Shown here: positions 1 through 64,000 of the stretch, piece by piece
How the letters are laid out: each line of letters opens with the position of its first letter
Position numbering within the stretch: the stretch's first letter is position 1
NCBI GenBank assembly: GCA_947499555.1
Contig: CANMOU010000001.1
Span: 62,001 to 126,000, forward strand
Length of the DNA: 64,000 nt
Source of the DNA: an uncultured Roseovarius sp.
GTDB taxonomy: Bacteria > Pseudomonadota > Alphaproteobacteria > Rhodobacterales > Rhodobacteraceae
Direction: 5' to 3'
Made by a program: the position numbers and the translations under genes
The notes under the pieces: model-generated
Database searches by the model: none
What the model was told of the DNA's origin: nothing
Seen by the model: the letters and a program-made list of their open reading frames with translations, nothing else

Positions 1-986
1 TGACTATTAAGTTCACCGCCACTGTGGCGGCGACCGCGCTTTTGGCAGGCAGCCTGGCCGCCGGAGCGACCGAACTCCGACTATCGCATCAGTGGTCCAC
101 ATCCGATGTGCGCCATCAGGTCGCACAGATCGTGGCGGATGAGGTGGCCGCGGCGGATGTTGATCTTGAAATCAAGATTTTCCCGTCAAAATCACTCTTT
201 AAGCCGCGGGAGCAATATAAACCCCTCAGCCGCGGTCAGCTGGACATGACGGTATTTCCGCTCAGCTATGCTGGTGGTCAGCGTCCGGAGTTCAATCTGA
301 CTTTGATGCCCGGTTTGGTGAAAAACCACGACCATGCCGCGCGGCTGAATGAAAGCGAGTTCATGGGCAAGTTGGAAGGCTTGATGGCAGAGGACGACGT
401 GAAGGTTCTCGTGCATGGCTACCTTGCCGGTGGCTTTGTCGGCAAAGACAAATGCATCACCAGCCCCGATGATGTTCAGGGTCAGCAAACGCGCGCCGCG
501 GGAAAGGCATTTGAACAGATGCTCGCCGGGGCAGGGGCCTCGATCGCTTCGATGGCGTCCTCAGAGATATATAATGCCATGCAGACAGGTGTCTTGACGG
601 CGGCCAATACTTCTTCTTCATCCTTCGTCAGCTACCGCATCTACGAGCAGGTGGCCTGCTACACGCCCGCCAGCGACTTTGCGCTGTGGTTCATGTATCA
701 GCCGCTTCTGATGAACAAATCCACCTTTGATGGCCTGACGGAAGAGCAGCAGGCGGCGATTATGGCCGGTGCCGAGAAAGCAGAGGCGTTCTATCTTGAA
801 GAGGCCAAGAAGCAGGATGCGGAATCGGCAAAAATCTTCGCCGATAACGGTGTTGAAATCGCCAACATGACCTTGGAAGAGTTCGATGCCTGGCGCGCCC
901 TGGCGCAAGAGACATCTTACAAGGCATTTGTTGAAGACACACCAGGTGGTCAGGCTTTACTTGACCTGGCCCTTTCGGTCGAGTGA
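1..986 (+). CDS. dctP: TRAP transporter substrate-binding protein (DctP family), malonate-type; start codon cut by the window edge
   Basis: Periplasmic solute receptor that would hand its ligand to the DctQM permease encoded next. The frame is open from base 3 and the first two bases are TG, so the start codon very probably begins one base before the window, giving M-T-I-K-F-T followed by an alanine-rich signal peptide and a mature start near ATELRLSHQW. The length (about 327 aa) is normal for DctP proteins. The charged N-terminal lobe, the IYNAMQTGVLTA stretch and the FALWFMYQPLLMN stretch fit the family. Directly downstream are dctQ, dctM, malonyl-CoA decarboxylase and malonyl-CoA synthetase, so malonate is the likely ligand; that substrate is inferred from context, not from binding residues. 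Any regulator or promoter lies outside the window. Confidence 0.88.
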   Translation, partial: TIKFTATVAATALLAGSLAAGATELRLSHQWSTSDVRHQVAQIVADEVAAADVDLEIKIFPSKSLFKPREQYKPLSRGQLDMTVFPLSYAGGQRPEFNLTLMPGLVKNHDHAARLNESEFMGKLEGLMAEDDVKVLVHGYLAGGFVGKDKCITSPDDVQGQQTRAAGKAFEQMLAGAGASIASMASSEIYNAMQTGVLTAANTSSSSFVSYRIYEQVACYTPASDFALWFMYQPLLMNKSTFDGLTEEQQAAIMAGAEKAEAFYLEEAKKQDAESAKIFADNGVEIANMTLEEFDAWRALAQETSYKAFVEDTPGGQALLDLALSVE

Positions 987-999
987 TCAACACTTGAGC

Positions 1000-1020
1000 G
1001 GGGCCGCTCGATGCGGCCCC
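1000..1020 (+). promoter_or_regulatory. Intercistronic hairpin after dctP
   Basis: GGGGCCGC, a five-base loop and GCGGCCCC form a perfect 8-bp stem between dctP and dctQ, with no T-run after it. Such hairpins often protect the upstream message so that the binding protein is made in excess over the permease. Here that role is inferred from position. Confidence 0.5.
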
Positions 1021-1048
1021 AAACGACCATTGAAAGCAGGAGTGAGCC

Positions 1049-1597
1049 ATGGCTGGCCATAGCAACGCCGCGGTCGCACGCGCCGGTGAAAACCTCTTTT
1101 TGCGCGCCGTTGCAGGGCTCTCGACACTGGCAGGATGGTGCTCTGCCGGGATGATCGTCACCGCTGTGCTTATCACCTGCCAGATGATCTATGTGCGTTT
1201 TGTGCTCAACGGGTCGACAGTCTGGCAAACCGAGGCGGTGATCTACCTGGTCATAGCGGCAACGCTGATTGGCCTGCCTTATGTGCAGCGTCTGCGTGGT
1301 CATGTGAATGTTGATCTCATTCCCTTGGCTCTGCCGCCCAAGGCGCGTTTTGGCCTTGCGATGATCACCCTGAGCCTGTCGATCCTGATCGTGGCCGTGA
1401 TGCTGTATTACGGATATGACTACTGGCACTTTGCCTGGGAACGCGGATGGCGCTCTGACACGGTTTGGGGGGTCCGACTCTGGATCCCTTATCTTGCGAT
1501 ACCGGTGGGTTTTGGCCTTCTGCTCTTGCAGCTTGTGGCGGATATGGTCGCGGTGATTATCGGGGTCGATAAGCCCTTCGGATTGGAGGACGACTGA
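1049..1597 (+). CDS. dctQ: TRAP transporter small permease subunit (DctQ family)
   Basis: A 182-aa integral membrane protein with four hydrophobic segments, as usual for the small TRAP subunit that docks the binding protein and pairs with DctM. The WQTEAVIYLVIAATLIG region followed by RLRGHVNVDLIP is typical of DctQ. The start is ATG, preceded by GCAGGAGTGAGCC. Its TGA stop overlaps the dctM ATG by one base (TGATG), pointing to translational coupling. It probably works with the neighbouring dctP and dctM in malonate uptake. Confidence 0.88.
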   Translation: MAGHSNAAVARAGENLFLRAVAGLSTLAGWCSAGMIVTAVLITCQMIYVRFVLNGSTVWQTEAVIYLVIAATLIGLPYVQRLRGHVNVDLIPLALPPKARFGLAMITLSLSILIVAVMLYYGYDYWHFAWERGWRSDTVWGVRLWIPYLAIPVGFGLLLLQLVADMVAVIIGVDKPFGLEDD

Positions 1598-2913
1598 TGG
1601 ATCCTCTCGTCCTTGGCGCGCTGGTTGCCTTTTTCACAATTTTTGTGCTCTTCTCCGGCGTTTCGGTCGCGCTGGGCCTGCTCATTGTCTCTGCCGGGTT
1701 CCTGATCGTCTTTGACGGCATGCGCTCGTTAGAGCTGATGCCGGAAATCCTGTTTGGCAAGCTTGATAACTTCGCTCTGCTGTCGATTCCGATGTTTATT
1801 ATCATGGGCGCGTCCATTGCCTCGACCCGGGCAGGCGCAGACCTTTACGAGGCGCTGGAGCGCTGGCTCACACGCGTGCCGGGTGGGCTTGTGGTTTCGA
1901 ACCTGGGGGCATGTGCCCTCTTTTCGGCCATGTCCGGATCGTCGCCCGCAACCTGTGCGGCCATCGGCAAGATGGGCATTCCCGAAATGCGAAAGCGCGG
2001 CTATCCCGATGCTGTGGCGGCAGGTTCCATTGCCGCGGGCGGCACGCTGGGCATTCTCATTCCACCGTCGGTGACGATGATCGTCTACGGCATCGCGACT
2101 GAAACCTCCATCGGACGCCTTTTTCTTGCGGGCGTCTTCCCGGGCCTGCTTCTTGTCGGGCTCTTTATGGCATGGTCACTTTACTCAACATGGCGTTCCG
2201 GTGATGCGACCGTGTTAAGTTCCGGAAGCTATTCCTGGCGCGAAAAGTTGGAGATTCTGCCGCGTGTCTTGCCGTTTCTGGGCATCATTCTTGGCGTGCT
2301 TTACGCCATGTATGGTGGGGTCGCGACACCGTCAGAGACCGCAGCGGTTGGCGCTTTGATGTGCCTGCTCATTGCGATGATCATCTACAAGCTTTGGAAT
2401 CCGCGCGACCTTTGGGTGGTCCTGCGCGACAGCACCAAGGAATCGGTGATGATCCTTTTCATCATCGCTGCGGCAGGTGTTTTCAGCTACATGCTGTCCT
2501 CGCTTTTTATCACCCAGGCGATTGCCGAATGGATCGGCACGCTGGATGTCAATCGCTGGGTCCTGATGGCCGCGATCAATGTCTTTCTGCTGATTGCCGG
2601 TTTCTTCCTGCCACCGGTTGCCGTTATCCTGATGGCCGCCCCGATCCTTCTGCCGATCATCACTGCGGCCGGGTTCGATCCGATCTGGTTTGCCGTCGTT
2701 CTGACGATCAACATGGAGATTGGTCTGATCTCGCCACCAGTTGGTCTGAATCTCTATGTGATCAACGGTATTGCACCAGACATTTCCCTGAAAACAATCC
2801 TCAAGGGTTCCTTGCCTTTTGTCGCCTGCATGGTCATCGCGATCATTCTGCTTTGTCTTTTTCCGGGCATTGCGACATGGCTGCCTGACGCTGTCATGGG
2901 ACCAGCGCGATGA
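1597..2913 (+). CDS. dctM: TRAP transporter large permease subunit (DctM family)
   Basis: A 438-aa, very hydrophobic protein with the length and about 12 membrane segments of DctM, the ion-coupled transport subunit of TRAP systems. The MSGSSPATCAAIGKMGIPEM region, the GTLGILIPPS loop and the GLISPPVGLNLYVI segment are diagnostic. It begins in the stop of dctQ and overlaps the next gene by four bases (ATGA), so the operon is tightly coupled. The downstream malonyl-CoA genes suggest malonate as cargo, as in rhizobial matPQM loci, but substrate specificity cannot be read from the sequence. Confidence 0.92.
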   Translation: MDPLVLGALVAFFTIFVLFSGVSVALGLLIVSAGFLIVFDGMRSLELMPEILFGKLDNFALLSIPMFIIMGASIASTRAGADLYEALERWLTRVPGGLVVSNLGACALFSAMSGSSPATCAAIGKMGIPEMRKRGYPDAVAAGSIAAGGTLGILIPPSVTMIVYGIATETSIGRLFLAGVFPGLLLVGLFMAWSLYSTWRSGDATVLSSGSYSWREKLEILPRVLPFLGIILGVLYAMYGGVATPSETAAVGALMCLLIAMIIYKLWNPRDLWVVLRDSTKESVMILFIIAAAGVFSYMLSSLFITQAIAEWIGTLDVNRWVLMAAINVFLLIAGFFLPPVAVILMAAPILLPIITAAGFDPIWFAVVLTINMEIGLISPPVGLNLYVINGIAPDISLKTILKGSLPFVACMVIAIILLCLFPGIATWLPDAVMGPAR

Positions 2914-4172
2914 CCATGCTGGCCGATCTGCTCACGACGGTGTTTGAGCGCAGGTTGAAGTTCTCAGGCCCGTCCGGCCACGACGCGCGCAGCACTGAAG
3001 ACCTAGCGGGTGCTCTGATTGGTGCCAGCGGCGAAGGGGAAGGGCGCGCTTTGGGCCAGATGATACTGGCGCGATTTGCCGGGATGTCGGATGAGGAAAA
3101 GCAAAGCTTTTTTCGCCATGTGGCGGAAGAAATGAATATCGATCCCGAAACTGTGCGCGGGGCCCTTTCGGCCTATGAGGCAAATCCGGATCAGCAAAGC
3201 TACAAGTCGTTTCTCATGGCGTCTGAGCCACCGCGGCAAGAATTGATCCGCCGCCTCAACATGGTGCCGAATGCGACCGGGCAGCTTGTGAAGATGCGTG
3301 CAGATCTGCTGCGCCTATCAAAAGATGACCCGTCCCTGCAGGCGCTTGATATCGATTTTCGCCACCTCTTCGCATCATGGTTCAATCGCGGGTTCTTGGT
3401 GTTGCGTCCGATCAACTGGCAAAGCCCGGCACATATCCTTGAAAAGATCATTGCCTATGAGGCAGTGCATGCCATCGACAGCTGGGATGATCTTCGCCGA
3501 CGCCTGGAGCCGCCCGATCGAAGATGTTTTGCATTTTTCCACCCGGCGATGCCCGATGAGCCGCTGATCTTCGTCGAGGTGGCTCTTACCCTCGGTATTC
3601 CGGGGTCTGTTCAGAACCTGCTCTCCGAAGAGCGGGCCGGTATTCTGGCCGATAACGCTGATACAGCGGTCTTCTATTCGATCTCAAACTGCCAGGCGGG
3701 CCTTGCGGGCATCTCCTTTGGCAATTCACTGATCAAGCAGGTGGCAGCGGATCTGTCTTTGGAATTGCCGGGGCTGAAAACCTTCGTCACGCTGTCGCCG
3801 ATCCCCGGCTTCGCAAAATGGCTAGAGGCAGCGCTGCCGGGCAGTGCTGCGGACGACCACGATCTCATGCGCGCGATGGCCGCTTTTTATCTCGTCTCTG
3901 CCAAGCAAGAAGACGACACGCCGCTTGATCCCGTGGCCCGGTTTCATCTGGGCAATGGCTCGCAGGTGCACAAGCTTCACGCTCAGGCGGATGTGTCTGA
4001 GAAAGGTCTGCGTCAGTCGCATGGCGTCATGGTTAACTATCTCTATGATTTGGGAAAAGTGGCGCAGAACCACGAACAGTTTGCAGCAAAGAACAAGATC
4101 GCCATGTCCTCTGATGTCCGGTCGCTGAGTCAGGCAGCGGCGAAAACCTTCAAGCAGGAGGCCAGCCAATGA
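2910..4172 (+). CDS. matA: Malonyl-CoA decarboxylase
   Basis: Converts malonyl-CoA to acetyl-CoA and CO2 in the cytoplasm. The 420-aa protein has the N-terminal helical domain and a C-terminal acetyltransferase-like catalytic domain of the MCD family. The FYSISNCQAGLAGISFGN block, the KTFVTLSPIPGFAKWL block and the SHGVMVNYLYDLG block carry the conserved serine and histidine implicated in catalysis. Its ATG overlaps the dctM stop (ATGA), and its own stop overlaps the start of the malonyl-CoA synthetase gene in the same way. The order transporter, decarboxylase, synthetase is a complete malonate-to-acetyl-CoA route. Confidence 0.95.
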   Translation: MTMLADLLTTVFERRLKFSGPSGHDARSTEDLAGALIGASGEGEGRALGQMILARFAGMSDEEKQSFFRHVAEEMNIDPETVRGALSAYEANPDQQSYKSFLMASEPPRQELIRRLNMVPNATGQLVKMRADLLRLSKDDPSLQALDIDFRHLFASWFNRGFLVLRPINWQSPAHILEKIIAYEAVHAIDSWDDLRRRLEPPDRRCFAFFHPAMPDEPLIFVEVALTLGIPGSVQNLLSEERAGILADNADTAVFYSISNCQAGLAGISFGNSLIKQVAADLSLELPGLKTFVTLSPIPGFAKWLEAALPGSAADDHDLMRAMAAFYLVSAKQEDDTPLDPVARFHLGNGSQVHKLHAQADVSEKGLRQSHGVMVNYLYDLGKVAQNHEQFAAKNKIAMSSDVRSLSQAAAKTFKQEASQ

Positions 4173-5686
4173 CCAACCCGCTTTATGAAGACCTCTTTGG
4201 CAAACACGCAGGCCGCGAAACGCCGTTTCTATACCTGGTCGATGGCAAAACCTGGACGCATGCGGCCTTTCTCGCCGAAGCGGCACGCTATGCGCATGTT
4301 CTCATTCAGGCAGGTCTCGCACCGGGGGATCGCGTCGCGGTGCAAATTGAAAAATCTCCCAACGCGCTTGCGCTTTATGCCGCCTGCGTTCAGGCAGGAT
4401 TGGTCTTCTTGCCGCTCAACACGGCCTATACTGTCGAGGAACTGAGCTATTTTCTGGACAATAGCGGTGCCCGGACCGTTATCTGTGATCCCACTCAGGA
4501 AACCGCGCTGGCACCAGTCACCGCCGCAAAGGATATCTGCGTATTCACGCTTGATGCGACGGGTGAAGGAAATCTTGCCAAAGAGGCCCGTACGAAACCA
4601 GACACCTATGAGACGGTGCCGAGGACCAGCGATGATCTGGCGGCCTTTCTATACACCTCGGGCACGACCGGACGCTCGAAAGGCGCCATGTTGACCCAAT
4701 CCAATCTGCTGTCGAACGCCAAAACACTGGTGGACTACTGGCGTTTCACCGACAAAGATGTGCTTCTGCATGCGCTGCCCATTTTTCACACGCACGGTTT
4801 GTTTGTCGGCACCAACATCACGCTTCTCGCCGGCGGCGCGATGGCGTTTTTGCCGAAATTCCAACTTGATGACGTTATTGCCATGATGCCGCGAGCAACA
4901 TCGATGATGGGGGTGCCAACCTTCTACACACGCCTGCTTGATGATGAACGCTTTACCAAGGAACTGGCCGCGCATATGCGCCTTTTTATCTCGGGCAGCG
5001 CGCCACTTCTGCCGGAAACCCATGCTAAGTTTGAGGCGCGCACAGGCCACCGCATTCTTGAGCGCTATGGCATGACGGAAACCAACATGAACACATCGAA
5101 CCCCTATGACGGAGAGCGTCGTGCAGGCACGGTGGGCTTCCCGTTGCCGGGCGTTGAGGTGAAGGTCACCGATCCCGACACAGGGGAAAGCTTGCCCGAA
5201 GATACCGTCGGGCAGATCGAAGTGCGGGGTCCTAATGTTTTTCAGGGCTACTGGCAGATGCCCGAAAAGACCGGTGCCGAATTGCGCGCAGACGGCTTCT
5301 TTATCACCGGGGACTTGGGAAAGTTTGACAAGAAAGGCTACCTGCATATCGTGGGCCGAAACAAAGATCTGATCATCTCTGGTGGCTACAACATTTATCC
5401 TAAGGAAATTGAGCTTTTGCTGGATGCCCAGGCCGGCGTTCTTGAAAGCGCAGTAATCGGGGTGCCACATGCTGATTTTGGAGAAACCGTCGTTGGCGTG
5501 ATCGTGCCGGAGCCTAAGGCAAAACCGGATTTGGAGGCGATCTCTGAGGCTGCGAAAACGTCGCTTGCGCGTTTCAAGCACCCTCGCGAATTGGTCCTGG
5601 TTGATGCCTTGCCGCGAAATGCGATGGGCAAAGTACAAAAGAACATCTTGCGCGAGCAATTCAAGGATCTCTTCGTACCAGCTTAA
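4169..5686 (+). CDS. matB: Malonyl-CoA synthetase (ANL superfamily)
   Basis: Activates malonate with ATP and CoA. The 505-aa protein shows all the ANL core motifs in order: the P-loop YTSGTTGRSKG near residue 161, YGMTET, the hinge region TGDLGKFDKKGYLHIVGRNK, GGYNIYPKEIE, and the C-terminal lysine in RNAMGKVQKN. The close match to MatB enzymes and the neighbouring malonyl-CoA decarboxylase favour malonate over other small acids. It is the last gene of the operon and overlaps matA by four bases. No clear terminator follows in the 137 bases before the next gene. Confidence 0.94.
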   Translation: MTNPLYEDLFGKHAGRETPFLYLVDGKTWTHAAFLAEAARYAHVLIQAGLAPGDRVAVQIEKSPNALALYAACVQAGLVFLPLNTAYTVEELSYFLDNSGARTVICDPTQETALAPVTAAKDICVFTLDATGEGNLAKEARTKPDTYETVPRTSDDLAAFLYTSGTTGRSKGAMLTQSNLLSNAKTLVDYWRFTDKDVLLHALPIFHTHGLFVGTNITLLAGGAMAFLPKFQLDDVIAMMPRATSMMGVPTFYTRLLDDERFTKELAAHMRLFISGSAPLLPETHAKFEARTGHRILERYGMTETNMNTSNPYDGERRAGTVGFPLPGVEVKVTDPDTGESLPEDTVGQIEVRGPNVFQGYWQMPEKTGAELRADGFFITGDLGKFDKKGYLHIVGRNKDLIISGGYNIYPKEIELLLDAQAGVLESAVIGVPHADFGETVVGVIVPEPKAKPDLEAISEAAKTSLARFKHPRELVLVDALPRNAMGKVQKNILREQFKDLFVPA

Positions 5687-5823
5687 ATGGCCGGATACGT
5701 AATTTTGCTTGAAAAATAAGCGCTTTGGACAAGATTTAGTCAGATACGGCTGCGTTTGGTTGGCAGGTTTTGCACTTGCTGCCGCGCAACGTTATGACTG
5801 TAGGGCATAAACTTGGGTGGATC

Positions 5824-7248
5824 ATGAGTGAGGCGAAGACTTTCGATGAAATGTGGGGCCGTGAGCAAGAGTTGCGCGGACCTTACTCGCAGTTCAACGA
5901 ATGGTTTTGCGCAGAGGATCCTGCAAGGCTGCGTGCCAAGCAACGCGAAGCGGATCAGCTCTTTCGCCTGACTGGCATTACGTTCAACGTGTATGGTCGA
6001 CGTGAAGCCGAAGAGCGCCTGATCCCCTTCGATATCATCCCGAGGATCATCTCGGGATCAGAGTGGTATCGCCTTTCGCGCGGGATCGAACAACGGGTCC
6101 GGGCGATCAACGCTTTCATTCACGACATTTACCACAAGCAAGAGATCATCAAGGCCGGTCGCATTCCGGTTGAGATGATCAGCAGGAACGAGGCGTTCCT
6201 GCCGCAGATGATTGGGGTTGCGCCGCCCGGTGGGATCTACACGCATATTGTCGGGATCGATCTTGTGCGTACGGGGCCGGGCGATTTCTTTGTTCTCGAA
6301 GACAATGCGCGTACGCCGTCAGGTGTTAGCTACATGCTTGAGAACCGGGAAACCATGCTGCAGATGTTTCCAGAGCTTTTTTCGCAAAATCGCGTGCAGC
6401 CGGTTCAGAACTATCCGCTGAACCTGCGCCGGTCCCTGGCGGCATCGGCGCCGAGCGCCACCAACGGCACACCGGTTGTCGCGGTTCTGACCCCCGGGAT
6501 CTACAATTCGGCCTACTTTGAACATGCGTTTTTGGCCGATCAGATGGGTGTCGAACTTGTGGAAGGGCATGATCTCAAGGTTGTGAATGGACGTGTCGCG
6601 ATGCGGACGACCAAGGGCTACACGCCCATCGATGTGCTTTATCGGCGCGTCGATGATGACTTCCTGGACCCGCTCAATTTCAATCCCGACAGCCAGCTAG
6701 GTGTGCCCGGCATTATGGATGTCTACCGTGCAGGCGGCATCACAATTGCAAATGCACCGGGTACCGGGATCGCAGATGACAAGGCAATATATTCATATAT
6801 GCCTGAGATCGTGGAGTTTTACACAGGTGAGCGGCCGCTCCTCAAGAATGTTCCTACCTACAGATGTTCTGAAGCGGATGATCTGGCCTATGTCCTCGAC
6901 AACCTGTCGGACCTTGTGGTCAAGGAGGTTCATGGTTCTGGCGGCTACGGGATGCTCATCGGGCCTGCGGCATCCAAAAAAGAGCTGGAGCGCTTTCGCG
7001 CAAAGCTCAAGGCGCGCCCCGGCAACTACATCGCGCAGCCAACGCTCAGCCTGTCCACCGTTCCGATCTTTTCCCGTACGGGTATGGCACCACGCCACGT
7101 GGATTTGCGCCCATTCGTCCTGGTAAGCCCGGAAGGTGTCAACGTCACGCCGGGCGGTTTGACACGCGTTGCTCTCAAGAAAGGGTCTCTTGTGGTCAAC
7201 TCGTCGCAAGGCGGCGGCACCAAAGATACCTGGGTATTGGAGGACTAG
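5824..7248 (+). CDS. Circularly permuted type 2 ATP-grasp protein (DUF404/DUF407)
   Basis: A 474-aa protein of the circularly permuted ATP-grasp family, presumed to form amide or peptide bonds. Recognisable blocks include DMYHDIY-like FIHDIYHKQEI, RIDLVRTG-like GIDLVRTGPGDFFVLEDNARTPSG, FEHAFLADQMGVELVEG, VYRRVDDDFLDPL, NAPGTGIADDKAIY and KEVHGSGGYGML. I chose the ATG at 5824 (MSEAKTFDEM), which has GGGTGG just upstream; the frame is open 54 bases further. It is the first gene of a four-gene unit with alpha-E, transglutaminase-like and Anbu proteins. This set recurs in many bacteria and probably makes or processes a small peptide-like product; its substrate is unknown. Confidence 0.88.
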   Translation: MSEAKTFDEMWGREQELRGPYSQFNEWFCAEDPARLRAKQREADQLFRLTGITFNVYGRREAEERLIPFDIIPRIISGSEWYRLSRGIEQRVRAINAFIHDIYHKQEIIKAGRIPVEMISRNEAFLPQMIGVAPPGGIYTHIVGIDLVRTGPGDFFVLEDNARTPSGVSYMLENRETMLQMFPELFSQNRVQPVQNYPLNLRRSLAASAPSATNGTPVVAVLTPGIYNSAYFEHAFLADQMGVELVEGHDLKVVNGRVAMRTTKGYTPIDVLYRRVDDDFLDPLNFNPDSQLGVPGIMDVYRAGGITIANAPGTGIADDKAIYSYMPEIVEFYTGERPLLKNVPTYRCSEADDLAYVLDNLSDLVVKEVHGSGGYGMLIGPAASKKELERFRAKLKARPGNYIAQPTLSLSTVPIFSRTGMAPRHVDLRPFVLVSPEGVNVTPGGLTRVALKKGSLVVNSSQGGGTKDTWVLED

Positions 7249-7254
7249 GCGCTG

Positions 7255-8196
7255 ATGCTCGGCAAAACCGCAAATGGTCTCTTCTGGAAGTTCCGATATC
7301 TGGAACGCGCTGAGAACACGGCTCGACTCATCGAGACAGGACAACGTATTGCCCTCACGCGGCTTGAGAGCGAGGATTCCGAGTGGATCTCTGTCCTGCA
7401 ATCTGCAGGCGTGCATGCGGCCTATACCGCCCAGAATGACGAAGTCACGAAGGACGGCGCCATTGATTGGATGTTACGGTCGCGCGCAAACCCGTCTTCC
7501 GTTCTCAGTTGCATCGAGACAGCGAGGCAAAATGCGAGACTTGTGCGCACCGCGCTGACAGGCGAAGTGTGGGAGGCCACCAATGCCGCCTATATGGAAG
7601 CGCGTACGCTTCTTTCCAGGCGTGTCACCGAGCGCGATTTGCCGAAGGTTCTCAGGTCATTGCGGCAGCACACGGCGCTTGTGCGAGGCATGACACATGG
7701 CACGATGCTGCGGAATGAAATCTATGATTTTGCGCGTTTGGGGACATTCTTGGAGCGCGCAGACAACACGGCCCGCATTCTGGATGTCAAGTACTACGTC
7801 TTGTTGCCATCTGCCGGTGCCATCGGAACGTCAATCGATAACGTGCAGTGGGAGACGATCTTGCGCGCCTTGTCGGCCCGAAGCGGTTTCCGGCTTGAAT
7901 TCGGGGCTGGTGCCGGCCCGCGGGAAATCACCCATTTTCTCATTCTCGACAAACGCATGCCACGCAGCCTTGCCTTTTGCGCCAGCAAACTTGCCGATAA
8001 CCTGAGATACCTGCATGGCGGTCAGCGCAAACAGATGCCGTCTCTGAAGCAGGTTTGCGCCTTGGAAAGCAAATACCTCAAACACGATGTCGATGCGATT
8101 TTTGAATATGGCTTGCACGAATTCGTTCAGGAGATTCTGAACGAGTTGGCACAGATTGCGCGCCAAATCGAAATCGACTTCCGCTTTTATGAGTGA
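7255..8196 (+). CDS. Alpha-E domain-containing protein (DUF403)
   Basis: A 313-aa all-helical protein of the alpha-E family, recognised from FWKFRYLERAENTARLIE at the N-terminus and the internally similar FARLGTFLERADNTARILDVKYY repeat. Its biochemical function is not established. It is nearly always encoded next to circularly permuted ATP-grasp ligases, as here with a 6-base gap. Its stop overlaps the start of the transglutaminase-like gene (GTGA), which supports co-translation and a shared complex or pathway. Confidence 0.88.
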   Translation: MLGKTANGLFWKFRYLERAENTARLIETGQRIALTRLESEDSEWISVLQSAGVHAAYTAQNDEVTKDGAIDWMLRSRANPSSVLSCIETARQNARLVRTALTGEVWEATNAAYMEARTLLSRRVTERDLPKVLRSLRQHTALVRGMTHGTMLRNEIYDFARLGTFLERADNTARILDVKYYVLLPSAGAIGTSIDNVQWETILRALSARSGFRLEFGAGAGPREITHFLILDKRMPRSLAFCASKLADNLRYLHGGQRKQMPSLKQVCALESKYLKHDVDAIFEYGLHEFVQEILNELAQIARQIEIDFRFYE

Positions 8197-8999
8197 AAAA
8201 CATGCAGCTCAAAATTGAACACGCGACCCATTACAAGTTTGAAGAGCCTGTCATTTCCGGCCTTCAGCAATTGCGCAAGACGCCCAAGTCGACACCCCAA
8301 CAGACGGTCGGCGCATGGCGAACCAACATCGAGAACGGCCAAAAGGAACTCAGCTTCGAGGACCATCATAACAACGTCGTTGAGCTGATCAGTTTTGATC
8401 GGGATGCAACGGAACTGGTGATCACCAGCAAAGGCGAGATCACCATCAAGGATACAAGCGGCATTGTCGGCGCGCATCGCGGGCCCGCGCCTCTTTGGCT
8501 TTACACGCATCAGACGGGCCTTACACAGGCCAAACCGCCGATACGCGCGTTTCTCAAGGGCAGGGATATCACAGCCGATCTTGATGGCATGCATCGTTTG
8601 GGCTCGGCGATCCGTGCCGAGGTTTCCTATGAGATTGGTGCGTCCGATCCAGATTGGAGCGCCGCGGATGTCCTGGAAGCAGGGAAAGGTGTGTGTCAGG
8701 ACCACACGCATGTGTTCTTGTCCTGTGTGCGCGAGATCGGGCTGCCAGCGCGATATGTCTCTGGCTACCTGATGCTCAATGAAACGTCTGTGCAGGATGC
8801 CATGCATGCCTGGGCAGAGGTTCATATTGATGATCTGGGATGGGTTGGTTTTGATATCTCGAACGGGATTTCCCCAGATACGCGATACGTAAGGGTGGCA
8901 ACCGGACTGGACTATGCCGATGCCTCTCCTGTAACTGGTTTACGTGTCGGTGGCGCAGGCGAAGTACTTGATGTGCGTATCGACGTTGCGCAGCAATAG
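8193..8999 (+). CDS. Transglutaminase-like (cysteine protease fold) protein
   Basis: A 268-aa protein with the N-terminal beta domain of bacterial transglutaminase-like proteins (LKIEHATHYKFEEPV) and a C-terminal papain-like core. The catalytic triad is visible as Cys in GKGVCQDHTHVFLSC, His in MHAWAEVHI and Asp in GWVGFDISNG. The start is GTG at 8193, overlapping the previous stop; an in-frame ATG at 8202 is equally plausible. It sits between alpha-E and Anbu genes and is probably a peptidase or amide-transfer enzyme acting on the product of the ATP-grasp protein. That role is inferred. Confidence 0.88.
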   Translation: MKNMQLKIEHATHYKFEEPVISGLQQLRKTPKSTPQQTVGAWRTNIENGQKELSFEDHHNNVVELISFDRDATELVITSKGEITIKDTSGIVGAHRGPAPLWLYTHQTGLTQAKPPIRAFLKGRDITADLDGMHRLGSAIRAEVSYEIGASDPDWSAADVLEAGKGVCQDHTHVFLSCVREIGLPARYVSGYLMLNETSVQDAMHAWAEVHIDDLGWVGFDISNGISPDTRYVRVATGLDYADASPVTGLRVGGAGEVLDVRIDVAQQ

Positions 9000-9017
9000 G
9001 GCAAAGAAGGCGACCGC

Positions 9018-9755
9018 ATGACATATTGCGTTGGTATGGTCCTTGACCGTGGGCTTGTCTTCATGTCGGACACCCGCACAAATGCAGGTCTCGACAATAT
9101 TTCGACTTACCGGAAGATGGCGATATGGGAAGAGCCCGGAGAGCGGGTGATTACGCTCATGTCGGCGGGCAATCTGGCCACAACACAAGCGGTTGTAAGT
9201 TTGCTCGATGAGCGCAGCAAGTCTCCTGTCGACCGAAAGCCTTCGCTTCTGGCCACTCCCTCTCTTTTTCAGACCGCTCGTCTTGTCGCCGAGACCCTTC
9301 GGGAAGTGATTGAGGATCAAGGCGACGAAGGACAGCGCGCAGATGCAAAATTCCACGCAACTTTGCTTGTGGGTGGTCAGATCGCCGGTAGCGAACCGCG
9401 CCTGTTTCTAATCTATCCGGAAGGCAATTTCATCGAGGCAGGTGAAGATACGCCATTCTTTCAGATCGGCGAAATCAAGTACGGCCGTCCAATTCTTGTC
9501 CGCGCTTATGACCCCGAGATGAGTTTTGAAGAGGCAATGAAGCTTCTTGTTGTCAGTTTTGATTCCACGCTCAAGGCCAACCTTACTGTCGGTGCCCCAT
9601 TTGATTTCCATTTCTATGAAAAAGACAGTTTGCGCATCGGGCGGAACGGCCGGATCGAAGAGGATCACCCCTATTTTCAGGCTGTATCCAAAGGTTGGAG
9701 TGATGCTCTTAAAGACGCACTCGACAGCCTACCCGATTTTGCGGCCGGTGCTTAG
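9018..9755 (+). CDS. Anbu proteasome-like peptidase
   Basis: A 245-aa Ntn-hydrolase of the Anbu (ancestral beta-subunit) family, related to HslV and 20S proteasome beta subunits. The protein begins M-T-Y-C-V-G-M, so removal of Met1 exposes Thr2 as the expected nucleophile without a propeptide. The SDTRTNAGLDNIS, MSAGNLATTQ and LIYPEGNFI segments match the family. It closes the ATP-grasp / alpha-E / transglutaminase operon, 18 bases after the previous stop. No ATPase partner is encoded nearby, as is usual for Anbu. Confidence 0.92.
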   Translation: MTYCVGMVLDRGLVFMSDTRTNAGLDNISTYRKMAIWEEPGERVITLMSAGNLATTQAVVSLLDERSKSPVDRKPSLLATPSLFQTARLVAETLREVIEDQGDEGQRADAKFHATLLVGGQIAGSEPRLFLIYPEGNFIEAGEDTPFFQIGEIKYGRPILVRAYDPEMSFEEAMKLLVVSFDSTLKANLTVGAPFDFHFYEKDSLRIGRNGRIEEDHPYFQAVSKGWSDALKDALDSLPDFAAGA

Positions 9756-9923
9756 CGCGCTTGTCGCGTCTATCGGACCAGATCCAGCATATCGCGGCTT
9801 ACAGGAAACTGATCAGTGGATCGGCGCCGGACTGTACCCGCGCCATCAATTTGGCGGCACTGCGGCCCAGAGTTTACCGAACGCTGGTCTTGCTCAATGG
9901 CGAAACAAGACCGCGGGATGCCC

Positions 9924-10841
9924 TTAGTCGAAGTTTACTGTCGATTTATGAGGTGTTCGAAACGGATGGGGCCGTTCCCATGGCTGCGCGTCTGCTGCCG
10001 AAATTTCCTTCGCCAAGTGGTCTGCAGGTTCGGGCCTATGATTTAGCCTGTGTATAAGCTCAACCTGATTTGACGCGCCGGTTTTTGAGAAAACAGAGCT
10101 GAGATGAGAGCGCACCGTGGCCGGTCCGATCGACAGGTTTTCTGCGATCACGTTGACCGTCATGCCCTCGCGCAGCAGCGTGCACACCCGAAATTCGCTG
10201 CGGCTAAGTTTGGCGGGGTTTTCAATGCCAAGCAGTGGCATCTGGTGCTCTTGTCGTGACCGGGCACGTGTTGGCCTTTGGTTCTGCGCCACCTTCTTTG
10301 TGATAAGACCCGGTTTGCGGCGTTTCCAGCAGTTGGCAAATGCTCCAAGCAGATTGACCAGAAGATCAAGATTGTGCTGTGCGGGCTTGTGCCGAAAATG
10401 GAGCTCTAAGCAATCCATGTAGCCCGACGTCAACTCCAAGGGGCAGACGACCACCTCAATCAGGTCATTCGGCACATTGCGCAGAGCCGGTTGATGAGGC
10501 TCAAACGCATTGCAATCTGTGACGTCAGACCATGTCCAAACGCTTCCAGGTTTAGCTGACATCATGCAGCCGTGCAAAACAGCTTCCGCATATGAGACTG
10601 GCGGTGTTGATCCTAGCTTGCCAGACTGCGCGTCACATCGGGTGATGTACCGCGTCTGGGATCCCTTTTGCAGCCAGCGTGACAGGACAGCCGCGTCGGC
10701 GCGGACGGATTGCATGAGCGCTTCAAGTGCGTCTCGCAGCCCGCCATTGTCGTTCAGGGCACAGGTCCAGTGCATCACGAGATCAAGACCGTCACCGGCT
10801 TTCTGATTATTTGGAAAACTCAAACCCAAAAAACTCACCAC
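9924..10841 (-). CDS. LuxR-type transcriptional regulator
   Basis: A 305-aa protein with a C-terminal LuxR helix-turn-helix at about residues 230-285 (LSRSEFRVCTLLREGMTVNVIAENLSI, then GPATVRSHLSSVFSKTGASNQVELI). The N-terminal half has no receiver or autoinducer-domain signature I recognise, so its signal is unknown. About 25 residues follow the HTH, and this tail overlaps a weak plus-strand frame. It is transcribed away from the Tad pilus locus across a 570-base gap and is a natural candidate for its regulator; this is inference from position only. Confidence 0.8.
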   Translation of the reverse strand: MVSFLGLSFPNNQKAGDGLDLVMHWTCALNDNGGLRDALEALMQSVRADAAVLSRWLQKGSQTRYITRCDAQSGKLGSTPPVSYAEAVLHGCMMSAKPGSVWTWSDVTDCNAFEPHQPALRNVPNDLIEVVVCPLELTSGYMDCLELHFRHKPAQHNLDLLVNLLGAFANCWKRRKPGLITKKVAQNQRPTRARSRQEHQMPLLGIENPAKLSRSEFRVCTLLREGMTVNVIAENLSIGPATVRSHLSSVFSKTGASNQVELIHRLNHRPEPADHLAKEISAADAQPWERPHPFRTPHKSTVNFD

Positions 10842-11414
10842 AACCCAAACTATAAATCCTGGCCCCCACCAGAACAGGCGACATTGACCTTAAAAAAGTA
10901 CGAGAGGGCGATCTGGTCAGGCAACAAATCTGGCCGGAATGTGGCGAAAAGCGTTCGGCGTTCGGGGTTTCTTGCGCCCTCTGAGCGGCTGCAGGATATC
11001 TGCGGGGACGATATCGATAGGAAAATAAAGCATTGAAAATAAGATAAAAAGCTTTCGCAGCGTGCGTGGAGAAATCCGTTTTTGTTGTTTGGTGACGTTT
11101 CGGCAAAGGGATTTCTGCCAACTTTTGCCACAATTCGAGCATTGCTCAGCCATTGTTTCGACATCTTCCAAAAACTGTCGGCTGAAAGTGATTCGTTGGG
11201 TGGTTCGTGCAGCTGGTCGGTGCCTAAAGAAAACGTAAATCTGTCGGCTAAAGTGATCAAAAAACAACCTAAACGGGAAAATCTGCATTACTTGGCGGAT
11301 GTGGTGCGGCCTTTCCTCCCTCTAACCTGATTGTCGAGCTCAGGCACAAGTGTGTCCGGCTTGCGTCCCTCAATATTCTGGGATGCGTACTCTTAATTTC
11401 CGAATGGGGGAAAC
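10842..11414. other. Intergenic region between the LuxR regulator and flp
   Basis: This 573-base divergent region is AT-richer than its neighbours and should hold the promoters of both the regulator and the Tad operon. Short overlapping frames on the minus strand (up to 136 codons) have no ribosome site or recognisable product, and I do not call them. I see no tRNA or clear ncRNA. The last 15 bases hold the flp ribosome site (GGGGG, four bases upstream of the ATG). Confidence 0.4.
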
Positions 11415-11591
11415 ATGACTAAGCTTTTTAAAAAATTCGCACGCAACGAAGAAGGCGCAGCCATTGTTGAATACGGCCTTGCGCTTTTGGTCGTGGCATC
11501 GATTGCAATTGGTGCGTTCCAGTATCTGGGCACAACGACCAACACCAACGTGACTGGTGCCTGTGGTGCACTGGGCAGCGCGACCTGCTGA
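11415..11591 (+). CDS. flp: Flp/Fap-type type IVb pilin
   Basis: A 58-aa prepilin, the structural subunit of the Tad pilus. The basic leader KLFKKFARNE precedes the EEGAAIVEYGLAL segment: the cleavage Gly, the Glu at +5 and the hydrophobic helix are all where Flp pilins have them. The C-terminus has two cysteines. The start is ATG, preceded by AATGGGGGAAAC. It is the first gene of the Tad locus and, as usual for a major pilin, is separated from cpaB by a 137-base gap, which would allow separate transcript levels. A prepilin peptidase is needed but not encoded in the window. Confidence 0.92.
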   Translation: MTKLFKKFARNEEGAAIVEYGLALLVVASIAIGAFQYLGTTTNTNVTGACGALGSATC

Positions 11592-11728
11592 TTTAACAAA
11601 AGCGCAAAATCTAATCTGAAAATATTTCTGCGCCGCCGCTTATGTCGGTGGCGCAGAAAACCCGGCCCTGGCCAGAGAGTTTCCGCCAGAGCACCAGAAT
11701 TTAGACTAAGGTCAATTTGGAGAATGAC

Positions 11729-12706
11729 ATGCGGATCAAGCCGGTTATCACGACAGTGTTTGGGATTGCGATTGCGGCAGGTTCCGTGTTCGTAGCCAAT
11801 AACAGCCTGTTGAACGTAAATGGTACGGACGGGGCAAGTAACCAGTCAGAGCTTGTTGAGATTTACCTGGCGCGGTCTGAAATTGCCTTTGGGCAGACGA
11901 TTGAGCGCCATCTTGTCACCGTTCATTCCTGGCCCCGCGAGGCGCTTCCGCCCGGGGCTTTTTCCGATATCGCGATGTTGGTTCCGGAAAACCCCGAGCA
12001 GCTTCGCCGTGCCAAGGGGCGGTTCTATCCCGGCGAGGTGCTAATCGCGTCCAAAGTGTCGAACTTTGGTGAGAAGGTGACCCTTGTGCAGAAACTTGGC
12101 GAAAACACCCGCGCCATGGCCATCAAGGTGGACGCTGTTACGGCTGTGGGCGGTTTTGTGACGCCCGGTGACTTCGTGGACATTGTTTTGACGCAGGGCA
12201 GCAACCTTGAGCTGCGCGCGGTCACAATTCTTCAGAAGATTCGTGTCATCGGTGTGGATCAGCAATCCGAAGAACTCAATGAACAGCCCGAAGTCGCGCG
12301 CACCATCACAGTTGAGGTGACACCAGAGCAAGGCCAACGCCTGGCTTTGGCGCAAAAAGCCGGCACGCTGAGCCTGACCCTCAGAACGCTTGATGGTGTT
12401 GAAGACAAACCGCTTGAGATGGTGCGCCTGCGCGATCTGTTGCAAGAGGAAAGCCCGGTCGAAAAAAGCGAAATCCAGCCAACCGTCAGGGTTCGCCGCG
12501 GGACAGATTCCGAAATTGTGGTCATCCGGCGCAGCGCGCCTTCAAGCGATGCTGCGGTCGAGCAGGAAGTGGCTGATCCGGCCCAGAAGCGCGACCCGGT
12601 CATCGACCCAAACCAACCGCTCGAATCGAGCAAGTCCACGTCAGAGCCCGCCGATACGCAGGCCGATGTGGCCAGCGTTCTCACCAGCGACGCGTTAGGT
12701 CAGTAG
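11729..12706 (+). CDS. cpaB: Flp pilus assembly protein CpaB (RcpC)
   Basis: A 325-aa periplasmic protein with a single N-terminal membrane segment and an SAF domain (VEIYLARSEIAFGQTIERHL, then WPREALPPGAFSD), followed by the RcpC/CpaB domain (AMAIKVDAVTAVGGFVTPGD, FVDIVL). It normally stabilises the secretin channel of Tad systems. I chose the ATG at 11729, which has TTTGGAGAATGAC in front; an in-frame TTG lies 12 bases upstream. The C-terminal 80 residues are acidic and low-complexity. Secretin and CpaD genes, usually next to cpaB, are missing from this locus. Confidence 0.9.
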   Translation: MRIKPVITTVFGIAIAAGSVFVANNSLLNVNGTDGASNQSELVEIYLARSEIAFGQTIERHLVTVHSWPREALPPGAFSDIAMLVPENPEQLRRAKGRFYPGEVLIASKVSNFGEKVTLVQKLGENTRAMAIKVDAVTAVGGFVTPGDFVDIVLTQGSNLELRAVTILQKIRVIGVDQQSEELNEQPEVARTITVEVTPEQGQRLALAQKAGTLSLTLRTLDGVEDKPLEMVRLRDLLQEESPVEKSEIQPTVRVRRGTDSEIVVIRRSAPSSDAAVEQEVADPAQKRDPVIDPNQPLESSKSTSEPADTQADVASVLTSDALGQ

Positions 12707-12718
12707 GGCAATCGCACC

Positions 12719-14257
12719 ATGGGGTTCCGGCAAACCATATCAGAATTCGCGAAAGATGAGAGCGGGACTGTCGCAATCCTGTGGGGCACGGCGCTGGTTG
12801 CGTTCCTGGGCTTTCTCGCGATCACGCTTGATGTAGGTCGTCTGCAGGCCACACATACCGAGCTTCAGTCCTTTGCGGATAACGTCGCCTTGGCTGCAGC
12901 GGGCGAGTTGGACGGTCGCAATGATGCCATCACCCGGGCGACAAATGCGGCGGCCAACATGATCAGTGATAGCCAAACATTTGCCAACGGATCGAACACG
13001 CTTTCGGGTGCCGCTGACTACACATTAAGATTTCATTCCGCGCTGCCCGTGTCGGATCTGACACCGCTGGGCGCTGACGTGACAACCGACCCCAATCGCG
13101 CAAAATATGTCGAGGTGGTGCTCACGCCAAAATCCATCAGCCTGAGCCTGGCCTCTGCCCTTGACAGGCTGCTTGGGGGCAACGGGCTAACCAATACCAC
13201 GGTTTCTGCCGAAGCGGTTGCGGGGTTCACACAGGCGGCCTGCGATATCTCGCCCCTGATGTTCTGTCTGCCGCCAAATTGGGAGACAACCTTCGATGTA
13301 GGCGACCAGATACTGCTGCGCAGCGGTGGCAATGGCACCGCCTGGGGCCCCGGTAACTTTGGCTTTATCGATCTGGCGTCTTTTGAGGACACATCAGGCG
13401 TTTGCGCCGATGAGGGCGGCAACAAGCTGGCCTGCCTGATCGCTGCGCAAAGCAGTATCACGCAATGCGTTCTCACAAACGGTCTTACGACCGAACCGGG
13501 CCAGAAAGTCGGAATAACCAATGCCGCTTTCAATGTCCGGTTCGACATCTACCGCTCGGTTCTGAACGGCGAGAGAAACAACCCGGATTTTGCCCCGGCG
13601 CCCAACGTGATCAAAGGGATCCGGAAGAATGGTGGCGGTTCCTGCATTCAAGGGAATGAGGAACTGACGGGTGATACCATCGCATTGGGTCGCGACACAT
13701 GCATGATCAACGGCACTTGCGGCGGCAGCAACCGGTTCGGCGACGGTGCCTGGGATCGGGCCGGGTATCTCAACGTCAATCATGACCTAGCCGATGGGAT
13801 GGCCGATGGTGTGGGCAGCGACGCGCATCTTCCGCCGCTTACCGGCACGAACACCCAGTATGCCGGCACCCGTTTCGGTATGTATCTGCGCGAAATAGCC
13901 TATGGCAATTCCAATCCATACCCGGTGCCGAACGCGAACTCGATCCTTGATCCGGCGCTGTCAGAGACCGGGCGGCCCATGTGCTCAAGCAACATGTCCA
14001 CCGACCCGGCGCGCCGGGTGGTGACCGCAGCAGGCATAGACTGCGCCCAGAACCCCGTTTCAGGGTCAACGTCCGGCGTTCCGGTCACCCGCTTTGTCTC
14101 GGTCTTTCTGACGGAACCGGTGGGTGATGACGGCGGCTCGCCGCCAAGCTTCGACATCCATGGCGAGATTGTTGGCTTCCCCGATGTTGTTGGCGCAGGC
14201 GCCGGTGGCAACGGCTTTGGCGGCATCTTCCGCGATGTCGTGCAGCTTTACCGATAG
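12719..14257 (+). CDS. TadG-like pilus assembly protein
   Basis: A 512-aa protein with an N-terminal TadG/TadE-like membrane segment (ESGTVAILWGTALVAFLGF, then LAITLDVGRLQA) and a long extracytoplasmic region containing several Cys pairs. The family is part of Tad secretion systems and is predicted to anchor in the inner membrane through the pseudopilin-like helix. The start is ATG at 12719, 12 bases after cpaB. The start of the mature part (LQSFADNVALAAAGELDG) is typical of TadG. No vWA MIDAS motif is obvious, so the function of the C-terminal part is unknown. Confidence 0.82.
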   Translation: MGFRQTISEFAKDESGTVAILWGTALVAFLGFLAITLDVGRLQATHTELQSFADNVALAAAGELDGRNDAITRATNAAANMISDSQTFANGSNTLSGAADYTLRFHSALPVSDLTPLGADVTTDPNRAKYVEVVLTPKSISLSLASALDRLLGGNGLTNTTVSAEAVAGFTQAACDISPLMFCLPPNWETTFDVGDQILLRSGGNGTAWGPGNFGFIDLASFEDTSGVCADEGGNKLACLIAAQSSITQCVLTNGLTTEPGQKVGITNAAFNVRFDIYRSVLNGERNNPDFAPAPNVIKGIRKNGGGSCIQGNEELTGDTIALGRDTCMINGTCGGSNRFGDGAWDRAGYLNVNHDLADGMADGVGSDAHLPPLTGTNTQYAGTRFGMYLREIAYGNSNPYPVPNANSILDPALSETGRPMCSSNMSTDPARRVVTAAGIDCAQNPVSGSTSGVPVTRFVSVFLTEPVGDDGGSPPSFDIHGEIVGFPDVVGAGAGGNGFGGIFRDVVQLYR

Positions 14258-14271
14258 GGGATTATAGGCCG

Positions 14272-14769
14272 GTGTCCAGACAGTCACGCATAACCGCCAG
14301 ACGCTTCGCGGCAGAGGATCGCGGCGCGATAGCGGTGGAGTTTGGAATCGTGATGCCGGTGATGTTGCTGATGCTCGCGCTCACCGTCGAATCCGCACGC
14401 ATGATGTGGTCCTATCAATCCGTGATCTCCGGCGTGCGCGATGCTGGGCGTTACTTGGCGCGTGTCACACCTGCCGATATCTGTGTTTCGGGCGGAAGCG
14501 TCGCCGGCCTGACGACGACGTTGAAGAACATCGTTGAGCAGGACATCAGCGGCAATGGGCTCTTACCGACCAGCGTGACGGTCAATTCGGTGACCCCAAG
14601 CTTCACTTGCGTGGCGGGCACCTATCGCGTCAGCCCTGCGCCCATTGGCCGGGTCAGCGCCAATATCACCATTCAGTTTCCAATGGGCAATGTCCTCAAA
14701 ATCTTTGGCAATGGCATCTCTTCGGTGACAACCGATGTGGCCGACAGTTCGCGGATATTCGGCCAATGA
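14272..14769 (+). CDS. tadE: TadE-like pseudopilin
   Basis: A 165-aa minor pilin-like protein with the TadE signature: a basic leader, EDRGAIAVEFGIVMPVMLLML, then a soluble beta-rich tail with two cysteines. It begins with GTG, 15 bases after the TadG-like gene. Its stop overlaps the next ATG by four bases, so the two TadE-like proteins are likely made together and may form a heterodimer, as reported for TadE/TadF pairs. Confidence 0.85.
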   Translation: MSRQSRITARRFAAEDRGAIAVEFGIVMPVMLLMLALTVESARMMWSYQSVISGVRDAGRYLARVTPADICVSGGSVAGLTTTLKNIVEQDISGNGLLPTSVTVNSVTPSFTCVAGTYRVSPAPIGRVSANITIQFPMGNVLKIFGNGISSVTTDVADSSRIFGQ

Positions 14770-15413
14770 GGGGCCGTGCGCGCATAAGGCTCGGGTCGAT
14801 CCGTCGTCTCAAGGTGTTCCGCCGCGAACAAGCCGGCGGCGTGCTTGTGGAATTCGCGATCGTGGTTTCCTTGTTCCTGTTTCTTTTTGCGGCACTTCTG
14901 GATTTTGGCCGCCTATCCTATAGCGGCGTCACCGCGCAAAATGCCTCGCAACTGGCCGCACGTATCGCAGCCGTCAGGCCACCCGCCTGTGCTGGTCTGC
15001 CGCTCACGCATCAACGCGGCACATCGACACTCAATTTGCGCTTTGGCACTTCTTGCAGCGCCGCCAGTGGGGTCTGCGCAAGCGTGCCGACAATCACCTG
15101 CGTGGGCAATGCGGCAAACCCGACCGCCGCCGAGATCTGGGGACGGGTCAACCCACTTTTGCCCGTGGGCACAACAATTGATGCGCTTCAATTCACATAC
15201 ACATTTGATCCAAATATCGGCTTTCTCGGCGGGCCGTACTCTCCGATGCTGACGGTCGATCTGGCGCTGGACGATTTTCAATTCGTCTCGCCTTTGGCGG
15301 CGCTGGCCAATGCCGCAGGGGCGACCAACAGCGCAATTGGTTCAGTAGCCAACTATTCAAGTTTCAGTGTTTCGTTGCCAGCGGAAGACCTTGCCACAGG
15401 AGAATCTCGCTAA
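14766..15413 (+). CDS. Second TadE/TadF-like pseudopilin
   Basis: A 215-aa protein whose N-terminus (RREQAGGVLVEFAIVVSLFL) matches the pseudopilin pattern of TadE/TadF. The frame is open upstream, but the ATG at 14766 overlaps the preceding stop as ATGA and puts the leader at the right length, so I use it. The soluble domain has four cysteines. Its stop overlaps the tadZ start by one base (TAATG). Confidence 0.84.
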   Translation: MRGRARIRLGSIRRLKVFRREQAGGVLVEFAIVVSLFLFLFAALLDFGRLSYSGVTAQNASQLAARIAAVRPPACAGLPLTHQRGTSTLNLRFGTSCSAASGVCASVPTITCVGNAANPTAAEIWGRVNPLLPVGTTIDALQFTYTFDPNIGFLGGPYSPMLTVDLALDDFQFVSPLAALANAAGATNSAIGSVANYSSFSVSLPAEDLATGESR

Positions 15414-16639
15414 TGGAGTTCGTCAGTACCCGTCATCCGTCTCGCTCTTTCATGATCGTCTCGAAGAGGGAGGCTTTCAAAGAGATCATGAGTGAGGTTT
15501 TCCCGGAGGCAGAGAACAACACGCTTGTTGAAACCAACGCATCGCTGCATGCCATGAATGGCCGGGCCGTTGACCTTGCCTTTGACCATGATGTTGTCAT
15601 CATCGAAGCCGACCCCGATGACGAACAGGAAACCGAAGCAATCCGCGATCTGCTGTCACAACGCAGTGGAAAGACGGTTTTTCTTGCGCTGACAGAAAGC
15701 GATATCTCGATCACGAAAGCCCGCAAGCTGCGGTCGGTGGGCATTGACGAAGTGCTGCCGCTGTCAATTGATGGCGAGGAGCTGAAATCGGTTGTCGATG
15801 AAAAGATCGGCGAAAGACGTGCCGCGCAGCCCGCTTTACCGAGTGGCGTATCAGCGCTTGGGCATGTGATCCCGGTGGCGCAGTCTCGTGGCGGGATTGG
15901 CGCAACGACAGTGGCCGTCAACCTGGCCTGTGCGCTCGCTGGCAAGCCATCGGGTTTTCACAAACAGAAAGATGCCAATCGTGTCGCACTTCTGGATTTC
16001 GACATTCAGTTCGGCAACGCCAATGTCTTCCTTGATCTGGAAGATAATGGTGGATTTCTGCAGCTGATCGAAGCAGCAGAAGACCCCGATGAGCGCTTTG
16101 TACTTTCAACCTTGCAGCATCATCCGCTTGATGTTGATGTCCTGTCCGCTCCGGTCCCGCTGGTGCCGCTGCAATCCATGCGACATGATCTGATTGAAGG
16201 CATGCTCAGCGTTTTACGCGCCCGCTACGACTATATCATCGTGGACATGCCACGTGCTGTCGTGGACTGGATCGAACCTATCCTCAAGCAAGCCACGCAG
16301 TTGCTTCTTGTCATGGATACCAGCGTGCCCTCTGTGCGACAGTCTCGCCGTCTGATCGACCTTTACCGCGAGGAAAATGTCGCACTTCCGGTCGAGATGG
16401 TTGTCAACAAAGAGCAAAGGCCGCTGTTCAAATCCGAACATATCCGGGAAGCGGAAAAGGTTCTGGAGACCAAGCTGGCGCACTGGGTGCCGGAAAACGC
16501 CAAGCTTGCGCGCGGTGCCGCCGATCTGGGCCGTCCAGTTGTGGACTTCAAACCCAAATCGGACATGGGCAAAGCGCTCGGACGGCTCGCGGATGCCGTC
16601 ATGCAAGATCAACAAAATATCGCGATCAAAAAAGCGTAA
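15413..16639 (+). CDS. cpaE: TadZ/CpaE pilus localisation ATPase
   Basis: A 408-aa protein with an N-terminal receiver-like domain (VVIIEADPDDE, then RKLRSVGIDEVLPLSIDG) and a MinD/ParA-like ATPase domain with the deviant Walker A RGGIGATTVAVNLA near residue 160. The residue before GG is Arg rather than the signature Lys. It places the Tad machine at a cell pole in related bacteria. AGGAG lies ahead of the start. It is followed after 12 bases by cpaF. Confidence 0.9.
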   Translation: MEFVSTRHPSRSFMIVSKREAFKEIMSEVFPEAENNTLVETNASLHAMNGRAVDLAFDHDVVIIEADPDDEQETEAIRDLLSQRSGKTVFLALTESDISITKARKLRSVGIDEVLPLSIDGEELKSVVDEKIGERRAAQPALPSGVSALGHVIPVAQSRGGIGATTVAVNLACALAGKPSGFHKQKDANRVALLDFDIQFGNANVFLDLEDNGGFLQLIEAAEDPDERFVLSTLQHHPLDVDVLSAPVPLVPLQSMRHDLIEGMLSVLRARYDYIIVDMPRAVVDWIEPILKQATQLLLVMDTSVPSVRQSRRLIDLYREENVALPVEMVVNKEQRPLFKSEHIREAEKVLETKLAHWVPENAKLARGAADLGRPVVDFKPKSDMGKALGRLADAVMQDQQNIAIKKA

Positions 16640-16651
16640 GGGGGGACGGAC

Positions 16652-18031
16652 GTGTTTAAGGAATACAGATCACGCCGCGCGGATCAGAAAACAAACGTGC
16701 TGCCGCTTGAGCGCAAAATCGAAGTGCCTGCACCGGCGCAGACTCAGCATGAAGTTGTCGATGAAGACCTGCAGGCGCATCTTGAACTGAAGAGCCGCCT
16801 GCATGGTGAGCTTCTGGACCGGATGAACCTTTCCTTGATCGACAAGGTCGAACGCTCTGAGCTCAAGCGCCAGATCGCCTCTCTGGTCAGTGGTCTGGTA
16901 GAAGCCGAAGGCGTCTACATGCGCTCGGACTCTTTTGCCGATCTGGTGGACGAGTTGATCCACGAATTCATGGGGCTCGGCCCGCTAGAACCGCTTCTGG
17001 AAGATCCAACAATCAACGATATCCTGGTGAACTCTTATGACCGGGTCTATGTCGAGCGCTTTGGCCTTCTGGAAAAGTCAAAAGTGCGCTTTCGCGATGA
17101 GCGCCATTTGCTGCGCATCATCGACAAGATCGTCACCCAAGTGGGCCGCCGGATTGATGAATCCCAGCCCTGGGTGGACGCGCGGCTAGAAGATGGCAGC
17201 CGGGTTAATGCGATCATCCGACCCTGTTCGGTGGATGGCCCTGCGCTTTCCATCCGGAAATTTGCCCGCAATCCGCTGACGATCAGCCGCCTTGTCGAAC
17301 AGGGCAGCCTTAACGAACAGGCTGCCAAACTTCTCGAAGCGCTGGTCGAGGCACGGCTGAATATCCTGATCTCGGGCGGCACCGGCACGGGTAAGACCAC
17401 CATGCTGAACGCTGTGTCCTCCTTCATCGATGACAACCAGCGCATCGTCACAATCGAAGACGCGGCAGAACTGCAGTTGCAGCAAGAGCATGTTGTCCGA
17501 TTGGAAACACGCCCGGCCAACACTGAAGGCACAGGTGTGATTTCGCAGCGGGATCTTGTGCGCAACGCGCTGCGCATGCGGCCCGACCGGATCATCGTGG
17601 GCGAAGTGCGCGGCGCGGAATGCTTTGACATGCTTCAGGCGATGAACACCGGCCATGAAGGATCGATGACCACAATTCACGCCAACTCGGCGCGCGACGC
17701 CTTGGGACGGGTAGAGCAAATGGTGACAATGCTGGGGGCAGACCTGCCAGTTAAGACCATCCGCTCGCAGATTGCCTCTGCCATTCACATTGTCGTGCAA
17801 CTCAGCCGTATGAGCGATGGCAGCCGTCGCGTCGTCAGCGTGTCCGAGATCACCGGGATGGAAGAAGACACGATCACCATGCAGGACATTTTCGTCTACA
17901 AGCGCCGCGGCAAATCAGAAACCGGTCAGGTACTGGGAGAGTTCCTGCCAACTGGCATCCGGCCCAAGTGCTTCGATCAGCTGATCGCGTCGGGAATCGA
18001 CATCGACAACCAGATGTTCGCGCGTCGATAG
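16652..18031 (+). CDS. cpaF: Tad secretion ATPase CpaF (TadA)
   Basis: A 459-aa hexameric motor ATPase of the VirB11/GspE superfamily that powers pilus extension, and in some Tad systems retraction. It has the N-terminal helical domain, Walker A GGTGTGKTT at about residues 242-250, the Asp box (IVTIEDAAELQL), Walker B (RPDRIIVGEVRG) and a His box (MNTGHEGSMTTIHANS). The start is GTG with AAGGGGGGACGG directly upstream. Length and motifs are complete. Confidence 0.95.
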   Translation: MFKEYRSRRADQKTNVLPLERKIEVPAPAQTQHEVVDEDLQAHLELKSRLHGELLDRMNLSLIDKVERSELKRQIASLVSGLVEAEGVYMRSDSFADLVDELIHEFMGLGPLEPLLEDPTINDILVNSYDRVYVERFGLLEKSKVRFRDERHLLRIIDKIVTQVGRRIDESQPWVDARLEDGSRVNAIIRPCSVDGPALSIRKFARNPLTISRLVEQGSLNEQAAKLLEALVEARLNILISGGTGTGKTTMLNAVSSFIDDNQRIVTIEDAAELQLQQEHVVRLETRPANTEGTGVISQRDLVRNALRMRPDRIIVGEVRGAECFDMLQAMNTGHEGSMTTIHANSARDALGRVEQMVTMLGADLPVKTIRSQIASAIHIVVQLSRMSDGSRRVVSVSEITGMEEDTITMQDIFVYKRRGKSETGQVLGEFLPTGIRPKCFDQLIASGIDIDNQMFARR

Positions 18032-18043
18032 GAGGCAAAGCAA

Positions 18044-19012
18044 ATGATTGAGCTTGAACCATTTACGACGAACATCCTGATCTACATCGCTCTGTTTGTC
18101 GGTGTGTTGCTGGCCTTCGAGGGGGTTCAACAGATCGTTTTCCGCAAGGAAACACGCGGTGAGACCCGCAATCGGCGCATGAGAATGATCAAGAATGGCG
18201 CCTCCAGCGAGGAAGTGCTGCAGCTGCTGCGTGACCCGGCCACGATCGGCAAATCCGGCAATCGCGGGCTGATCGCGCGTCTGCGCGGCCTTCTGGCACA
18301 AGCAGGCCTGACCATCGGACCGATCTGGGCCATTCTCGGCTCTCTCGGGTTTGGGGCAGCGGCATTTGTTGCCGCGTCGCAGATGCTGACGCCGGATTTG
18401 GCGCTGGGCGCATCCGTGCTGGCGGCTGTCGTCCTGCCGTTGCTGGTGCTTTTGGGGCTCAAGCAGGCGCGCATTCAGAAACTCACGGCACAATTGCCTG
18501 ATGCGCTGGACCTGATGGCACGAGGTCTCAAGGTGGGCCATCCGGTTGCTGTCACGGTGGGCAATGTTGCCACGGACATGCCCGATCCCGTCGGGTCCGA
18601 GTTCGGCATCATTCAGGACCAGATCAATTACGGCGATGATATTGGTACGGCCTTTCAGGATTTCGCCAAGCGCGTTGGTACGGAAGATGCCAATTACCTT
18701 GCGGTCAGCGTCGGAATCCAGCACGGCACGGGCGGCAATCTTGCCCGGATCCTAAATGTGCTCTCCGATGTGATCCGAGACCGCCATATCATGCGCAAGA
18801 AAATCCGGGCGATTTCAGCCGAGGGTCGATTGAGCAGCCTGATCCTGACCTGTCTGCCGCTCTTGATCTATTTTTCGATCGAGCTTTCGACGCCGACTTT
18901 CTATGGCGATGTTCGCGACGATCCGAAGTTTCCGTTCTTCGCGTATACCATTGTCGGCCTGACGCTTGCGCAGGGTCTGATCCTGCACCGCTTGGTCCGG
19001 TTTAAATTCTAA
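18044..19012 (+). CDS. tadB: Tad inner-membrane platform protein TadB
   Basis: A 322-aa member of the GspF/T2SSF superfamily. It has N-terminal hydrophobic segments, the central LTAQLPDALDLMARGLKVGH motif with which TadB/TadC proteins begin their cytoplasmic F domain, and two C-terminal membrane helices. It forms the platform on which CpaF acts. GGAGG lies upstream of the ATG. The next gene is its usual partner, tadC. Confidence 0.92.
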   Translation: MIELEPFTTNILIYIALFVGVLLAFEGVQQIVFRKETRGETRNRRMRMIKNGASSEEVLQLLRDPATIGKSGNRGLIARLRGLLAQAGLTIGPIWAILGSLGFGAAAFVAASQMLTPDLALGASVLAAVVLPLLVLLGLKQARIQKLTAQLPDALDLMARGLKVGHPVAVTVGNVATDMPDPVGSEFGIIQDQINYGDDIGTAFQDFAKRVGTEDANYLAVSVGIQHGTGGNLARILNVLSDVIRDRHIMRKKIRAISAEGRLSSLILTCLPLLIYFSIELSTPTFYGDVRDDPKFPFFAYTIVGLTLAQGLILHRLVRFKF

Positions 19013-19026
19013 CGAGGAGGCATGTG

Positions 19027-20013
19027 ATGGAAAGTCTTTTGGATCTTCTGGCCAATCTGAACCTGTCAGCCAATCACCTCGTGCTTGGCGGCATTGGCCT
19101 AAGTGCATTTTTCGTGGTCTTCGGCCTCGCCGGGGTCTTCGGCGGGAAGGATACCGCGGTTCGCCGGATGCAGGGCGGTACGCTTGTTCAGGCGCATGGC
19201 ACTGACTTTGACCTTGTACAGGGGGATAACAGCGATCCTCATGGCCTTTTGCAGGCCTTTGTCCCATCCTCTCGGGAAGAACGGTCAAAGATTGGCAAAC
19301 TGCTGCGCCGCGCCGGGATCCAGGGAAAGAACGCGATCCGCTCCTACTACGCTTTCCGGTCCATTGTGGGCATCACCTTGCCCGTCCTCTTTGTGGCCGT
19401 CCTCGCGCTTCCGGCAGAGGTTCAGGTTCAGCTCAATATCGCGCATTTGCTGCAGAACATCACCTGGCTCAACACGTTGCAGATCGTCACGGCGCTCATG
19501 CTGCTGGGCTTTTACGGGCCGTCCGTCTGGCTTCGTATGCGCATTAGAAAACGCAAGCAGGCCATTGAACACAGCCTGCCCAATGCGCTTGATCTGTTGC
19601 AGGTCGCGATGGAGGCCGGGCTGGGGTTTGACGCGGCAATGATCCGCGTGTCGCATGAGTTGGCGCAAGCCGCGCCGGAAATCTCGCAGGAATTCATGAT
19701 CCTGCAGTTGGAACTTCAAGCAGGCAAGGAACGCCAGGCGGCGTTTCTCGACATGGCAGAGCGCACCGGTGTGGAAGAGGTTTCCTCTTTCGCCAACGTT
19801 ATCCTGCAGGCAAATCAGTATGGCACCACGGTCTCGAAAGCGTTGCGGCGGTTTTCAAGCGACATGCGTCAAAGCCGCGAGTTGCGCGCCCAGGAAAAGG
19901 CCAACCGGCTGCCTGTGCAGATGTCGGCTGTCATGGCTTTGTGCATGATGCCTGTGCTGTTGCTGATCTGTCTGGCGCCCATGCTGATCCGCTGGATCAA
20001 CATGTTCGGCTGA
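19027..20013 (+). CDS. tadC: Tad inner-membrane platform protein TadC
   Basis: A 328-aa paralogue of TadB with the same F domain (IEHSLPNALDLLQVAMEAGLG, then SFANVILQANQYGTTVSKAL) and terminal membrane segments. GAGGAGG upstream fits an ATG at 19027; the frame also allows GTG one codon earlier. It is the last gene of the locus. The usual tadD gene does not follow; instead, after 235 bases, comes the 5' half of a disrupted tRNA-Gly gene that marks the island edge. Confidence 0.92.
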   Translation: MESLLDLLANLNLSANHLVLGGIGLSAFFVVFGLAGVFGGKDTAVRRMQGGTLVQAHGTDFDLVQGDNSDPHGLLQAFVPSSREERSKIGKLLRRAGIQGKNAIRSYYAFRSIVGITLPVLFVAVLALPAEVQVQLNIAHLLQNITWLNTLQIVTALMLLGFYGPSVWLRMRIRKRKQAIEHSLPNALDLLQVAMEAGLGFDAAMIRVSHELAQAAPEISQEFMILQLELQAGKERQAAFLDMAERTGVEEVSSFANVILQANQYGTTVSKALRRFSSDMRQSRELRAQEKANRLPVQMSAVMALCMMPVLLLICLAPMLIRWINMFG

Positions 20014-20248
20014 GCCTGCCTCTTACATTTGGCAGCAAGCCGACACGCTCGCCCAAGTTGATGCACGATGGAATGGCGGCGATTTGTTCGAGCAGTCGCA
20101 AGAGAACGCCGATGAAATGCCCGTCTATCGGAAACTATGTCTGTCGCAGACGCAACATGGTAAATTTAGCCGATCAGGTTCCATAATCGTGATTTAAAGT
20201 GTTTGGCTTGACCCTGCAAATGCAATGCAGTAGCGAGACTTTCGTGTT

Positions 20249-20289
20249 GCGGGCGTTGTGTAATGGTAAGACCCTTGCCTTCCAAGCAA
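20249..20289 (+). pseudogene. 5' half of a split tRNA-Gly(TCC) gene
   Basis: GCGGGCG acceptor strand, D-arm (TTGTGTAATGGTAAGAC), the 5' anticodon stem, the CTTCCAA loop and the first bases of the 3' stem match tRNA-Gly(TCC), then similarity stops. Joined to 60419-60451 it makes a full 74-nt tRNA with a perfect 5-bp anticodon stem (CTTGC/GCAAG). The sequence after the break does not restore any T-arm, so this gene copy is inactivated. Confidence 0.85.
20277..20289 (+). other. attL core of the genomic island
   Basis: GCCTTCCAAGCAA is identical to 60406-60418, and both flanks diverge immediately outside these 13 bases. The core spans the anticodon loop and the 3' side of the anticodon stem of tRNA-Gly. 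A tyrosine integrase starts 124 bases to the right. Confidence 0.8.
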
Positions 20290-20413
20290 AGTAGCTGAGT
20301 TGCGTGGAGGCGCGTGGGGTTGCTTAGTCTTTCAAAAGATTTAATTTTGTCTTGCGTTAAGCCACATGACGTCACGTGGTGTATCATTTCAGTTCCGACA
20401 AAAAACAGACAAA

Positions 20414-21502
20414 ATGCCAAAGCTCACAGAAACCTTCGTTCGCAAAATTCCCCAGACAAAAGCGGGCACAGATAAGCACTGGGACAGCGAGCTGAAGGGC
20501 CTCGTTATGTTCGTCGGCAAGAAGGCAAAGACCTGGTACTACCAGCGCGATGTCGGCGGTCAGACACGGCGTGTCCTGATCGGACGCTATCCTGTGATCT
20601 CCGCAGATGTGGCGCGACAGACAGCTTTGGAATTTGCGCTGGAATGGGGCAGGGGAGCTGGCAAGCGCATCGCGCTGGGTGCCCCTACATTGCAAGTCGC
20701 TTTGGATGCGTATCTGGCCCGCCCAAAGCTGCGCTCTGAGACCCACAAGCTGAGCATGCGCCAGCAGTTCGAGTTGCATCTCAAGGATTGGCTTCGATTG
20801 CCGCTGGATGAGATCACCAAAGGCATGGTGGTTGAGCGTCACCGGTCGCTTGGCAAGACACCGTCAGCGGCCAATCATTTGCTGAAGTACTTTCGAACGG
20901 TGTGGAACCATGCACGCCGCGTGCATGATCTCCCAGAGTCTCCCACGATGGCCATCGAATGGTTCGAGGAAATGCCGGAGGGCAAGATCATCGATGACCT
21001 TGGTCTCTGGAGTGACGAGCTTGAGGGATTGTACAATCCCATCCACAAGGTCTTCTACGAGCTGCTTCTCTTTACCGGCTTCCGAAAGACAGAAGCTCTG
21101 ACGCTGCAATGGACGCAAGTGCATGAAGATCACATCCATCTGCCGATGACGAAGAACGGCCGCAGCTTTGATCTGCCCATTCTGCAATGCCACCACGAGA
21201 TCCTCGCACCAGTCAAAGGGTTGAGCCCAACCTGGGTGTTTCCGTCTCCGAAGGCCCCTTCGGGTCACATCAGCAATCCGCAGAGAATGGCCTTCAGCCC
21301 ACATGCTCATCGCAGAACATTTGCCACCATCGCGATGGAGGCAGGTGTGATGGAAGAGATCGTTGGACGGCTTCTCAATCACACACCGCTGTCGATCACG
21401 GGCCAGCGCTACGTTCGGCCAAGCCTTGACGCTCTGCGCCCGCACATGGAAACAATTTGCAATGAGATGCAAAGGCGCTTGGGAAAAATAGGCAATTCTT
21501 GA
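20414..21502 (+). CDS. int: Tyrosine recombinase / integrase (DUF4102 arm-binding type)
   Basis: A 362-aa site-specific recombinase expected to integrate and excise the island. The N-terminal DUF4102 arm-type domain (KLTETFVRKIPQTKAG) is followed by a core-binding domain and the catalytic domain. Visible catalytic residues are Arg in LLFTGFRKTEAL, His and Arg in FSPHAHRRTFAT, His in GRLLNHTPLS and the nucleophile Tyr in TGQRYVRPSL. I prefer the ATG at 20414 (MPKLTE), the usual family N-terminus; the frame extends 48 bases further up to another ATG at 20366. It lies immediately inside attL, reading into the island. Confidence 0.93.
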   Translation: MPKLTETFVRKIPQTKAGTDKHWDSELKGLVMFVGKKAKTWYYQRDVGGQTRRVLIGRYPVISADVARQTALEFALEWGRGAGKRIALGAPTLQVALDAYLARPKLRSETHKLSMRQQFELHLKDWLRLPLDEITKGMVVERHRSLGKTPSAANHLLKYFRTVWNHARRVHDLPESPTMAIEWFEEMPEGKIIDDLGLWSDELEGLYNPIHKVFYELLLFTGFRKTEALTLQWTQVHEDHIHLPMTKNGRSFDLPILQCHHEILAPVKGLSPTWVFPSPKAPSGHISNPQRMAFSPHAHRRTFATIAMEAGVMEEIVGRLLNHTPLSITGQRYVRPSLDALRPHMETICNEMQRRLGKIGNS

Positions 21503-21553
21503 TATCATTTCAAAAAGAGACGTTGTCAGAAGTCATCGTTGAGAAGCCCGAGC

Positions 21554-22543
21554 ATGCCACCTGAAGAAACTCACACAGTGCCGTTGAAGTACCTTGCTGC
21601 GCTAAGGCGTATTGTTGAGTCCGAAAGGCCACCTGGCACCGACGCTAAGTTGCGAGAAGCTCTGAAGGCAATGTCTTCGTTGCAGGAATATACTCGTCGA
21701 GAGACGGTGCAAAATCTTTTCAAAGACTTACACGCCGTATTTGAGCGGCACGTAACCAAACCGCTGCAACGTGAAATCACGAAACGATTAAAAAGTTACG
21801 AGATCGAAGAACTGGCAGAGATGGCCGAAACGTGCCTCAATTCGCAGAGGCGTGCGGACTTCCCCAAGACAGATAGTCTCGGTCAAGTTGGGCTTAACTT
21901 GTGTGAGTGCATCGGGTGGAGCCCCTCCAAAATTGAAATTTTGCTTTCTGAAAATGATCTTATCCAAGAAAATTCGTTCAATGAATGTTTGAACCTAGAG
22001 CACCATGTAAACCTTTGGCTGGCTCTTTTGGCTTGGAACGCGGTGCCTAAGGGTTGGGTGCTTTGTTTTGCCGAAGACCAAGGCCGTGTCGCTTGGATAG
22101 AACCGAGCATGTTTCAAAAGATGAGCTGGGCGATTGGTACGCTTCCGCCAGAAGTAGATGAATTTCAACTGACATCTTGGGACAAGAGAATAAGGCTTAG
22201 CCAAAATGCTAACAAACTTTGGTTTGTACCAGTTTTGGATCTTTTGAATTGGCAGAGCAGAGAGAACTTGAAACACGGGCCCAGAGGCAAAGCACGTCGA
22301 GACCGCGAAAAATTTGCCGCCGGATGCATCAAGTTTCTTGCGAAGTCTAATCCGTCTGCACGATTGCCAAAAGTAGACGCATTGTCTGCACTCGAGGCTC
22401 TTGATTTTTCGGAAGCAGCTGCAAAGCGCATTTGGTCGATAGGCGCACCAGACTGGTGGCGTGAATCTGGAAACTACCCCAAGGACCTAAAACTATTTTG
22501 CAAAGAAGACCTTATGAGGATTTTTGAACATCGATTAGAATAA
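21554..22543 (+). CDS. Hypothetical protein next to the integrase
   Basis: A 329-aa soluble protein I do not recognise. It has a helical N-terminal third (LKYLAALRRIVESE, TKRLKSYEIEELAEM) and a tryptophan-rich middle (NLWLALLAWNAVPKGWVLCF). There are no membrane segments or signal peptide. The ATG at 21554 is used; a TTG lies 15 bases upstream. It is in the same orientation as the integrase, 51 bases after it, and its codon use is AT-richer than the chromosomal genes, so it belongs to the island. Function unknown. Confidence 0.6.
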   Translation: MPPEETHTVPLKYLAALRRIVESERPPGTDAKLREALKAMSSLQEYTRRETVQNLFKDLHAVFERHVTKPLQREITKRLKSYEIEELAEMAETCLNSQRRADFPKTDSLGQVGLNLCECIGWSPSKIEILLSENDLIQENSFNECLNLEHHVNLWLALLAWNAVPKGWVLCFAEDQGRVAWIEPSMFQKMSWAIGTLPPEVDEFQLTSWDKRIRLSQNANKLWFVPVLDLLNWQSRENLKHGPRGKARRDREKFAAGCIKFLAKSNPSARLPKVDALSALEALDFSEAAAKRIWSIGAPDWWRESGNYPKDLKLFCKEDLMRIFEHRLE

Positions 22544-22635
22544 ACCCCTAAGGTTATTTTAATCGGTGACCCTATTCCGAATTGCGTTTCGTTGTCAGCT
22601 TCAATTCATCACTCAACGATGAAGGATGAAAGAAG

Positions 22636-22860
22636 ATGAACGATCAAACTCTCCTACCAGATCGCCTCTTGACCCGAGCTGAAGTCGAAGTGAACTTTGG
22701 ATTGTCTCGTCGATTTCTTGAAATATCGGCGCACCGTGAAGACGGTCCACCGATGATCAAGATCGATCGTAGCGTCCGCTACCGGGTTTCAGATCTTAGG
22801 GCTTGGGTTGACAAGCAAACGGTGTCTTTTGACGTCCAAACTGCACCGTCCAACAAGTAA
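22636..22860 (+). CDS. AlpA-like / excisionase-family DNA-binding protein
   Basis: A 74-aa winged-HTH protein of the AlpA/MerR-like type: LLTRAEVEVNFGLSRRFLE (helix-turn-helix), then GPPMIKIDRSVRYRVSDLRAWVDKQ. Such proteins act as excisionases or activators of integrase genes in islands. The ribosome site AAGGATGAAAGAAG precedes the ATG. The context with the integrase and the HTH protein downstream fits an element-maintenance role. Confidence 0.82.
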   Translation: MNDQTLLPDRLLTRAEVEVNFGLSRRFLEISAHREDGPPMIKIDRSVRYRVSDLRAWVDKQTVSFDVQTAPSNK

Positions 22861-22997
22861 TTTCCCAAGTCGAACCATACTCTCGGTCAGCACCACGGCT
22901 CGATAGGCTAATGCTGATCGCGCATCTCTAAACGACACAAAATCAACGGGTAAGCTGGCGGATTTAAACCAATCCGAACCGCCGGAAAGGAGAAGTT

Positions 22998-23684
22998 ATG
23001 TCCAAGCAAAACGATAGAACATGGAGAGCCATCCGACACATTTACAAAGCAGCGATCACGAAAGACCCGCTTGTGTCCAGCGGGGCAAAGATGCTGGCCC
23101 TCCTTTTGGCTGAAAAATATGCGGACAAGACGTCAGGCATAAGCTGGCCCTACAATGACACCCTGGCCGAAGATCTGTCCGTGCACATACGTTCTATACA
23201 GCGTTACATTAACGAGTTGGTCGATAGCGACTGGATCCGCAAAGTCAGGATAAGACGGCGTCGACGCGGATTTCAGGTATGGTTTCCGGACCGACCTGGA
23301 TACGACAATCAACGTGCCATTTTGTATGACGCTTTTGTCGCAAACGACCTGACAATCAAGACGCACAAACATGACAAAACCGTCGCTCCCTATATAGAAC
23401 CTTCTAAAGAACCTCTTAAAGAACCAGAAAAACCAACACGACATCAGCGTGCGTTTGCGACGGTAGTTATTAGTTTTGATGAGGAGCTTCCGCGCAAAGA
23501 ATGGAAGGCGTTTGTTGAAGAACAAACAAACTACCCTTTCTTCGAGCTGTTGCTATTTCTGAAAACAAATACCGGATACGTGTTTCCGAAGCGGTTTCCC
23601 GAAACGAGCGACCAGGCAATTGAAAGCTACATTGCCTTTTTTGACGCCGTGCATCGCTCAGAAGGTAGGTGTTTGCATGGTTGA
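22998..23684 (+). CDS. Helix-turn-helix protein, replication-initiator-like
   Basis: A 228-aa protein with an N-terminal winged HTH of the HTH_36 type seen in phage and plasmid replication proteins (SGAKMLALLLAEKYAD, SWPYNDTLAEDLSVHIRSIQ, then RYINELVDSDWIRKVRIRRR). The C-terminal part has no recognisable catalytic motif. GGAAAGGAGAAGTT precedes the ATG. Placed after the AlpA-like gene, it may initiate replication of, or regulate, the excised element; the replication role is inferred. Confidence 0.65.
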   Translation: MSKQNDRTWRAIRHIYKAAITKDPLVSSGAKMLALLLAEKYADKTSGISWPYNDTLAEDLSVHIRSIQRYINELVDSDWIRKVRIRRRRRGFQVWFPDRPGYDNQRAILYDAFVANDLTIKTHKHDKTVAPYIEPSKEPLKEPEKPTRHQRAFATVVISFDEELPRKEWKAFVEEQTNYPFFELLLFLKTNTGYVFPKRFPETSDQAIESYIAFFDAVHRSEGRCLHG

Positions 23685-23902
23685 GAGGGCTATTCCCTTC
23701 AGTGAGCGTCCAGAGCACCTTCGGGAAAGAGAATAGGTTTATGGAGCGGGTCCTTCTGAGCTTAATGCGCAAACGGTGCGGCCGAGCATCCAAGTTTATT
23801 CATTGCCAACTTTTGAAAGGCTGCAACATTGCATGAAACGTGCAACACACAGCGCGCAACAAAACCTCAGTGCCTGCTCTGCGGACTAAGCGGTCGTCCC
23901 AC

Positions 23903-24520
23903 CTAAGCCATCTTGTTCGGTATAAGTTCCGTCTTCATCCAGTGGCTCTCGGATTGGACATGACCTTCGCGCACATACTTGCCCATGCATTGCGGCATCT
24001 CATTTTCGGAAAAAGCGTTGACCACCCGAGCGACAAAACCCTCTTGGGTCTCTATATTGAGACCAAGCGCTAAGTCTTCGAAGAGGTCCGGTCGGTAAGG
24101 TCCACGATGCAGAGTAGGAACCGATACGACGCCAAGTTCTGCGAAACGTCCAAGTGTGTCATCCCAAGGCTGGATGACGTCTCCAACAATCCATGCAAAC
24201 CCAAGGAAGAAAGACGGTAAAGCGTTGTAGGCAATTGAATGTCGTGCATACAGGTTTTCACCCACTATACGTTCATCCTCAGAGAGTAGTGGCGAGATTC
24301 CCGCCGCAAATGCCTTGAGCCAATCACGGGATGGATGATAGCGACTGTCCGGACTTCGGGCGTGGCAACCAAACGAGTGGATTGTTGTATTCTCACCGTC
24401 CATTTTCTCCGTGACCACGATATCGTCGACCTGCAATCCTATTGTGGATCGCATGATCTTGTCGTCGCTCGCCGCCCCAGGTGAACTCGGAAGGTGATAG
24501 GTACGCCCATACTTTTTCAT
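23903..24520 (-). CDS. RNA ligase family protein (Rnl2-like nucleotidyltransferase)
   Basis: A 205-aa protein of the ATP-dependent RNA ligase superfamily. Motif I is VTEKMDGENTTIH, with Lys39 as the AMP-accepting lysine. A motif III-like region follows (GENLYARHSIAY, then FFLGFAWIV), motif IV is EGFVARVV, and motif V is KYVREGHV with SHWMKTELIPN after it. It would seal 3'-OH/5'-phosphate RNA ends, for example broken tRNA. It covers essentially only the nucleotidyltransferase domain. It lies 1.25 kb from an array of four tRNA genes on the same island. No kinase/phosphatase partner is encoded beside it. Substrate is not known. Confidence 0.85.
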   Translation of the reverse strand: MKKYGRTYHLPSSPGAASDDKIMRSTIGLQVDDIVVTEKMDGENTTIHSFGCHARSPDSRYHPSRDWLKAFAAGISPLLSEDERIVGENLYARHSIAYNALPSFFLGFAWIVGDVIQPWDDTLGRFAELGVVSVPTLHRGPYRPDLFEDLALGLNIETQEGFVARVVNAFSENEMPQCMGKYVREGHVQSESHWMKTELIPNKMA

Positions 24521-24620
24521 GCGACAGGTATATCACCGGGCAACGCGGATCGCGAGCAGCCGACTTCGAGCGCAGAGCGGATGAAGCGGACGTTGAGAGG
24601 CCCCTGCTGGGTCGCGACCG

Positions 24621-25127
24621 CTACAAGACATCAGGTAGTTCCACTTCGGGTGCACTCGTTGCGTCCAAAAAGCGAATTCTCAACCCTTCTGCATCACGGT
24701 AGGTCTCCTGGAAGTGGCCAATGTAGGTTAGATTTTCGTAGTAGCGGGAGCCTTGGCTCTCGCCACGACCCGGCGAATGGCGTTTCTCGCAAGCTCCCTC
24801 CGGTACACTTACGAATTCGGTTGGCTCGGTAGTAAAAGCGAAACAACCAGCCTGTCCCTCATGAACGACATATGTTCCGGATTCGTGGATATAAAGGTTC
24901 GACCCTCGCCACCATCCGGTATCTTCAAACAGGCGCATCTTGATATTCCTTCCGCGAAAACTGACCGAAACCTCGCGATGCCAATCGCTATGAAGCGACT
25001 GCATTGGCCAAATGGAAAAAGTGATGCTGAGGTCATCTTCTGGATTTGCCGTAGCGTCATGGACGCGAGGCCAAAACAGCCAAACCATTGCGACAATCGC
25101 AACAGCAATCAAGATCCACTTTTTCAA
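24621..25127 (-). CDS. Membrane-anchored hypothetical protein
   Basis: A 168-aa protein with one N-terminal membrane helix (LKKWILIAVAIVAMVWLFW) and a periplasmic domain rich in Trp, Arg and Glu. The likely start is the TTG at 25127, which overlaps the stop of the upstream gene (TTGA) and has GAAGGAAGCG before it. The frame is open for another 252 bases, but that part overlaps the upstream gene and looks non-coding. Function unknown. It forms a two-gene unit with the membrane protein upstream. Confidence 0.6.
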   Translation of the reverse strand: MKKWILIAVAIVAMVWLFWPRVHDATANPEDDLSITFSIWPMQSLHSDWHREVSVSFRGRNIKMRLFEDTGWWRGSNLYIHESGTYVVHEGQAGCFAFTTEPTEFVSVPEGACEKRHSPGRGESQGSRYYENLTYIGHFQETYRDAEGLRIRFLDATSAPEVELPDVL

Positions 25128-25480
25128 GTTTCGCTTCCTTCGATACCTTGGTCTTTCGCCCCCAAATAATTGAGTTTTACGAGGATAGCGGCGGATATCA
25201 ATGCGGGACAAATGTCCAAGGCTCCAACCAGAAGGAAACCGATCCAGGAGCTTTCCGCAAGTTGCCAATTTGCAATTGCACCGTAAGCTCCCAAAGTAAA
25301 GACAACCATGCAGACAGTCGCGACCAAGGACCTCGAGCCCAATGCTAATGAGATAACCCACGCTCCTAACAGCAAGCACTGAACCGACATGAACGTACTG
25401 ACGTATGACGCCGCAGGTATCAGTGCGACAATCGTCAGAACGACACTGATCGAATAGCCAAATTTCTGAAAAAGAGACAT
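25124..25480 (-). CDS. Small multi-spanning membrane protein
   Basis: A 118-aa hydrophobic protein with about four predicted helices (YSISVVLTIVALIPAASYV, CLLLGAWVISLALG, VATVCMVVFTLGAYG, WIGFLLVGALDI). No family is recognised. The C-terminal stop overlaps the start of the following minus-strand gene. It lies between the tRNA array and the RNA ligase, transcribed away from the array. Confidence 0.55.
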   Translation of the reverse strand: MSLFQKFGYSISVVLTIVALIPAASYVSTFMSVQCLLLGAWVISLALGSRSLVATVCMVVFTLGAYGAIANWQLAESSWIGFLLVGALDICPALISAAILVKLNYLGAKDQGIEGSET

Positions 25481-25750
25481 ACTACTTGGGCATCATTAAG
25501 TTTGCGAACTTTGAACCAAAAAATCACATCTCTGTCGCCGCGCATAAGGCATTTTTTTAGCATTTTCTCGGGGTTTCTCGTGCACATTTTCTGCATTTGA
25601 TACGTTGGGATGGTTTTTTTTGAGGGTCGCTTTGGGTCCTAAGTCGCCAAATGACTGAGAAAAATGTTGCTTTGTCAGAAGTTAATGTGGCATTCGACAC
25701 CCATGATGATTCTGGTGAACATAAGACGCTGGCGACGAACCTTTTCTTAA

Positions 25751-25770
25751 GGGGCGCTTTCGTGCGCCCT
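25751..25770 (+). other. Hairpin just upstream of the tRNA array
   Basis: GGGCGC-TTTCGT-GCGCCC forms a perfect 6-bp stem within 25752-25769, ending 3 bases before the first tRNA. It could be an attenuator or processing element for the array transcript, or belong to an upstream message. No T-run follows. Confidence 0.35.
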
Positions 25771-25772
25771 GT

Positions 25773-25846
25773 GCGGGCGTAGTTCAACGGTAGAACATTG
25801 GCTTCCAAACCCGAAGATGTGAGTTCAATTCTCGCCGCCCGTGCCA
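25773..25846 (+). tRNA. tRNA-Trp(CCA)-like, first of a four-tRNA array
   Basis: A 74-nt cloverleaf with acceptor GCGGGCG/CGCCCGT, D-stem GTTC/GAAC, anticodon stem TTGGC/CCCGA, loop TTCCAAA, T-stem GTGAG/CTCGC, discriminator G73 and encoded CCA. By position the anticodon is CCA, which with G73 fits tRNA-Trp. The 31-39 pair is a C-C mismatch and the 1-72 pair is a wobble, so this is a divergent copy. It superficially resembles tRNA-Gly(TCC), but the loop register does not support that. Confidence 0.7.
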
Positions 25847-25847
25847 T

Positions 25848-25922
25848 CCGCACGTAGATCAACGGAAGAGCGAGGAACTTCTAATTCCTTGGTTGATGGT
25901 TCGAGTCCTTCCGTGCGGACCA
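25848..25922 (+). tRNA. tRNA-Arg(TCT)
   Basis: A 75-nt cloverleaf with acceptor CCGCACG/CGTGCGG, D-arm GATC-AACGGAA-GAGC with one A-G mismatch, perfect anticodon stem AGGAA/TTCCT, loop CTTCTAA giving anticodon TCT, T-arm GATGG-TTCGAGT-CCTTC with one mismatch, A73 and encoded CCA. It would read AGA/AGG, codons rare in GC-rich hosts but used in this AT-richer island. One base separates it from the tRNA on each side. Confidence 0.8.
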
Positions 25923-25923
25923 A

Positions 25924-25996
25924 CTCTGGGCCGGTGGAGCCGGCGGCGGGTCTACGAAGCCTGCTTGCGGAGGTTCGATTCCTCCCCCGGAGGCCA
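25924..25996 (+). tRNA. tRNA-Arg(ACG)-like, degenerate D-arm
   Basis: Acceptor CTCTGGG/CCCGGAG pairs fully with one wobble. Anticodon stem CGGGT/GCCTG encloses CTACGAA, giving anticodon ACG (Arg). T-arm GGAGG-TTCGATT-CCTCC is perfect, followed by G73 and encoded CCA. The D-arm is abnormal: positions 8-9 are not TA, the arm is short (CCGG-TGGAG-CCGG) and it lacks the usual loop GG. It may be non-functional or a specialised variant. It sits with single-base spacers inside the array. Confidence 0.55.
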
Positions 25997-25997
25997 T

Positions 25998-26072
25998 AGC
26001 CTCGTAGCTCAACGGGAGAGCACCGGATTCCGAGATCGGAGGTTGCGGGTTCGATTCCCGCCGAGGCTGCCA
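25998..26072 (+). tRNA. tRNA-Arg(CCG)
   Basis: A 75-nt cloverleaf with acceptor AGCCTCG/CGAGGCT, D-arm GCTC-AACGGGA-GAGC, anticodon stem CCGGA/ATCGG, loop TTCCGAG with anticodon CCG, T-arm GCGGG-TTCGATT-CCCGC, G73 and encoded CCA. The 31-39 pair is A-A, the same position that is mismatched in the first tRNA of the array. It is the last of the four. Confidence 0.75.
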
Positions 26073-26106
26073 ATACTTCAGAAATCGAACCTTTCGTCAC
26101 AGTTGA

Positions 26107-26134
26107 GATCCGCTTTGGGCTCGCAGCGGACATT
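26107..26134 (+). repeat. Short hairpin repeat, copy 1
   Basis: GATCCGCTTTGGGCTCGCAG followed by CGGACATT. Copies 2 and 3 at 26868 and 27145 share the CGCTTTGGGCTC core. The flanks (TCCGCT/AGCGGA) pair to form a small stem, so this is a REP-like dispersed element. It lies just after the tRNA array. Confidence 0.6.
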
Positions 26135-26238
26135 GCTGTCTTTGAGTAGGTGTTTGATTTTCCCGCATTGCTTGTTTTGAATAGTGTTGCAACGTTTCGC
26201 CTGCACGTAGAAGCTAGCAAGGCGCTGCAAATGGGAGA

Positions 26239-26829
26239 GTGTTATTGGTTGAAAACAACGTTTCTGGCTGGGAGCAACGTTTGGCCCAGCGGCAAAAAGA
26301 GACAGCCAAAGAAATCAATGCAGCTCCGATCAATCCGATTCCTTCAGGTTGGAAGATGGTGACAGTCTTCGCGGTTGGGGGATTACACGCCGTTGGCTTT
26401 GCGGAAAATTCAGAAGAGTTACTGGTTGCATCATCCAATGGTCAAAGTGTGACTGACGGTCTTACAGGTGTGCAATTGTACCGGAACCGCGAAAGCGACG
26501 GTTACGACTCGCGAAAACTCACTGCACGCCGTCTCGATCAGCCCGACGGGCCTGTCTTTAGGATGTCAGGGTTAGAAGGTGGTGGACTACGAACCTGCAC
26601 AGACGATGGCTGGAGGCTAAGCTTAACCTATTCGAACTGGCCAAAAGGGCGATTGCTGCTCCACGAGCCGAAAGAGAGCCCCTTTCCCTCGAAAAACATT
26701 ATGTTTGGAAAAACTGTTTTGGCCGAAAGGTATGAGTTCCGAGCTTGGGGCTTCTCGTGGTCTGGAAAGGTAATGGTCTGGTCTGACGAAGTCGATGTCC
26801 GTGTATATCGAAGAGAAACGGGTGAGTAG
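26239..26829 (+). CDS. Hypothetical protein
   Basis: A 196-aa soluble protein that I do not recognise. It begins with an amphipathic, charged helix (GWEQRLAQRQKETAKEINAA) and continues as a probably beta-rich domain (KMVTVFAVGGLHAVGF, WGFSWSGKVMVWSDEVDVRVYR). The start may be GTG at 26239 or, with better spacing to GGGAGA, TTG at 26245. It lies between the tRNA array and the hairpin repeats. Its AT-rich codon use fits island cargo. Function unknown. Confidence 0.5.
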   Translation: MLLVENNVSGWEQRLAQRQKETAKEINAAPINPIPSGWKMVTVFAVGGLHAVGFAENSEELLVASSNGQSVTDGLTGVQLYRNRESDGYDSRKLTARRLDQPDGPVFRMSGLEGGGLRTCTDDGWRLSLTYSNWPKGRLLLHEPKESPFPSKNIMFGKTVLAERYEFRAWGFSWSGKVMVWSDEVDVRVYRRETGE

Positions 26830-26867
26830 AGCTTTAGAGAATTGCGGAGCTGCTTCTTTGCAAATTC

Positions 26868-26895
26868 ATGTCCGCTTTGGGCTCTCAGCGGACAT
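26868..26895 (+). repeat. Short hairpin repeat, copy 2
   Basis: The best-formed copy: GTCCGCT-TTGGGCTCTC-AGCGGAC, a perfect 7-bp stem. It lies 47 bases after the hypothetical gene ending at 26829, where it might also act as a weak transcript end. Confidence 0.6.
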
Positions 26896-27144
26896 CTGAC
26901 AGTTTTAGTCCGGCAAATTTAAGCTGAACGGCGGCTATGCGGACTTAGCGGACGTTCCTGAGTTGCCGTGGGAAGCCGCGTGATGGCCAGACCGCGGGGT
27001 GGCGATCCGTCATTTGTTCAGATCACTTTATGTCAGCCAAGTCTGCGAATTGGTTGATCTAAGTGCTTGGGTCGACCAATCGCCAGCCCGGGGGGCGGTC
27101 TGGCGATCGCGCGGCGGCCTTCGGCCTTGATTCCGCGCGAGGGG

Positions 27145-27172
27145 CGTCGCTTTGGGCTCAGAGCGGCCATTC
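27145..27172 (+). repeat. Short hairpin repeat, copy 3
   Basis: The CGTCGCTTTGGGCTCAGAGC segment followed by GGCCATTC carries the same core with a degraded stem. Confidence 0.5.
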
Positions 27173-27520
27173 AATGAGATTGATCGGTCAATGCAATAAG
27201 CAATTGGCTTTCGCTGCATCTAGGTACTACCTTGGATGTTGCAGCTTGCATTCAATGTGACCGCCTGCAAAAAAGCATGAGAAATCCTAAGGTGCGCCGC
27301 TATTGCAGGGCAGAAGTAATTCCAGGCTAGTATGGCAACAAATACTGTTTCAGTTGATGCAGACCTGTATGTCTTGCTGAGCCTTGAGTCCGAGGCACTC
27401 TGGAGCCACTAGGATTGCCAGATCAACCAAGAAATCCGGACTAGCTTTGCTTTCCGAGAGACGGACGTCGTTCACAGAGAACAGCAAGCGCTGCCAGGTG
27501 CGATGACAGATTGGCAGTAG

Positions 27521-28081
27521 ATGCGTGTCGCTATTGATGCAGCGGCGGTTACGGAACGCGCGGCGTCCCGCAGCATATCAGAGGCTGGGCTTAAGCATTT
27601 ACCCGAAACGTTGGGCTGGAACCCTCTGCGCCTGATAGGCGCGCGCCTTCGTGACTTTCTTGAAGAGTCTTTTCCGCAGGGCAGCTTGTTCTATCCGTTT
27701 TTTGCGATCGACCGAGAGACCGGAGCGTCGAAGCCTGCCAATTTCTTCTACTGGTTGCCGTGCCACTATCTTCGCTTCAAACCAAATCCCAAGCGCAGTA
27801 GTGATCAAGCGATGACGCCTCACGTGTGGGGCGCGCTTGGCCGTCAGGACACTGTTTGGGAGATGTACCACAACAAAGCGTTTCAAGCGTTTGTTGAAGA
27901 ATTGCCGTTCTGGACACCGTCACCGAACTTCAACCAATGCGTTTTTCGTGCCGATGTATACCATTCAATAAAAGCTGCCAGTTTCACGGGTTTCGAAGAG
28001 GCCGCCGCCGATAACTACTTGCGCCACACTCCCGAGCAATGTGTGGGATACGTACATTTCGCAAGAGGATGTTTGTGGTGA
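27521..28081 (+). CDS. Hypothetical protein (possibly DUF1629/Imm11-like)
   Basis: A 186-aa soluble protein, rich in aromatic residues, with LEESFPQGSLFYPFFAIDRETG near the middle. This pattern recalls DUF1629/Imm11-type proteins, but I cannot confirm it. The start ATG at 27521 lacks a strong ribosome site and the region upstream is non-coding, so the 5' end is uncertain and the gene may be a truncated remnant. Confidence 0.45.
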   Translation: MRVAIDAAAVTERAASRSISEAGLKHLPETLGWNPLRLIGARLRDFLEESFPQGSLFYPFFAIDRETGASKPANFFYWLPCHYLRFKPNPKRSSDQAMTPHVWGALGRQDTVWEMYHNKAFQAFVEELPFWTPSPNFNQCVFRADVYHSIKAASFTGFEEAAADNYLRHTPEQCVGYVHFARGCLW

Positions 28082-28251
28082 TTGAGCTAGTGATTTGCCA
28101 ATCAATCTCACTCTAGGCGGCTGACAGTTGCATCAGACGTGCGTAGATCTGCAGAAGAGGCATTTGTGACAGCGCACTCTGCTAAGGGAACTAGTAAGTA
28201 ATTGAAAAATAGTTTAATTTCGGCCTTTCTTAAAAAGAATTCACCTTTTTG

Positions 28252-28276
28252 GGAACCATTCGCTAGCTGAGTTGTT
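28252..28276 (+). promoter_or_regulatory. Putative EcfG-type promoter upstream of the entericidin gene
   Basis: GGAAC at 28252-28256, 16 bases, then TGTT at 28273-28276. The -10 element differs from CGTT by one base. It lies 29 bases ahead of the entericidin start. Confidence 0.5.
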
Positions 28277-28305
28277 TCCCTTCTGCATGAAGTAAGGAGA
28301 CGGAA

Positions 28306-28443
28306 ATGACACGCAAGTTTGCATTCATGGCACTTATTTCAATAACTGGTCTGGCCGCGTGCGAGACCGTGGAAGGTGTCGGTCGAGACATCGAGAAGGG
28401 TGGCCAAGCCATAACTGAGACCGCTGAGGACGCCCAATCCTAA
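28306..28443 (+). CDS. Entericidin A/B-family small lipoprotein
   Basis: A 45-aa protein with a signal peptide and lipobox (ISITGLAAC, Cys19), then ETVEGVGRDIEKGGQAITET, the characteristic entericidin motif. Membrane lipoprotein, stress-induced in many proteobacteria and suspected to affect envelope integrity. AAGGAGACGG precedes the ATG. An EcfG-like promoter lies upstream, which fits the stress block that starts here. Confidence 0.85.
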   Translation: MTRKFAFMALISITGLAACETVEGVGRDIEKGGQAITETAEDAQS

Positions 28444-28504
28444 GAGCGCTTGGGGCATATCTGTCCCGTCGCCGCAAAATTCACAAATAAATCTGGAGGT
28501 TCTC

Positions 28505-29026
28505 ATGAATATCCTCAAATCAGCAACTGTTTCTGCAACTGTTCTTTTGACATCTACAGCTGCTCTTGCATCGCAAGACGTCTGGACATCTGTCGATGTT
28601 GAGGCAGACCTGTCGGCTTTTGAACAGAGCAACGCCTTAGACTATTGGCCAACCCTAGAGCGCGACCTATCCGCCGCTATCGCTGAGCGTGTTGACATTC
28701 GTGCAGGTGAAGATGCTCCTGCGCTGCGCGTCGAAATTAACAAAGTCGCAATCGATGGGAACGTTGTGCTCCCGGCAACGGGTGAGTTCAACGAAATCGT
28801 CGGTACGATTGCTGTGATCGATGATGGCGTCCCGACGTCGAGCAACAACGAAGTCGCAAGTCAAAATATTCCTGAGCAAAGCTTCGCGCTGCGTGTCTAC
28901 GCCCAATTGGAAGAAGGCCAGACGCCACCAGAAGGCTACATCCTAGTGGCACCGTCGAAGGATGACTTCTACACCGCGCTGGTCGACGCGTACGCGAAAG
29001 AAGTAGTCGAATATGTAGAGCAATAA
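28505..29026 (+). CDS. Exported hypothetical protein
   Basis: A 173-aa protein with a clear signal peptide (MNILKSATVSATVLLTSTAA, then LASQ) and an acidic mature domain. No family is recognised. GGAGG is 5 bases before the ATG. It probably shares a transcript with the entericidin gene (61-base gap), and the unit ends at a strong terminator. Confidence 0.7.
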   Translation: MNILKSATVSATVLLTSTAALASQDVWTSVDVEADLSAFEQSNALDYWPTLERDLSAAIAERVDIRAGEDAPALRVEINKVAIDGNVVLPATGEFNEIVGTIAVIDDGVPTSSNNEVASQNIPEQSFALRVYAQLEEGQTPPEGYILVAPSKDDFYTALVDAYAKEVVEYVEQ

Positions 29027-29049
29027 CTGCTCACAAGGGTAACGAGTTT

Positions 29050-29078
29050 ATCGGGGCGTATCGCGCCCCGATTTTTTT
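29050..29078 (+). terminator. Rho-independent terminator
   Basis: ATCGGGGCG, a short loop and CGCCCCGAT form a 9-bp GC-rich stem followed by seven T residues, 23 bases after the exported protein gene. Confidence 0.9.
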
Positions 29079-29271
29079 GTGCTTGTTTGAGTTAGGTTGC
29101 GCGTCGATGGCGGAAAATAAGTGTAGCAGGGTCAGGCTTAAGCGCCTTGATGACTTGCACCCTTGAGTGCGCGTATCAAAATTGTTTGGAGATTAAACCA
29201 GACGTTTAAATCCTGTAGTTAGGTATCTTGGGAAAAGGTTGGAGGAAGCAGTCCAGACTATGCCCTAAGCC
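29079..29271. other. Short intergenic spacer
   Basis: Separates the terminator from the convergent MATE gene. I see nothing definable in it. Confidence 0.3.
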
Positions 29272-30675
29272 TTAGCCTGAACCCGGTGCGTTGAGCTTTG
29301 ATTGCAGCCACGAGGCCGGGGTGGCAACGCCTTTCCACCCAATCTTCAAGAGACCAACAGACTGGCACGCTACGAGAGCGGCCCAGATGACTGCCAGATT
29401 GGCCACAACGGACCCCACCAGTATGCCGGTGTAACCGGCCACCAATACACCAAGCCACGCAAAAGGTGTGTAAAGTAGCGCGATGCGTCCGGCGCTTAGC
29501 CACATCGACCATTTGGCTTTGTCACGGGCGTTCATAGCTGCGGTGGCGGTAATCAGAATACCATATCCTAGGAATCCCCAACTGACGATACGCAGGTAGC
29601 TGGCGGCATAAACCGCCGGTTCATCAGAGTTGGTCACAAACCGAGCCACGGGATCCGCCAGGACATGAAACAGCGTCGCCAATGCCAATCCGAAAATGAC
29701 ACTAGAGACAAAACAAATCCTTAACGCATGTCGTGCGCGGTCTTGTTTTTTGGCTCCCCAGTTTTGCCCGACGACGGGTCCAATCCCAGATGACAGAGCC
29801 AGCAAGGGAACCAAAACAAAGGATTGAACGCGTCCTGCAGCACCAAATCCTGCGACAGCTGCATCGCCGATTGTCGCGACTGCGGCTGTGACCAAGGCCA
29901 TGCCGACTGGGTTGATCGCATTGGACAATGAGGCAGGCACGCCAACACGAGCTAGGTTCTTGGTAGACGGGAGAAGGTCGGTCCATGGCGCGCATCGGAA
30001 ATCGAGAATTCGGGTTTTCCAGGCAAAGAAAAACAGCCCGATGAAACTTACGATTCTTGCGATCAGAGTTGCCAAACCGGCTCCGGTCATACCCAATTCG
30101 GGAACAGGTCCCAGACCAAAAATGAAAATTGGATTAAGAGCAATATTCAGAGCGGCCTGCAGAACCATAGTGGTTGCCGCAACCGTGCTGTTGCCTGCAG
30201 CGCGAAAGACGGCTGACAAAACCATGACCGCTACGATGAATGGGAAGCTAAGGCACCAATAGGGTATGTATGAAAGTGCGGCTTTTAGGACAGCTTCTTT
30301 CGCCCCCATTGCTGTGAACAAGGCTGGTGCGGCCCAAAAGAACAAGCCACTTACCAGAAGCGACAAGACCACTCCGAGGCCAATCGCATGGATCGTCAGT
30401 CGTCTTCGACTGGCAGCATCATCGCCGCGACCAATCGCGTTTGAAACCACGGTATTTGTGCCAGCCGACAACCCAATCGAAAGCGACATCAGAGCGACAA
30501 TAACAGGGTAAACGAAACCAATCGCGGCCAGCTCAATTTTGCCCACCCGCGCAAGAAATAGAGAGTCGGAGAGCCCGACTGCTAACGTACCCAGAATACC
30601 AAGTGTCATAGGTGCGCTAACCCAAAAGAGAGCCAGCGCAACCGAGCCCTTGGTCAGATCTCTTTCTGTGTTCAT
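29272..30675 (-). CDS. MATE family efflux transporter
   Basis: A 467-aa inner-membrane protein with the 12-helix plan and two-fold pseudo-repeat of MATE (NorM/DinF) antiporters, which export cationic or aromatic compounds using Na+ or H+. Family blocks include LSDSLFLARVGKIELAAIGFVYP, GAGLATLIARIVSFIGLFFF and GPVVGQNWGAKKQDRARHAL. The start is ATG at 30675. No EcfG-type promoter is visible upstream, so it may not belong to the island's stress regulon. Substrate unknown. Confidence 0.9.
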   Translation of the reverse strand: MNTERDLTKGSVALALFWVSAPMTLGILGTLAVGLSDSLFLARVGKIELAAIGFVYPVIVALMSLSIGLSAGTNTVVSNAIGRGDDAASRRRLTIHAIGLGVVLSLLVSGLFFWAAPALFTAMGAKEAVLKAALSYIPYWCLSFPFIVAVMVLSAVFRAAGNSTVAATTMVLQAALNIALNPIFIFGLGPVPELGMTGAGLATLIARIVSFIGLFFFAWKTRILDFRCAPWTDLLPSTKNLARVGVPASLSNAINPVGMALVTAAVATIGDAAVAGFGAAGRVQSFVLVPLLALSSGIGPVVGQNWGAKKQDRARHALRICFVSSVIFGLALATLFHVLADPVARFVTNSDEPAVYAASYLRIVSWGFLGYGILITATAAMNARDKAKWSMWLSAGRIALLYTPFAWLGVLVAGYTGILVGSVVANLAVIWAALVACQSVGLLKIGWKGVATPASWLQSKLNAPGSG

Positions 30676-30850
30676 GTTAAACCTGCATTGTTAACCTTGT
30701 AACCCACCTAGGCCGACCAAGATTGCTGGGCGTATCATGTCAATCGGGCTGAAATAGTGTTGCCGTTATGTCATTGCTGACAATTGGCGATCTGCTTCAA
30801 GACGCTATCGGTTGCGACGAATAACTTGCATTCGGACCTCCGACAAAGTC

Positions 30851-30876
30851 TCCGCCCCGGGGAAACCCGGGGCGGA
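30851..30876 (-). terminator. Terminator-like hairpin after mscS
   Basis: TCCGCCCCGGG-GAAA-CCCGGGGCGGA: a perfect 11-bp stem with a four-base loop, 43 bases downstream of the minus-strand mscS stop. The T-run is short on either strand. Confidence 0.6.
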
Positions 30877-30918
30877 CTTGCCTCATAACCGTCTAAGCCG
30901 ACAACCAACTGAGCAGCA

Positions 30919-31857
30919 TCACTCTGCCGCTATCGCCTTGACTGTCTTCGAGACATCGTCCAATGGAACCGCCGAATTCTCGTGGACAAGCGTTCTTGTC
31001 GGGAACGGAATGTTGATATCAGCGTCGTCAAGCGCCTCTTTGACCTTGCGCTTCATATCAGCCTGGTACTGAAAGTAGACGTCGCTGTCACACCAGACAC
31101 GCACCAGGAAATCAACACTGCTGTTGCCAAGGTTGTTCACCTGTATGAACGGTTCAGGATCTGAATGTGATCTCTCGTCTGCCATCACGGTATCACGAAT
31201 GACGTTCTCTGCTTTGGCCAGGTTCACCCCGTAGCCTACGCCAAACGTCCACTCGGCACGACGCGTCGGGTATGATGAATAATTCCGAATAGTGTTTCCC
31301 CAGACTTCGGAGTTTGGGACTACAACCTGTACATTCCCTAGATCAGCGAGCTCAGTATAGTTTAGCGTAATGTTCTTCACAGTGCCCATCACACCGTTCA
31401 CTGTGACGAAATCGCCAAGCTTGAGCGGACGGAATAGGATTATCATGACGCCGGCAGCGACGTTGGACAGCGTGCCTTGAAGTGCCAGGCCAACGGCCAG
31501 GCCCGCCGCGCCGATGACAGCTACGATCGAGGTCGTCTCGACGCCGAACGTGTTCAATACAAACAATGCTGTAAAGGCAAGTATGGCATACCGAATGATG
31601 TTAGAAAGGAAATTGAAAAGGGTGTCGTCCAGTCTTTGGTGCTTTTCACCTAGTTTCTTGATCCTGCGTCCGAGGATCCCTGAGATGGTAAAGCCCAATG
31701 CGATTATGAGCATCGCTCCTACGATACTTCCTGTGATACTCAGAATTGTTTCTAAGGTGATCAGGTCCGAAAGTGACTTGCCACCATAGATGTTTTCAGA
31801 CCAAAGTGACGTCATCCAATTGGTGGCTTCATCTGCCATTACTTCTAGATTTTCCAT
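30919..31857 (-). CDS. Mechanosensitive ion channel family protein (MscS)
   Basis: A 312-aa small-conductance channel that releases solutes on osmotic downshock. Three N-terminal membrane helices are followed by the pore helix (GAAGLAVGLALQGTLSNVAAG) and the beta domain (PLKLGDFVTVNGVMGTVKNI, then LNYTELADLGNVQVVVPNS), all diagnostic. Size is that of the MscS core. A canonical EcfG promoter lies 31 bases upstream, so it should be induced by the island's own sigma factor. Confidence 0.93.
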   Translation of the reverse strand: MENLEVMADEATNWMTSLWSENIYGGKSLSDLITLETILSITGSIVGAMLIIALGFTISGILGRRIKKLGEKHQRLDDTLFNFLSNIIRYAILAFTALFVLNTFGVETTSIVAVIGAAGLAVGLALQGTLSNVAAGVMIILFRPLKLGDFVTVNGVMGTVKNITLNYTELADLGNVQVVVPNSEVWGNTIRNYSSYPTRRAEWTFGVGYGVNLAKAENVIRDTVMADERSHSDPEPFIQVNNLGNSSVDFLVRVWCDSDVYFQYQADMKRKVKEALDDADINIPFPTRTLVHENSAVPLDDVSKTVKAIAAE

Positions 31858-31887
31858 TCTTTTGTCCCTTTCGTATTCGTATAGCCA

Positions 31888-31912
31888 AACGCGTTTGAGG
31901 CAAAAAAGTTCC
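31888..31912 (-). promoter_or_regulatory. EcfG-type promoter of mscS
   Basis: On the minus strand GGAAC (31912-31908), 16 bases, CGTT (31891-31888): a full match to the alphaproteobacterial general stress consensus. Confidence 0.8.
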
Positions 31913-31985
31913 CTTGAAAACAGAACATTAAAAGAAAGGCGGGCAGGTCTGCGACCCGCCCGTGCCTTGGTTTCTACCCGTGAAC

Positions 31986-32816
31986 TTAAGCTTTAAGAGT
32001 CTCGGTCGATGAAAAGAACATGGCCTGACTGACAGCAGATTTCACCTGCGCTTCCGTATAAGGCTTGGAGATCAGGAATGCTGGCTCCGGCCCTTCGCCA
32101 GTTAACAAACGCTCTGGGAAGGCTGTGATGAAAATGACAGGTCTGTCACCGTGCTTTTTCAGGATCTTGTTAACCGCATCAATTCCGCTGCTGTTATCCG
32201 CAAGTTGGATGTCCGACAGAATAAGATCGCTGGTTTCCCTCTCTGCGAGTTTCAGTGCACCTTCTTCTGTCCTCGCAATTCCGGTCACTCGGTGGCCCAG
32301 CTCCGACATCATCGTCTCAAGATCAATGGCAATGATTGACTCATCTTCGATAATCATGACACGGCCTGTCGTGAGCTTGGCCATTTCCGAATATGCAATC
32401 GTTACAAGTTCTTCTGCTTCGCTACTGGTTACAGACAAGATACTTGCTAGGTCATCAAACGAAAACTCTTCGATCGTGTGCAGCAGAAGTGCCTCGCGCG
32501 TATTCGGCGTGAGTTTGCTCAAGCGATCCTGGACCTTAGCTTCTATTGGGGACTCAACATCGCTCGTATTAACCGGCTCTCCGGTGGACGACCAAATCGT
32601 GTGGAAGGCCTGAAACAAAGCCACTTTGGGCGCATTTTCATGATTAAAAGAGCTAGGATCGGCTAAAATGGCTTCCAAAGTTGCCATGGCGTAATTGTCG
32701 CCTGATGACTGTTTCCCTGTAAGCGCACGAGCGTACCGCCTCAGAAACGGAAGATTTTCCCCAATTAGATCAGCTAGTTGAGCGTTGGAAGGTCCCGTCA
32801 TTTTGGTTTTTCCCAT
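31986..32816 (-). CDS. phyR: General stress response regulator PhyR
   Basis: A 276-aa protein with an N-terminal sigma-factor-like domain (about residues 10-145) and a C-terminal receiver domain (about 152-268). Phosphorylation is expected at Asp202 (LILSDIQLAD), with the acidic pair Glu157/Asp158, Thr231 and Lys251 in place. In this pathway phosphorylated PhyR binds the anti-sigma factor NepR through its sigma-like domain and so frees EcfG. It is divergent from nepR-ecfG and its promoter overlaps theirs. The ATG at 32816 is used; a second in-frame ATG lies 15 bases inside. Confidence 0.96.
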   Translation of the reverse strand: MGKTKMTGPSNAQLADLIGENLPFLRRYARALTGKQSSGDNYAMATLEAILADPSSFNHENAPKVALFQAFHTIWSSTGEPVNTSDVESPIEAKVQDRLSKLTPNTREALLLHTIEEFSFDDLASILSVTSSEAEELVTIAYSEMAKLTTGRVMIIEDESIIAIDLETMMSELGHRVTGIARTEEGALKLAERETSDLILSDIQLADNSSGIDAVNKILKKHGDRPVIFITAFPERLLTGEGPEPAFLISKPYTEAQVKSAVSQAMFFSSTETLKA

Positions 32817-32834
32817 TATTTTTGCTACATATTG

Positions 32835-32859
32835 GGAACATAACGCGTTGGTGCGCGTT
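32835..32859 (+). promoter_or_regulatory. EcfG-type promoter of nepR-ecfG
   Basis: GGAAC (32835-32839), 16 bases, CGTT (32856-32859), 36 bases upstream of nepR. It implies positive autoregulation of the sigma factor. Confidence 0.82.
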
Positions 32860-32867
32860 AAAGTTCC
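32842..32867 (-). promoter_or_regulatory. EcfG-type promoter of phyR, overlapping the nepR promoter
   Basis: On the minus strand GGAAC (32867-32863), 17 bases, CGTT (32845-32842). Together with the plus-strand site it makes an almost symmetrical face-to-face promoter pair. Confidence 0.78.
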
Positions 32868-32894
32868 AGATCGCTACGAAAAAACGTTAAGAGC

Positions 32895-33071
32895 ATGGAT
32901 CAGAATAAAAAAAATAGACGGACTGAGTCAGAAGTCGACAGGCACATCGACGAAAACCTCAAGAAGGTTTTCGATGACATGGCAAATCAGCCGGTGCCTG
33001 ATCGTTTCACCAAATTGTTGGACCAATTGCGGACCGGTAGCTCGAACAAGCCGGGTGGCGCCGATGCTTGA
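32895..33071 (+). CDS. nepR: Anti-sigma factor NepR
   Basis: A 58-aa protein with the NepR core IDENLKKVFDDMANQPVPDR and FTKLLDQL, the two short helices that bind either EcfG or the PhyR sigma-like domain. The gene overlaps the start of ecfG by eight bases, so the inhibitor and sigma factor are translationally coupled, as is usual. Confidence 0.93.
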   Translation: MDQNKKNRRTESEVDRHIDENLKKVFDDMANQPVPDRFTKLLDQLRTGSSNKPGGADA

Positions 33072-33609
33072 CCCGCAAGATGAAATTGTTGAGCATATTG
33101 GGCCGATGCGCGCTTTCGCGATGAGCTTGTGCCGCAACCATGCGACGGCGGACGATATTGTTCAGGAATCCTTGGTCAAAGCTTGGAGCAACCTTGAGAA
33201 GTTCGAGGCCGGGACAAATATGCGCGCTTGGCTCTTCACTATTGTGCGAAACACTTATTTCTCTTTGCACCGCAAACGCAGGCGCGAAGTTGAAGATGTC
33301 GATGGTGAAATGGCTGACAGCTTGTCTCAGAAGCCCGAGCATGACGGCCGCTTGGTGTTCAGAGACTTTGCAGGCGCATTTAACGCCCTCACAGATGACC
33401 AGCGCGAAGTGCTGATATTGGTTGGCGCTCAGGGTTTCTCTTACGAGGAAGCTGCAGAGATGTGTGATGTTGCAGTCGGCACGATCAAAAGTCGGGTCAA
33501 CCGCGCGCGTGCGAGATTGGCTGAATTGATGGAAATCGAAGATGGAGATCCCGTCGATGTCACTGATGCAGTCACGACCGGAATAGTCGCCGCCCGTCCC
33601 GCGGCCTAA
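33064..33609 (+). CDS. ecfG: ECF sigma factor EcfG (general stress response)
   Basis: A 181-aa ECF sigma factor. Region 2 is visible in HATADDIVQESLVKAWSNLE with NMRAWLFTIVRNTYF, and region 4 in LTDDQREVLILVGAQGFSYE with AVGTIKSRVNRARARL. The ATG at 33064 (MLDPQDEIVEHIGP) lies inside the end of nepR; the frame is open far upstream, but that part is antisense/nepR sequence. Its expected targets are the GGAAC-N16/17-CGTT promoters repeated across the island. Confidence 0.95.
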   Translation: MLDPQDEIVEHIGPMRAFAMSLCRNHATADDIVQESLVKAWSNLEKFEAGTNMRAWLFTIVRNTYFSLHRKRRREVEDVDGEMADSLSQKPEHDGRLVFRDFAGAFNALTDDQREVLILVGAQGFSYEEAAEMCDVAVGTIKSRVNRARARLAELMEIEDGDPVDVTDAVTTGIVAARPAA

Positions 33610-33611
33610 AA

Positions 33612-35381
33612 ATGGCGGTGCCTACGCATTCTTTCAGACTGACATTTTTGCTAGCGGGTCTCATAACCTTCGCGCTGTTACCCTTGGGGGTCATCGGCAT
33701 TTGGCAAACCAATGCCGTTATGAACGAAGCAGAAGAACAGACACGTGACGGGGTGCTAGCTCAAACGGTCGAGCTTGCTAGCAACGAACGAGATGTACTG
33801 CAACGGGCAATAGGAGCTGCTAGTGCGCTGAGCGCTTTGTTTCCAGTAACAGCACAGGACAACGAGCGATGCGGCTTGTTGATGAAGGATTTTGTATCGG
33901 ACAACAAAGACTTTGTGTTTGCGGGGTGGATTGAACCCAGCGGGCTTATGAAGTGTCATTCGGGTCCGGGTGAATTTAATTTCTCATCACAGCCAGCCTT
34001 TCAGGAGTTGGTGGCAACGCCAAAGCTGTCCTTCGAGATAAACAGACAAGGAAGTGTTACGGGCGAATCTGTGATTATCGTATCGCAGCCCGTTTTTGAA
34101 AACGAAGAGCTCAAGGGCTTCGTTTCGATTTCTATTCCGCACTGGGTGGCCAGTATGCAATCTGACAACCTGACTGAACAGGGCATTGTTGTCGCACTCG
34201 TTGATAAGGGCGGTGAAATCCTGGCGTCGAGCGTCGGACTAGAAAAAACAAAGGGCTTTTTGCCCTCGACAGAAGAGACACGTTTGCTGTTTGGGCAGTC
34301 AGGCAGTACGTTCTTGGGCAAGAGTGCAGCGGGAGAGAGTCGTTTCTTTGCCATCAGCAGTCTGTTGCCAGACCAGGTGGTTGTTATTGGGAGTTGGCCA
34401 GAAGAAGTTGCCCAACTCGCGGCAGGCAATCGAAAAACGGCTCTGACGCTCGCATTTCCGATTTTGATGTGGATCGCCGGCTTGGGCGTCGCGCTGTGGG
34501 GCCTATATCAACTTGTTCTTCGCCATTTGAACGTCTTGCGACGTGCCCTCGGCAGTGTTGCCAAGGGCGACAGGCGTCACTTGCAAGCGATGCGTTTTGC
34601 GCCACAGGAATTTCAGGACGTTGAGCGGGATTTTAACAATATGGTCGAACTTGTCAGTGCCGCCGAGGCGCAACAAGAAGACGATCTGCGGCAAAAAACG
34701 CTGCTGCTGCGCGAAGTGCACCACCGGGTCAAAAACAACCTTCAACTTGTCGCGTCAATTATGAACATGCATGGTAGAACTGCAAACACCCCCGAAGCGC
34801 GCCGCCTTTTAAATCAGCTACAACGTCGTGTTCGTGGACTGGCTACAGTGCACAATACGCTAAACACGAAATCGCAGATGGCGTCTGTCGATACGAAGGA
34901 ACTTGTTGAAAACCTAACGCGTGAGCTTGGTCAACGACCGGCTATCAACGGCAAGACTGTGGAAGTTTCGGTTGATGCTTTGTCGGTACACATAGGTCAA
35001 GATCAGGCAGTTACGCTTTCTATGCTAGCGGCAGAGGCCCTGACCAATGCGGTAAAGTATGTCGGGATCCCAGACGGCGGCAAACCCGAAATCCATGTGT
35101 CTCTTACCCAAGATGTCTCTGGCGATCTCAGGTTTGAAGTTGTCAACAGCCGCGGGGCGATGGCCGAAAACGAAGACATTGAATTGCTTGAAAGCAGCGG
35201 AATTGGTCAGCGCCTAATGAAAGCATTCGTGCACCAACTCGAAGGTATGGTGAACGTGCAAGAAGAGGTCGACCGATACACTTACACAGTGACGTTCCCA
35301 ATCGACGAGATGCAATCTGATGAGCCACCGATCTTGAGGTCAGAGGACACAGAAGATGATCGCACCGAAGCAGCAGAGTGA
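33612..35381 (+). CDS. Membrane sensor histidine kinase of the HisKA_2 type (PhyK-like)
   Basis: A 589-aa kinase. One membrane helix near residues 10-32 and another near 280-300 bracket a periplasmic Cache-like sensory domain. HAMP-like sequence follows, then the HisKA_2 dimerisation domain with phospho-acceptor in LLREVHHRVKNNLQLVASI (His370) and an HATPase domain (LAAEALTNAVKYVG, SGIGQRLMKAF). HisKA_2/HWE kinases are the usual activators of PhyR. It starts 3 bases after ecfG, so it is almost certainly in the same operon and the natural cognate kinase. The signal sensed is unknown. Confidence 0.92.
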   Translation: MAVPTHSFRLTFLLAGLITFALLPLGVIGIWQTNAVMNEAEEQTRDGVLAQTVELASNERDVLQRAIGAASALSALFPVTAQDNERCGLLMKDFVSDNKDFVFAGWIEPSGLMKCHSGPGEFNFSSQPAFQELVATPKLSFEINRQGSVTGESVIIVSQPVFENEELKGFVSISIPHWVASMQSDNLTEQGIVVALVDKGGEILASSVGLEKTKGFLPSTEETRLLFGQSGSTFLGKSAAGESRFFAISSLLPDQVVVIGSWPEEVAQLAAGNRKTALTLAFPILMWIAGLGVALWGLYQLVLRHLNVLRRALGSVAKGDRRHLQAMRFAPQEFQDVERDFNNMVELVSAAEAQQEDDLRQKTLLLREVHHRVKNNLQLVASIMNMHGRTANTPEARRLLNQLQRRVRGLATVHNTLNTKSQMASVDTKELVENLTRELGQRPAINGKTVEVSVDALSVHIGQDQAVTLSMLAAEALTNAVKYVGIPDGGKPEIHVSLTQDVSGDLRFEVVNSRGAMAENEDIELLESSGIGQRLMKAFVHQLEGMVNVQEEVDRYTYTVTFPIDEMQSDEPPILRSEDTEDDRTEAAE

Positions 35382-36861
35382 CGAAGAAGACCGCTTCGAA
35401 GTATTAATCACGGCTCAGGAAGCCTGGCCAGCATTCGAGCGGGCCGTACTTCGTGCAAAACGCGAAGTGCAGTGCGGATTTCGTGTCTTTGATCCATCGA
35501 CTGCTCTTCGAAATCCTGAAGCGCAAGCCGTTGGATCGACATGGTTCGATCTATTGGCACATGTCTTGAGAAAGGGCGTGCGCGTTCGGATGGTGCTCAG
35601 CGACTTTGATCCAGTTCTAGCGACTGCTTTGCACGAGATGACTTGGCGGACAAAACGCCAGATGGTGGCTTTGAAAGAAATTGTTGGACCCGAGGCAGCA
35701 AAAAGGCTCGAGGTTGTCGCGTCTTTGCATCCGGCCCGTGCGGGTCTTCTCCCAAGGACATTTTTCATGCCTGCCGTTCTTCAAAAGATGAAAAACCAGT
35801 TAGACCGCCTGTCACCAGCACGGTTGAAAAGAGAAGCCGTCGGCTTGAACGCATCGGATTGGCCAAGGCTGCACACAGTTACCCATCATCAGAAGCTTGC
35901 CGTAATAGATCGAGAAACATGTTACATCGGTGGGTTAGATTTGAACGAACGACGATTTGATACGAAACAGCACGAGCAGGACGCTCATCAAACCTGGTCT
36001 GATGTGCAGGTGATTGTACGCGGTCCGGAGGCCGAAGAAGCAGCCCAGCACCTAGAAAGATTTCTGGACCAAATCGAAAAGAGCGATGCAGGGAAGGAAG
36101 GAACATTTCTTCGCCGCACTCTGTCGTCACCGCGCCAGGTTGCGTTTTGGCGCCTGTCACCAAAGACTATAGCGCACGAGATCGAAGATGATCACATCGC
36201 GGCTTTTCATGCCGCAAGACATTTGTTGCATATCGAGACGCAGTACTTTCGTTCCAGAAAACTGGCGGGAGAGCTAAGCAAAGCAGCAAGCAACAATCCC
36301 GACCTTGGTCTCATCCTGGTTTTACCGTCGCTTCCTGAAGAAGTGATTTTTGATGGTCATAAAGACTTGGATGCTCGGTACGGGTTATCTTTGCAAAGCG
36401 AGTGCATCGAAATGATCAAAGATGCGTTTGGGTCGCGTGCATGTATCACAAGCCCCGTGCAACCGAGATTTGCCGCTCGCGAGGATGAGGCCACGCTTGC
36501 TGGATCGCCAGTCATCCACGTCCATAACAAGGTGTTGGTGCAGGATGACGAATTTGCTTTGATTGGATCCGCTAACCTAAATGGTCGGTCCATGAGGTGG
36601 GACACTGAAGTCGCGCTTCGCGTAACATTGTTGGACCGGGTCAGAAGACTTAGAGAGGCACTTTATAGCCATTGGTGGTTCAAGAGCCCCCCGCTAGGCG
36701 CATTTGAACTGTCGAGCGCGGTGTCTTGGTGGAACGATGAGGTCCGACGCAACGGACTGCGCCGACCTGAAGCCCGGACTGGCTTTCTTGTGCCGCATGA
36801 CCCGGATCAACTCAGCGACTTTCGTCAGCCGCTTCCGGGTGTGACGGAGGATATCGTTTAG
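35356..36861 (+). CDS. Phospholipase D-like protein
   Basis: A 501-aa protein with two HKD motifs, HHQKLAVID followed by GGLDL and HVHNKVLVQDD followed by GSANLN, the catalytic pair of the PLD superfamily. There is no signal peptide or membrane helix, so it probably acts at the inner face of the membrane. It could be a phospholipase or a transphosphatidylase such as a cardiolipin-synthase relative. It overlaps the end of the kinase gene by 26 bases and so is part of the EcfG operon, linking membrane lipid remodelling to the stress response. Confidence 0.9.
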   Translation: MIAPKQQSDEEDRFEVLITAQEAWPAFERAVLRAKREVQCGFRVFDPSTALRNPEAQAVGSTWFDLLAHVLRKGVRVRMVLSDFDPVLATALHEMTWRTKRQMVALKEIVGPEAAKRLEVVASLHPARAGLLPRTFFMPAVLQKMKNQLDRLSPARLKREAVGLNASDWPRLHTVTHHQKLAVIDRETCYIGGLDLNERRFDTKQHEQDAHQTWSDVQVIVRGPEAEEAAQHLERFLDQIEKSDAGKEGTFLRRTLSSPRQVAFWRLSPKTIAHEIEDDHIAAFHAARHLLHIETQYFRSRKLAGELSKAASNNPDLGLILVLPSLPEEVIFDGHKDLDARYGLSLQSECIEMIKDAFGSRACITSPVQPRFAAREDEATLAGSPVIHVHNKVLVQDDEFALIGSANLNGRSMRWDTEVALRVTLLDRVRRLREALYSHWWFKSPPLGAFELSSAVSWWNDEVRRNGLRRPEARTGFLVPHDPDQLSDFRQPLPGVTEDIV

Positions 36862-36863
36862 TT

Positions 36864-37904
36864 TTACGACAATGCTGGTTTGTTGGCCGTGCAAAAGTCA
36901 AACTTGGCAGGCGATATCAGTGCGCTGAACCAAACGATCACAGGTAAAGCAACAATCGCTCCGATCGGTCCCCAAAGCCAAAGACCAAAAACAATGGCCA
37001 GAAACACACACAATGGATTCATCTGAAGCCTCTGACCGACGAATGCAGGGGTCACAAACTGCGCTTCGATGATATTGAGCATCAGGAATGCCGCGGGCGG
37101 CAGAAGCGCCATGGCACCTGTGAACTGGATCATCCCAGCAATCAACAGGCTGAAGATGATGATGAGCGGCCCCAGATAGAGCACGAAGTTAAGCAAGCCT
37201 GCTGCAAGTCCCCACAAGATTGCGCTGTTCACGCCCAAGCCTGTCAGAATGATTGCGGTCGCGATGCCGAGCCCAACATTTACAACAGTCACGGCCGCGA
37301 AGTAACGTGCGACCGCTGTATCTGCGAGGAGTAGATTATCACGCCAGACCCCAGCGGCGGCATACAAGTCTGCGCGGGTCAAAACGAAGAAGAAGAGTGT
37401 CCCGACAAAGATAAAAATTTGGGATGCAAAATTTGGTGCAAGCCAGACGGCGTCCATAACCGAAGGGATTGCGGCTGTCGTCGTTTCCTTCGTTCCGCCT
37501 TCGACAGTTTTCTCGATTTCGTCGCTTATCGCTTCAACACCGCGGAGCAGGTCTGACAATGTGAAGATCCATCCTTGCACTTCACGCTTTATGTCCGGAA
37601 GCTCTTCGACCAGGAGTGTCAAAAGTGGTTCCAGCAAGAGAAAGGCAAATACTACCAAGCTGGAGGTTACGATTAGCAAAAAGCCTGCGACTGCAACGCG
37701 TGGACACCCCAAACGAGATAGCCTGTCTGCGGCAGGAGAAACGACGATGCCGAGCACCAAGGCAAAGACCATGGGCGCAAGAATGGTTTTTGCAAAAATA
37801 AGGGCACCTGCGAGAATAATCGCCGTAACAACGGCGGCCATTACTCGAAGCGCTGTTGGACCTTTGATAAGATCAAGCGCAAGTGTTTTGTCGTCCGCAC
37901 GCAT
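36864..37904 (-). CDS. AI-2E family transporter
   Basis: A 346-aa membrane protein of the AI-2E (UPF0118) family with seven to eight helices (ILAPMVFALVLGIVVSPAAD, GPLIIIFSLLIAGMIQFTGA, GLWLWGPIGAIVALPVIVWF). Members export diverse substrates or act as Na+/H+ antiporters; the substrate here is open. It is the last gene of a four-gene minus-strand operon and ends two bases from the convergent PLD gene, leaving no room for a separate terminator. Confidence 0.88.
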   Translation of the reverse strand: MRADDKTLALDLIKGPTALRVMAAVVTAIILAGALIFAKTILAPMVFALVLGIVVSPAADRLSRLGCPRVAVAGFLLIVTSSLVVFAFLLLEPLLTLLVEELPDIKREVQGWIFTLSDLLRGVEAISDEIEKTVEGGTKETTTAAIPSVMDAVWLAPNFASQIFIFVGTLFFFVLTRADLYAAAGVWRDNLLLADTAVARYFAAVTVVNVGLGIATAIILTGLGVNSAILWGLAAGLLNFVLYLGPLIIIFSLLIAGMIQFTGAMALLPPAAFLMLNIIEAQFVTPAFVGQRLQMNPLCVFLAIVFGLWLWGPIGAIVALPVIVWFSALISPAKFDFCTANKPALS

Positions 37905-37909
37905 GAACT

Positions 37910-38659
37910 TCAGTTTGCACGAGGCGCAGTGCGTGCACCTGCGGGATCGTCAATTTGCTGCGCAAATTGTTCATTAACTTTCGCTATTTCACTTTGCAGC
38001 ATGTCGTGCGCTTTAGACATCAACGCGTCGCGTTTTGCGCCTAATACGTTGTTCTCCTGCCGGGTCCCCGGCAACATTGCAGCCAATAAGGCTCCGAAGC
38101 CAAATGCAAGTGCACCGGTTGCCAGAGGCTGCTGATATGCAAAGGTGCTGGCTGCTTTGGCCGCCATTTTAGATTGCGTTTCAATCTTTTGCTGAATGCC
38201 GATGGCGGCTTTCCGCGCTACGACCACGCGCTTGCGAGCAGCAGGCGGCAAACCATCAAGACCCTGCTCCAACGCTGTGTGCATCTTCGCAGCAGATATG
38301 GCACGATCTTTCATTGGATAGGTCTCCTTTTGAATCTGTTTGTCCGCGCGTGCAACGCGCTCGTCAAAACTAGGATCTGCTTTGGCTTTATATGTCGTCG
38401 ATGGGCCTGTCTTCGCGTCGGCACCGGTGCCCGATACGGCCAATGCGATGCCTGCACCCACGAGGGCCAGGGCGGCTGGGTTGCGCTTGGCCGTCGCCCA
38501 AGCATGCTGACCCAACTCGCCACCATAGCCTTCCAGTCGTGTTTTCACGTCATGTGCCAAGCGTTGCGGTTTTAGAGCGCCCGTGAGTACAGACAGCGTC
38601 TCGCTCAACGCATCCCTGTCGCGCTCGACAGATTGTTCAATACTGCGTAGGTCAGTCAT
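37910..38659 (-). CDS. DUF3618 domain-containing membrane protein
   Basis: A 249-aa protein with an N-terminal DUF3618 segment (RSIEQSVERDRDALSETLSV, LKPQRLAHDVK), two short hydrophobic stretches (NPAALALVGAGIALAVSG and PLATGALAFGFGALLAAM) and helical, charged linkers. Probably a membrane-associated stress protein. The start codon overlaps the previous stop by eight bases. Function unknown. Confidence 0.75.
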   Translation of the reverse strand: MTDLRSIEQSVERDRDALSETLSVLTGALKPQRLAHDVKTRLEGYGGELGQHAWATAKRNPAALALVGAGIALAVSGTGADAKTGPSTTYKAKADPSFDERVARADKQIQKETYPMKDRAISAAKMHTALEQGLDGLPPAARKRVVVARKAAIGIQQKIETQSKMAAKAASTFAYQQPLATGALAFGFGALLAAMLPGTRQENNVLGAKRDALMSKAHDMLQSEIAKVNEQFAQQIDDPAGARTAPRAN

Positions 38660-39050
38660 GCCATTCTCCCTTCATCACGTCCAAATCGTCTTTTAGATTG
38701 TCCAGGGTGCGGTTGGGTTTCAGTGCGTTCGGAGAAATCCGCGATTTGCCCAGGAAGCCGAGCGCAATCGCGATCACAATCAAGCCCGCACTTACTGCGA
38801 TGCCAGCCATTCCGAGGCTCAGACCTGCCGCAGCAACCAATCCCACTAGAGCCGTGGCCAGAGTGTTGAGCGCAACGAGCAAAAGGATGATTGCTAGACT
38901 CAGCATGATCAAGCCTGCGCTCGCACGCGAGAGGATTTCGGATAACTCGGCTTGGGCCAGTTTGAATTCGCCGCGTATTAACTGGAGGAACTGCGCGATC
39001 GCGCGAGATAGGAGGTCCGGCGCATTTCTAACGGATTTCTCATCTGCCAT
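38652..39050 (-). CDS. Phage holin family protein (holin superfamily III-like)
   Basis: A 132-aa protein with an N-terminal amphipathic helix (LLSRAIAQFLQLIRGEFKLA) and two hydrophobic hairpin helices, as in the phage-holin/DUF1469 family common in stress operons. The ATG at 39050 overlaps the upstream stop (TGATG); an upstream extension of the frame overlaps the preceding gene and is not used. It is unlikely to be a lysis protein here, with no endolysin nearby. Confidence 0.78.
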   Translation of the reverse strand: MADEKSVRNAPDLLSRAIAQFLQLIRGEFKLAQAELSEILSRASAGLIMLSLAIILLLVALNTLATALVGLVAAAGLSLGMAGIAVSAGLIVIAIALGFLGKSRISPNALKPNRTLDNLKDDLDVMKGEWHD

Positions 39051-39529
39051 CACAGCTGCTCCCCATTCATTCTGGTCATGACGGACTCGTGTTCGCCGCG
39101 CCCGGAAGCAGGCGGTCGAGGTGCCCATACATCGTCGTCTGCATCGGGTGAGGAGTGTTGCGGCTCACTTGCTTTGAGAAATCTAGTGACGAGGAACCCA
39201 GCGAAAGCTGCACCGCCGACGAAGAGCAATGGGTTTTTCCGCGCGAAATCAGATGCTGTCGATGATAGGGCTTCAATATCGGAGCTTTTTAGACCCTGAG
39301 CGAAGCCTTCCAATTTGCTTGCGACTTGGTGGAGCGCTTGGCTTTGCAAATTCTCGGCGTGAAATTCATCTGCGGCGGCGTCAGCTGCGCTCGCAATACG
39401 GTCGACTTCGGCTGCGGCGGTATCGCGGACCTTATGGGCTTGTTCCTTCACCGCAGTTTGCGAAGCAGTTTTGATATTTGATGCCAGTTCAGCGGCTTCT
39501 GCCCGTGCATTTGACTTTAGATCAGTCAT
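39050..39529 (-). CDS. DUF883-like membrane-anchored protein
   Basis: A 159-aa protein with a long helical, Ala/Glu/Gln-rich N-terminus and a C-terminal membrane segment (NPLLFVGGAAFAGFLVTRFL), resembling ribosome- or membrane-anchored DUF883 (ElaB/YqjD) proteins. I chose the ATG at 39529, which has GAGGAG nine bases ahead; the frame is open 36 bases further. It is the first gene of the four-gene operon driven by an EcfG promoter. Confidence 0.75.
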   Translation of the reverse strand: MTDLKSNARAEAAELASNIKTASQTAVKEQAHKVRDTAAAEVDRIASAADAAADEFHAENLQSQALHQVASKLEGFAQGLKSSDIEALSSTASDFARKNPLLFVGGAAFAGFLVTRFLKASEPQHSSPDADDDVWAPRPPASGRGEHESVMTRMNGEQL

Positions 39530-39563
39530 GTCTGCGACTCCTCTATTTGACATTCGCAGGCAC

Positions 39564-39588
39564 AACGCAGGTGATGATCATTTGTTCC
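39564..39588 (-). promoter_or_regulatory. EcfG-type promoter of the DUF883/holin/DUF3618/AI-2E operon
   Basis: On the minus strand GGAAC (39588-39584), 16 bases, CGTT (39567-39564), 34 bases from the first start codon. Full consensus match. Confidence 0.8.
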
Positions 39589-39669
39589 TTAATTTGTACG
39601 AGTTCTCGTCAGCGACCGGCTCGCGCTGCTTTACAGCTTGTCAAACCGAGCGGGACTTTTGGGGGACAG

Positions 39670-39694
39670 GGAACAAAATCACCAGCAGATCGGT
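39670..39694 (+). promoter_or_regulatory. Possible EcfG-type promoter of the BrkB gene
   Basis: GGAAC (39670-39674), 16 bases, then CGGTT. The -10 element is one base off consensus. Confidence 0.45.
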
Positions 39695-39729
39695 TCTGTG
39701 ATTGAATTCTCGTAAAGGAAGCACCGAGC

Positions 39730-40689
39730 ATGACCCGAGGCCGCGACGCCCAGTCCCCCTTAGCCATACCCTTGCAGGGTTGGCTTGATGTCGGCTGGCG
39801 TGTTGGGCAGTCAATTGGGGACAATCGGCTGTCTCTCATCGCTGCAGGGGTCGCATTTTACGCGCTCTTGTCGCTTTTTCCTATGCTCACTATTGCGGTT
39901 GCTATTTTCGGACTGATCAACGAGCCTGTTGATCTCGCGCAGCAATCTAACGTGCTCGCCACCTTCGTCCCAGGTCCTGCACGCGAAATCCTGATGATGC
40001 AACTGCAGGAATTAACCGCGGCGCGTGAGAATGCGCTGGGAATTGCTGCGATCGCGGCTTTGGTGCTCGCGCTTTGGTCCTCTTCCCAGATTGTCACAAG
40101 TCTTATTCAGGGACTTAACCAGGTCTATGGAGAATCCGAAAAAAGAGGGTTTGTAGCGCTCAAAGTTACGACGATTTCAATGACGCTCCTTCTCATAGTC
40201 AGTGCGGTGATAATTATTGCGCTTGTCGCGGCCTTACCGGCGTTAGTGTCTCTTATCTACCCTTTTAGCTGGATCGAGCGTGTCGCAGATGTCTTGCGCT
40301 GGCCAGTCTTGTTTGCATCTGGCATTGGTGCTTTGGCACTGCTTTATCGATTTGCCCCGAGCCGTACGAAGGCCAGATGGCGTTGGATAACACCCGGAGC
40401 GACAATCGCATGTGTTTTGTGGTTGGGTGCAAGCTTGGCTTTTGGTTTCTATGTCAAAAATTTCGCCACCTATAACGAAACATTTGGTGCCCTTGGCGGT
40501 GTGATCATACTGCTAACCTGGCTCTGGCTCACCGCGTTTTTTTTACTTTTCGGCGCACAGATCGACGCTGAAATTGAGGCGCAGACGCGAAACGACAGCA
40601 CCGTCGGCTTAGAAAAGCCAATGGGCGAACGGGGCGCGGTCAAGGCTGACACGCTTGGTAAAGCTTTTGGCTCAGCTCAAAATTCCTAG
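39730..40689 (+). CDS. YihY/BrkB family membrane protein
   Basis: A 319-aa inner-membrane protein with six helices of the YihY/virulence factor BrkB family (ISLIAAGVAFYALLSLFPML-type block, RWRWITPGATIACVLWLGAS, FGALGGVIILLTWLWLTAFF). Its role is not settled; related proteins are linked to anion or lipid-related envelope functions. AAAGGAAGCACCGAGC precedes the ATG. It is divergent from the DUF883 operon. Confidence 0.88.
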   Translation: MTRGRDAQSPLAIPLQGWLDVGWRVGQSIGDNRLSLIAAGVAFYALLSLFPMLTIAVAIFGLINEPVDLAQQSNVLATFVPGPAREILMMQLQELTAARENALGIAAIAALVLALWSSSQIVTSLIQGLNQVYGESEKRGFVALKVTTISMTLLLIVSAVIIIALVAALPALVSLIYPFSWIERVADVLRWPVLFASGIGALALLYRFAPSRTKARWRWITPGATIACVLWLGASLAFGFYVKNFATYNETFGALGGVIILLTWLWLTAFFLLFGAQIDAEIEAQTRNDSTVGLEKPMGERGAVKADTLGKAFGSAQNS

Positions 40690-40714
40690 GAACAAAACGA
40701 TGTCTTCGAGCGTT
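40689..40714 (+). promoter_or_regulatory. EcfG-type promoter of the Pmp3/DUF4112/CsbD operon
   Basis: GGAAC (40689-40693), 17 bases, CGTT (40711-40714), 49 bases before the Pmp3-like start. The first base coincides with the last base of the BrkB stop codon. Confidence 0.78.
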
Positions 40715-40762
40715 GAATAACTGAACCATCAAAAATCAGACTTGAATGAAAGGACCTAACCG

Positions 40763-40921
40763 ATGGACCTTATTAAGATCATTTTGGCCGTAATTCTGCC
40801 CCCACTTGGGACCGCGATGGAAGTCGGACTGTCTAAGCACTTCTGGTTCAACATCGTCCTGACGTTGCTTGGCTACATTCCAGGCATCGTGCACGCGGTC
40901 TACATCATCGCACGCCGTTAA
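40763..40921 (+). CDS. YqaE/Pmp3 family small membrane protein
   Basis: A 52-aa proteolipid with two membrane helices, MDLIKIILAVILPPLGTAME at the N-terminus and LTLLGYIPGIVHAVYIIAR at the C-terminus, the classical Pmp3/UPF0057 pattern. Family members protect membrane potential in salt and cold stress. GAAAGGACCTAACCG precedes the ATG. The next gene starts one base after its stop. Confidence 0.92.
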   Translation: MDLIKIILAVILPPLGTAMEVGLSKHFWFNIVLTLLGYIPGIVHAVYIIARR

Positions 40922-40922
40922 A

Positions 40923-41336
40923 ATGAGCCGCACAGACACGCAGTTCGAAACGTACCAAGTGAGCTACCTTGAACAAGCAGACACCGAATATCGCCTGGCA
41001 CGACTTGAAAAGCTGGCTGATCAGCTGGACAGCCGGTTCCGTTTGTTCGGCATTCGCTTTGGCTGGGACGCCATTCTTGGTCTGATCCCAGGGATCGGGG
41101 ACGCAGCTACGACATTGCCTGCGGTCTACATGATCTACGAAGGCGCCCGCCTAGGGGCGAGCAAACGCACACTGGCGCGACTGTCGGTGAACACCGGAAT
41201 CGACCTTGTTGTTGGTTCAATCCCGCTATTGGGCGATCTGTTCGACTTGGGGTTCAAGGCGCATCGTAAAAATGTGGCCCTACTCAAATCCGAGTTCGGA
41301 CGTGGTCAGACGAAAAAGGAGAGCAAGACATGGTGA
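40923..41336 (+). CDS. DUF4112 domain-containing membrane protein
   Basis: A 137-aa protein with the DUF4112 signature (FRLFGIRFGWDAILGLIPGI followed by GDAATTLPAVY, and GSIPLLGDLFDLGFKAHRKN). Two membrane segments; function unknown. ATG at 40923 directly follows the Pmp3 stop; an in-frame extension into that gene is not used. Confidence 0.88.
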   Translation: MSRTDTQFETYQVSYLEQADTEYRLARLEKLADQLDSRFRLFGIRFGWDAILGLIPGIGDAATTLPAVYMIYEGARLGASKRTLARLSVNTGIDLVVGSIPLLGDLFDLGFKAHRKNVALLKSEFGRGQTKKESKTW

Positions 41337-41527
41337 GACGCTTGAGATCACAAGATGGCCGCCGCGAAACCAATGATGTGTTGGGCGAAAAAGGAAAGGT
41401 GGCGCAGCAAGGGCGCAGTGGCGGAACGCTCAAACGAGAGGCTGCCACCCGCGATGAGCTAAAGCGCGCCATCGAACGCCCCGCAGGCACGACACGTATT
41501 CGCCGTAAAGAAGAGCGGAACACGTAA
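41330..41527 (+). CDS. Small basic hypothetical protein
   Basis: A 65-aa, very basic protein (many Arg/Lys) that overlaps the DUF4112 stop by seven bases, with AAGGAGAGCAAGAC as ribosome site. Coupling and spacing suggest a real gene. No family recognised. Confidence 0.6.
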   Translation: MVRRLRSQDGRRETNDVLGEKGKVAQQGRSGGTLKREAATRDELKRAIERPAGTTRIRRKEERNT

Positions 41528-41600
41528 GTTTTCGCTGCGAATACTACCCAAAGCGCATCTCAAAGACGGCGCAATTTTTAACTTAAAAAAGGAGAAAAAA

Positions 41601-41798
41601 ATGAACTGGGAACAAGTTCAAGGACAATGGACCGTATTTAAAGGCAAGCTGAGAGAACAATACGGCGACCTTTCCGACGACGAGGTTGAGCAGGCGCGCG
41701 GAAATCGCGAGCAGTTGGAAGGTATAATCGAACAAAAATACGGCAAAACGAAAGAAACTGTTCGCACTGAGATTGATCGTCTGCTGTCGGAGGTCTGA
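41601..41798 (+). CDS. CsbD family stress protein
   Basis: A 65-aa protein with the CsbD core (MNWEQVQGQWTVFKGKLREQ, then YGDLSDDE). CsbD proteins are abundant general-stress markers of unknown function. AAAGGAGAAAAAA precedes the ATG. It follows the Pmp3 unit and three bases separate it from the next gene. Confidence 0.92.
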   Translation: MNWEQVQGQWTVFKGKLREQYGDLSDDEVEQARGNREQLEGIIEQKYGKTKETVRTEIDRLLSEV

Positions 41799-41801
41799 GA
41801 T

Positions 41802-42317
41802 ATGGCGCGACAGGTTGAAAATGAAGACCAGGCGATCGATCAGCTCTGGCGCCAGTTGGTACATATCCGCGCGTGTATGCTCGAGGCGAAAGGCAGCGGT
41901 CAACATCCTCAGCCGATGACCCATTTCGTGGATAGACGACGTAACGTAATCTGGTTCATTACATCTGCAGACACAGATCTTGCGGTCGCTGTTGGGTCTG
42001 GTGCCACTGGGCAGCTGACCTTTGCGTCGGAGAACCAAGATTACCATGCTAGCATCCGAGGTCACCTGAGCTTCTCCAATGACAGCGAAAAGCTTGATGA
42101 GTTGTTCACCGTTGCAGCTTCCGCGTGGTTTGAGCAAGGACTGGATGATCCAAAAGTCCGGTTGCTGAAATTTCAACCATCGGACGCGGCGGTGTGGGCG
42201 TCCGAAGCCAACATGGTCCTGGTTGGATTGCGTCTCTTGCGCGCCAGCTTGTCAAGCAACAACGATGAGCCGGATGTCGGTGTTCATCACATACTTAACC
42301 TGCGCGAACCAGCGTGA
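41802..42317 (+). CDS. Pyridoxamine 5'-phosphate oxidase-like general stress protein
   Basis: A 171-aa flavin-binding split-barrel protein of the general stress protein 26 type (PMTHFVDRRRNVIWFITSAD, GQLTFASENQDYHASIRGHL). These bind FMN or FAD; an enzymatic role is not established. It lies three bases after csbD in the same operon. Confidence 0.85.
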   Translation: MARQVENEDQAIDQLWRQLVHIRACMLEAKGSGQHPQPMTHFVDRRRNVIWFITSADTDLAVAVGSGATGQLTFASENQDYHASIRGHLSFSNDSEKLDELFTVAASAWFEQGLDDPKVRLLKFQPSDAAVWASEANMVLVGLRLLRASLSSNNDEPDVGVHHILNLREPA

Positions 42318-42370
42318 AGGATCGACTGCGATCAATTCAACAAACCCTGGTTCCATCGAAGGAGGTCACA

Positions 42371-42985
42371 ATGAATTTGAGCAAACTTCTCAAACATCCC
42401 ATTGTCTTGCGCAGCGACGACAAGCCTGCCGGCGACGTGTGGGATGTAGCAATTCATCCGGCAAATCATCAGGTCCTGGGCATTCTGAGCGAGCTTGAAA
42501 TGCAGAAGGGTCGCGCGCTCTGCTTTCTGCCACATGGCCGTCTAGAGCAGCGTGACCGAGTGTTGGTCTTCAATGCCTGCGCAGAAGAGCTCAATGAGTT
42601 TTCCGTCAACAACACCTATGGAAAAGATCAAGCCGTGTCGCTCGAGAACCTGCCGCCAGTCGTAGTCGGTCCTTTCGGATACACCGTGTCGCCTTCGATG
42701 ATGGCGGCCGTCTTGAATGCACAGCTAAAGGGAACAGATCACGGGGCCTCGGCACCAGGGAATGGGGTGTGGTTTTCAGAGCTGATTGATCTTCCGGTTT
42801 TCGATGCATCAGGAGAGATCGGACATTGCAAAGACATCGTGTTGGATGCCGACACGTTTGAGTGCAAGACTCTGGTCCTCGAAACCGCGCATCACGGACC
42901 CCTGCATGTGCCTTTTAAGGCGGTGCGAAACGTGCCTGAAGACATGACGCACATCGTAATTCAAGAAAGCAACGCACCGTTCTGA
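42371..42985 (+). CDS. PRC-barrel domain protein
   Basis: A 204-aa protein with two PRC-barrel-like segments (HPIVLRSDDKPAGDVWDVAI and IDLPVFDASGEIGHCKDIVL). Cytoplasmic, no signal peptide. GAAGGAGGTCACA just before the ATG at 42371 decides the start; the frame extends 57 bases upstream into the preceding gene. Probably an adaptor-type stress protein. A strong terminator follows. Confidence 0.8.
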   Translation: MNLSKLLKHPIVLRSDDKPAGDVWDVAIHPANHQVLGILSELEMQKGRALCFLPHGRLEQRDRVLVFNACAEELNEFSVNNTYGKDQAVSLENLPPVVVGPFGYTVSPSMMAAVLNAQLKGTDHGASAPGNGVWFSELIDLPVFDASGEIGHCKDIVLDADTFECKTLVLETAHHGPLHVPFKAVRNVPEDMTHIVIQESNAPF

Positions 42986-43010
42986 TCGGAAATAGCTCTG
43001 ATTATTGATA

Positions 43011-43056
43011 GCTGCGCCCGCTGCTCAGGTTCATGAGTGGCGGGCGCAGCTTCTTT
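43011..43056 (+). terminator. Rho-independent terminator
   Basis: GCTGCGCCCGC / GCGGGCGCAGC, an 11-bp stem with an 18-base loop, followed by TTCTTT. Ends the Pmp3-to-PRC operon. Confidence 0.85.
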
Positions 43057-43107
43057 ATCAGAAGAGTTTAGTCATTTGAAAAACATAACGAAAATTAAGA
43101 TATGGCA

Positions 43108-43132
43108 GGAACTTTCATTTGCTCCGAACGTT
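43108..43132 (+). promoter_or_regulatory. EcfG-type promoter of the exported PRC-barrel gene
   Basis: GGAAC (43108-43112), 16 bases, CGTT (43129-43132), 54 bases upstream of the start. Full consensus. Confidence 0.8.
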
Positions 43133-43185
43133 CTAAAGATAGGGTCGCATGATGTGGCGACCGTCCCGAAAAAATGGAGGAAATG

Positions 43186-43794
43186 ATGAAAAAGCTTCTG
43201 ACAACAACGTCAATTGCAATGGCACTTTCTATGCCTGCTTTTGCAGGTGACACAACTGAAACCGAGATCGAACAAAACGTCGAGCAGTCGATCAATGAGA
43301 CTGGTGAGGCAATCAGTAATACCGCGCAGGCTGTCGAAAACGCCGTGGAAGAGACGGCTTCGGATGCCGCCACTGCGACGCAAAACGCAGCCGAGAACAT
43401 TGAGGACGTCGCGGAAGAGACAGCGGCTGATGTCGAGCAAGCAACTGAAGAGACGGCCTCTGATGTTGCTGAGGCGACGGATGTTTCGGCCAACTACGAA
43501 GGTTATGAGACGGTCGCACACGAAACTCTGACCGCCGAAGAGCTGACAGGCGTCCGCGTCTATGACGCAAGCGAAGAATGGATCGGCGAAATCGATGAAG
43601 TTGTTCTATCCTCGGATGGAAGCGTTGACGGTGCTGTCATCGGTGTCGGCGGTTTCCTTGGCCTCGGCGAGAAAGACGTGTTGATCGACTTTGAAAAGAT
43701 GACGCTTATGAAGTCTGAAGATGGTGACAGTTTCATGGCTGTGGTCGATGCGACGAAGGAGACTCTGGAACAGATGCCGACTTACGAGTCCTGA
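43186..43794 (+). CDS. Exported PRC-barrel domain protein
   Basis: A 202-aa protein with a signal peptide (MKKLLTTTSIAMALSMPAFA), about 80 residues of acidic, Ala/Glu/Thr-rich heptad-like repeat, and a C-terminal PRC-barrel (LTGVRVYDASEEWIGEIDEV). The start at 43186 is set by GGAGG five bases upstream. The single-gene unit lies between an EcfG promoter and a strong terminator, so it is an independent stress gene. It is probably periplasmic and may bridge envelope components. Confidence 0.85.
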   Translation: MKKLLTTTSIAMALSMPAFAGDTTETEIEQNVEQSINETGEAISNTAQAVENAVEETASDAATATQNAAENIEDVAEETAADVEQATEETASDVAEATDVSANYEGYETVAHETLTAEELTGVRVYDASEEWIGEIDEVVLSSDGSVDGAVIGVGGFLGLGEKDVLIDFEKMTLMKSEDGDSFMAVVDATKETLEQMPTYES

Positions 43795-43852
43795 CATCTC
43801 TCAAAAGCTCATTGCTTACCCAGACAACGAGGTGTGAGATTAGCGAGTTATA

Positions 43853-43880
43853 CCGACCGCCACCTGGCGGTCGGTTTTTT
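43853..43880 (+). terminator. Rho-independent terminator
   Basis: CCGACCGCCA-CC-TGGCGGTCGG, a 10-bp perfect stem followed by six T residues. Confidence 0.92.
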
Positions 43881-43977
43881 CCGGAGGTTTCTTGATGTAA
43901 CCCGCATTGTGGCTTTTAGCTGTCAACTACCACGAGTGAGCTATAGCCTAGACACCAGCTGCTCCGGAGTTCCGGAG

Positions 43978-44727
43978 TTAGATCAAAGGACGTGATTCGG
44001 CTTCGCTTGTTTCGGCCAGGCCAGCGTCTCCAAGCTTCTCCAGATCCAGAATTTCCAACGTCCCTTCCGACCAAGTCGCAAGACCCGCATCTCGCAGCTT
44101 TGAAAGGGTTTTGTTTGTGTGCACCAAGGAAAGGCCCAGCGCATCCGCAAGATCCTGTTGCCGGAAGGGCAGGGGGCATTTGTTGCCCTCTGCAAGACCG
44201 ACAGCACGGGCGCGTATAAAGAAACGGTGTAGGCTCCATGCAATTTTTTCCAGCGCACCTTTCTGCCCGACGGTTGCGAGCGCATCGCCCAAAAAGTGCT
44301 CTTCCACTGCCGCGAGGTATGTCAAAGCATAAGCGCGCTCTGGTTGGTTTTGATAAAGATCATACAGGCGCGATCGATTAAACACGCAGAGTTGCATCTG
44401 CGTCGTCGCTTCCACTGAATGACGCATTTCGCCCATGACACCAGCTTGCAACCCGACAAAGTCACCTGGCATTACGAAACCAATAACTTGTCGGCGTCCA
44501 TTCTCCAATGTCTTGTAGCGTATACCAAGGCCTGACAAAGCGGTGTAGAGCTGTGCCGCCTTTGCGCCTTCTATGAAAAGCTGCGTTCCGGGTTCTGCCA
44601 TCATTTCGCCAGTCTTGAACCTGTTCATGAAGGCGATCTCGTCTGATTTGAACGGCAGAAATGCCGGCTTTTTTCGCAGCGGGCATTGTTCACAATTAAC
44701 GATCATTTTGTTTGCTTGGTATGTCAT
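43978..44727 (-). CDS. Crp/Fnr family transcriptional regulator
   Basis: A 249-aa protein with an N-terminal CEQCPLRKK segment (two Cys), a cyclic-nucleotide-binding-like beta barrel (FIEGAKAAQLYTALSGLGI, then GRRQVIGFVMPGDFVGLQAG) and a C-terminal Crp-type HTH (PFRQQDLADALGLSLVHTNK). Two N-terminal cysteines are fewer than in a classical Fnr iron-sulphur site, so oxygen sensing is not assured. It is divergent from a small receiver-like protein and probably controls nearby genes. Confidence 0.88.
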   Translation of the reverse strand: MTYQANKMIVNCEQCPLRKKPAFLPFKSDEIAFMNRFKTGEMMAEPGTQLFIEGAKAAQLYTALSGLGIRYKTLENGRRQVIGFVMPGDFVGLQAGVMGEMRHSVEATTQMQLCVFNRSRLYDLYQNQPERAYALTYLAAVEEHFLGDALATVGQKGALEKIAWSLHRFFIRARAVGLAEGNKCPLPFRQQDLADALGLSLVHTNKTLSKLRDAGLATWSEGTLEILDLEKLGDAGLAETSEAESRPLI

Positions 44728-44788
44728 AGTTTATTGCGATCCTACTTTCACTGATTAAAGCTGAAGCGAATGCCAAGGGGGTCCTCAA

Positions 44789-45187
44789 ATGCCTGGCGCG
44801 GTCGCATCGCATCAAGTTCAAATCCTGATTGTCACAGAGAATTTCGTCGAAGCGGAGGATGTGGCGGATGCCGTCTCTGATGTCGCGCGCGACGAAATCA
44901 TGCATTTGAGACACATCGATGAAGTCCTACCGTTCTTAGAAGATGTCGCATTCTCTCCGAACCTTGCTGTTCTGCATATTCCCAAGCCCTCCTTGGAACA
45001 TAAACAACTCTTGAAGCGATTGTGCGCTCGTGGTGCTCAGCTTGTCCTCATTGATGCCACTCCTCAGTTACTTGTCGAGGTCGAGGCGGAAGGTTTGGCG
45101 CGTCCTTTTGCCGGCAGAGATTTATCAGCAGTTGTGTTGAAGCTTCGAGGGGGCGTGGACGACACCGAGCGCCAGTCGAGGTTGTAA
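44789..45187 (+). CDS. Receiver-like hypothetical protein
   Basis: A 132-aa protein with an alternating beta/alpha pattern like a response-regulator receiver (VQILIVTENFVEAEDVADAV, LAVLHIPKPSLEHKQLLKRL). The central strand ends LAVLHIPKP, without the usual phospho-Asp, so it is a degenerate receiver or a look-alike. It is divergent from the Crp/Fnr gene, suggesting a regulator/partner pair. Confidence 0.6.
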   Translation: MPGAVASHQVQILIVTENFVEAEDVADAVSDVARDEIMHLRHIDEVLPFLEDVAFSPNLAVLHIPKPSLEHKQLLKRLCARGAQLVLIDATPQLLVEVEAEGLARPFAGRDLSAVVLKLRGGVDDTERQSRL

Positions 45188-45386
45188 GTGGCCAAATAGC
45201 ATCCAAAACGATTTCGAATATTGGAGGGTGTCAAACTTGGTTTGTGTCCGAAATAACGCCTCCAGTGAAGCGTGCTCAAATCCTTGGTTTTGTCGCCTCT
45301 CTGTCCGTCGGAGCGCGGCGAGTGCAGCCAGCCCCCGAGAATACGTTCCCGTCGTCTCAGGGGCTGATGTGCACCTAGTGCGGCGA

Positions 45387-45578
45387 TCAGATCCGCGCCT
45401 CTTCCGCTTTTGGCCCAAACAGGATCCAGCAGATGAATCCGAGGATTGGAAGCACAAGGACAAATAGTGTCCAAATAATCTTCTTCCCCGTGCTGGCCGA
45501 CGATCCTACAATCGAGATGATCGCCCAAATCGACAGAACCAGAACGATAAATCCACCAATTCCATACACTTCCAACAT
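45387..45578 (-). CDS. PLDc_N-type small membrane protein
   Basis: A 63-aa protein with two membrane helices around a short loop (GFIVLVLSIWAIISIVGSSA and IIWTLFVLVLPILGFICWIL, then FGP), the phospholipase-D nuclease N-terminal pattern occurring here as a stand-alone protein. It is nine bases downstream of the DUF2945 gene, so probably in one operon. Confidence 0.88.
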   Translation of the reverse strand: MLEVYGIGGFIVLVLSIWAIISIVGSSASTGKKIIWTLFVLVLPILGFICWILFGPKAEEARI

Positions 45579-45587
45579 AGTATCCTC

Positions 45588-45797
45588 CTATCTTGCAGAG
45601 ATTTCACTGTGCGACTTTAAGACTTTGCCGCCGTCCTCCTGCTGAATAAGGTAAGCAGGACATTCATTTGTGGCATCACGCGTCACTTCTGTGCCTTTGA
45701 TGGTGAGCGACACCTTCTGTTTGTAGATTTTGGAAATTACGCCCGCAGCAGTACCGTTTCCCCAACTCCATTCAACTTCTTGGTTCTTCTGGTACAT
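45588..45797 (-). CDS. DUF2945 (HVA1, Tudor-like) small protein
   Basis: A 69-aa protein of the DUF2945/hypervirulence-associated Tudor family (WSWGNGTAAGVISKIYKQKV). Small beta-barrel; function unknown, common in stress gene sets. Read in the same direction as the PLDc_N gene that follows. Confidence 0.85.
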   Translation of the reverse strand: MYQKNQEVEWSWGNGTAAGVISKIYKQKVSLTIKGTEVTRDATNECPAYLIQQEDGGKVLKSHSEISAR

Positions 45798-45846
45798 GTT
45801 TTCACCTGGTCATCGTCTGATTTGGACTTAAGGCGCGGACAGTGCC

Positions 45847-46032
45847 TCAATCACTGTTGCCGGACGTGACTGCCGCCTCATTTACCTCGGTGGCAGTGTC
45901 GTCTGTCGCCTCAGCAAAAATCGTGAAAAACATCACAGCTCCAAACAGGAGGCATGCGGCGATGACGCCAATAGGCCACCAGTGACGCCGCTTCTGGGTT
46001 TCGACATTTGTGCTCGGTGCTGACATAGTCAT
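45847..46032 (-). CDS. Small single-span membrane protein
   Basis: A 61-aa protein with one membrane helix (HWWPIGVIAACLLFGAVMFF) and an acidic tail. ATG at 46032 has GAGGAGATGACT just upstream. It is preceded by a canonical EcfG promoter and may head a unit with the DUF2945 and PLDc_N genes. No family recognised. Confidence 0.7.
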   Translation of the reverse strand: MTMSAPSTNVETQKRRHWWPIGVIAACLLFGAVMFFTIFAEATDDTATEVNEAAVTSGNSD

Positions 46033-46056
46033 CTCCTCTCATGCATCTGAGAGTGA

Positions 46057-46081
46057 AACGCCTGCTTCCAGGTTTTGTTCC
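46057..46081 (-). promoter_or_regulatory. EcfG-type promoter of the small membrane protein unit
   Basis: On the minus strand GGAAC (46081-46077), 16 bases, CGTT (46060-46057), 24 bases from the start codon. Full consensus. Confidence 0.78.
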
Positions 46082-46161
46082 AACAAGTCAAAGAAATCAC
46101 GACAAGTAACTGAATTTGCAACATTTTGGCAAGTATTCGAATTTCAACACACGCCAGATAG

Positions 46162-46809
46162 TCAGCTGGCGAAAGCACGATCAAGTGTTTCAGCTTCATC
46201 TCGTTTGATGGCAAACACCAAATAATCGTTCGTCTGCAACTCGGTCTCTGGATCCAGGAAGAATTCTTTTTCATTACGAATTCCGGCGATCGGGCGGGCC
46301 GATTCCGGTAGGTCCATATCAGCCAAAGAACCGCCCGGGTGATCTTTGGGTACCTGAACTCGCTTCAAAGCAAGCTCGTTGTTGAGCATGGCGGCGTTGT
46401 CGACAGCGGCTTTGTCTTCAAGACCTGCGCATATACTTTCAGCCACAGCGGCATGCGGGTTGATGACATCTTTCAGCTCAAGTTCTTTGCAAATATCCAT
46501 AAGCTCGCGCGATGTGATTTGCGGGATAACGCGCCCATAGCCAACAGACCGCGCGACGATTGACGCCAGAATGTTGTCATCAGATGCGTTCGTAACCGCG
46601 ATAAAGACATCATCGCTGTCGCTAAATGCCTCTCTTAAGGTCGTTGGAAGCGTGCCATCCCCCTCGATCATGCCGCAATCAAGTCTTTCGCTGAGCTTTT
46701 CGAGCCGTTCGCGGTCCTTGTCTATGATGACGACTTCGTGCTTTGCATTGATGAGATTCTCGGCAATCGCCGTGCCGAACCGCGAGGCCCCGAGTATAAT
46801 TGCTCGCAT
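46162..46809 (-). CDS. trkA: TrkA-type NAD-binding K+ transport regulator
   Basis: A 215-aa protein with an RCK_N Rossmann domain (MRAIILGASRFGTAIAENLI, VVIIDKDRERLEKL) and an RCK_C ligand-binding domain (ALKRVQVPKDHPGGSLADMD). The size is that of a single-repeat KtrA/TrkA gating subunit. It follows the trkH gene by three bases, and the two should form a K+ uptake system for osmotic adaptation. Confidence 0.92.
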   Translation of the reverse strand: MRAIILGASRFGTAIAENLINAKHEVVIIDKDRERLEKLSERLDCGMIEGDGTLPTTLREAFSDSDDVFIAVTNASDDNILASIVARSVGYGRVIPQITSRELMDICKELELKDVINPHAAVAESICAGLEDKAAVDNAAMLNNELALKRVQVPKDHPGGSLADMDLPESARPIAGIRNEKEFFLDPETELQTNDYLVFAIKRDEAETLDRAFAS

Positions 46810-46812
46810 CTT

Positions 46813-48276
46813 TTATCCTTTCTTCAACCAAGTGCCCGGTGCAAAAAGCACTAGAACTGCAATAAATTCCAAGCGACCCAGCCACATGGCAAAGGTCAGC
46901 GACAGCTTCAGGTCCGGGGAAAGATCATTGCCCACGACACCGACAGACAAACCAACAGTGGATAGAGCCGAAATCACATCAAAAAGCGCATCAACGGGGG
47001 GATGTCCGTGGATCAGAAAATGAAACCAGACAAGCAGGAGCGTCGACACATAGATCGCAATCAGCCCCGCAATCGCGATGATCATGCCATCTTCAACTTT
47101 CTTTCCATCCTGCCGAAGTGGAACAACCGCGTTTCTGGGCATCGAAGGCGCCCGGATAGAATGGTGCAATGAGCGAAACAAAAGGCCCACGCGCGCAATT
47201 TTTAGCCCCCCTCCGGTTGAGCCGACATCAGCACCTAGAGCCATGGCAATAAGCAGGATGACGAGTGCGGCACCCGTAATGTCCACAGGACCTGCGGAGT
47301 ATCCAGCGGTCGAAATGGCAGAGAGCAGGTTGAGTATCTGCTGTGAAAGATCGGTCCGGATTTCATTGGGCGATAGAGCCCATGCGAAAAACAGCAAACT
47401 GCCCAACAGAATAGAGACAGTCACAAGACGGTTGATAGACCCCAACTGCCAGGCGTCTCGCAACTTGCCTTGCGTGATCAGAATGTAGGTCAGAAAGGAT
47501 ATCGCCCCCAAAAGGCAAGTCAAAATAACCACACTTTGGCCAGCCAACGAATAAGATGACAGACTGTCAGACCTTGGTGCAAATCCGCCTGTAGAAATAC
47601 CTGACAACGTAAGAACAAGTGCTTCGCGCAAGTCCGGTATGAAAACTGCTGTTATGCACGTCATTGCGGCTGTCAGACAGAGATACACGATTAGAAGTTG
47701 CCGCGCCTGCCTGCGTGTTGATGAGATGCGATCGCCCTGATCAATGCCTGCGCGTCCAAGACGGCGAGCTGTCACGCCCGGTGGTAAGATCAGCGCCAAC
47801 ACAGCCGTGGCCATAACAAGACCCCCGATCCACTGAATCCACGCGCGAAACACATGGGCTGCGAAAGGCCAGTTATCTGGGTTCGCCGCTACGGAAAGAC
47901 CTGTCGTGGTCACTCCGCTCATTCCCTCAAACAGCGCATCGACGGGACTCATCCCGAGGCTCACAAACGCCGGGATGCTTACCAAACTAGAAAACAGGAA
48001 GATGAGCGCCAGTGTGACCAGCGCTTCAACGCCACGCAAATCATCGGGAAGGGCAATTCGCAGAACCGACAGGTACGCAAGCAGAGCGATTGTGGCCGGA
48101 GCTGCCAATGCCAAAGCCAAGTCCCACGCATCCTCCAAAGCCGCCCAGATCGCCGGGGGCAAGAGCAAAATGACCAAAATGGGTGTGTGTTTGGCCAGTG
48201 TCAGAGCCACAACCCCAGGCCTAGCTGTTTGCTTTAGGGTATCCGACCCGTCGCGCATGGGACCTTTGGTTGACAT
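46813..48276 (-). CDS. trkH: TrkH family potassium uptake protein
   Basis: A 487-aa membrane protein of the TrkH/KtrB superfamily with the four selectivity-filter-like loops, seen around EGMSGVTTTGLSV, LSGISTGGFAP, LSAISTAGYSA and VISALSTVGLSV. The pore subunit for K+ import, gated by the neighbouring TrkA. No EcfG motif is seen in the 275 bases upstream, so control may differ from the other stress genes. Confidence 0.94.
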   Translation of the reverse strand: MSTKGPMRDGSDTLKQTARPGVVALTLAKHTPILVILLLPPAIWAALEDAWDLALALAAPATIALLAYLSVLRIALPDDLRGVEALVTLALIFLFSSLVSIPAFVSLGMSPVDALFEGMSGVTTTGLSVAANPDNWPFAAHVFRAWIQWIGGLVMATAVLALILPPGVTARRLGRAGIDQGDRISSTRRQARQLLIVYLCLTAAMTCITAVFIPDLREALVLTLSGISTGGFAPRSDSLSSYSLAGQSVVILTCLLGAISFLTYILITQGKLRDAWQLGSINRLVTVSILLGSLLFFAWALSPNEIRTDLSQQILNLLSAISTAGYSAGPVDITGAALVILLIAMALGADVGSTGGGLKIARVGLLFRSLHHSIRAPSMPRNAVVPLRQDGKKVEDGMIIAIAGLIAIYVSTLLLVWFHFLIHGHPPVDALFDVISALSTVGLSVGVVGNDLSPDLKLSLTFAMWLGRLEFIAVLVLFAPGTWLKKG

Positions 48277-48476
48277 GGAATGAGCGGATCCTTGGGGTTG
48301 TTGCTACGCAGGCGGTGTCAATTTCGCGTTTAACCCGCTTACTAGCGGTTGTTTAAGCTGCGCGACAGCAGGGCAGGGAACATCAGTCTGCGTCAGAGCA
48401 TAGCCAAATTTGTCCGCACTATTACTCCAAAGTTGCGGTACTGGGAGAGCCGTTTACGTCACTTTGCCGTAAGGCA

Positions 48477-48495
48477 GGGGGGCTGCACGCCCCCC
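48477..48495. terminator. Terminator-like hairpin between trkH and the DUF883 gene
   Basis: GGGGGG-loop-CCCCCC with TTCTCCTT after it on the plus strand. It probably ends the short DUF883 transcript on the minus strand, although the T-run is better on the plus strand. Confidence 0.5.
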
Positions 48496-48552
48496 TTCTC
48501 CTTGACGATCACAATGCTTGTTTCCACCACACCGCGGACTGGCCGAGCCCTT

Positions 48553-48828
48553 TTAGTATTTCTGACGCGCGGCGAGGCCGATGAGTACGCCAATCCCAAC
48601 CGCGCCGGCAACAGCAAGCATCGGGTTTTCCTTGACGAACTTGCTGCCTTGGTCCGCGACAGAATTCAGCGGTTCACCGACGTGTTTCTTGGCCGCCTCA
48701 GCAACGGAGTTTGCAATGTCGGTCCCGGTCTCCACCGCAGCCTCGGCCTGCTCCTTTGCGGTCTCTCTTACTCCATTTGACTTGGTCTTCGAAGATTCGT
48801 TTGCAGTCGCGATTGTTGAATTGCTCAT
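48553..48828 (-). CDS. DUF883 family protein
   Basis: A 91-aa protein with an amphipathic helical body and a C-terminal membrane segment (VKENPMLAVAGAVGIGVLIG, then LAARQ), the ElaB/YqjD-like DUF883 pattern. In enteric bacteria such proteins tether inactive ribosomes to the membrane in stationary phase. Its start lies 24 bases from a canonical EcfG promoter. Confidence 0.88.
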   Translation of the reverse strand: MSNSTIATANESSKTKSNGVRETAKEQAEAAVETGTDIANSVAEAAKKHVGEPLNSVADQGSKFVKENPMLAVAGAVGIGVLIGLAARQKY

Positions 48829-48851
48829 AATTGATCTCCTTTCACGACGTG

Positions 48852-48877
48852 AACGTGTGACCGACTGAAAAAGTTCC
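48852..48877 (-). promoter_or_regulatory. EcfG-type promoter of the DUF883 gene
   Basis: On the minus strand GGAAC (48877-48873), 17 bases, CGTT (48855-48852). It is back-to-back, two bases apart, with an EcfG promoter on the plus strand. Confidence 0.8.
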
Positions 48878-48879
48878 GT

Positions 48880-48904
48880 GGAACAAATTCGGCATCCTGG
48901 CGTT
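48880..48904 (+). promoter_or_regulatory. EcfG-type promoter of the DUF1328 gene
   Basis: GGAAC (48880-48884), 16 bases, CGTT (48901-48904), 38 bases from the start. Confidence 0.8.
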
Positions 48905-48941
48905 TTGCTCTCAGATCAATTGCTAAAGGAAAGGAAACACT

Positions 48942-49106
48942 ATGCTTTCATGGGCACTTATTTTTTTCGTTCTCGCCATCGTCGCTGCCGCTTTCGGCTT
49001 TGGTGGTATCGCCTCAGCGTCAGCTGGTATCGCGCAAATTCTCTTTGTCGTGTTCATCGTGTTATTCTTGATTTCGCTGGTCTTTCGAGCAGCACGACGG
49101 TCATAA
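48942..49106 (+). CDS. DUF1328 small membrane protein
   Basis: A 54-aa protein with two membrane helices ([20 protein letters not shown], then [20 protein letters not shown]), the YtjA/DUF1328 pattern frequent among stress-induced genes. AAAGGAAAGGAAACACT precedes the ATG. Too short to stand out by length, but the family match is clear. Confidence 0.92.
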
Positions 49107-49222
49107 CGACGAACGTTTCTGAAGAAAGGCCCGAGCCATGTGCGGTCGGGCCTTTCGTATTTTTCAAGCAAAGAACAGCGCAAAGATTTTGACCGGCGAC
49201 ACTCAAAACTTGAGCGGCATCT

Positions 49223-49247
49223 GGAACAAACTCGCCGCGCTCGGGTT
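49223..49247 (+). promoter_or_regulatory. Possible EcfG-type promoter of dps
   Basis: GGAAC (49223-49227), 16 bases, then GGTT; one mismatch in the -10 element. It lies 30 bases before the dps start. Confidence 0.45.
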
Positions 49248-49277
49248 TACGATTCAACCAACAGAAAGGAATTTACT

Positions 49278-49775
49278 ATGACAGAAGCATTGCACGTTGT
49301 TCCAAGCTCTGACGACATCTCAACAGGCGTTCGCAATACAGAAACTCTAGCTAAGGGCTTGGGTGACATTTTGGCGGACACGTATCGGCTGACTTTCAAG
49401 ACGCACGCCTATCATTGGAACGTAGAAGGTCCGCTCTTTTATTCGATTCACAAGCTTACCGAAGAGCAGTATGAGAACATGTTTGCCGCTGCAGATGACT
49501 TGGCAGAGCGCATTCGGGCTCTCGGTCAACTCGCGCCATCGAGCTTGAAGTCTATTGTTGAGATGTCGCGGGTGTCAGATGCAGAGGACGCATTGTCAGC
49601 GGCTGAGATGGTCGATGATTTGGCGCGGGATCACGAACAAGTCGCGCACAGGCTTCATGCACTTGCCGCGATCGCAGGCGAAAACAAAGACATTGTGACA
49701 GAAGACTTGGCGACGGAAAGATCTGCTTTTCACGAACAAGCCGCCTGGATGCTCCGGGCGATCACCAAGTCCTGA
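49278..49775 (+). CDS. dps: Dps family DNA-protecting ferritin-like protein
   Basis: A 165-aa ferritin-like protein of the Dps/MrgA family, which stores iron with peroxide as oxidant and protects DNA. The ferroxidase region is recognisable in YRLTFKTHAYHWNVEGPLFY and EEQYENMFAAADDLAERIRA. ATG at 49278 is preceded by GAAAGGA; the frame is open upstream, but that region is intergenic. It fits the oxidative-stress part of the EcfG regulon. Confidence 0.93.
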   Translation: MTEALHVVPSSDDISTGVRNTETLAKGLGDILADTYRLTFKTHAYHWNVEGPLFYSIHKLTEEQYENMFAAADDLAERIRALGQLAPSSLKSIVEMSRVSDAEDALSAAEMVDDLARDHEQVAHRLHALAAIAGENKDIVTEDLATERSAFHEQAAWMLRAITKS

Positions 49776-49816
49776 ACCAGTCCCCGCCTTCTCCCACGTG
49801 TCCCGGAGAAGGCGAC

Positions 49817-49845
49817 GGTCCGTCGGTTGTAGCAACCGGCGGACC
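49817..49845 (+). terminator. Long hairpin after dps
   Basis: GGTCCGTCGGTTG-TAG-CAACCGGCGGACC forms a 13-bp stem with one wobble. A short T-poor tail follows, so it may terminate only partly and let transcription run into the next two genes. Confidence 0.65.
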
Positions 49846-49902
49846 GGCCTTATTGGCAGATTTGAAACTCAACTGCACAAACATTCTTCCAAGGAGCAAG
49901 CG

Positions 49903-50340
49903 ATGGAAGTTCAAAAAGTACCCGTACAGGATGAACCGGTGCCGGCCCTAAGCGATCTGACAACGGACGTCGTGGATGTCATCGGCGGCTATGAGTATGC
50001 GGTCGAACGCGCGGAGACCGGTATCAGACCCACACTGGAAAAACTTTTGAACATTCACCGACGGCACGCAGCCGAACTTATGGAAGCTGTTTCCAAAGCC
50101 GGCGGTCATCCGGACTCGTCTGGATCAATGATGGGGGCCGTGCACAAGGCAGTTGTCGCTTCACAAAACTGGTTCGGCGAGTTGGATATGAGCACGCTCG
50201 ATGGGTTCTTTGACGGAGAAGAGCGACTTCTAAGTTCATACGACGAAGCCGCGGCGGCATCTGACAGCGTGCCAGAGGTCAGCAAAGTCGTGTGCGATCA
50301 ACGCGCTGAACTCAGGAGCTTGTTGCAACAGCTGCGCTAA
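49903..50340 (+). CDS. DUF2383-like ferritin-fold protein
   Basis: A 145-aa helical protein resembling PA2169/DUF2383 four-helix bundles (LTTDVVDVIGGYEYAVERAE, LNIHRRHAAELMEAVSKAGG). ATG at 49903 has AAGGAGCAAGCG upstream. Related proteins belong to the ferritin-like superfamily but have no proven function. Position after dps suggests a linked oxidative or starvation role. Confidence 0.75.
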   Translation: MEVQKVPVQDEPVPALSDLTTDVVDVIGGYEYAVERAETGIRPTLEKLLNIHRRHAAELMEAVSKAGGHPDSSGSMMGAVHKAVVASQNWFGELDMSTLDGFFDGEERLLSSYDEAAAASDSVPEVSKVVCDQRAELRSLLQQLR

Positions 50341-50389
50341 GTCTCGGCTCCGCCGGGCTAAGAGGCGCAAGGTAGTGACAGAGGGGACA

Positions 50390-51241
50390 ATGACCAGCAC
50401 TTCAGATAACGCCATCGAATTGACGCGCCAAGAAGAAGATGACGCGATTGAAGAAGCCGTAGGTTTGTCACCTGTTTTGGTTTTTGAAACCATTCGCCGC
50501 GACGGAGAGGAAGAACTCGAGCGTCCCGCGCGAGCTTTGTGGTTTTCCGGGATCGCGGCGGGTTTGCTTATCTCATTTTCAGTCCTCGGCGAAAGCATCT
50601 TTCGAGCGTACCTGCCAGATCAATCGTGGCGCTATCTGCTGGAGAATGCTGGCTACAGCCTGGGGTTCTTGCTCGTCATTCTGGGGCGGATGCAGCTTTT
50701 CACCGAGAACACAATCACCACAGTTGTTCCGGTCACCCTTAACCCGACTAAAGCGGCGTTCGCGCGCACGGCTAGGCTTTGGACCATTGTACTAAGCGCC
50801 AACGTCGTAGGCGCGTTTTTTATCGCTTCGCTCTTTGCGTATGGCGGTATCCTGTCAGATGACGTGTTTAAAGCCATGGTGGACTTGAGCCACCACGCTA
50901 CCGGAATGCCTGCGATGGAAGGTCTGCTCAAAGGTATACCCGCCGGTATTCTTATTGCCGCTATTGTGTGGATGTTACCTTCGTCTCAGGGCAGCGAAGT
51001 CGCGGTTATCGTTATATTCACCTGGCTGATTGCTTTGGGTGACTTTACTCATATCGTTGCTGGATCTGTTGAAATGGCATTTCTTGTTGTGCTTGGGGAG
51101 CTAGGTTTTTTGCAGGCGGCGTTTGGCTTTTTCGTACCTGTTCTGATCGGCAACGTGATCGGTGGTACGGTCATTTTCACAATGCTGACTTGGGCCCAGG
51201 TGCAGCCAGAGGTGGAGCAAACCGACGAAGCGGCGAATTGA
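50390..51241 (+). CDS. Formate/nitrite transporter family protein
   Basis: A 283-aa membrane channel of the FNT superfamily, YfdC-like. It has a long charged N-terminal tail (LTRQEEDDAIEEAVGLSP) and six helices, with GRMQLFTENTITTVVPVTLN and GIPAGILIAAIVWMLPSS typical of the family. The start at 50390 is favoured by AGAGGGG. The long N-terminus and stress context suggest the YfdC branch, whose cargo is unknown. Confidence 0.88.
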   Translation: MTSTSDNAIELTRQEEDDAIEEAVGLSPVLVFETIRRDGEEELERPARALWFSGIAAGLLISFSVLGESIFRAYLPDQSWRYLLENAGYSLGFLLVILGRMQLFTENTITTVVPVTLNPTKAAFARTARLWTIVLSANVVGAFFIASLFAYGGILSDDVFKAMVDLSHHATGMPAMEGLLKGIPAGILIAAIVWMLPSSQGSEVAVIVIFTWLIALGDFTHIVAGSVEMAFLVVLGELGFLQAAFGFFVPVLIGNVIGGTVIFTMLTWAQVQPEVEQTDEAAN

Positions 51242-51394
51242 TGGCTTCCGGTCCAAAGCCGAGATCCAATGCATTTCCTTGACGCATCAGCTAGGACCAA
51301 CCCAGTCAGCGGAAGTGCAAGCAAATTCGGACCTTGAGGTCTCACGCTGGGCGACTGCTGACCAACATTTTGAATAGCAATTCAAAGCCAACAC

Positions 51395-51429
51395 TTGCAT
51401 TTTGGTGAGATGCGGGTATATACCCGCAT
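51395..51429 (+). promoter_or_regulatory. MarR promoter with perfect palindromic operator
   Basis: A perfect 20-bp palindrome, ATGCGGGTATATACCCGCAT, spans 51410-51429. A -35-like TTGCAT (51395-51400) and a 16-base spacer place the -10 TATATA (51417-51422) inside the palindrome. The palindrome ends one base before the likely ATG at 51431, so the operator overlaps the promoter, and transcription would begin at or next to the start codon. Confidence 0.75.
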
Positions 51430-51430
51430 T

Positions 51431-51862
51431 ATGGAAGAAAGATGCATTTGTACCGCTCTCAGGCAGGCCGCAGCCAAAAGCACAGCGTTCTATGACGAAG
51501 CGCTCGAACCCTCTGGCATCAAGGTAACGATGTTCCGAATTCTGCGACGCATCGACATGGCGAAGGCGATTTCGATCACCGAACTTGCAAAGAAAGTTGG
51601 TCTCGACCGAAGCACCCTGGGCCGTAACCTTCGTGTTCTGGAAAAACAGTCATTGGTTGTGCTGAGCGCAGGAAAGGACGCGCGCGAGCGCATGGTATTA
51701 TTGACAGACGCGGGGCGTGAAACGCTCGAAGCTGCAGTGCCTCTTTGGCGCGCGGCACAGCGGGACTACGCCGACATGATTGGAAGAGACGCGTTGGCAG
51801 TTCTGAACGTCATACTTGATCCGACATCTGAGCAAAGCGAACCGACCGGAGGAACCCCATGA
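51431..51862 (+). CDS. MarR family transcriptional regulator
   Basis: A 143-aa winged-HTH regulator (MFRILRRIDMAKAISITELA, LDRSTLGRNLRVLEKQSLVV, wing LSAGKDARERMVLLTDAGRE). The start is ATG at 51431, immediately after the operator; the frame continues 36 bases upstream through the palindrome. It overlaps the MFS exporter gene by four bases (ATGA), so it most likely represses itself and the exporter until a ligand binds. Confidence 0.9.
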   Translation: MEERCICTALRQAAAKSTAFYDEALEPSGIKVTMFRILRRIDMAKAISITELAKKVGLDRSTLGRNLRVLEKQSLVVLSAGKDARERMVLLTDAGRETLEAAVPLWRAAQRDYADMIGRDALAVLNVILDPTSEQSEPTGGTP

Positions 51863-53076
51863 CCACTCAATCTGCCAGTAAATGGCATGGGGCCGGGATC
51901 GCGCTTGTTTGCGGTTCCTTAATCCTTCTGATCTCTCTCGGAGTGCGTCATGCCTTCGGGCTTTTTCTGCAACCTGTCAGTATGGACCAGGGATGGGGCC
52001 GTGAAACGTTTGCTTTCGCGATCGCTCTTCAGAATCTTGTCTGGGGTGCGAGCCAGCCCTTTACGGGCATGCTATCCGACCGGTACGGGGCCAAGCCGGT
52101 CGTCGCCGTCGGAGCCTTACTCTACGGCGTCGGCCTTTGGATTATGAGTATGGTCGGTGGTGAAGCGCTCTTCATCCTCGGAGCGGGGGTGCTGATCGGG
52201 CTTGGATTGTCAGGAACCACCTTTCCTGTAATCTTTGCCGCTATTAGCCGTCTCGTCGCGCCAGAGCAGCGATCGCTTGCGATGGGAATAACGATGTCTG
52301 TGGGATCATTCGGGCAGTTTGCCCTGCTGCCGATTTCGCTTGGCTTGATCGTCGAACTAGATTGGCAGGGCGCGTTGATTGCACTGTCGGTCCTGGCGCT
52401 CGTCATGTTCCCGCTTGCCTTCGGCATCCGCAGCGCGCCCGCCCCGGTGGCGACGGCGGACGAAGACGTTTCCTTTTCTCGGGCCCTCAGTGATGCTTTC
52501 GGGCAGCGGGACTTCTGGCTTCTCTCGCTCGGCTTCTTTGCTTGCGGGTTCCAGGTCGTATTCATTGCAGTCCATTTGCCCGCCTTCCTTGCCGATGAAG
52601 GTGTCGGCAGCGGTATTGCTACAATCGTCCTTGCGCTCATCGGATTGGTAAACATCGCCGGTACCTATTACGCAGGTCTTTGGGGCGGGCGACACCGCAA
52701 ACCAATGTTGCTGTCTTGGATATACCTTGGCAGAGCGGTCGCCATTGCCGCATTCGTGCTGCTGCCGGTCACAGCCACATCCGCTTACATTTTCGGCGCC
52801 GTTATGGGCCTGTTTTGGCTATCCACGGTGCCCTTGACGAACGGGACCGTTGCAGCTGTCTTTGGCGTCAAGCACATGTCCATGCTCGCAGGGATCGTCT
52901 TCTTCGCGCACCAGCTTGGATCCTTTGCGGGGGGCTGGATTGGCGGATGGCTGTACGATCGAACAGGTAGCTATGACATCGCTTGGGGCATCGCCATTGG
53001 ATTGAGCATTCTGGCCGCTGCGTTGAACTGGCCAATAACCGAACGATCTCTGGCAGAACGACGGGCTGCGATATGA
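51859..53076 (+). CDS. Major facilitator superfamily transporter
   Basis: A 405-aa protein with 12 membrane helices, the MFS loop motif (GMLSDRYGAKPVV) and a central charged loop. It is related to monocarboxylate/oxalate-type or drug-type MFS carriers; the cargo is not deducible. It is co-translated with the MarR regulator upstream and a 41-aa membrane peptide downstream, each overlapping by four bases. Confidence 0.9.
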   Translation: MTTQSASKWHGAGIALVCGSLILLISLGVRHAFGLFLQPVSMDQGWGRETFAFAIALQNLVWGASQPFTGMLSDRYGAKPVVAVGALLYGVGLWIMSMVGGEALFILGAGVLIGLGLSGTTFPVIFAAISRLVAPEQRSLAMGITMSVGSFGQFALLPISLGLIVELDWQGALIALSVLALVMFPLAFGIRSAPAPVATADEDVSFSRALSDAFGQRDFWLLSLGFFACGFQVVFIAVHLPAFLADEGVGSGIATIVLALIGLVNIAGTYYAGLWGGRHRKPMLLSWIYLGRAVAIAAFVLLPVTATSAYIFGAVMGLFWLSTVPLTNGTVAAVFGVKHMSMLAGIVFFAHQLGSFAGGWIGGWLYDRTGSYDIAWGIAIGLSILAAALNWPITERSLAERRAAI

Positions 53077-53198
53077 CGAGCGGTTACTTCGTTCAAATCT
53101 TGGTGGCAACTTTTGTAGTACTGCTCCTTACGTTTCTGCTGATGCTTTATCAGAATCCGCTTTTTGAGATTTATCTGTCAAACTGGGGATTGTGCTAG
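53073..53198 (+). CDS. Small membrane protein coupled to the MFS gene
   Basis: A 41-aa peptide with one hydrophobic helix (VQILVATFVVLLLTFLLMLY). The ATG overlaps the MFS stop (ATGA). The coupling suggests a small partner of the transporter. No family recognised. Confidence 0.6.
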   Translation: MTSGYFVQILVATFVVLLLTFLLMLYQNPLFEIYLSNWGLC

Positions 53199-53521
53199 TT
53201 GGTGTGCGATACGTCGATACGGAATAGTCGACCCTCGATCGACCTCGGAGGCCCAGCAGCGCCGAGGCCTGAAACCGGGTAGAGCGCGGTGAGACGGCCC
53301 AAAGGAGACATCCACCGCATTTTCTCAATGCTGCAGTCGCACCATCTCATTGCGGACATTGGCCGCAGGAGTCAGAGCCAACTACTCGAGACGGCTAAAG
53401 TTTCCGTACCAGACCACCTCGGGTGTACTTCAACAGAAATTCAGCACTCGGAGGTTGTCTAAATAGGGATACGAGGGCTAACCTTGCTTCATTAAGCATT
53501 TAGTGAACGGAGATTTGAACA
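53199..53521. other. Intergenic region before the nuclease gene
   Basis: It contains a GC-rich inverted sequence near 53245-53268 (CCTCGG-AGGCCCAGCAGCG-CCGAGG) that may end the MarR/MFS transcript. No convincing coding frame or RNA gene. Confidence 0.35.
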
Positions 53522-54250
53522 ATGAACGATCCTTTTCAGATGCAGCCTGAACTGCGCTATGGAGCCCCAGTGTGTGACCAAATACTAACGGGCCGACATT
53601 TTTCCATCGGATACTCTTGGTACTTTAGACAGGCGAAGTGGACGCTGGAGATTATCAACCGAAACGACCACCTGTTAACAGAGGTCGAAAGACGAGATCA
53701 CTTCCGGGCAGACACACGCATCCCACATCGGTTCCGGGCTAGTTTGGACGCCTACAGGGGAAGTGGTTTCGATAGAGGGCATCTCGTCGCGAGTGCCAAT
53801 CAAGACATTCAAGAAATCCAGAATAGTGAAACGTTCCTCCTATCAAATATGTCTCCACAGCGCCCTGAATTCAACCGTAGGCAATGGAGTCGGTTTGAAA
53901 GTTCGGTTCGCGAATTGAACGGCCGAGACGATGTTCTTGAGACCTATGTACTTACTTGCCCAGTTTTCTATTTTGGGGAGATAGTCGAGACCATAGGGGA
54001 TGAAGGTGACGAATATGGCATAGATGTCCCCGTGCCCCACGCATTCATCAAGAGTGTGCTCACAGAAGATTTGAGGGGGCGTTTATCGTTATGGACGTTT
54101 GAGATGAAGAACGAAGAGCTCGATCAAGATCTTGGTGAATACATTGTAAATACCTATGATGCGGAACAAATCGTTGGTGGTCGTTTTTGGGACCGGATTA
54201 GTGGAGGCGATATGCACGAACAAAAGAGAAACCCCAGACCGATGTGGTGA
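53522..54250 (+). CDS. DNA/RNA non-specific endonuclease (NUC1 family)
   Basis: A 242-aa protein with the catalytic signature FDRGHLVASAN (Asp-Arg-Gly-His) and the downstream LLSNMSPQRPEFNRRQWSRF metal-site segment of ba-beta-metal nucleases. No signal peptide is seen, unlike secreted NUC1 enzymes, so it may act inside the cell, as an immunity or suicide nuclease, or need a partner. It starts the putative defence-like right end of the island. Confidence 0.88.
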   Translation: MNDPFQMQPELRYGAPVCDQILTGRHFSIGYSWYFRQAKWTLEIINRNDHLLTEVERRDHFRADTRIPHRFRASLDAYRGSGFDRGHLVASANQDIQEIQNSETFLLSNMSPQRPEFNRRQWSRFESSVRELNGRDDVLETYVLTCPVFYFGEIVETIGDEGDEYGIDVPVPHAFIKSVLTEDLRGRLSLWTFEMKNEELDQDLGEYIVNTYDAEQIVGGRFWDRISGGDMHEQKRNPRPMW

Positions 54251-54396
54251 CGGCCCTTTCCGGACTTTAGTCACTTGGTCCGCCGCCGCAATGCAGCCTT
54301 CTGAAAGCGGACGTTGGCAGATTGTGCAGCGTCTTCTCGCTTCGGATGAATGCACCACGCAATCATATATGTCCCGAGCGCATGCCAACGCATTGT

Positions 54397-55053
54397 CTAC
54401 TGCCAGTTCTTTTCATTCAGGTTTTTCACAATCGAGAAACTTTTGAACGCTGGTCGCGCCTTAATTGTCTCTACGTCACTTCCGAGTTCACCAAGCGCGT
54501 CGGCAACTGTACTGCGACTAACGGTGCACCTTGGTCCCACGATTACCCTCTTTAGGGAAACAGTGCCTTCGAAGCTCCTAAAGAAGTGTTGTTCGCCGTT
54601 GATCTTTTCACCCTGCTCGAAGTTGAAGAAGCCTCGGACCTCCTTTTCATATGACCACGCATCGAATTTCATCCGCATCAGGGACTTGATCTGTCGTGTT
54701 GTAATGTCTGAAAGGCTTCGCAACCCCAAGTCACCGAGTGTCGGTCTAACAGCCCGGTATTCAACGGGGTAAAATCCTGGACCAGCAATCTCAAACCCCA
54801 AAGCAATTCCTCTAAGATTGTCCGCGTAGTGCGCCCAGAGAAGCGGACTATGCCAATCGCTACTCATACTGATTATGCCGCTTTTGCGGCCAAGATGCTC
54901 CCTCATCTCCCGCAGGTCCTTGCGTTCTTTGCGGTTGAGAGCGAGACCTATAAATTCAAACTCGTCGTTCAGTTGGGAAATTCGTGAGATTCGCAAACGT
55001 CTCTCCGCCACGGCCAGAAGTGCGTACTTACAGTCAAGAAACCTATAGATCAT
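54397..55053 (-). CDS. DUF2971 family protein
   Basis: A 218-aa protein with the DUF2971 pattern: MIYRFLDCKYALLAVAERRL at the N-terminus, SQLNDEFEF, MSSDWHSPLLWAHYADNLRG and a C-terminal RVIVGPRCT block. ATG at 55053 is preferred over an upstream extension. DUF2971 genes are common in accessory islands and near abortive-infection genes, but biochemical function is unknown. It is downstream of the reverse transcriptase in the same orientation. Confidence 0.82.
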   Translation of the reverse strand: MIYRFLDCKYALLAVAERRLRISRISQLNDEFEFIGLALNRKERKDLREMREHLGRKSGIISMSSDWHSPLLWAHYADNLRGIALGFEIAGPGFYPVEYRAVRPTLGDLGLRSLSDITTRQIKSLMRMKFDAWSYEKEVRGFFNFEQGEKINGEQHFFRSFEGTVSLKRVIVGPRCTVSRSTVADALGELGSDVETIKARPAFKSFSIVKNLNEKNWQ

Positions 55054-55289
55054 GAGCGGATGAACTTCCCCGATGCGGCTTAGGCGGCAAGTCGTCATTG
55101 AATAGGTCTTTCGCCGGTGACGTTCAAAGGATTTCCGGCAATCCGAAACAGCGGCCCTGAGCCGACCTTGATCAGTGCTCGCCTTGCCGCAGCGCTGCTT
55201 CACGATAGAAGACGTCCAACTGCGCACCAGACTTAGGCACCATTCCCGCTGCCTAGTTTTGCTGGGTCTCTCCTAGTGGTGCATAAGAA

Positions 55290-55303
55290 ATGACTTACGC
55301 ACC
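55290..55303. repeat. 14-bp direct repeat, left copy
   Basis: ATGACTTACGCACC, identical to 57262-57275. It covers the stop of the reverse transcriptase gene, and with the preceding GTGCATAAG it also forms an imperfect inverted repeat. Confidence 0.65.
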
Positions 55304-56659
55304 GGAACGACTTGCTGCACGCTTCTCTCGCTTGGCCTTATCAAGCAAAAACTGTTCCTTCGCGCTTGGCAGCCCCAAAGCCCTGGCTGCTGTCATCGGA
55401 TCAACCTTGGTCGTCCATCTTTGAACAGTTTGAACGTAGTTGGTGACAACGCGCGAAACGTGATTGTCCAAAACCTCAAACTCGCGGGCATCCGTACAAA
55501 AAGCGAAAGATTTTTGCCAACCGTATAGCTGATCGCCAACTCTCTTTAGAACAAAGCTCTGCGAAAGTTTATGGTCTAAGGCCTTACCTTGTTGCAGGAA
55601 TGCTTTAATCGCATCTCTCGATTTATCCAGCAAATCAGAAAACTCGCCCTTCTTGCTATTGACCGAATTCTTGCTGGGCACACAGCGCTTCGGCTGAAGC
55701 GTACAACCAAGAAAATTGAACGACTGACCACAGAGGCCTGCATCTGCTTTCCCGGTAGCCTTGTCCGGCGGGTACAGCGCAAATCCCAGATGACCAAGGT
55801 AACTCTTCGCGAAACTCACAGCTTTATCGAGATGGTCCTTGTCGGGCGACAGGATCACCAAATCATCGATGTAGCGAACCGCCGTGACCCCCAATCTGTT
55901 TAGTTCATGATCGAACTCGTATAGGAGCGCGTTTCCTGCAAAGGCAGATAAAGAGCCACCCTGCGCAACACCGAGACCTTTCTGCGGGAACAGTCTGGCA
56001 TAGCTTTCCAGTTCGTCTTCGTTGCTGAGTTCGATGTGCAATGCGTCCTGAAACAGGCTGCAAAATCGATCATCACCCGTTTCATTCCTGACAATCTCGA
56101 CAACATTCTCAGTAGGGATTGCTGTGAAGAACGCTTTGATATCGGACTGAAAAAAGTGGGTCGCACCCCGCTCCATTGCCCGCAAACACAGTTTCAGAGC
56201 GGGTTCAACACCGCCATAGGGGCGCAACAGTCCTCCCACGCCATACAGAGATCGATTGACTTTGTTGATGGAACCAAGGCGTTCATCATGGACCAGCTCT
56301 GCCTTGCTGTTTGGGTCCCTCGGGTCAACGATCCTACGCGGCTGAAGAACCTGTAAGATAGCTCGTTGCAGAACCCGGTCTTCCATTTTGGCAATGGCGA
56401 TTGGACGAGGGTCCTTCCCTTTCTTTTCACGAGCTTTCTTGTCCTTCAGTGCACCGTGAACCGGGTAAAAAGCATATCTGTTCTCCCGAAGCTGGGCACC
56501 CATCCTTTTTAGGTGGGTCTGGTGCTTGTTTTCAAATTCGGAAGCTTCTCCGCGAATTTCTGGTCGTGGAGATTTTAGGGCACTCTTTTTGACATGCCGC
56601 CACGCCGAAAAAAGGTTGGCTTCTGCTCGAACGGATTCGTACAAAGTCTTATCGTTCAA
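55295..56659 (-). CDS. Stand-alone reverse transcriptase
   Basis: A 454-aa RNA-directed DNA polymerase. In the longest open frame, which starts at 56695 (residue numbers here use it), RT motifs are RPIAIAKMEDRVLQRAI (about 97-113), FQSDIKAFF with the first catalytic Asp185, GLGVAQGGSLSAFAGNALLY, and the active site YIDD at 275-278. There is no maturase or HNH domain, so it is not an intact group II intron protein, and retron hallmarks (YADD, VTG) are missing. The TTG at 56659 is favoured by GGAG seven bases upstream. It may be an unknown-group/defence-type RT. Upstream non-coding repeats could encode its template RNA. Confidence 0.85.
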   Translation of the reverse strand: MNDKTLYESVRAEANLFSAWRHVKKSALKSPRPEIRGEASEFENKHQTHLKRMGAQLRENRYAFYPVHGALKDKKAREKKGKDPRPIAIAKMEDRVLQRAILQVLQPRRIVDPRDPNSKAELVHDERLGSINKVNRSLYGVGGLLRPYGGVEPALKLCLRAMERGATHFFQSDIKAFFTAIPTENVVEIVRNETGDDRFCSLFQDALHIELSNEDELESYARLFPQKGLGVAQGGSLSAFAGNALLYEFDHELNRLGVTAVRYIDDLVILSPDKDHLDKAVSFAKSYLGHLGFALYPPDKATGKADAGLCGQSFNFLGCTLQPKRCVPSKNSVNSKKGEFSDLLDKSRDAIKAFLQQGKALDHKLSQSFVLKRVGDQLYGWQKSFAFCTDAREFEVLDNHVSRVVTNYVQTVQRWTTKVDPMTAARALGLPSAKEQFLLDKAKREKRAASRSGA

Positions 56660-56716
56660 ATCATTTCTCCGCTCGGGGACCTTCCAAAATACCAACCCCG
56701 ACCGTTGACGTGCTAC

Positions 56717-56833
56717 CCATCCACTGCGCGCGAATATTGTGCGACGACAGACACCACCGTAGGCAATGCCCCTTTGGCGCGAACCGATAGGCTTGCGATC
56801 AGCATGTTAACTTCATGCATCACGTCGATGGCC
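56717..56833. repeat. 117-bp direct repeat, copy 1
   Basis: Matches 57070-57186 over 117 bp with one visible mismatch (ACACCACCG against ACACCTCCG). It lies directly upstream of the reverse transcriptase start. Frames through it on both strands look non-coding. Confidence 0.8.
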
Positions 56834-57069
56834 CAACGGGTCGTAGATGCTGCGCGCTGCGCAAGACCGCGCAACACGGGAACCCAACCCCGAGGGGCCG
56901 AGAAGGTTTGGCTTTGACACATTTCTTCGTCTCCGATCCTAACAGGTTTTTCGACGTGTCAAGTGCTTTCCGCCCGGGCTGGGGCCGCCGCCTAAAATGT
57001 CTATCTGCCACGGGAAGGTCACCGAATTCGGTAGTATTCGTAGCTGATAGGCCAACGGTCAGGCTCCAA
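56834..57069. other. Spacer between the 117-bp repeats
   Basis: 236 bases of non-repeated sequence upstream of the reverse transcriptase. I cannot assign a gene. It could be part of a structured RNA transcribed towards the RT gene, but no paired element is clear enough to call. Confidence 0.3.
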
Positions 57070-57186
57070 CCATCCACTGCGCGCGAATATTGTGCGACGA
57101 CAGACACCTCCGTAGGCAATGCCCCTTTGGCGCGAACCGATAGGCTTGCGATCAGCATGTTAACTTCATGCATCACGTCGATGGCC
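57070..57186. repeat. 117-bp direct repeat, copy 2
   Basis: Second copy of the 56717-56833 repeat, same orientation. Flanks of the two copies are unrelated. Confidence 0.8.
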
Positions 57187-57261
57187 ACACAGCAGACCGA
57201 TATGATGTGGGCACTGCCGCACCGGAGTCAATATGTGGTGTCGGGATAATTCACAGAATCT

Positions 57262-57275
57262 ATGACTTACGCACC
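57262..57275. repeat. 14-bp direct repeat, right copy
   Basis: ATGACTTACGCACC, identical to 55290-55303. The two copies bracket the reverse transcriptase and its upstream repeats as a 1986-bp unit. Confidence 0.65.
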
Positions 57276-57314
57276 AATCTGACTATCGCTCGAGGCACAC
57301 TAGGTGGTTATATC

Positions 57315-57356
57315 ACGTAACTTGACAGTCTTACGTAATATAGATATATAACGTAA
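57315..57356 (+). promoter_or_regulatory. Promoter with three ACGTAA operators at 18-bp spacing
   Basis: ACGTAA begins at 57315, 57333 and 57351, exactly 18 bp apart; the middle one is the palindrome TTACGTAA. They interleave with a near-consensus promoter, TTGACA (57322-57327), 17 bases, TATATA (57345-57350). A weak fourth copy (ATGTGA) falls at 57369. This looks like an operator array for a repressor of the gene at 57385. Confidence 0.72.
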
Positions 57357-57384
57357 ATTGGTTAAATCATGTGAGGGGCTAAGA

Positions 57385-58344
57385 ATGGAATTTCGCGCAA
57401 ACCAAGTCGCTGCCCGCTTGAACAATCAAGCGGCAGACTATTTCACGAAAAATCTATCTGACCGGGACATGGGAGTGGAACTGTTTAGTCAGATTCAAGA
57501 ACGATTGGGCAATGCGGTTGAAGGCTTGCCAGATTGGCATCCGGTCCTGACTGCGCCACCTGAACGCCCTCGACTCCACTGGCACGCGTCCAGCTACTCG
57601 GCACTGCCAATCTATGAGCCGTGCGATCATACATGGGAATTTGTGCGAGGAATACTGACTTGCCCCTATAGTGAATCACGAGCCGACAAACTGGTCGAAG
57701 CGGTGAACCAGGTGCAGGGACTGAGTGCTGAACGGCTAGACGGGCCGCTATACATGGATAACGCGTTCCCGGTGTTGGTCGAGGCATTGGACGTCGAGCT
57801 AGAAGCAGATGGAACCATTAGAAGCCGTGACGCCTTAGCGTGGTTTGTTCAGGCAACTGTCGAACACGCGCGAGAAGCTACGGTCGCAGAAACGTGGTGG
57901 AATATACGGTATCTGACACTTGGTAAGCCACATGGAGCGCGGTCATCGTTGCTGGTGAACGATTACACCGGACGCCATATGCGGAAAATTCTCGAAACCT
58001 TGAATGACAGCGGTATGTTCGGTCCAATCAAGGAAGTGTCTTTAGACATGCTTCCAGAACGGAAGCGTAGCGCAATCGGCCAGACACTGATGCGGGCGGC
58101 ACTGGAAGCCGCAGCACCACTTGACCGCGTAACCGATGAGGCTCGCGAAATTTCGTTCGAGCTGCGAGGAGAAACCTGCAAAGTGCGCATCCGGGATACT
58201 TGGGGCGATGGGATGGAATACTCAATACGGGTCAGTATTGGAGATTTTGACCTGACCGTATCGGGATTTTACTATCCCAAGGGAGACAAGTTGGAACACA
58301 CTGATCCGACTGGAAAACAAAAACTCGCGGAAAAATTCATCTGA
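57385..58344 (+). CDS. Hypothetical protein behind an operator array
   Basis: A 319-aa soluble, acidic protein without a signal peptide or membrane helix; no family recognised. ATG at 57385 has GTGAGGGGC upstream; the frame is open 27 bases more. The promoter looks strong and is covered by regularly spaced repeats, so expression is probably repressed until triggered. Neighbours are a reverse transcriptase and an IS element. Function unknown. Confidence 0.6.
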   Translation: MEFRANQVAARLNNQAADYFTKNLSDRDMGVELFSQIQERLGNAVEGLPDWHPVLTAPPERPRLHWHASSYSALPIYEPCDHTWEFVRGILTCPYSESRADKLVEAVNQVQGLSAERLDGPLYMDNAFPVLVEALDVELEADGTIRSRDALAWFVQATVEHAREATVAETWWNIRYLTLGKPHGARSSLLVNDYTGRHMRKILETLNDSGMFGPIKEVSLDMLPERKRSAIGQTLMRAALEAAAPLDRVTDEAREISFELRGETCKVRIRDTWGDGMEYSIRVSIGDFDLTVSGFYYPKGDKLEHTDPTGKQKLAEKFI

Positions 58345-58483
58345 TAGGCGTCAAAGGCGCATAAGCCCTTGTATGAGAGCATCGCCGCTTCGCCAACTTG
58401 CCCAAGAAAAGCCGGTTGAATGTCCGCTCTGTCAGCTTTGTAAGGATCGGTTCGCACCCGCAGAGAAAGTCGGCATTCCGCCC

Positions 58484-60067
58484 ATGCTGTTGAAAAACTC
58501 TGTGTTGCAGTGCGGCAAGTCGTTTGATTCACTCGATTTATCGAGATTGGGAGGATCGGGCGATGATGGGCATGCAAAAGGTCGAAGCGCAGCTGTTTTA
58601 TGAGTTCGATTTGGACGCTCATGTGCCGCCCAATCACGTCCTGAGAGAGATTGACCGGTTCCTCGACATGGGCGACATGCGGGCGAAGCTGAAGCCGTTC
58701 TACAGCCATACGGGCCGCCCTTCGATTGATCCCGAGCTCATCGTCCGGATGCTGGTGATTGGTTATGTGATGGGCATTCGTTCTGAGCGTCGCCTTTGTC
58801 AGGAGGTGCATCTCAATTTGGCGTATCGTTGGTTTTGCCGCCTTGGACTGGACGACAAGGTCCCTGACCATTCGTCCTTCTCACGCTACCGCCATGGCAA
58901 GTTCCGTGACAGCGACATGCTGCGTCACATCTTCGAGGCAACTGTGGAGCGCTGCCTGAAGGAAGACCTCGTCTCTGGCGAGGGCTTTGCCGTTGACGCC
59001 AGCCTGATCCCTGCGGATGCCAACAAAGCCCGTTCCATTGCAGCCAAGGATTGGAACGAAGATGTCGCCCGCGACGCAGGCAACCGCGCGGCTCGAGAAT
59101 ACCTGGAAACACTTGATGACGCGGCTTTTGGCGCGGCCTCGCCTGTTCAGCCCAAGTTCGTGGCCAAGTCGGATCCGGCGGCCCAGTGGACCCGTGCTGA
59201 GGAAAGCCGCCCCTACTTCGCCTATGCTACGAACTACCTGATCGACACGAAGAGCTCTGTCATCATGGACGTTGAGGCGACGCGTGCGATCCGACAAGCA
59301 GAGGTGGGTGCCTCGCAAACAATGCTGGATCGCACTGAAAGACGCTTCGGTATCAGGCCGGACTGGCTTGCCGCGGACACGGCTTATGGCTCCAGCGATA
59401 ACTTGGGATGGCTGGTCAAGAAGCGCGGCATCATCCCATTCATTCCGGTGATCGATCACTCAAACCGCAAAGACGGCGCATGGACCCGGTTTGAGTTTGA
59501 GTATGACGAAGCCAACGATCAGTATATCTGCCCCGAAGGCTTCGCGCTTAAACAGTTCCGCCGGAATTACTCTGATCCCAATCGCGGCAAGAACATCCGC
59601 GGCACCCGAAAATATCGGGCCCTCAAATCCGATTGCCAGGGCTGTCCATCGAAAGAGAAGTGCTGCCCAAATGCGATCTGCAGATCGATCAGCCGGGAAG
59701 AACACGAGGACGCGCGGGACTTCGCACGGTCCAGCCGCAAAACGAAAGCCTACAAAGTCAGCCGCGACAAAAGGAAGAAAGTCGAGATGCTCTTTGCGCA
59801 TCTGAAGCGCATCCTGAACCTGACCAGGTTACGGCTACGCGGCCCGAACGGGGCCAAGGATGAGTTCCTTCTAGCAGCCATCGCCCAGAACCTCCGAAAG
59901 CTCGCCAAGCTCAGGCCCAAGACGGTCCAGACGGTGGCCACGGCATGATCTGAGCGAACATATCAGCCAATTTGGCCTTCGATCGGACCAGCGTCCGGGG
60001 CAAACAGCTCACGTTGAAACTGCGGCGGTAATCCCGTCGTCAAATGCGCCGAGTTCTTCAACAGAAT
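58484..60067 (+). mobile_element. IS1182-family insertion sequence
   Basis: 1584 bp. The ends are imperfect inverted repeats (left AT-G-CTGTTGAA-A-AACTC, right complement AT-T-CTGTTGAA-G-AACTC; 15 of 17 match), enclosing a single transposase gene. Both sides carry CCGCCC (58478-58483 and 60068-60073), a likely target duplication. Exact ends could shift by one or two bases. Confidence 0.7.
58563..59948 (+). CDS. IS1182-family transposase
   Basis: A 461-aa DDE transposase. N-terminal region FYEFDLDAHVPPNHVLREID and SERRLCQEVHLNLAYRWFCR are typical of IS1182. Catalytic Asp residues are in GFAVDASLIPAD and LAADTAYGS and the Glu in KKVEMLFAHLKRI. A C4-type cysteine cluster (CQGCPSKEKCC) is present. 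ATG at 58563 has GGGAGG eight bases upstream. The frame is intact, so the element may be active. Confidence 0.92.
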   Translation: MMGMQKVEAQLFYEFDLDAHVPPNHVLREIDRFLDMGDMRAKLKPFYSHTGRPSIDPELIVRMLVIGYVMGIRSERRLCQEVHLNLAYRWFCRLGLDDKVPDHSSFSRYRHGKFRDSDMLRHIFEATVERCLKEDLVSGEGFAVDASLIPADANKARSIAAKDWNEDVARDAGNRAAREYLETLDDAAFGAASPVQPKFVAKSDPAAQWTRAEESRPYFAYATNYLIDTKSSVIMDVEATRAIRQAEVGASQTMLDRTERRFGIRPDWLAADTAYGSSDNLGWLVKKRGIIPFIPVIDHSNRKDGAWTRFEFEYDEANDQYICPEGFALKQFRRNYSDPNRGKNIRGTRKYRALKSDCQGCPSKEKCCPNAICRSISREEHEDARDFARSSRKTKAYKVSRDKRKKVEMLFAHLKRILNLTRLRLRGPNGAKDEFLLAAIAQNLRKLAKLRPKTVQTVATA

Positions 60068-60198
60068 CCGCCCGTAGTGAGCGGTTGCAGCCGGGCTGCT
60101 CTGCACAATTCACGTTTTGTTTTGGGCCGAATTCTCGTTTCTAGACACCAATTTCAAAATAGATCGCCAGATAGTTTTATTGTTTCATGCAGTCAGTA

Positions 60199-60227
60199 TT
60201 GACGTCATAAAACCAATGAAATAACAG
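60199..60227 (+). promoter_or_regulatory. Promoter of the intact tRNA-Gly
   Basis: TTGACG (60199-60204), 17 bases, TAACAG (60222-60227), 14 bases ahead of the tRNA 5' end. Confidence 0.55.
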
Positions 60228-60240
60228 GTTCTGGTGAGCA

Positions 60241-60314
60241 GCGGGCGTTGTGTAGTGGTAAGACCTCAGCCTTCCAAGCTGATGACGCGGGTTCGATTCC
60301 CGCCGCCCGCTCCA
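60241..60314 (+). tRNA. tRNA-Gly(TCC), intact copy carried by the island
   Basis: A 74-nt cloverleaf with acceptor GCGGGCG/CGCCCGC, anticodon stem TCAGC/GCTGA, loop CTTCCAA (anticodon TCC), T-arm GCGGG-TTCGATT-CCCGC, discriminator T73 and encoded CCA. Its anticodon stem differs from that of the split chromosomal gene. It lies 92 bases inside attR and would replace the function of the interrupted gene. Confidence 0.95.
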
Positions 60315-60405
60315 GAAAATTTTTTCCGACACTTCGCCGACAAAATTTGCGCTGCATGATCTGTATGTAATTGAAGTCATGAGGAAAGTCGGAAAGTTCC
60401 TGCAA

Positions 60406-60451
60406 GCCTTCCAAGCAAGAGATACGGGTTCGATTCCCGTCGCCCGCTCCA
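60406..60451 (+). pseudogene. attR core and 3' half of the split tRNA-Gly(TCC) gene
   Basis: The 13-bp core GCCTTCCAAGCAA (60406-60418) is followed by GAGATACGGGTTCGATTCCC and GTCGCCCGCTCCA, the 3' anticodon-stem end, T-arm, acceptor strand, T73 and CCA of tRNA-Gly. It complements 20249-20289 exactly. The sequence to its left is not a tRNA 5' half. Right boundary of the island. Confidence 0.85.
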
Positions 60452-60556
60452 GACTTTCCTTGACTTGAAAATGTTCCGCCTGCCGCGGGAGAAAGAGCAT
60501 TTGCAGCCGCCAAGTTCCCTGCGTAAGGCTAGGGGCGTAGGTGGCAGAGGTGCGGG

Positions 60557-61879
60557 ATGGCCAAGGCAACGTTTCTGACGGGTGAGACGCCTTTGGGGCG
60601 GCCGTTCTGGTGGGAAGAGGCCGCACCGCAAGAGACGCCTGACGGATTGCCGGGGCGAGCGGATGTTCTGGTAATCGGAGCAGGTTACACGGGCCTGTCT
60701 GCTGCAATCGCCGCTCATGACTGCGGCGCGAAGGTTGTTGTGGTCGACGCGGGCCTTCCAGGTGAGGGCGCGTCGTCGCGCAACGGGGGCATGGTTGGCG
60801 CGCATCCGCGGCTAAGCTGGGACAAGCTGGCCAGCCGATTTGGCGCGGATGTGGCAGACGGCGTTTTTGCCGAGGCTGCCACGGCGCTTGGCTGGGCCAA
60901 GAGCTTTATCGAGGAAGAGGCGCTTGACTGCGATTTTCAGCAGACCGGCCGCATTCAACTTGCCTGGACCAAATCGCATTTCGAGGGACAGCAAAGACTG
61001 GCAAAGAGCGTGGCAGACAAAAGCGCGGTGCAGGTCGACCTTGTTTCGCGCGACATGCTGGGCCAAGAGATCGAGACGGATTGCTATGTTGGCGGCCTGG
61101 TATTCCCCGAGCATGGCGGGCTGCATCCTGGGAAATACCATCGCGGCATGATGCAGGCCGCGGCGCGGCGCGACATTCCGGTGGTCAGTCATGCGCGCGT
61201 TGCGGCACTGTCGCGAGACGGCACGGGTTTTCTGGCACGCACGCCCAAGGGCGACATGCGTGCAGACAAGGTTGTACTGGCCACCAATGGGTACACCACG
61301 CGGCCTTTTGGCTGGCATGTCTCTCGGGTGTTCCCGCTGCCTTCCTTCCTCATTGCCACCGAAGAATTGCCAGCCAACACAATAGGGCATCTGGCGCCAG
61401 GTCGGCGCATGATGGTCGAAACGCGTGCGCGCCACAGCTATTTTCGCGTGGCTCCGGACGGCAAACGCATCCTCTTTGGCGGGCGGTCTTCGATGCGGGA
61501 TATTCCTCTTGATCTGGCAGCCGAACGGCTGCGTCAAACGATGGTCGAGGTCTGGCCGGAACTGACCGAAGCCAAGCTTACCCATGCATGGACCGGCAAC
61601 ACCGGGTTCAGCTTCGCGCAGATCCCACATGTGGGCGAACAGGGCGGCGTTTGCTTTGCGATGGGGTATAGTGGATCTGGAACGGTGATGGCGCCTTACC
61701 TGGGGGCCAAGGCGGGATATATGGCGGTTGGTGATGCCCGGGCCAAGACGGCCTATCAGCATACAAGATTTTCGCGCAACCTCTTGCATCCATTTGAAAA
61801 ACCGCACTTTTTGAAGGCAGCGGATGTTTGGTATCGCTCTGTTGTCGACCGATGGGAGAGCTGGCAGGCGCGGTCTTGA
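60557..61879 (+). CDS. DAO-type FAD-dependent oxidoreductase
   Basis: A 440-aa flavoenzyme of the D-amino-acid/glycine oxidase family. The dinucleotide motif is ADVLVIGAGYTGLSAAIAAH, followed by SSRNGGMVGAHP. The C-terminal ATP-like GYSGSGTVMAPYLG segment contacts FAD. The overall pattern resembles gamma-glutamylputrescine or related amine oxidoreductases. It is the first chromosomal gene right of the island. It is convergent with the cupin gene. Substrate is not assigned. Confidence 0.88.
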   Translation: MAKATFLTGETPLGRPFWWEEAAPQETPDGLPGRADVLVIGAGYTGLSAAIAAHDCGAKVVVVDAGLPGEGASSRNGGMVGAHPRLSWDKLASRFGADVADGVFAEAATALGWAKSFIEEEALDCDFQQTGRIQLAWTKSHFEGQQRLAKSVADKSAVQVDLVSRDMLGQEIETDCYVGGLVFPEHGGLHPGKYHRGMMQAAARRDIPVVSHARVAALSRDGTGFLARTPKGDMRADKVVLATNGYTTRPFGWHVSRVFPLPSFLIATEELPANTIGHLAPGRRMMVETRARHSYFRVAPDGKRILFGGRSSMRDIPLDLAAERLRQTMVEVWPELTEAKLTHAWTGNTGFSFAQIPHVGEQGGVCFAMGYSGSGTVMAPYLGAKAGYMAVGDARAKTAYQHTRFSRNLLHPFEKPHFLKAADVWYRSVVDRWESWQARS

Positions 61880-61920
61880 AGAGAACGGGGTTTGAAATCT
61901 TCAACGATTTCATCTGCACG

Positions 61921-62295
61921 CTAATAGCCATCCGCCTTATAGCCAAAGAAAGCCTTGGTCAGCTCGTCTTCAATGTCCCAAAGCGCACGCATCCCGTCGT
62001 GGATATAGAGCGTGTCACCCGGCGCCAACGCGTGCACGTCGCCGCTTGTCATATCTGTAAGCCTGCCACGTCCGGAGAGCACCGTCATCATCTCGTCTCC
62101 CTGTTCGACGCAGGAGAACTGCCCTTTGGTGCAGCGCCAGATCCCGGCGCGGGCGGTGTGACCTGTGCCGCCGCTGTCAAGCCGTCCCGAAGCGCGCGGC
62201 GCGCCGGACAAGATTTTGTAATCGCTAAAAGGATTGTCGAACGGCCAGTCCTCAAGCGGGCCGGGGTCTTCCCCGATCTGATAGCGCCGCATCAT
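61921..62295 (-). CDS. Cupin domain-containing protein
   Basis: A 124-aa cupin of the DUF861/EutQ-like type (GIWRCTKGQFSCVEQGDEMM, GDVHALAPGDTLYIHDGM). The start ATG at 62295 overlaps the stop of the upstream dehydrogenase gene (ATGA); an upstream extension lies inside that gene. It is translationally coupled and probably acts in the same minor metabolic pathway. Confidence 0.84.
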   Translation of the reverse strand: MMRRYQIGEDPGPLEDWPFDNPFSDYKILSGAPRASGRLDSGGTGHTARAGIWRCTKGQFSCVEQGDEMMTVLSGRGRLTDMTSGDVHALAPGDTLYIHDGMRALWDIEDELTKAFFGYKADGY

Positions 62296-63047
62296 TGCAG
62301 CCGCATCGCGCCGTCGATGCGAATGACCTCGCCGTTGAGGTAATCGCATTCCACGATGAACCGCGCCAGTGCGGCGAATTCCGCCGGATCTCCAAGGCGC
62401 TTGGGAAAAGTCACATCCTGCGCCAGGCCGTCCTGCACCTCTTGCGGCAGGCCGCGCAGCATCGGTGTGCCGAAGATACCCGGCGCAATCGCCATCACGC
62501 GAATGCCGTCGCGTGACAAATCCCGCGCCATGGGCAAAGACAGCCCGTAGACGCCCCCTTTGGAGGCTCCGTAGGCGGTTTGGCCTTTCTGTGCCTCGAA
62601 GGCGGCGATCGAGGCTGTGTTGATGATCACGCCACGCGTGCCATCCGGGGCAGGGGTGTTCTTGGCGATCTCCGCAGCAGCAAGCCGGGCCACGTTGAAA
62701 CTGCCGACCAGATTGATGTCGATCACGCGTTTGAAAAGCTCAAGCCGGTGTGGGCCGTCCTTGCCCAGCGTCTTTTCCGCCGGCGCGATACCTGCGCAAT
62801 TCACCGCGACGCTGATCTTGCCCATTGCGGCTGTGGCAACCTCAATGGCGGCCTGAACCGATGTTTCATCTGTCACATCTGCTTCCGCGAAAGTGGCACC
62901 AATTTCTTTGGCAACCTGAGGCCCACGGTCAGTGTCGCGGTCAAACAGGGTGACCCTCGCGCCCATGTCCCGAAAATGCCGGGCAGTTGCTTCACCGAGG
63001 CCCGAGGCCCCTCCGGTGATGATGGCAGCGGTCTGGGCAAGGTGCAT
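62292..63047 (-). CDS. Short-chain dehydrogenase/reductase (3-hydroxyacyl-CoA dehydrogenase type 2-like)
   Basis: A 251-aa classical SDR. NAD-binding TGGASGLGEATA, Asp in LFDRDTD favouring NAD, NCAG, and the catalytic Ser (INTASIAAFE), Tyr and Lys (AYGASKGG) are all present. The MHLAQTAAIITGGASGLG start and the KTLGKDGPHRLELFKRVIDI region resemble HSD17B10-type hydroxyacyl-CoA dehydrogenases. Upstream gene of a pair with the cupin. Confidence 0.9.
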   Translation of the reverse strand: MHLAQTAAIITGGASGLGEATARHFRDMGARVTLFDRDTDRGPQVAKEIGATFAEADVTDETSVQAAIEVATAAMGKISVAVNCAGIAPAEKTLGKDGPHRLELFKRVIDINLVGSFNVARLAAAEIAKNTPAPDGTRGVIINTASIAAFEAQKGQTAYGASKGGVYGLSLPMARDLSRDGIRVMAIAPGIFGTPMLRGLPQEVQDGLAQDVTFPKRLGDPAEFAALARFIVECDYLNGEVIRIDGAMRLQ

Positions 63048-63106
63048 TGCGGGTCTCCGTTTCGATAAATGAACAAATGTTCAGATAAACGCTGTCCTGA
63101 CCGCTG

Positions 63107-64000
63107 TCAAAGCCTTGCTCTGAGCCAGCGGGCACTGATGCCAAGGCCCACGACCGTGATCAGGATCCGAAAAACGTGGTGCAGGGTCACGAAGGCCGGA
63201 TTGGCTGTCAGGCTGAGGGCGACAAGGGACATCTCGGTGACACCACCTGGAGCAAAGCTGATCAGCAAGACGTCAAAGGGTTGCTGCAGCGGCCCTGTTA
63301 GCACGGCGGCAAAGCCTGCGGAGATCACAAGCATCCCGCCGACGGACAGCAATGTCAGGCCAAACCCGTGCAGCATCAGTGTTGTGGACAAGCCCGTGAA
63401 CCGCATGCCAAGCGCAGTGCCCACCACAATCTGCGCCACATTCACGAGCCATTGCGGTACATCCACATGCAGAACGCCGCTAAGCGAAAGGACCGCCGCA
63501 ACAGCCATCGGACCGGTCAGCTGTTTCGCCGGCAGGCGCAGAAGATGTCCCGCTGCCAGCCCGGCGGCACCGGCAAGCAGGATCATCGGCAGGGCCTGCC
63601 ACGGCACATCGTCCTGCGCCAGTGTCATGCCCGCGGCGCTGCCCACGGGCGCGCCAAGCCAGAGCGACAGTCCTATCGGCAGAAGCGTCACAACCGCAAC
63701 GATGCGTAGAAACTGATGCAATGTCAGGCGCGCGGGATCGGCTCCGGCCTCTTCGCCCATGGCGATGGATTCGAACAATCCCCCGGGAGCAGAGCTGTAA
63801 AAGGCGGTGGGTCTGTCATACCCGCCCACATGATGCAGGATGATGTAGCCAAACCCATGCGCCAACACGACAAAAGCGGTCAGGGCGGCAAAGCTGAGCG
63901 CCATGAGCGATAGGTTCGAAAAAAGATCCGGTGTCACTTGGGCTCCGATCATCAAGCCGATGATTGCGATGAAGATGAGCCGAAGATTGGGCGGGAAGCG
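63107..64000 (-). CDS. AbrB-family membrane protein (ammonia monooxygenase-like), 5' end outside the window
   Basis: At least 297 codons are open to the window edge; the start lies beyond base 64000. Two-fold repeated hydrophobic architecture with ATAFYSSAPGGLFE-like TAFYSSAPGGLFESIAMGEE and LLISFAPGGVTEMSLVALSL, the hallmark of the AbrB duplication family (regulator or putative transporter). TTG at 63955 is only an internal codon. It is in the same direction as the dehydrogenase, 59 bases ahead of it. Confidence 0.85.
   Translation of the reverse strand, partial: RFPPNLRLIFIAIIGLMIGAQVTPDLFSNLSLMALSFAALTAFVVLAHGFGYIILHHVGGYDRPTAFYSSAPGGLFESIAMGEEAGADPARLTLHQFLRIVAVVTLLPIGLSLWLGAPVGSAAGMTLAQDDVPWQALPMILLAGAAGLAAGHLLRLPAKQLTGPMAVAAVLSLSGVLHVDVPQWLVNVAQIVVGTALGMRFTGLSTTLMLHGFGLTLLSVGGMLVISAGFAAVLTGPLQQPFDVLLISFAPGGVTEMSLVALSLTANPAFVTLHHVFRILITVVGLGISARWLRARL

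Follow-up and report, generated by a model that had tools for sequence, protein, structure and literature searches.

A complete PhyR-NepR-EcfG stress response with a PhyK-like kinase, together with almost all of its recognisable regulon, forms, with a probability of about 0.8, a 23-kb module (about 28.25-51.26 kb) that is cargo of a 40-kb integrative element. Positions refer to the window, the whole 64-kb stretch of DNA analysed, and the features are listed in Table 1. The Pfam identities of the originally predicted core set (phyR, nepR, ecfG, a HisKA_2 kinase and a PLD gene) hold, with corrected coordinates for nepR and ecfG. PhyR contains the sigma-like and receiver domains and matches PDB entries 4qic and 3n0r. 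The 3' end of nepR overlaps the start of ecfG (32895-33071 vs 33064-33609). The ecfG gene is divergent from phyR and encodes ECF regions 2 and 4; we take the class name of EcfG to be ECF15. The two genes are adjacent and divergent in 130 of 137 phyR loci, with some genomes counted twice. The kinase is probably PhyK-like by its domains and position only, as it scored 181 bits against the NCBIfam PhyK equivalog NF051872 and missed the cut-off of 750.

A second phyR/nepR/ecfG set on the chromosome had been named as a point to check. The genome search returned no further PhyR or NepR, and the single copies of both lie in the island. Two other PF22029 matches, C1:1559610 and C2:685925, were considered as a second chromosomal PhyR and rejected. 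They were absent from the full-length PhyR search (all 19 candidates of this genome scored) and are taken to be sigma factors.

Table 1. Features of the stress-response module and of the element that carries it (window positions)
Feature	Position	Strand	Evidence
5' half of split host tRNA-Gly(TCC)	20249..20289	+	sequence
Tyrosine integrase (Arm-DNA-bind_3 + Phage_integrase)	20366..21502	+	Pfam
tRNA-Trp/Arg/Arg/Arg array, element cargo	25773..26072	+	ARAGORN
Weak EcfG site (TGTT) ahead of entericidin gene	28252..28277	+	motif scan
Entericidin-like lipoprotein	28306..28443	+	sequence; PF08085
MatE transporter	29272..30675	-	Pfam
MscS-type mechanosensitive channel	30919..31857	-	Pfam
Strict EcfG site ahead of MscS	31888..31912	-	motif scan
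phyR	31986..32816	-	PF22029, PF22233, PF00072; NCBIfam NF006623 345.7 bits, cut-off 240
Two overlapping, opposed strict EcfG sites, phyR / nepR-ecfG intergenic	32835..32867	.	motif scan, G372 comparison
nepR	32895..33071	+	PF18557 53.9 bits, cut-off 25.7; directly before ecfG
ecfG (most likely extent)	33064..33609	+	PF04542, PF08281; NCBIfam NF009198 above cut-off
PhyK-like Cache/HisKA_2 (HisKA_2/HWE) sensor kinase	33612..35381	+	Pfam; Cache match below its curated cut-off
PLD-family gene	35356..36861	+	Pfam
Putative operon AI-2E transporter / DUF3618 / Holin-X / 39050-39553	36864..39553	-	Pfam
Strict EcfG site of AI-2E/DUF3618/Holin-X operon	39564..39588	-	motif scan, G372
Near-consensus EcfG site (GGTT; CGTT in G372) ahead of BrkB	39670..39695	+	relaxed scan, G372
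BrkB-family membrane protein	39730..40689	+	Pfam
Strict EcfG site ahead of DUF4112 gene 40869-41336	40689..40714	+	motif scan, Pfam, G372
Strict EcfG site ahead of PRC-barrel gene 43174-43794	43108..43132	+	motif scan, Pfam, G372
Crp/Fnr regulator	43978..44727	-	Pfam
Strict EcfG site ahead of three small genes (TM protein, TUDOR PF11160, PLDc_N PF13396)	46057..46081	-	motif scan, G372
TrkH-TrkA potassium uptake pair	46162..48276	-	Pfam
DUF883-like protein	48553..48828	-	Pfam match below its cut-off
Two opposed strict EcfG sites, DUF883-like / DUF1328 intergenic	48852..48904	.	motif scan, G372
DUF1328 small membrane protein	48942..49106	+	sequence; PF07043
Near-consensus EcfG site (GGTT) ahead of dps	49223..49247	+	relaxed scan
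Dps/ferritin-like protein	49278..49775	+	Pfam
DUF2383 gene, 3' of dps	49798-50340		Pfam
FNT channel gene, after DUF2383	50375-51241		Pfam
Intact tRNA-Gly(TCC), near right end of element	60241..60314	+	ARAGORN
3' half of split tRNA-Gly	60406..60451	+	attR core 60406-60418

The motif GGAAC-N16/17-CGTT, which we take, in line with the original prediction, as the presumed EcfG promoter consensus, occurs nine times in the window. The nine strict matches are exactly those first reported (31888, 32835, 32842, 39564, 40689, 43108, 46057, 48852 and 48880), and the three weaker sites at 28252 (TGTT), 39670 and 49223 (both GGTT), each with one altered -10 base, are also present. Dinucleotide shuffles of the window (n = 100) gave a mean of 1.38 strict matches and reached nine in 0 of 100. 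Across the 3.73-Mb genome the strict motif matched 47 times, 9 of them in the island. When A/T was specified after GGAAC (GGAACWWW-N13/14-CGTT), the island held 9 of the 12 genomic matches (reversed control, 9). With a relaxed -10 box (GGAACWWW-N14/15-GTT), 11 of 20 genomic matches fell inside 17 kb of the island. The binomial p of this concentration is 2.9e-21 for the 17-kb span, which was picked once the sites were known, and 3.5e-17 if all 40 kb of the element are counted. The WWW extension of the -35 box was derived from the island's own sites, and thus the longer and relaxed motifs favour sites of that type. No Pfam family above cut-off was found for the gene at 39050-39553. The TrkH-TrkA pair is preceded by no strict site and has no match in the module of the relative G372.

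Each of the nine strict sites is matched by a strict motif at the equivalent location in G372. Eight of these matches come from direct alignment, and that of the MscS site from its position. A strict motif also lies near the place matching the 28252 site, by position and not by alignment. G372 thus preserves the promoter boxes, with spacers that partly differ. The module sits at a different location in G372 than in the host genome. Because of this and because five kindred elements carry no phyR, it seems to be the 23-kb module that moves, and not the 40-kb element. The claim that regulator and regulon travel together in the element is right as to their co-location in one integrative element, but the travelling unit should probably be drawn more narrowly.

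The element extends from about 20.28 to 60.42 kb (~40 kb) and interrupts the anticodon loop of a tRNA-Gly gene. The attL core GCCTTCCAAGCAA (13 bp) lies at 20277-20289. Joining 20249-20289 to 60419-60451 gives the intact tRNA-Gly of the genome G339 at 74 of 74 bases, which ARAGORN calls tRNA-Gly(tcc). The original prediction of a tRNA-inserted element was correct, although the target is this tRNA-Gly (20.28/60.41 kb) and not the tRNA-Trp/Arg array. Insertion at the tRNA-Arg array was rejected, as the window contains no further copy of the array's 3' end (up to three mismatches) and the tRNA-Gly halves fit. In five other genomes of the genus, integrases that adjoin the same tRNA half share 71-77% amino acid identity with this one, and the five other elements of this integrase family are the ones without phyR. 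GC content is 0.523 inside the element vs 0.563 on the left and 0.609 on the right. A transposase is also present in the element.

The element has the features of a tRNA-dependent element: an integrase, a short core, a split target that is not rebuilt, and an apparently carried tRNA of the same isotype. The intact tRNA-Gly(TCC) at 60241 is the sole genomic copy found with the search pattern (up to three mismatches). The regions upstream of it (from 60067) and to the right of 60519 are common to G372 and G324, and hence this tRNA may be either element-borne or an older resident. G339 has the 5' half, the integrase and the intact tRNA, with no 3' half found in the stretch compared; G372 keeps the intact tRNA and the 3' half and has no extra 5' half. 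Extra 5' halves occur in G311, but with no integrase kin in the 20 kb compared, and in G375, where both ends are on one contig yet far apart. When the native left flank of the target was sought, neither G323 nor G324 matched the host sequence on the left side, and G372 matched it there over only one short region. The proteins searched included no recognisable conjugation genes or phage structural genes, and the search for a second copy of the element with the stress-response cargo found none. The element may be mobile at present.

These features suggest the following mechanism. The Cache/HisKA_2 kinase would sense stress and phosphorylate PhyR, and PhyR-P would bind NepR to free EcfG. The freed EcfG would transcribe from GGAAC/CGTT promoters, its own divergent phyR and nepR-ecfG promoters first. 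Nearby operons that serve osmotic release, the envelope and DNA protection or encode small membrane proteins would be switched on next. We infer this phospho-signalling, the promoter activity of the module and the control of the island genes by EcfG from sequence. The tyrosine integrase would use a short core, here 13 bp, to insert the element into the anticodon loop of tRNA-Gly(TCC), which would split the gene, and the element would supply an intact tRNA-Gly.

The clustering may instead be a family-wide habit of the phyR locus, an ancestral neighbourhood to which the island is incidental. We counted 241 sites around phyR vs 20.8 expected in 37 family genomes, which are mostly those with the best PhyR matches, with 11 genus members added (host included), and not a random draw. 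Enrichment was at least 4-fold in 34 of the 37, the weakest being G071 (1.7-fold), G300 (3.4) and G154 (3.9). All genome sizes but that of the host were rounded to 0.1 Mb, and G047, with two loci, was left out. Outside the family, where 10 of 28 PhyR-positives were used, 29 sites were found vs 5.9 expected (reversed control, 5 vs 8.0), with at least 4-fold enrichment in 6 of 10; the phyR/nepR promoter itself supplies part of this clustering. Similar neighbours surround phyR on chromosomes and on plasmids. They recur in 29 sampled regions, although in the counts for these 29, which exclude nepR and entericidin, several module genes are rare or missing (DUF883 0, Holin-X 1, DUF2383 1, DUF4112 2, TrkA 2, TrkH 2). 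Clustering is thus not peculiar to this island. A purely ancestral neighbourhood is nevertheless doubtful. PhyR is patchy (present in 142 of the 295 genomes of the family and 50 of the 85 of the genus), and the PhyR-EcfG pairs of the genus do not form one clade (AU p 2e-5, in a quick LG+G4 tree with long outside branches). phyR also occurs on plasmids, and the module is placed differently in the host genome and G372. The family-wide habit and a mobile module can both be true.

It is unlikely that EcfG controls a global regulon of which the phyR neighbours are merely the part easiest to see, with host targets elsewhere behind degenerate promoters. A full-consensus site at C1:495008, 33 bases ahead of a small lipoprotein gene, is a likely host target outside the island, although a 242-codon open frame also spans it. 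A few sites with an altered -10 box, none in a long frame, are weaker candidate targets. C1:603395, C2:635220, C1:10635 and C6:92966 precede frames of 140, 162, 165 (recombinase-like) and 46 aa by 153, 25, 27 and 103 bases, respectively. The context is known for 21 of the 38 strict matches outside the island, and 16 of these 21 lie within open stretches of at least 300 codons, whereas the same measure gives 1 of 9 for the island. Motif density, which was to be compared inside and outside the island, proved unequal, with outside matches below the genome-wide reversed controls (38 strict vs 126; 9 relaxed vs 29). The predicted self-contained regulon therefore needs qualification for C1:495008 and the few altered sites, while the regulator and most sites do lie in one element. 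It is very improbable that the locus is decayed or silent cargo, as might be argued from a mobile element with a transposase, a foreign tRNA array and few likely host targets. The named genes are open reading frames, and the promoter boxes are retained in G372 despite the partly changed spacers.

We prefer the reading of a mobile stress-response module. The scattered targets of global stress sigma factors are generally regarded as an obstacle to their transfer. A regulator moving with its own promoters could function immediately in a new host, and such joint movement would help explain the presence of PhyR in about half of the family genomes searched. We give even odds to the broader idea that the 'general' stress response of Rhodobacteraceae is a transferable cassette (partner switch, kinase and local target operons) that is acquired or lost in one piece, is carried by plasmids and tRNA-splitting elements and controls few host genes. 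Where regulator and promoters move together, a single deletion or plasmid curing should abolish the whole response. By title and abstract, in a literature search with most subscription papers outside its scope, no clustered EcfG regulon or stress-response island was found.

As described in PMC5830050, the R. sphaeroides RSP_1274-1271 locus has the same proteins, with phyR divergent from nepR-ecfG-kinase as here. Unlike that locus, the present one is part of an integrative element, with most of the recognisable genomic sites within 17 kb. The same source indicates that R. sphaeroides PhyR seems more specialised, for membrane and UV stress with a moderate effect on RpoE, and thus a role in general stress cannot be taken for granted here. 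Plasmid loci with PhyR, a sigma gene and the same kinds of neighbours occur in Dinoroseobacter shibae (pDSHI02), Roseobacter ponti (p1), R. litoralis (pRLO149_94), Gemmobacter aquarius and Ketogulonicigenium vulgare. Their neighbours variously include PLD, Dps, DUF1328, Crp, PLDc_N, DUF2945, BrkB, FNT, AI-2E and PRC, of which R. litoralis has BrkB only. Those loci are plasmid-borne with varying neighbour sets, whereas ours is in a tRNA-borne element. The split tRNA-Gly, integrase and intact replacement tRNA resemble the tRNA-dependent lysogeny of mycobacteriophages as outlined in PMC10865867, but here the setting is alphaproteobacterial and the cargo is a stress regulon. In the tRNA-borne islands of Islander, as PMC4383910 presents them, the integrase adjoins the tRNA fragment, as here. 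In such islands the island sequence usually restores the split gene, whereas here the halves remain apart and a whole second tRNA copy is present.

The original prediction held that EcfG-type promoter motifs cluster around a stress regulator and its targets. All nine strict sites (GGAAC-N16/17-CGTT) that it placed in the window were recovered at their exact coordinates, and nine was reached in none of 100 shuffles. The comparison of inside with outside also came out in its favour: 9 of the 47 strict sites in the genome (3.73 Mb in 23 contigs; the window is C1 62001-126000) lie in the window, and the reversed motif, used as control, occurs 126 times. Eight of the nine start with GGAACAAA or GGAACTTT, the remaining one with GGAACATA. 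When any three A/T were required after GGAAC, 12 genomic sites were left, 9 of them in the window; with the -10 box then shortened to GTT (relaxed sites) the numbers were 20 and 11, and 29 for the reversed control.

Among the 38 strict sites outside the island, 16 of the 21 with context examined sit within open stretches 300 or more codons long, and by the same measure 1 of 9 island sites does (31888). Nine relaxed sites lie outside the island. One with the full consensus, C1:495008, is 33 bases 5' of a gene for a 69-aa glycine-zipper lipoprotein. Four with a changed -10 (C1:603395, C2:635220, C1:10635, C6:92966) are outside long frames, each with an open frame at most 160 bases downstream, and the other four are within frames of at least 263 codons. 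The cassette appears to contain nearly the whole regulon.

A search for a second phyR/nepR set, in keeping with the original prediction, returned a single full-length PhyR and a single NepR for the whole genome. Putative targets, assigned by the position of a site before a gene, are MscS, phyR, nepR-ecfG(-kinase-PLD), an AI-2E/DUF3618/Holin-X operon, BrkB, DUF4112, a PRC-barrel protein, three small genes (TM protein, TUDOR, PLDc_N), DUF883-like, DUF1328, Dps (with DUF2383 and FNT behind) and entericidin. The window scan found no strict site upstream of TrkH-TrkA. The kinase would feed PhyR, and the response may be general in scope.

Positions of features in the stress module and the tRNA-splitting element
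Feature	Position	Strand	Remark
Tad-type secretion genes	16652-20013		next to left end of element
tRNA-Gly 5' half	20249-20289		adjoins tyrosine integrase
RNA ligase gene and tRNA-Trp/Arg/Arg/Arg array	23903-26072		inside element; array tight, ligase gene close to it
Three direct repeats	26109-27170		TCCGCTTTGGGCTC.CAGCGGACAT type; between tRNA array and stress module
phyR	31986-32816	minus	back to back with nepR
nepR	32895-33071		divergent from phyR
ecfG	33064-33609		after nepR
Cache/HisKA_2 kinase gene, then PLD gene			downstream of ecfG
Reverse transcriptase	55295-56695		beside PDC-S31/DUF2971-type gene (region 54397-57190)
Intact tRNA-Gly(TCC)	60241-60314
Second tRNA-Gly 3' half	60406-60451		~90 bases after intact tRNA-Gly

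The module (28295-51262) is also present, at a different location, in G372, a relative whose PhyR is 87% identical; there it is without trkAH and its first genes are rearranged. All nine strict sites are matched by a G372 strict site at the corresponding place. Eight align directly, and in these the two boxes are conserved and the spacers differ in part; the ninth (MscS) was assigned by position within a collinear stretch. Of the weak sites, 39670 aligns with a strict site of G372; for 28252, G372 carries a strict site close to the equivalent gene, judged from position; 49223 is strict in neither genome. Because the strict sites are kept in G372, which is our best evidence, we read the nine as predicted promoters. 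In G372, MgtC, DUF2254, OMP and TspO genes adjoin the module (L136 12304-16094) and are perhaps further cassette members. Our 5971-9724 is 64-70% identical in DNA sequence to a stretch that lies ~18 kb away from the module in G372.

Of 295 family genomes, 142 have a PhyR match, weak in two of them (E about 1e-11); in the genus the figure is 50 of 85. Strict sites around phyR (40 kb, 33 kb for G063) number 241 in 37 family genomes, vs 20.8 expected at the density seen elsewhere in the respective genome; for the reversed control the numbers are 25 vs 36.1. Ten alphaproteobacteria outside the family have 29 vs 5.9; median enrichment is 10.7-fold in the family vs 5.0-fold outside (p 0.002; non-random samples). 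Island genes recur across 29 sampled phyR regions, scored by similarity so that paralogues may be included (Crp 15, PLD 14, Dps 13, FNT 12, BrkB 10, AI-2E 8, MscS 7, PRC2 7); integrase, RT, RNA ligase, transposase and other non-module genes were found in none. When plasmids were searched at the protein level, 304 records matched, 34 of them over 80% or more of the length; relatives of PhyR (54-65% identity) lie on plasmids of D. shibae, Roseobacter, Gemmobacter and Ketogulonicigenium, and island-type neighbours flank phyR on all five plasmids inspected. On our reading, the regulator and the targets near it act as a cassette. A tree built from the PhyR+EcfG sequences of 120 loci requires at least six label changes for its 17 Roseovarius rows, and our genome and G372 cluster with Aestuariivita boseongensis and Ruegeria arenilitoris (99). 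A single Roseovarius clade was rejected (p 2e-5). Our genome is taken to be a Roseovarius itself, as PhyR loci from genomes assigned to its genus are identical to those in records of R. aestuariivivens, R. atlanticus and R. confluentis.

In this genome a tRNA-splitting element carries the cassette. The two tRNA-Gly halves joined equal the intact tRNA-Gly of G339 at 74/74 bases (ARAGORN call tRNA-Gly(tcc)), with a shared core of 13 bases here and about 9 in relatives having both ends. A 5'-half pattern search of 85 genus genomes found any copy in 60 and extra copies in 7, 6 of which (ours included) have a kindred integrase alongside, 71-77% identical to ours in amino acids; in the seventh, G311, none was found in the stretch examined. 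A 3' half follows the intact tRNA in five of these six; in G339 it was not found in the stretch examined. Such tRNA-Gly(TCC)-splitting elements form a family in the genus (L265-L277 in G339, G295, G298, G364 and G375). The 5' half lies 29-40 kb from the intact gene in our genome, G295, G298, G339 and G364; in G375 the ends are far apart. None of the other five elements holds phyR: four of their genomes lack a PhyR match, and in G339 phyR is 2.3 Mb away. Some findings tell against a simple story: G372 and G324 share with our genome the sequence immediately 5' of the intact tRNA and that beyond the right end of the element, and comparison with relatives did not find the native left flank of the target tRNA. 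The element may still move.

The best PADLOC match of the reverse transcriptase is a generic RT model, followed by RT_UG17; its NCBIfam group II intron RT match is under cut-off, and two 117-nt repeats, 99% alike, lie just 5' of it. With its PDC-S31/DUF2971-type neighbour it is possibly an anti-phage RT system borne by the element. The pairing of RNA ligase gene and tRNA array is reminiscent of phage tRNA repair.

The plan of the element is that of tRNA-dependent lysogeny (PMC10865867); no phage structural gene was found among the element proteins searched.
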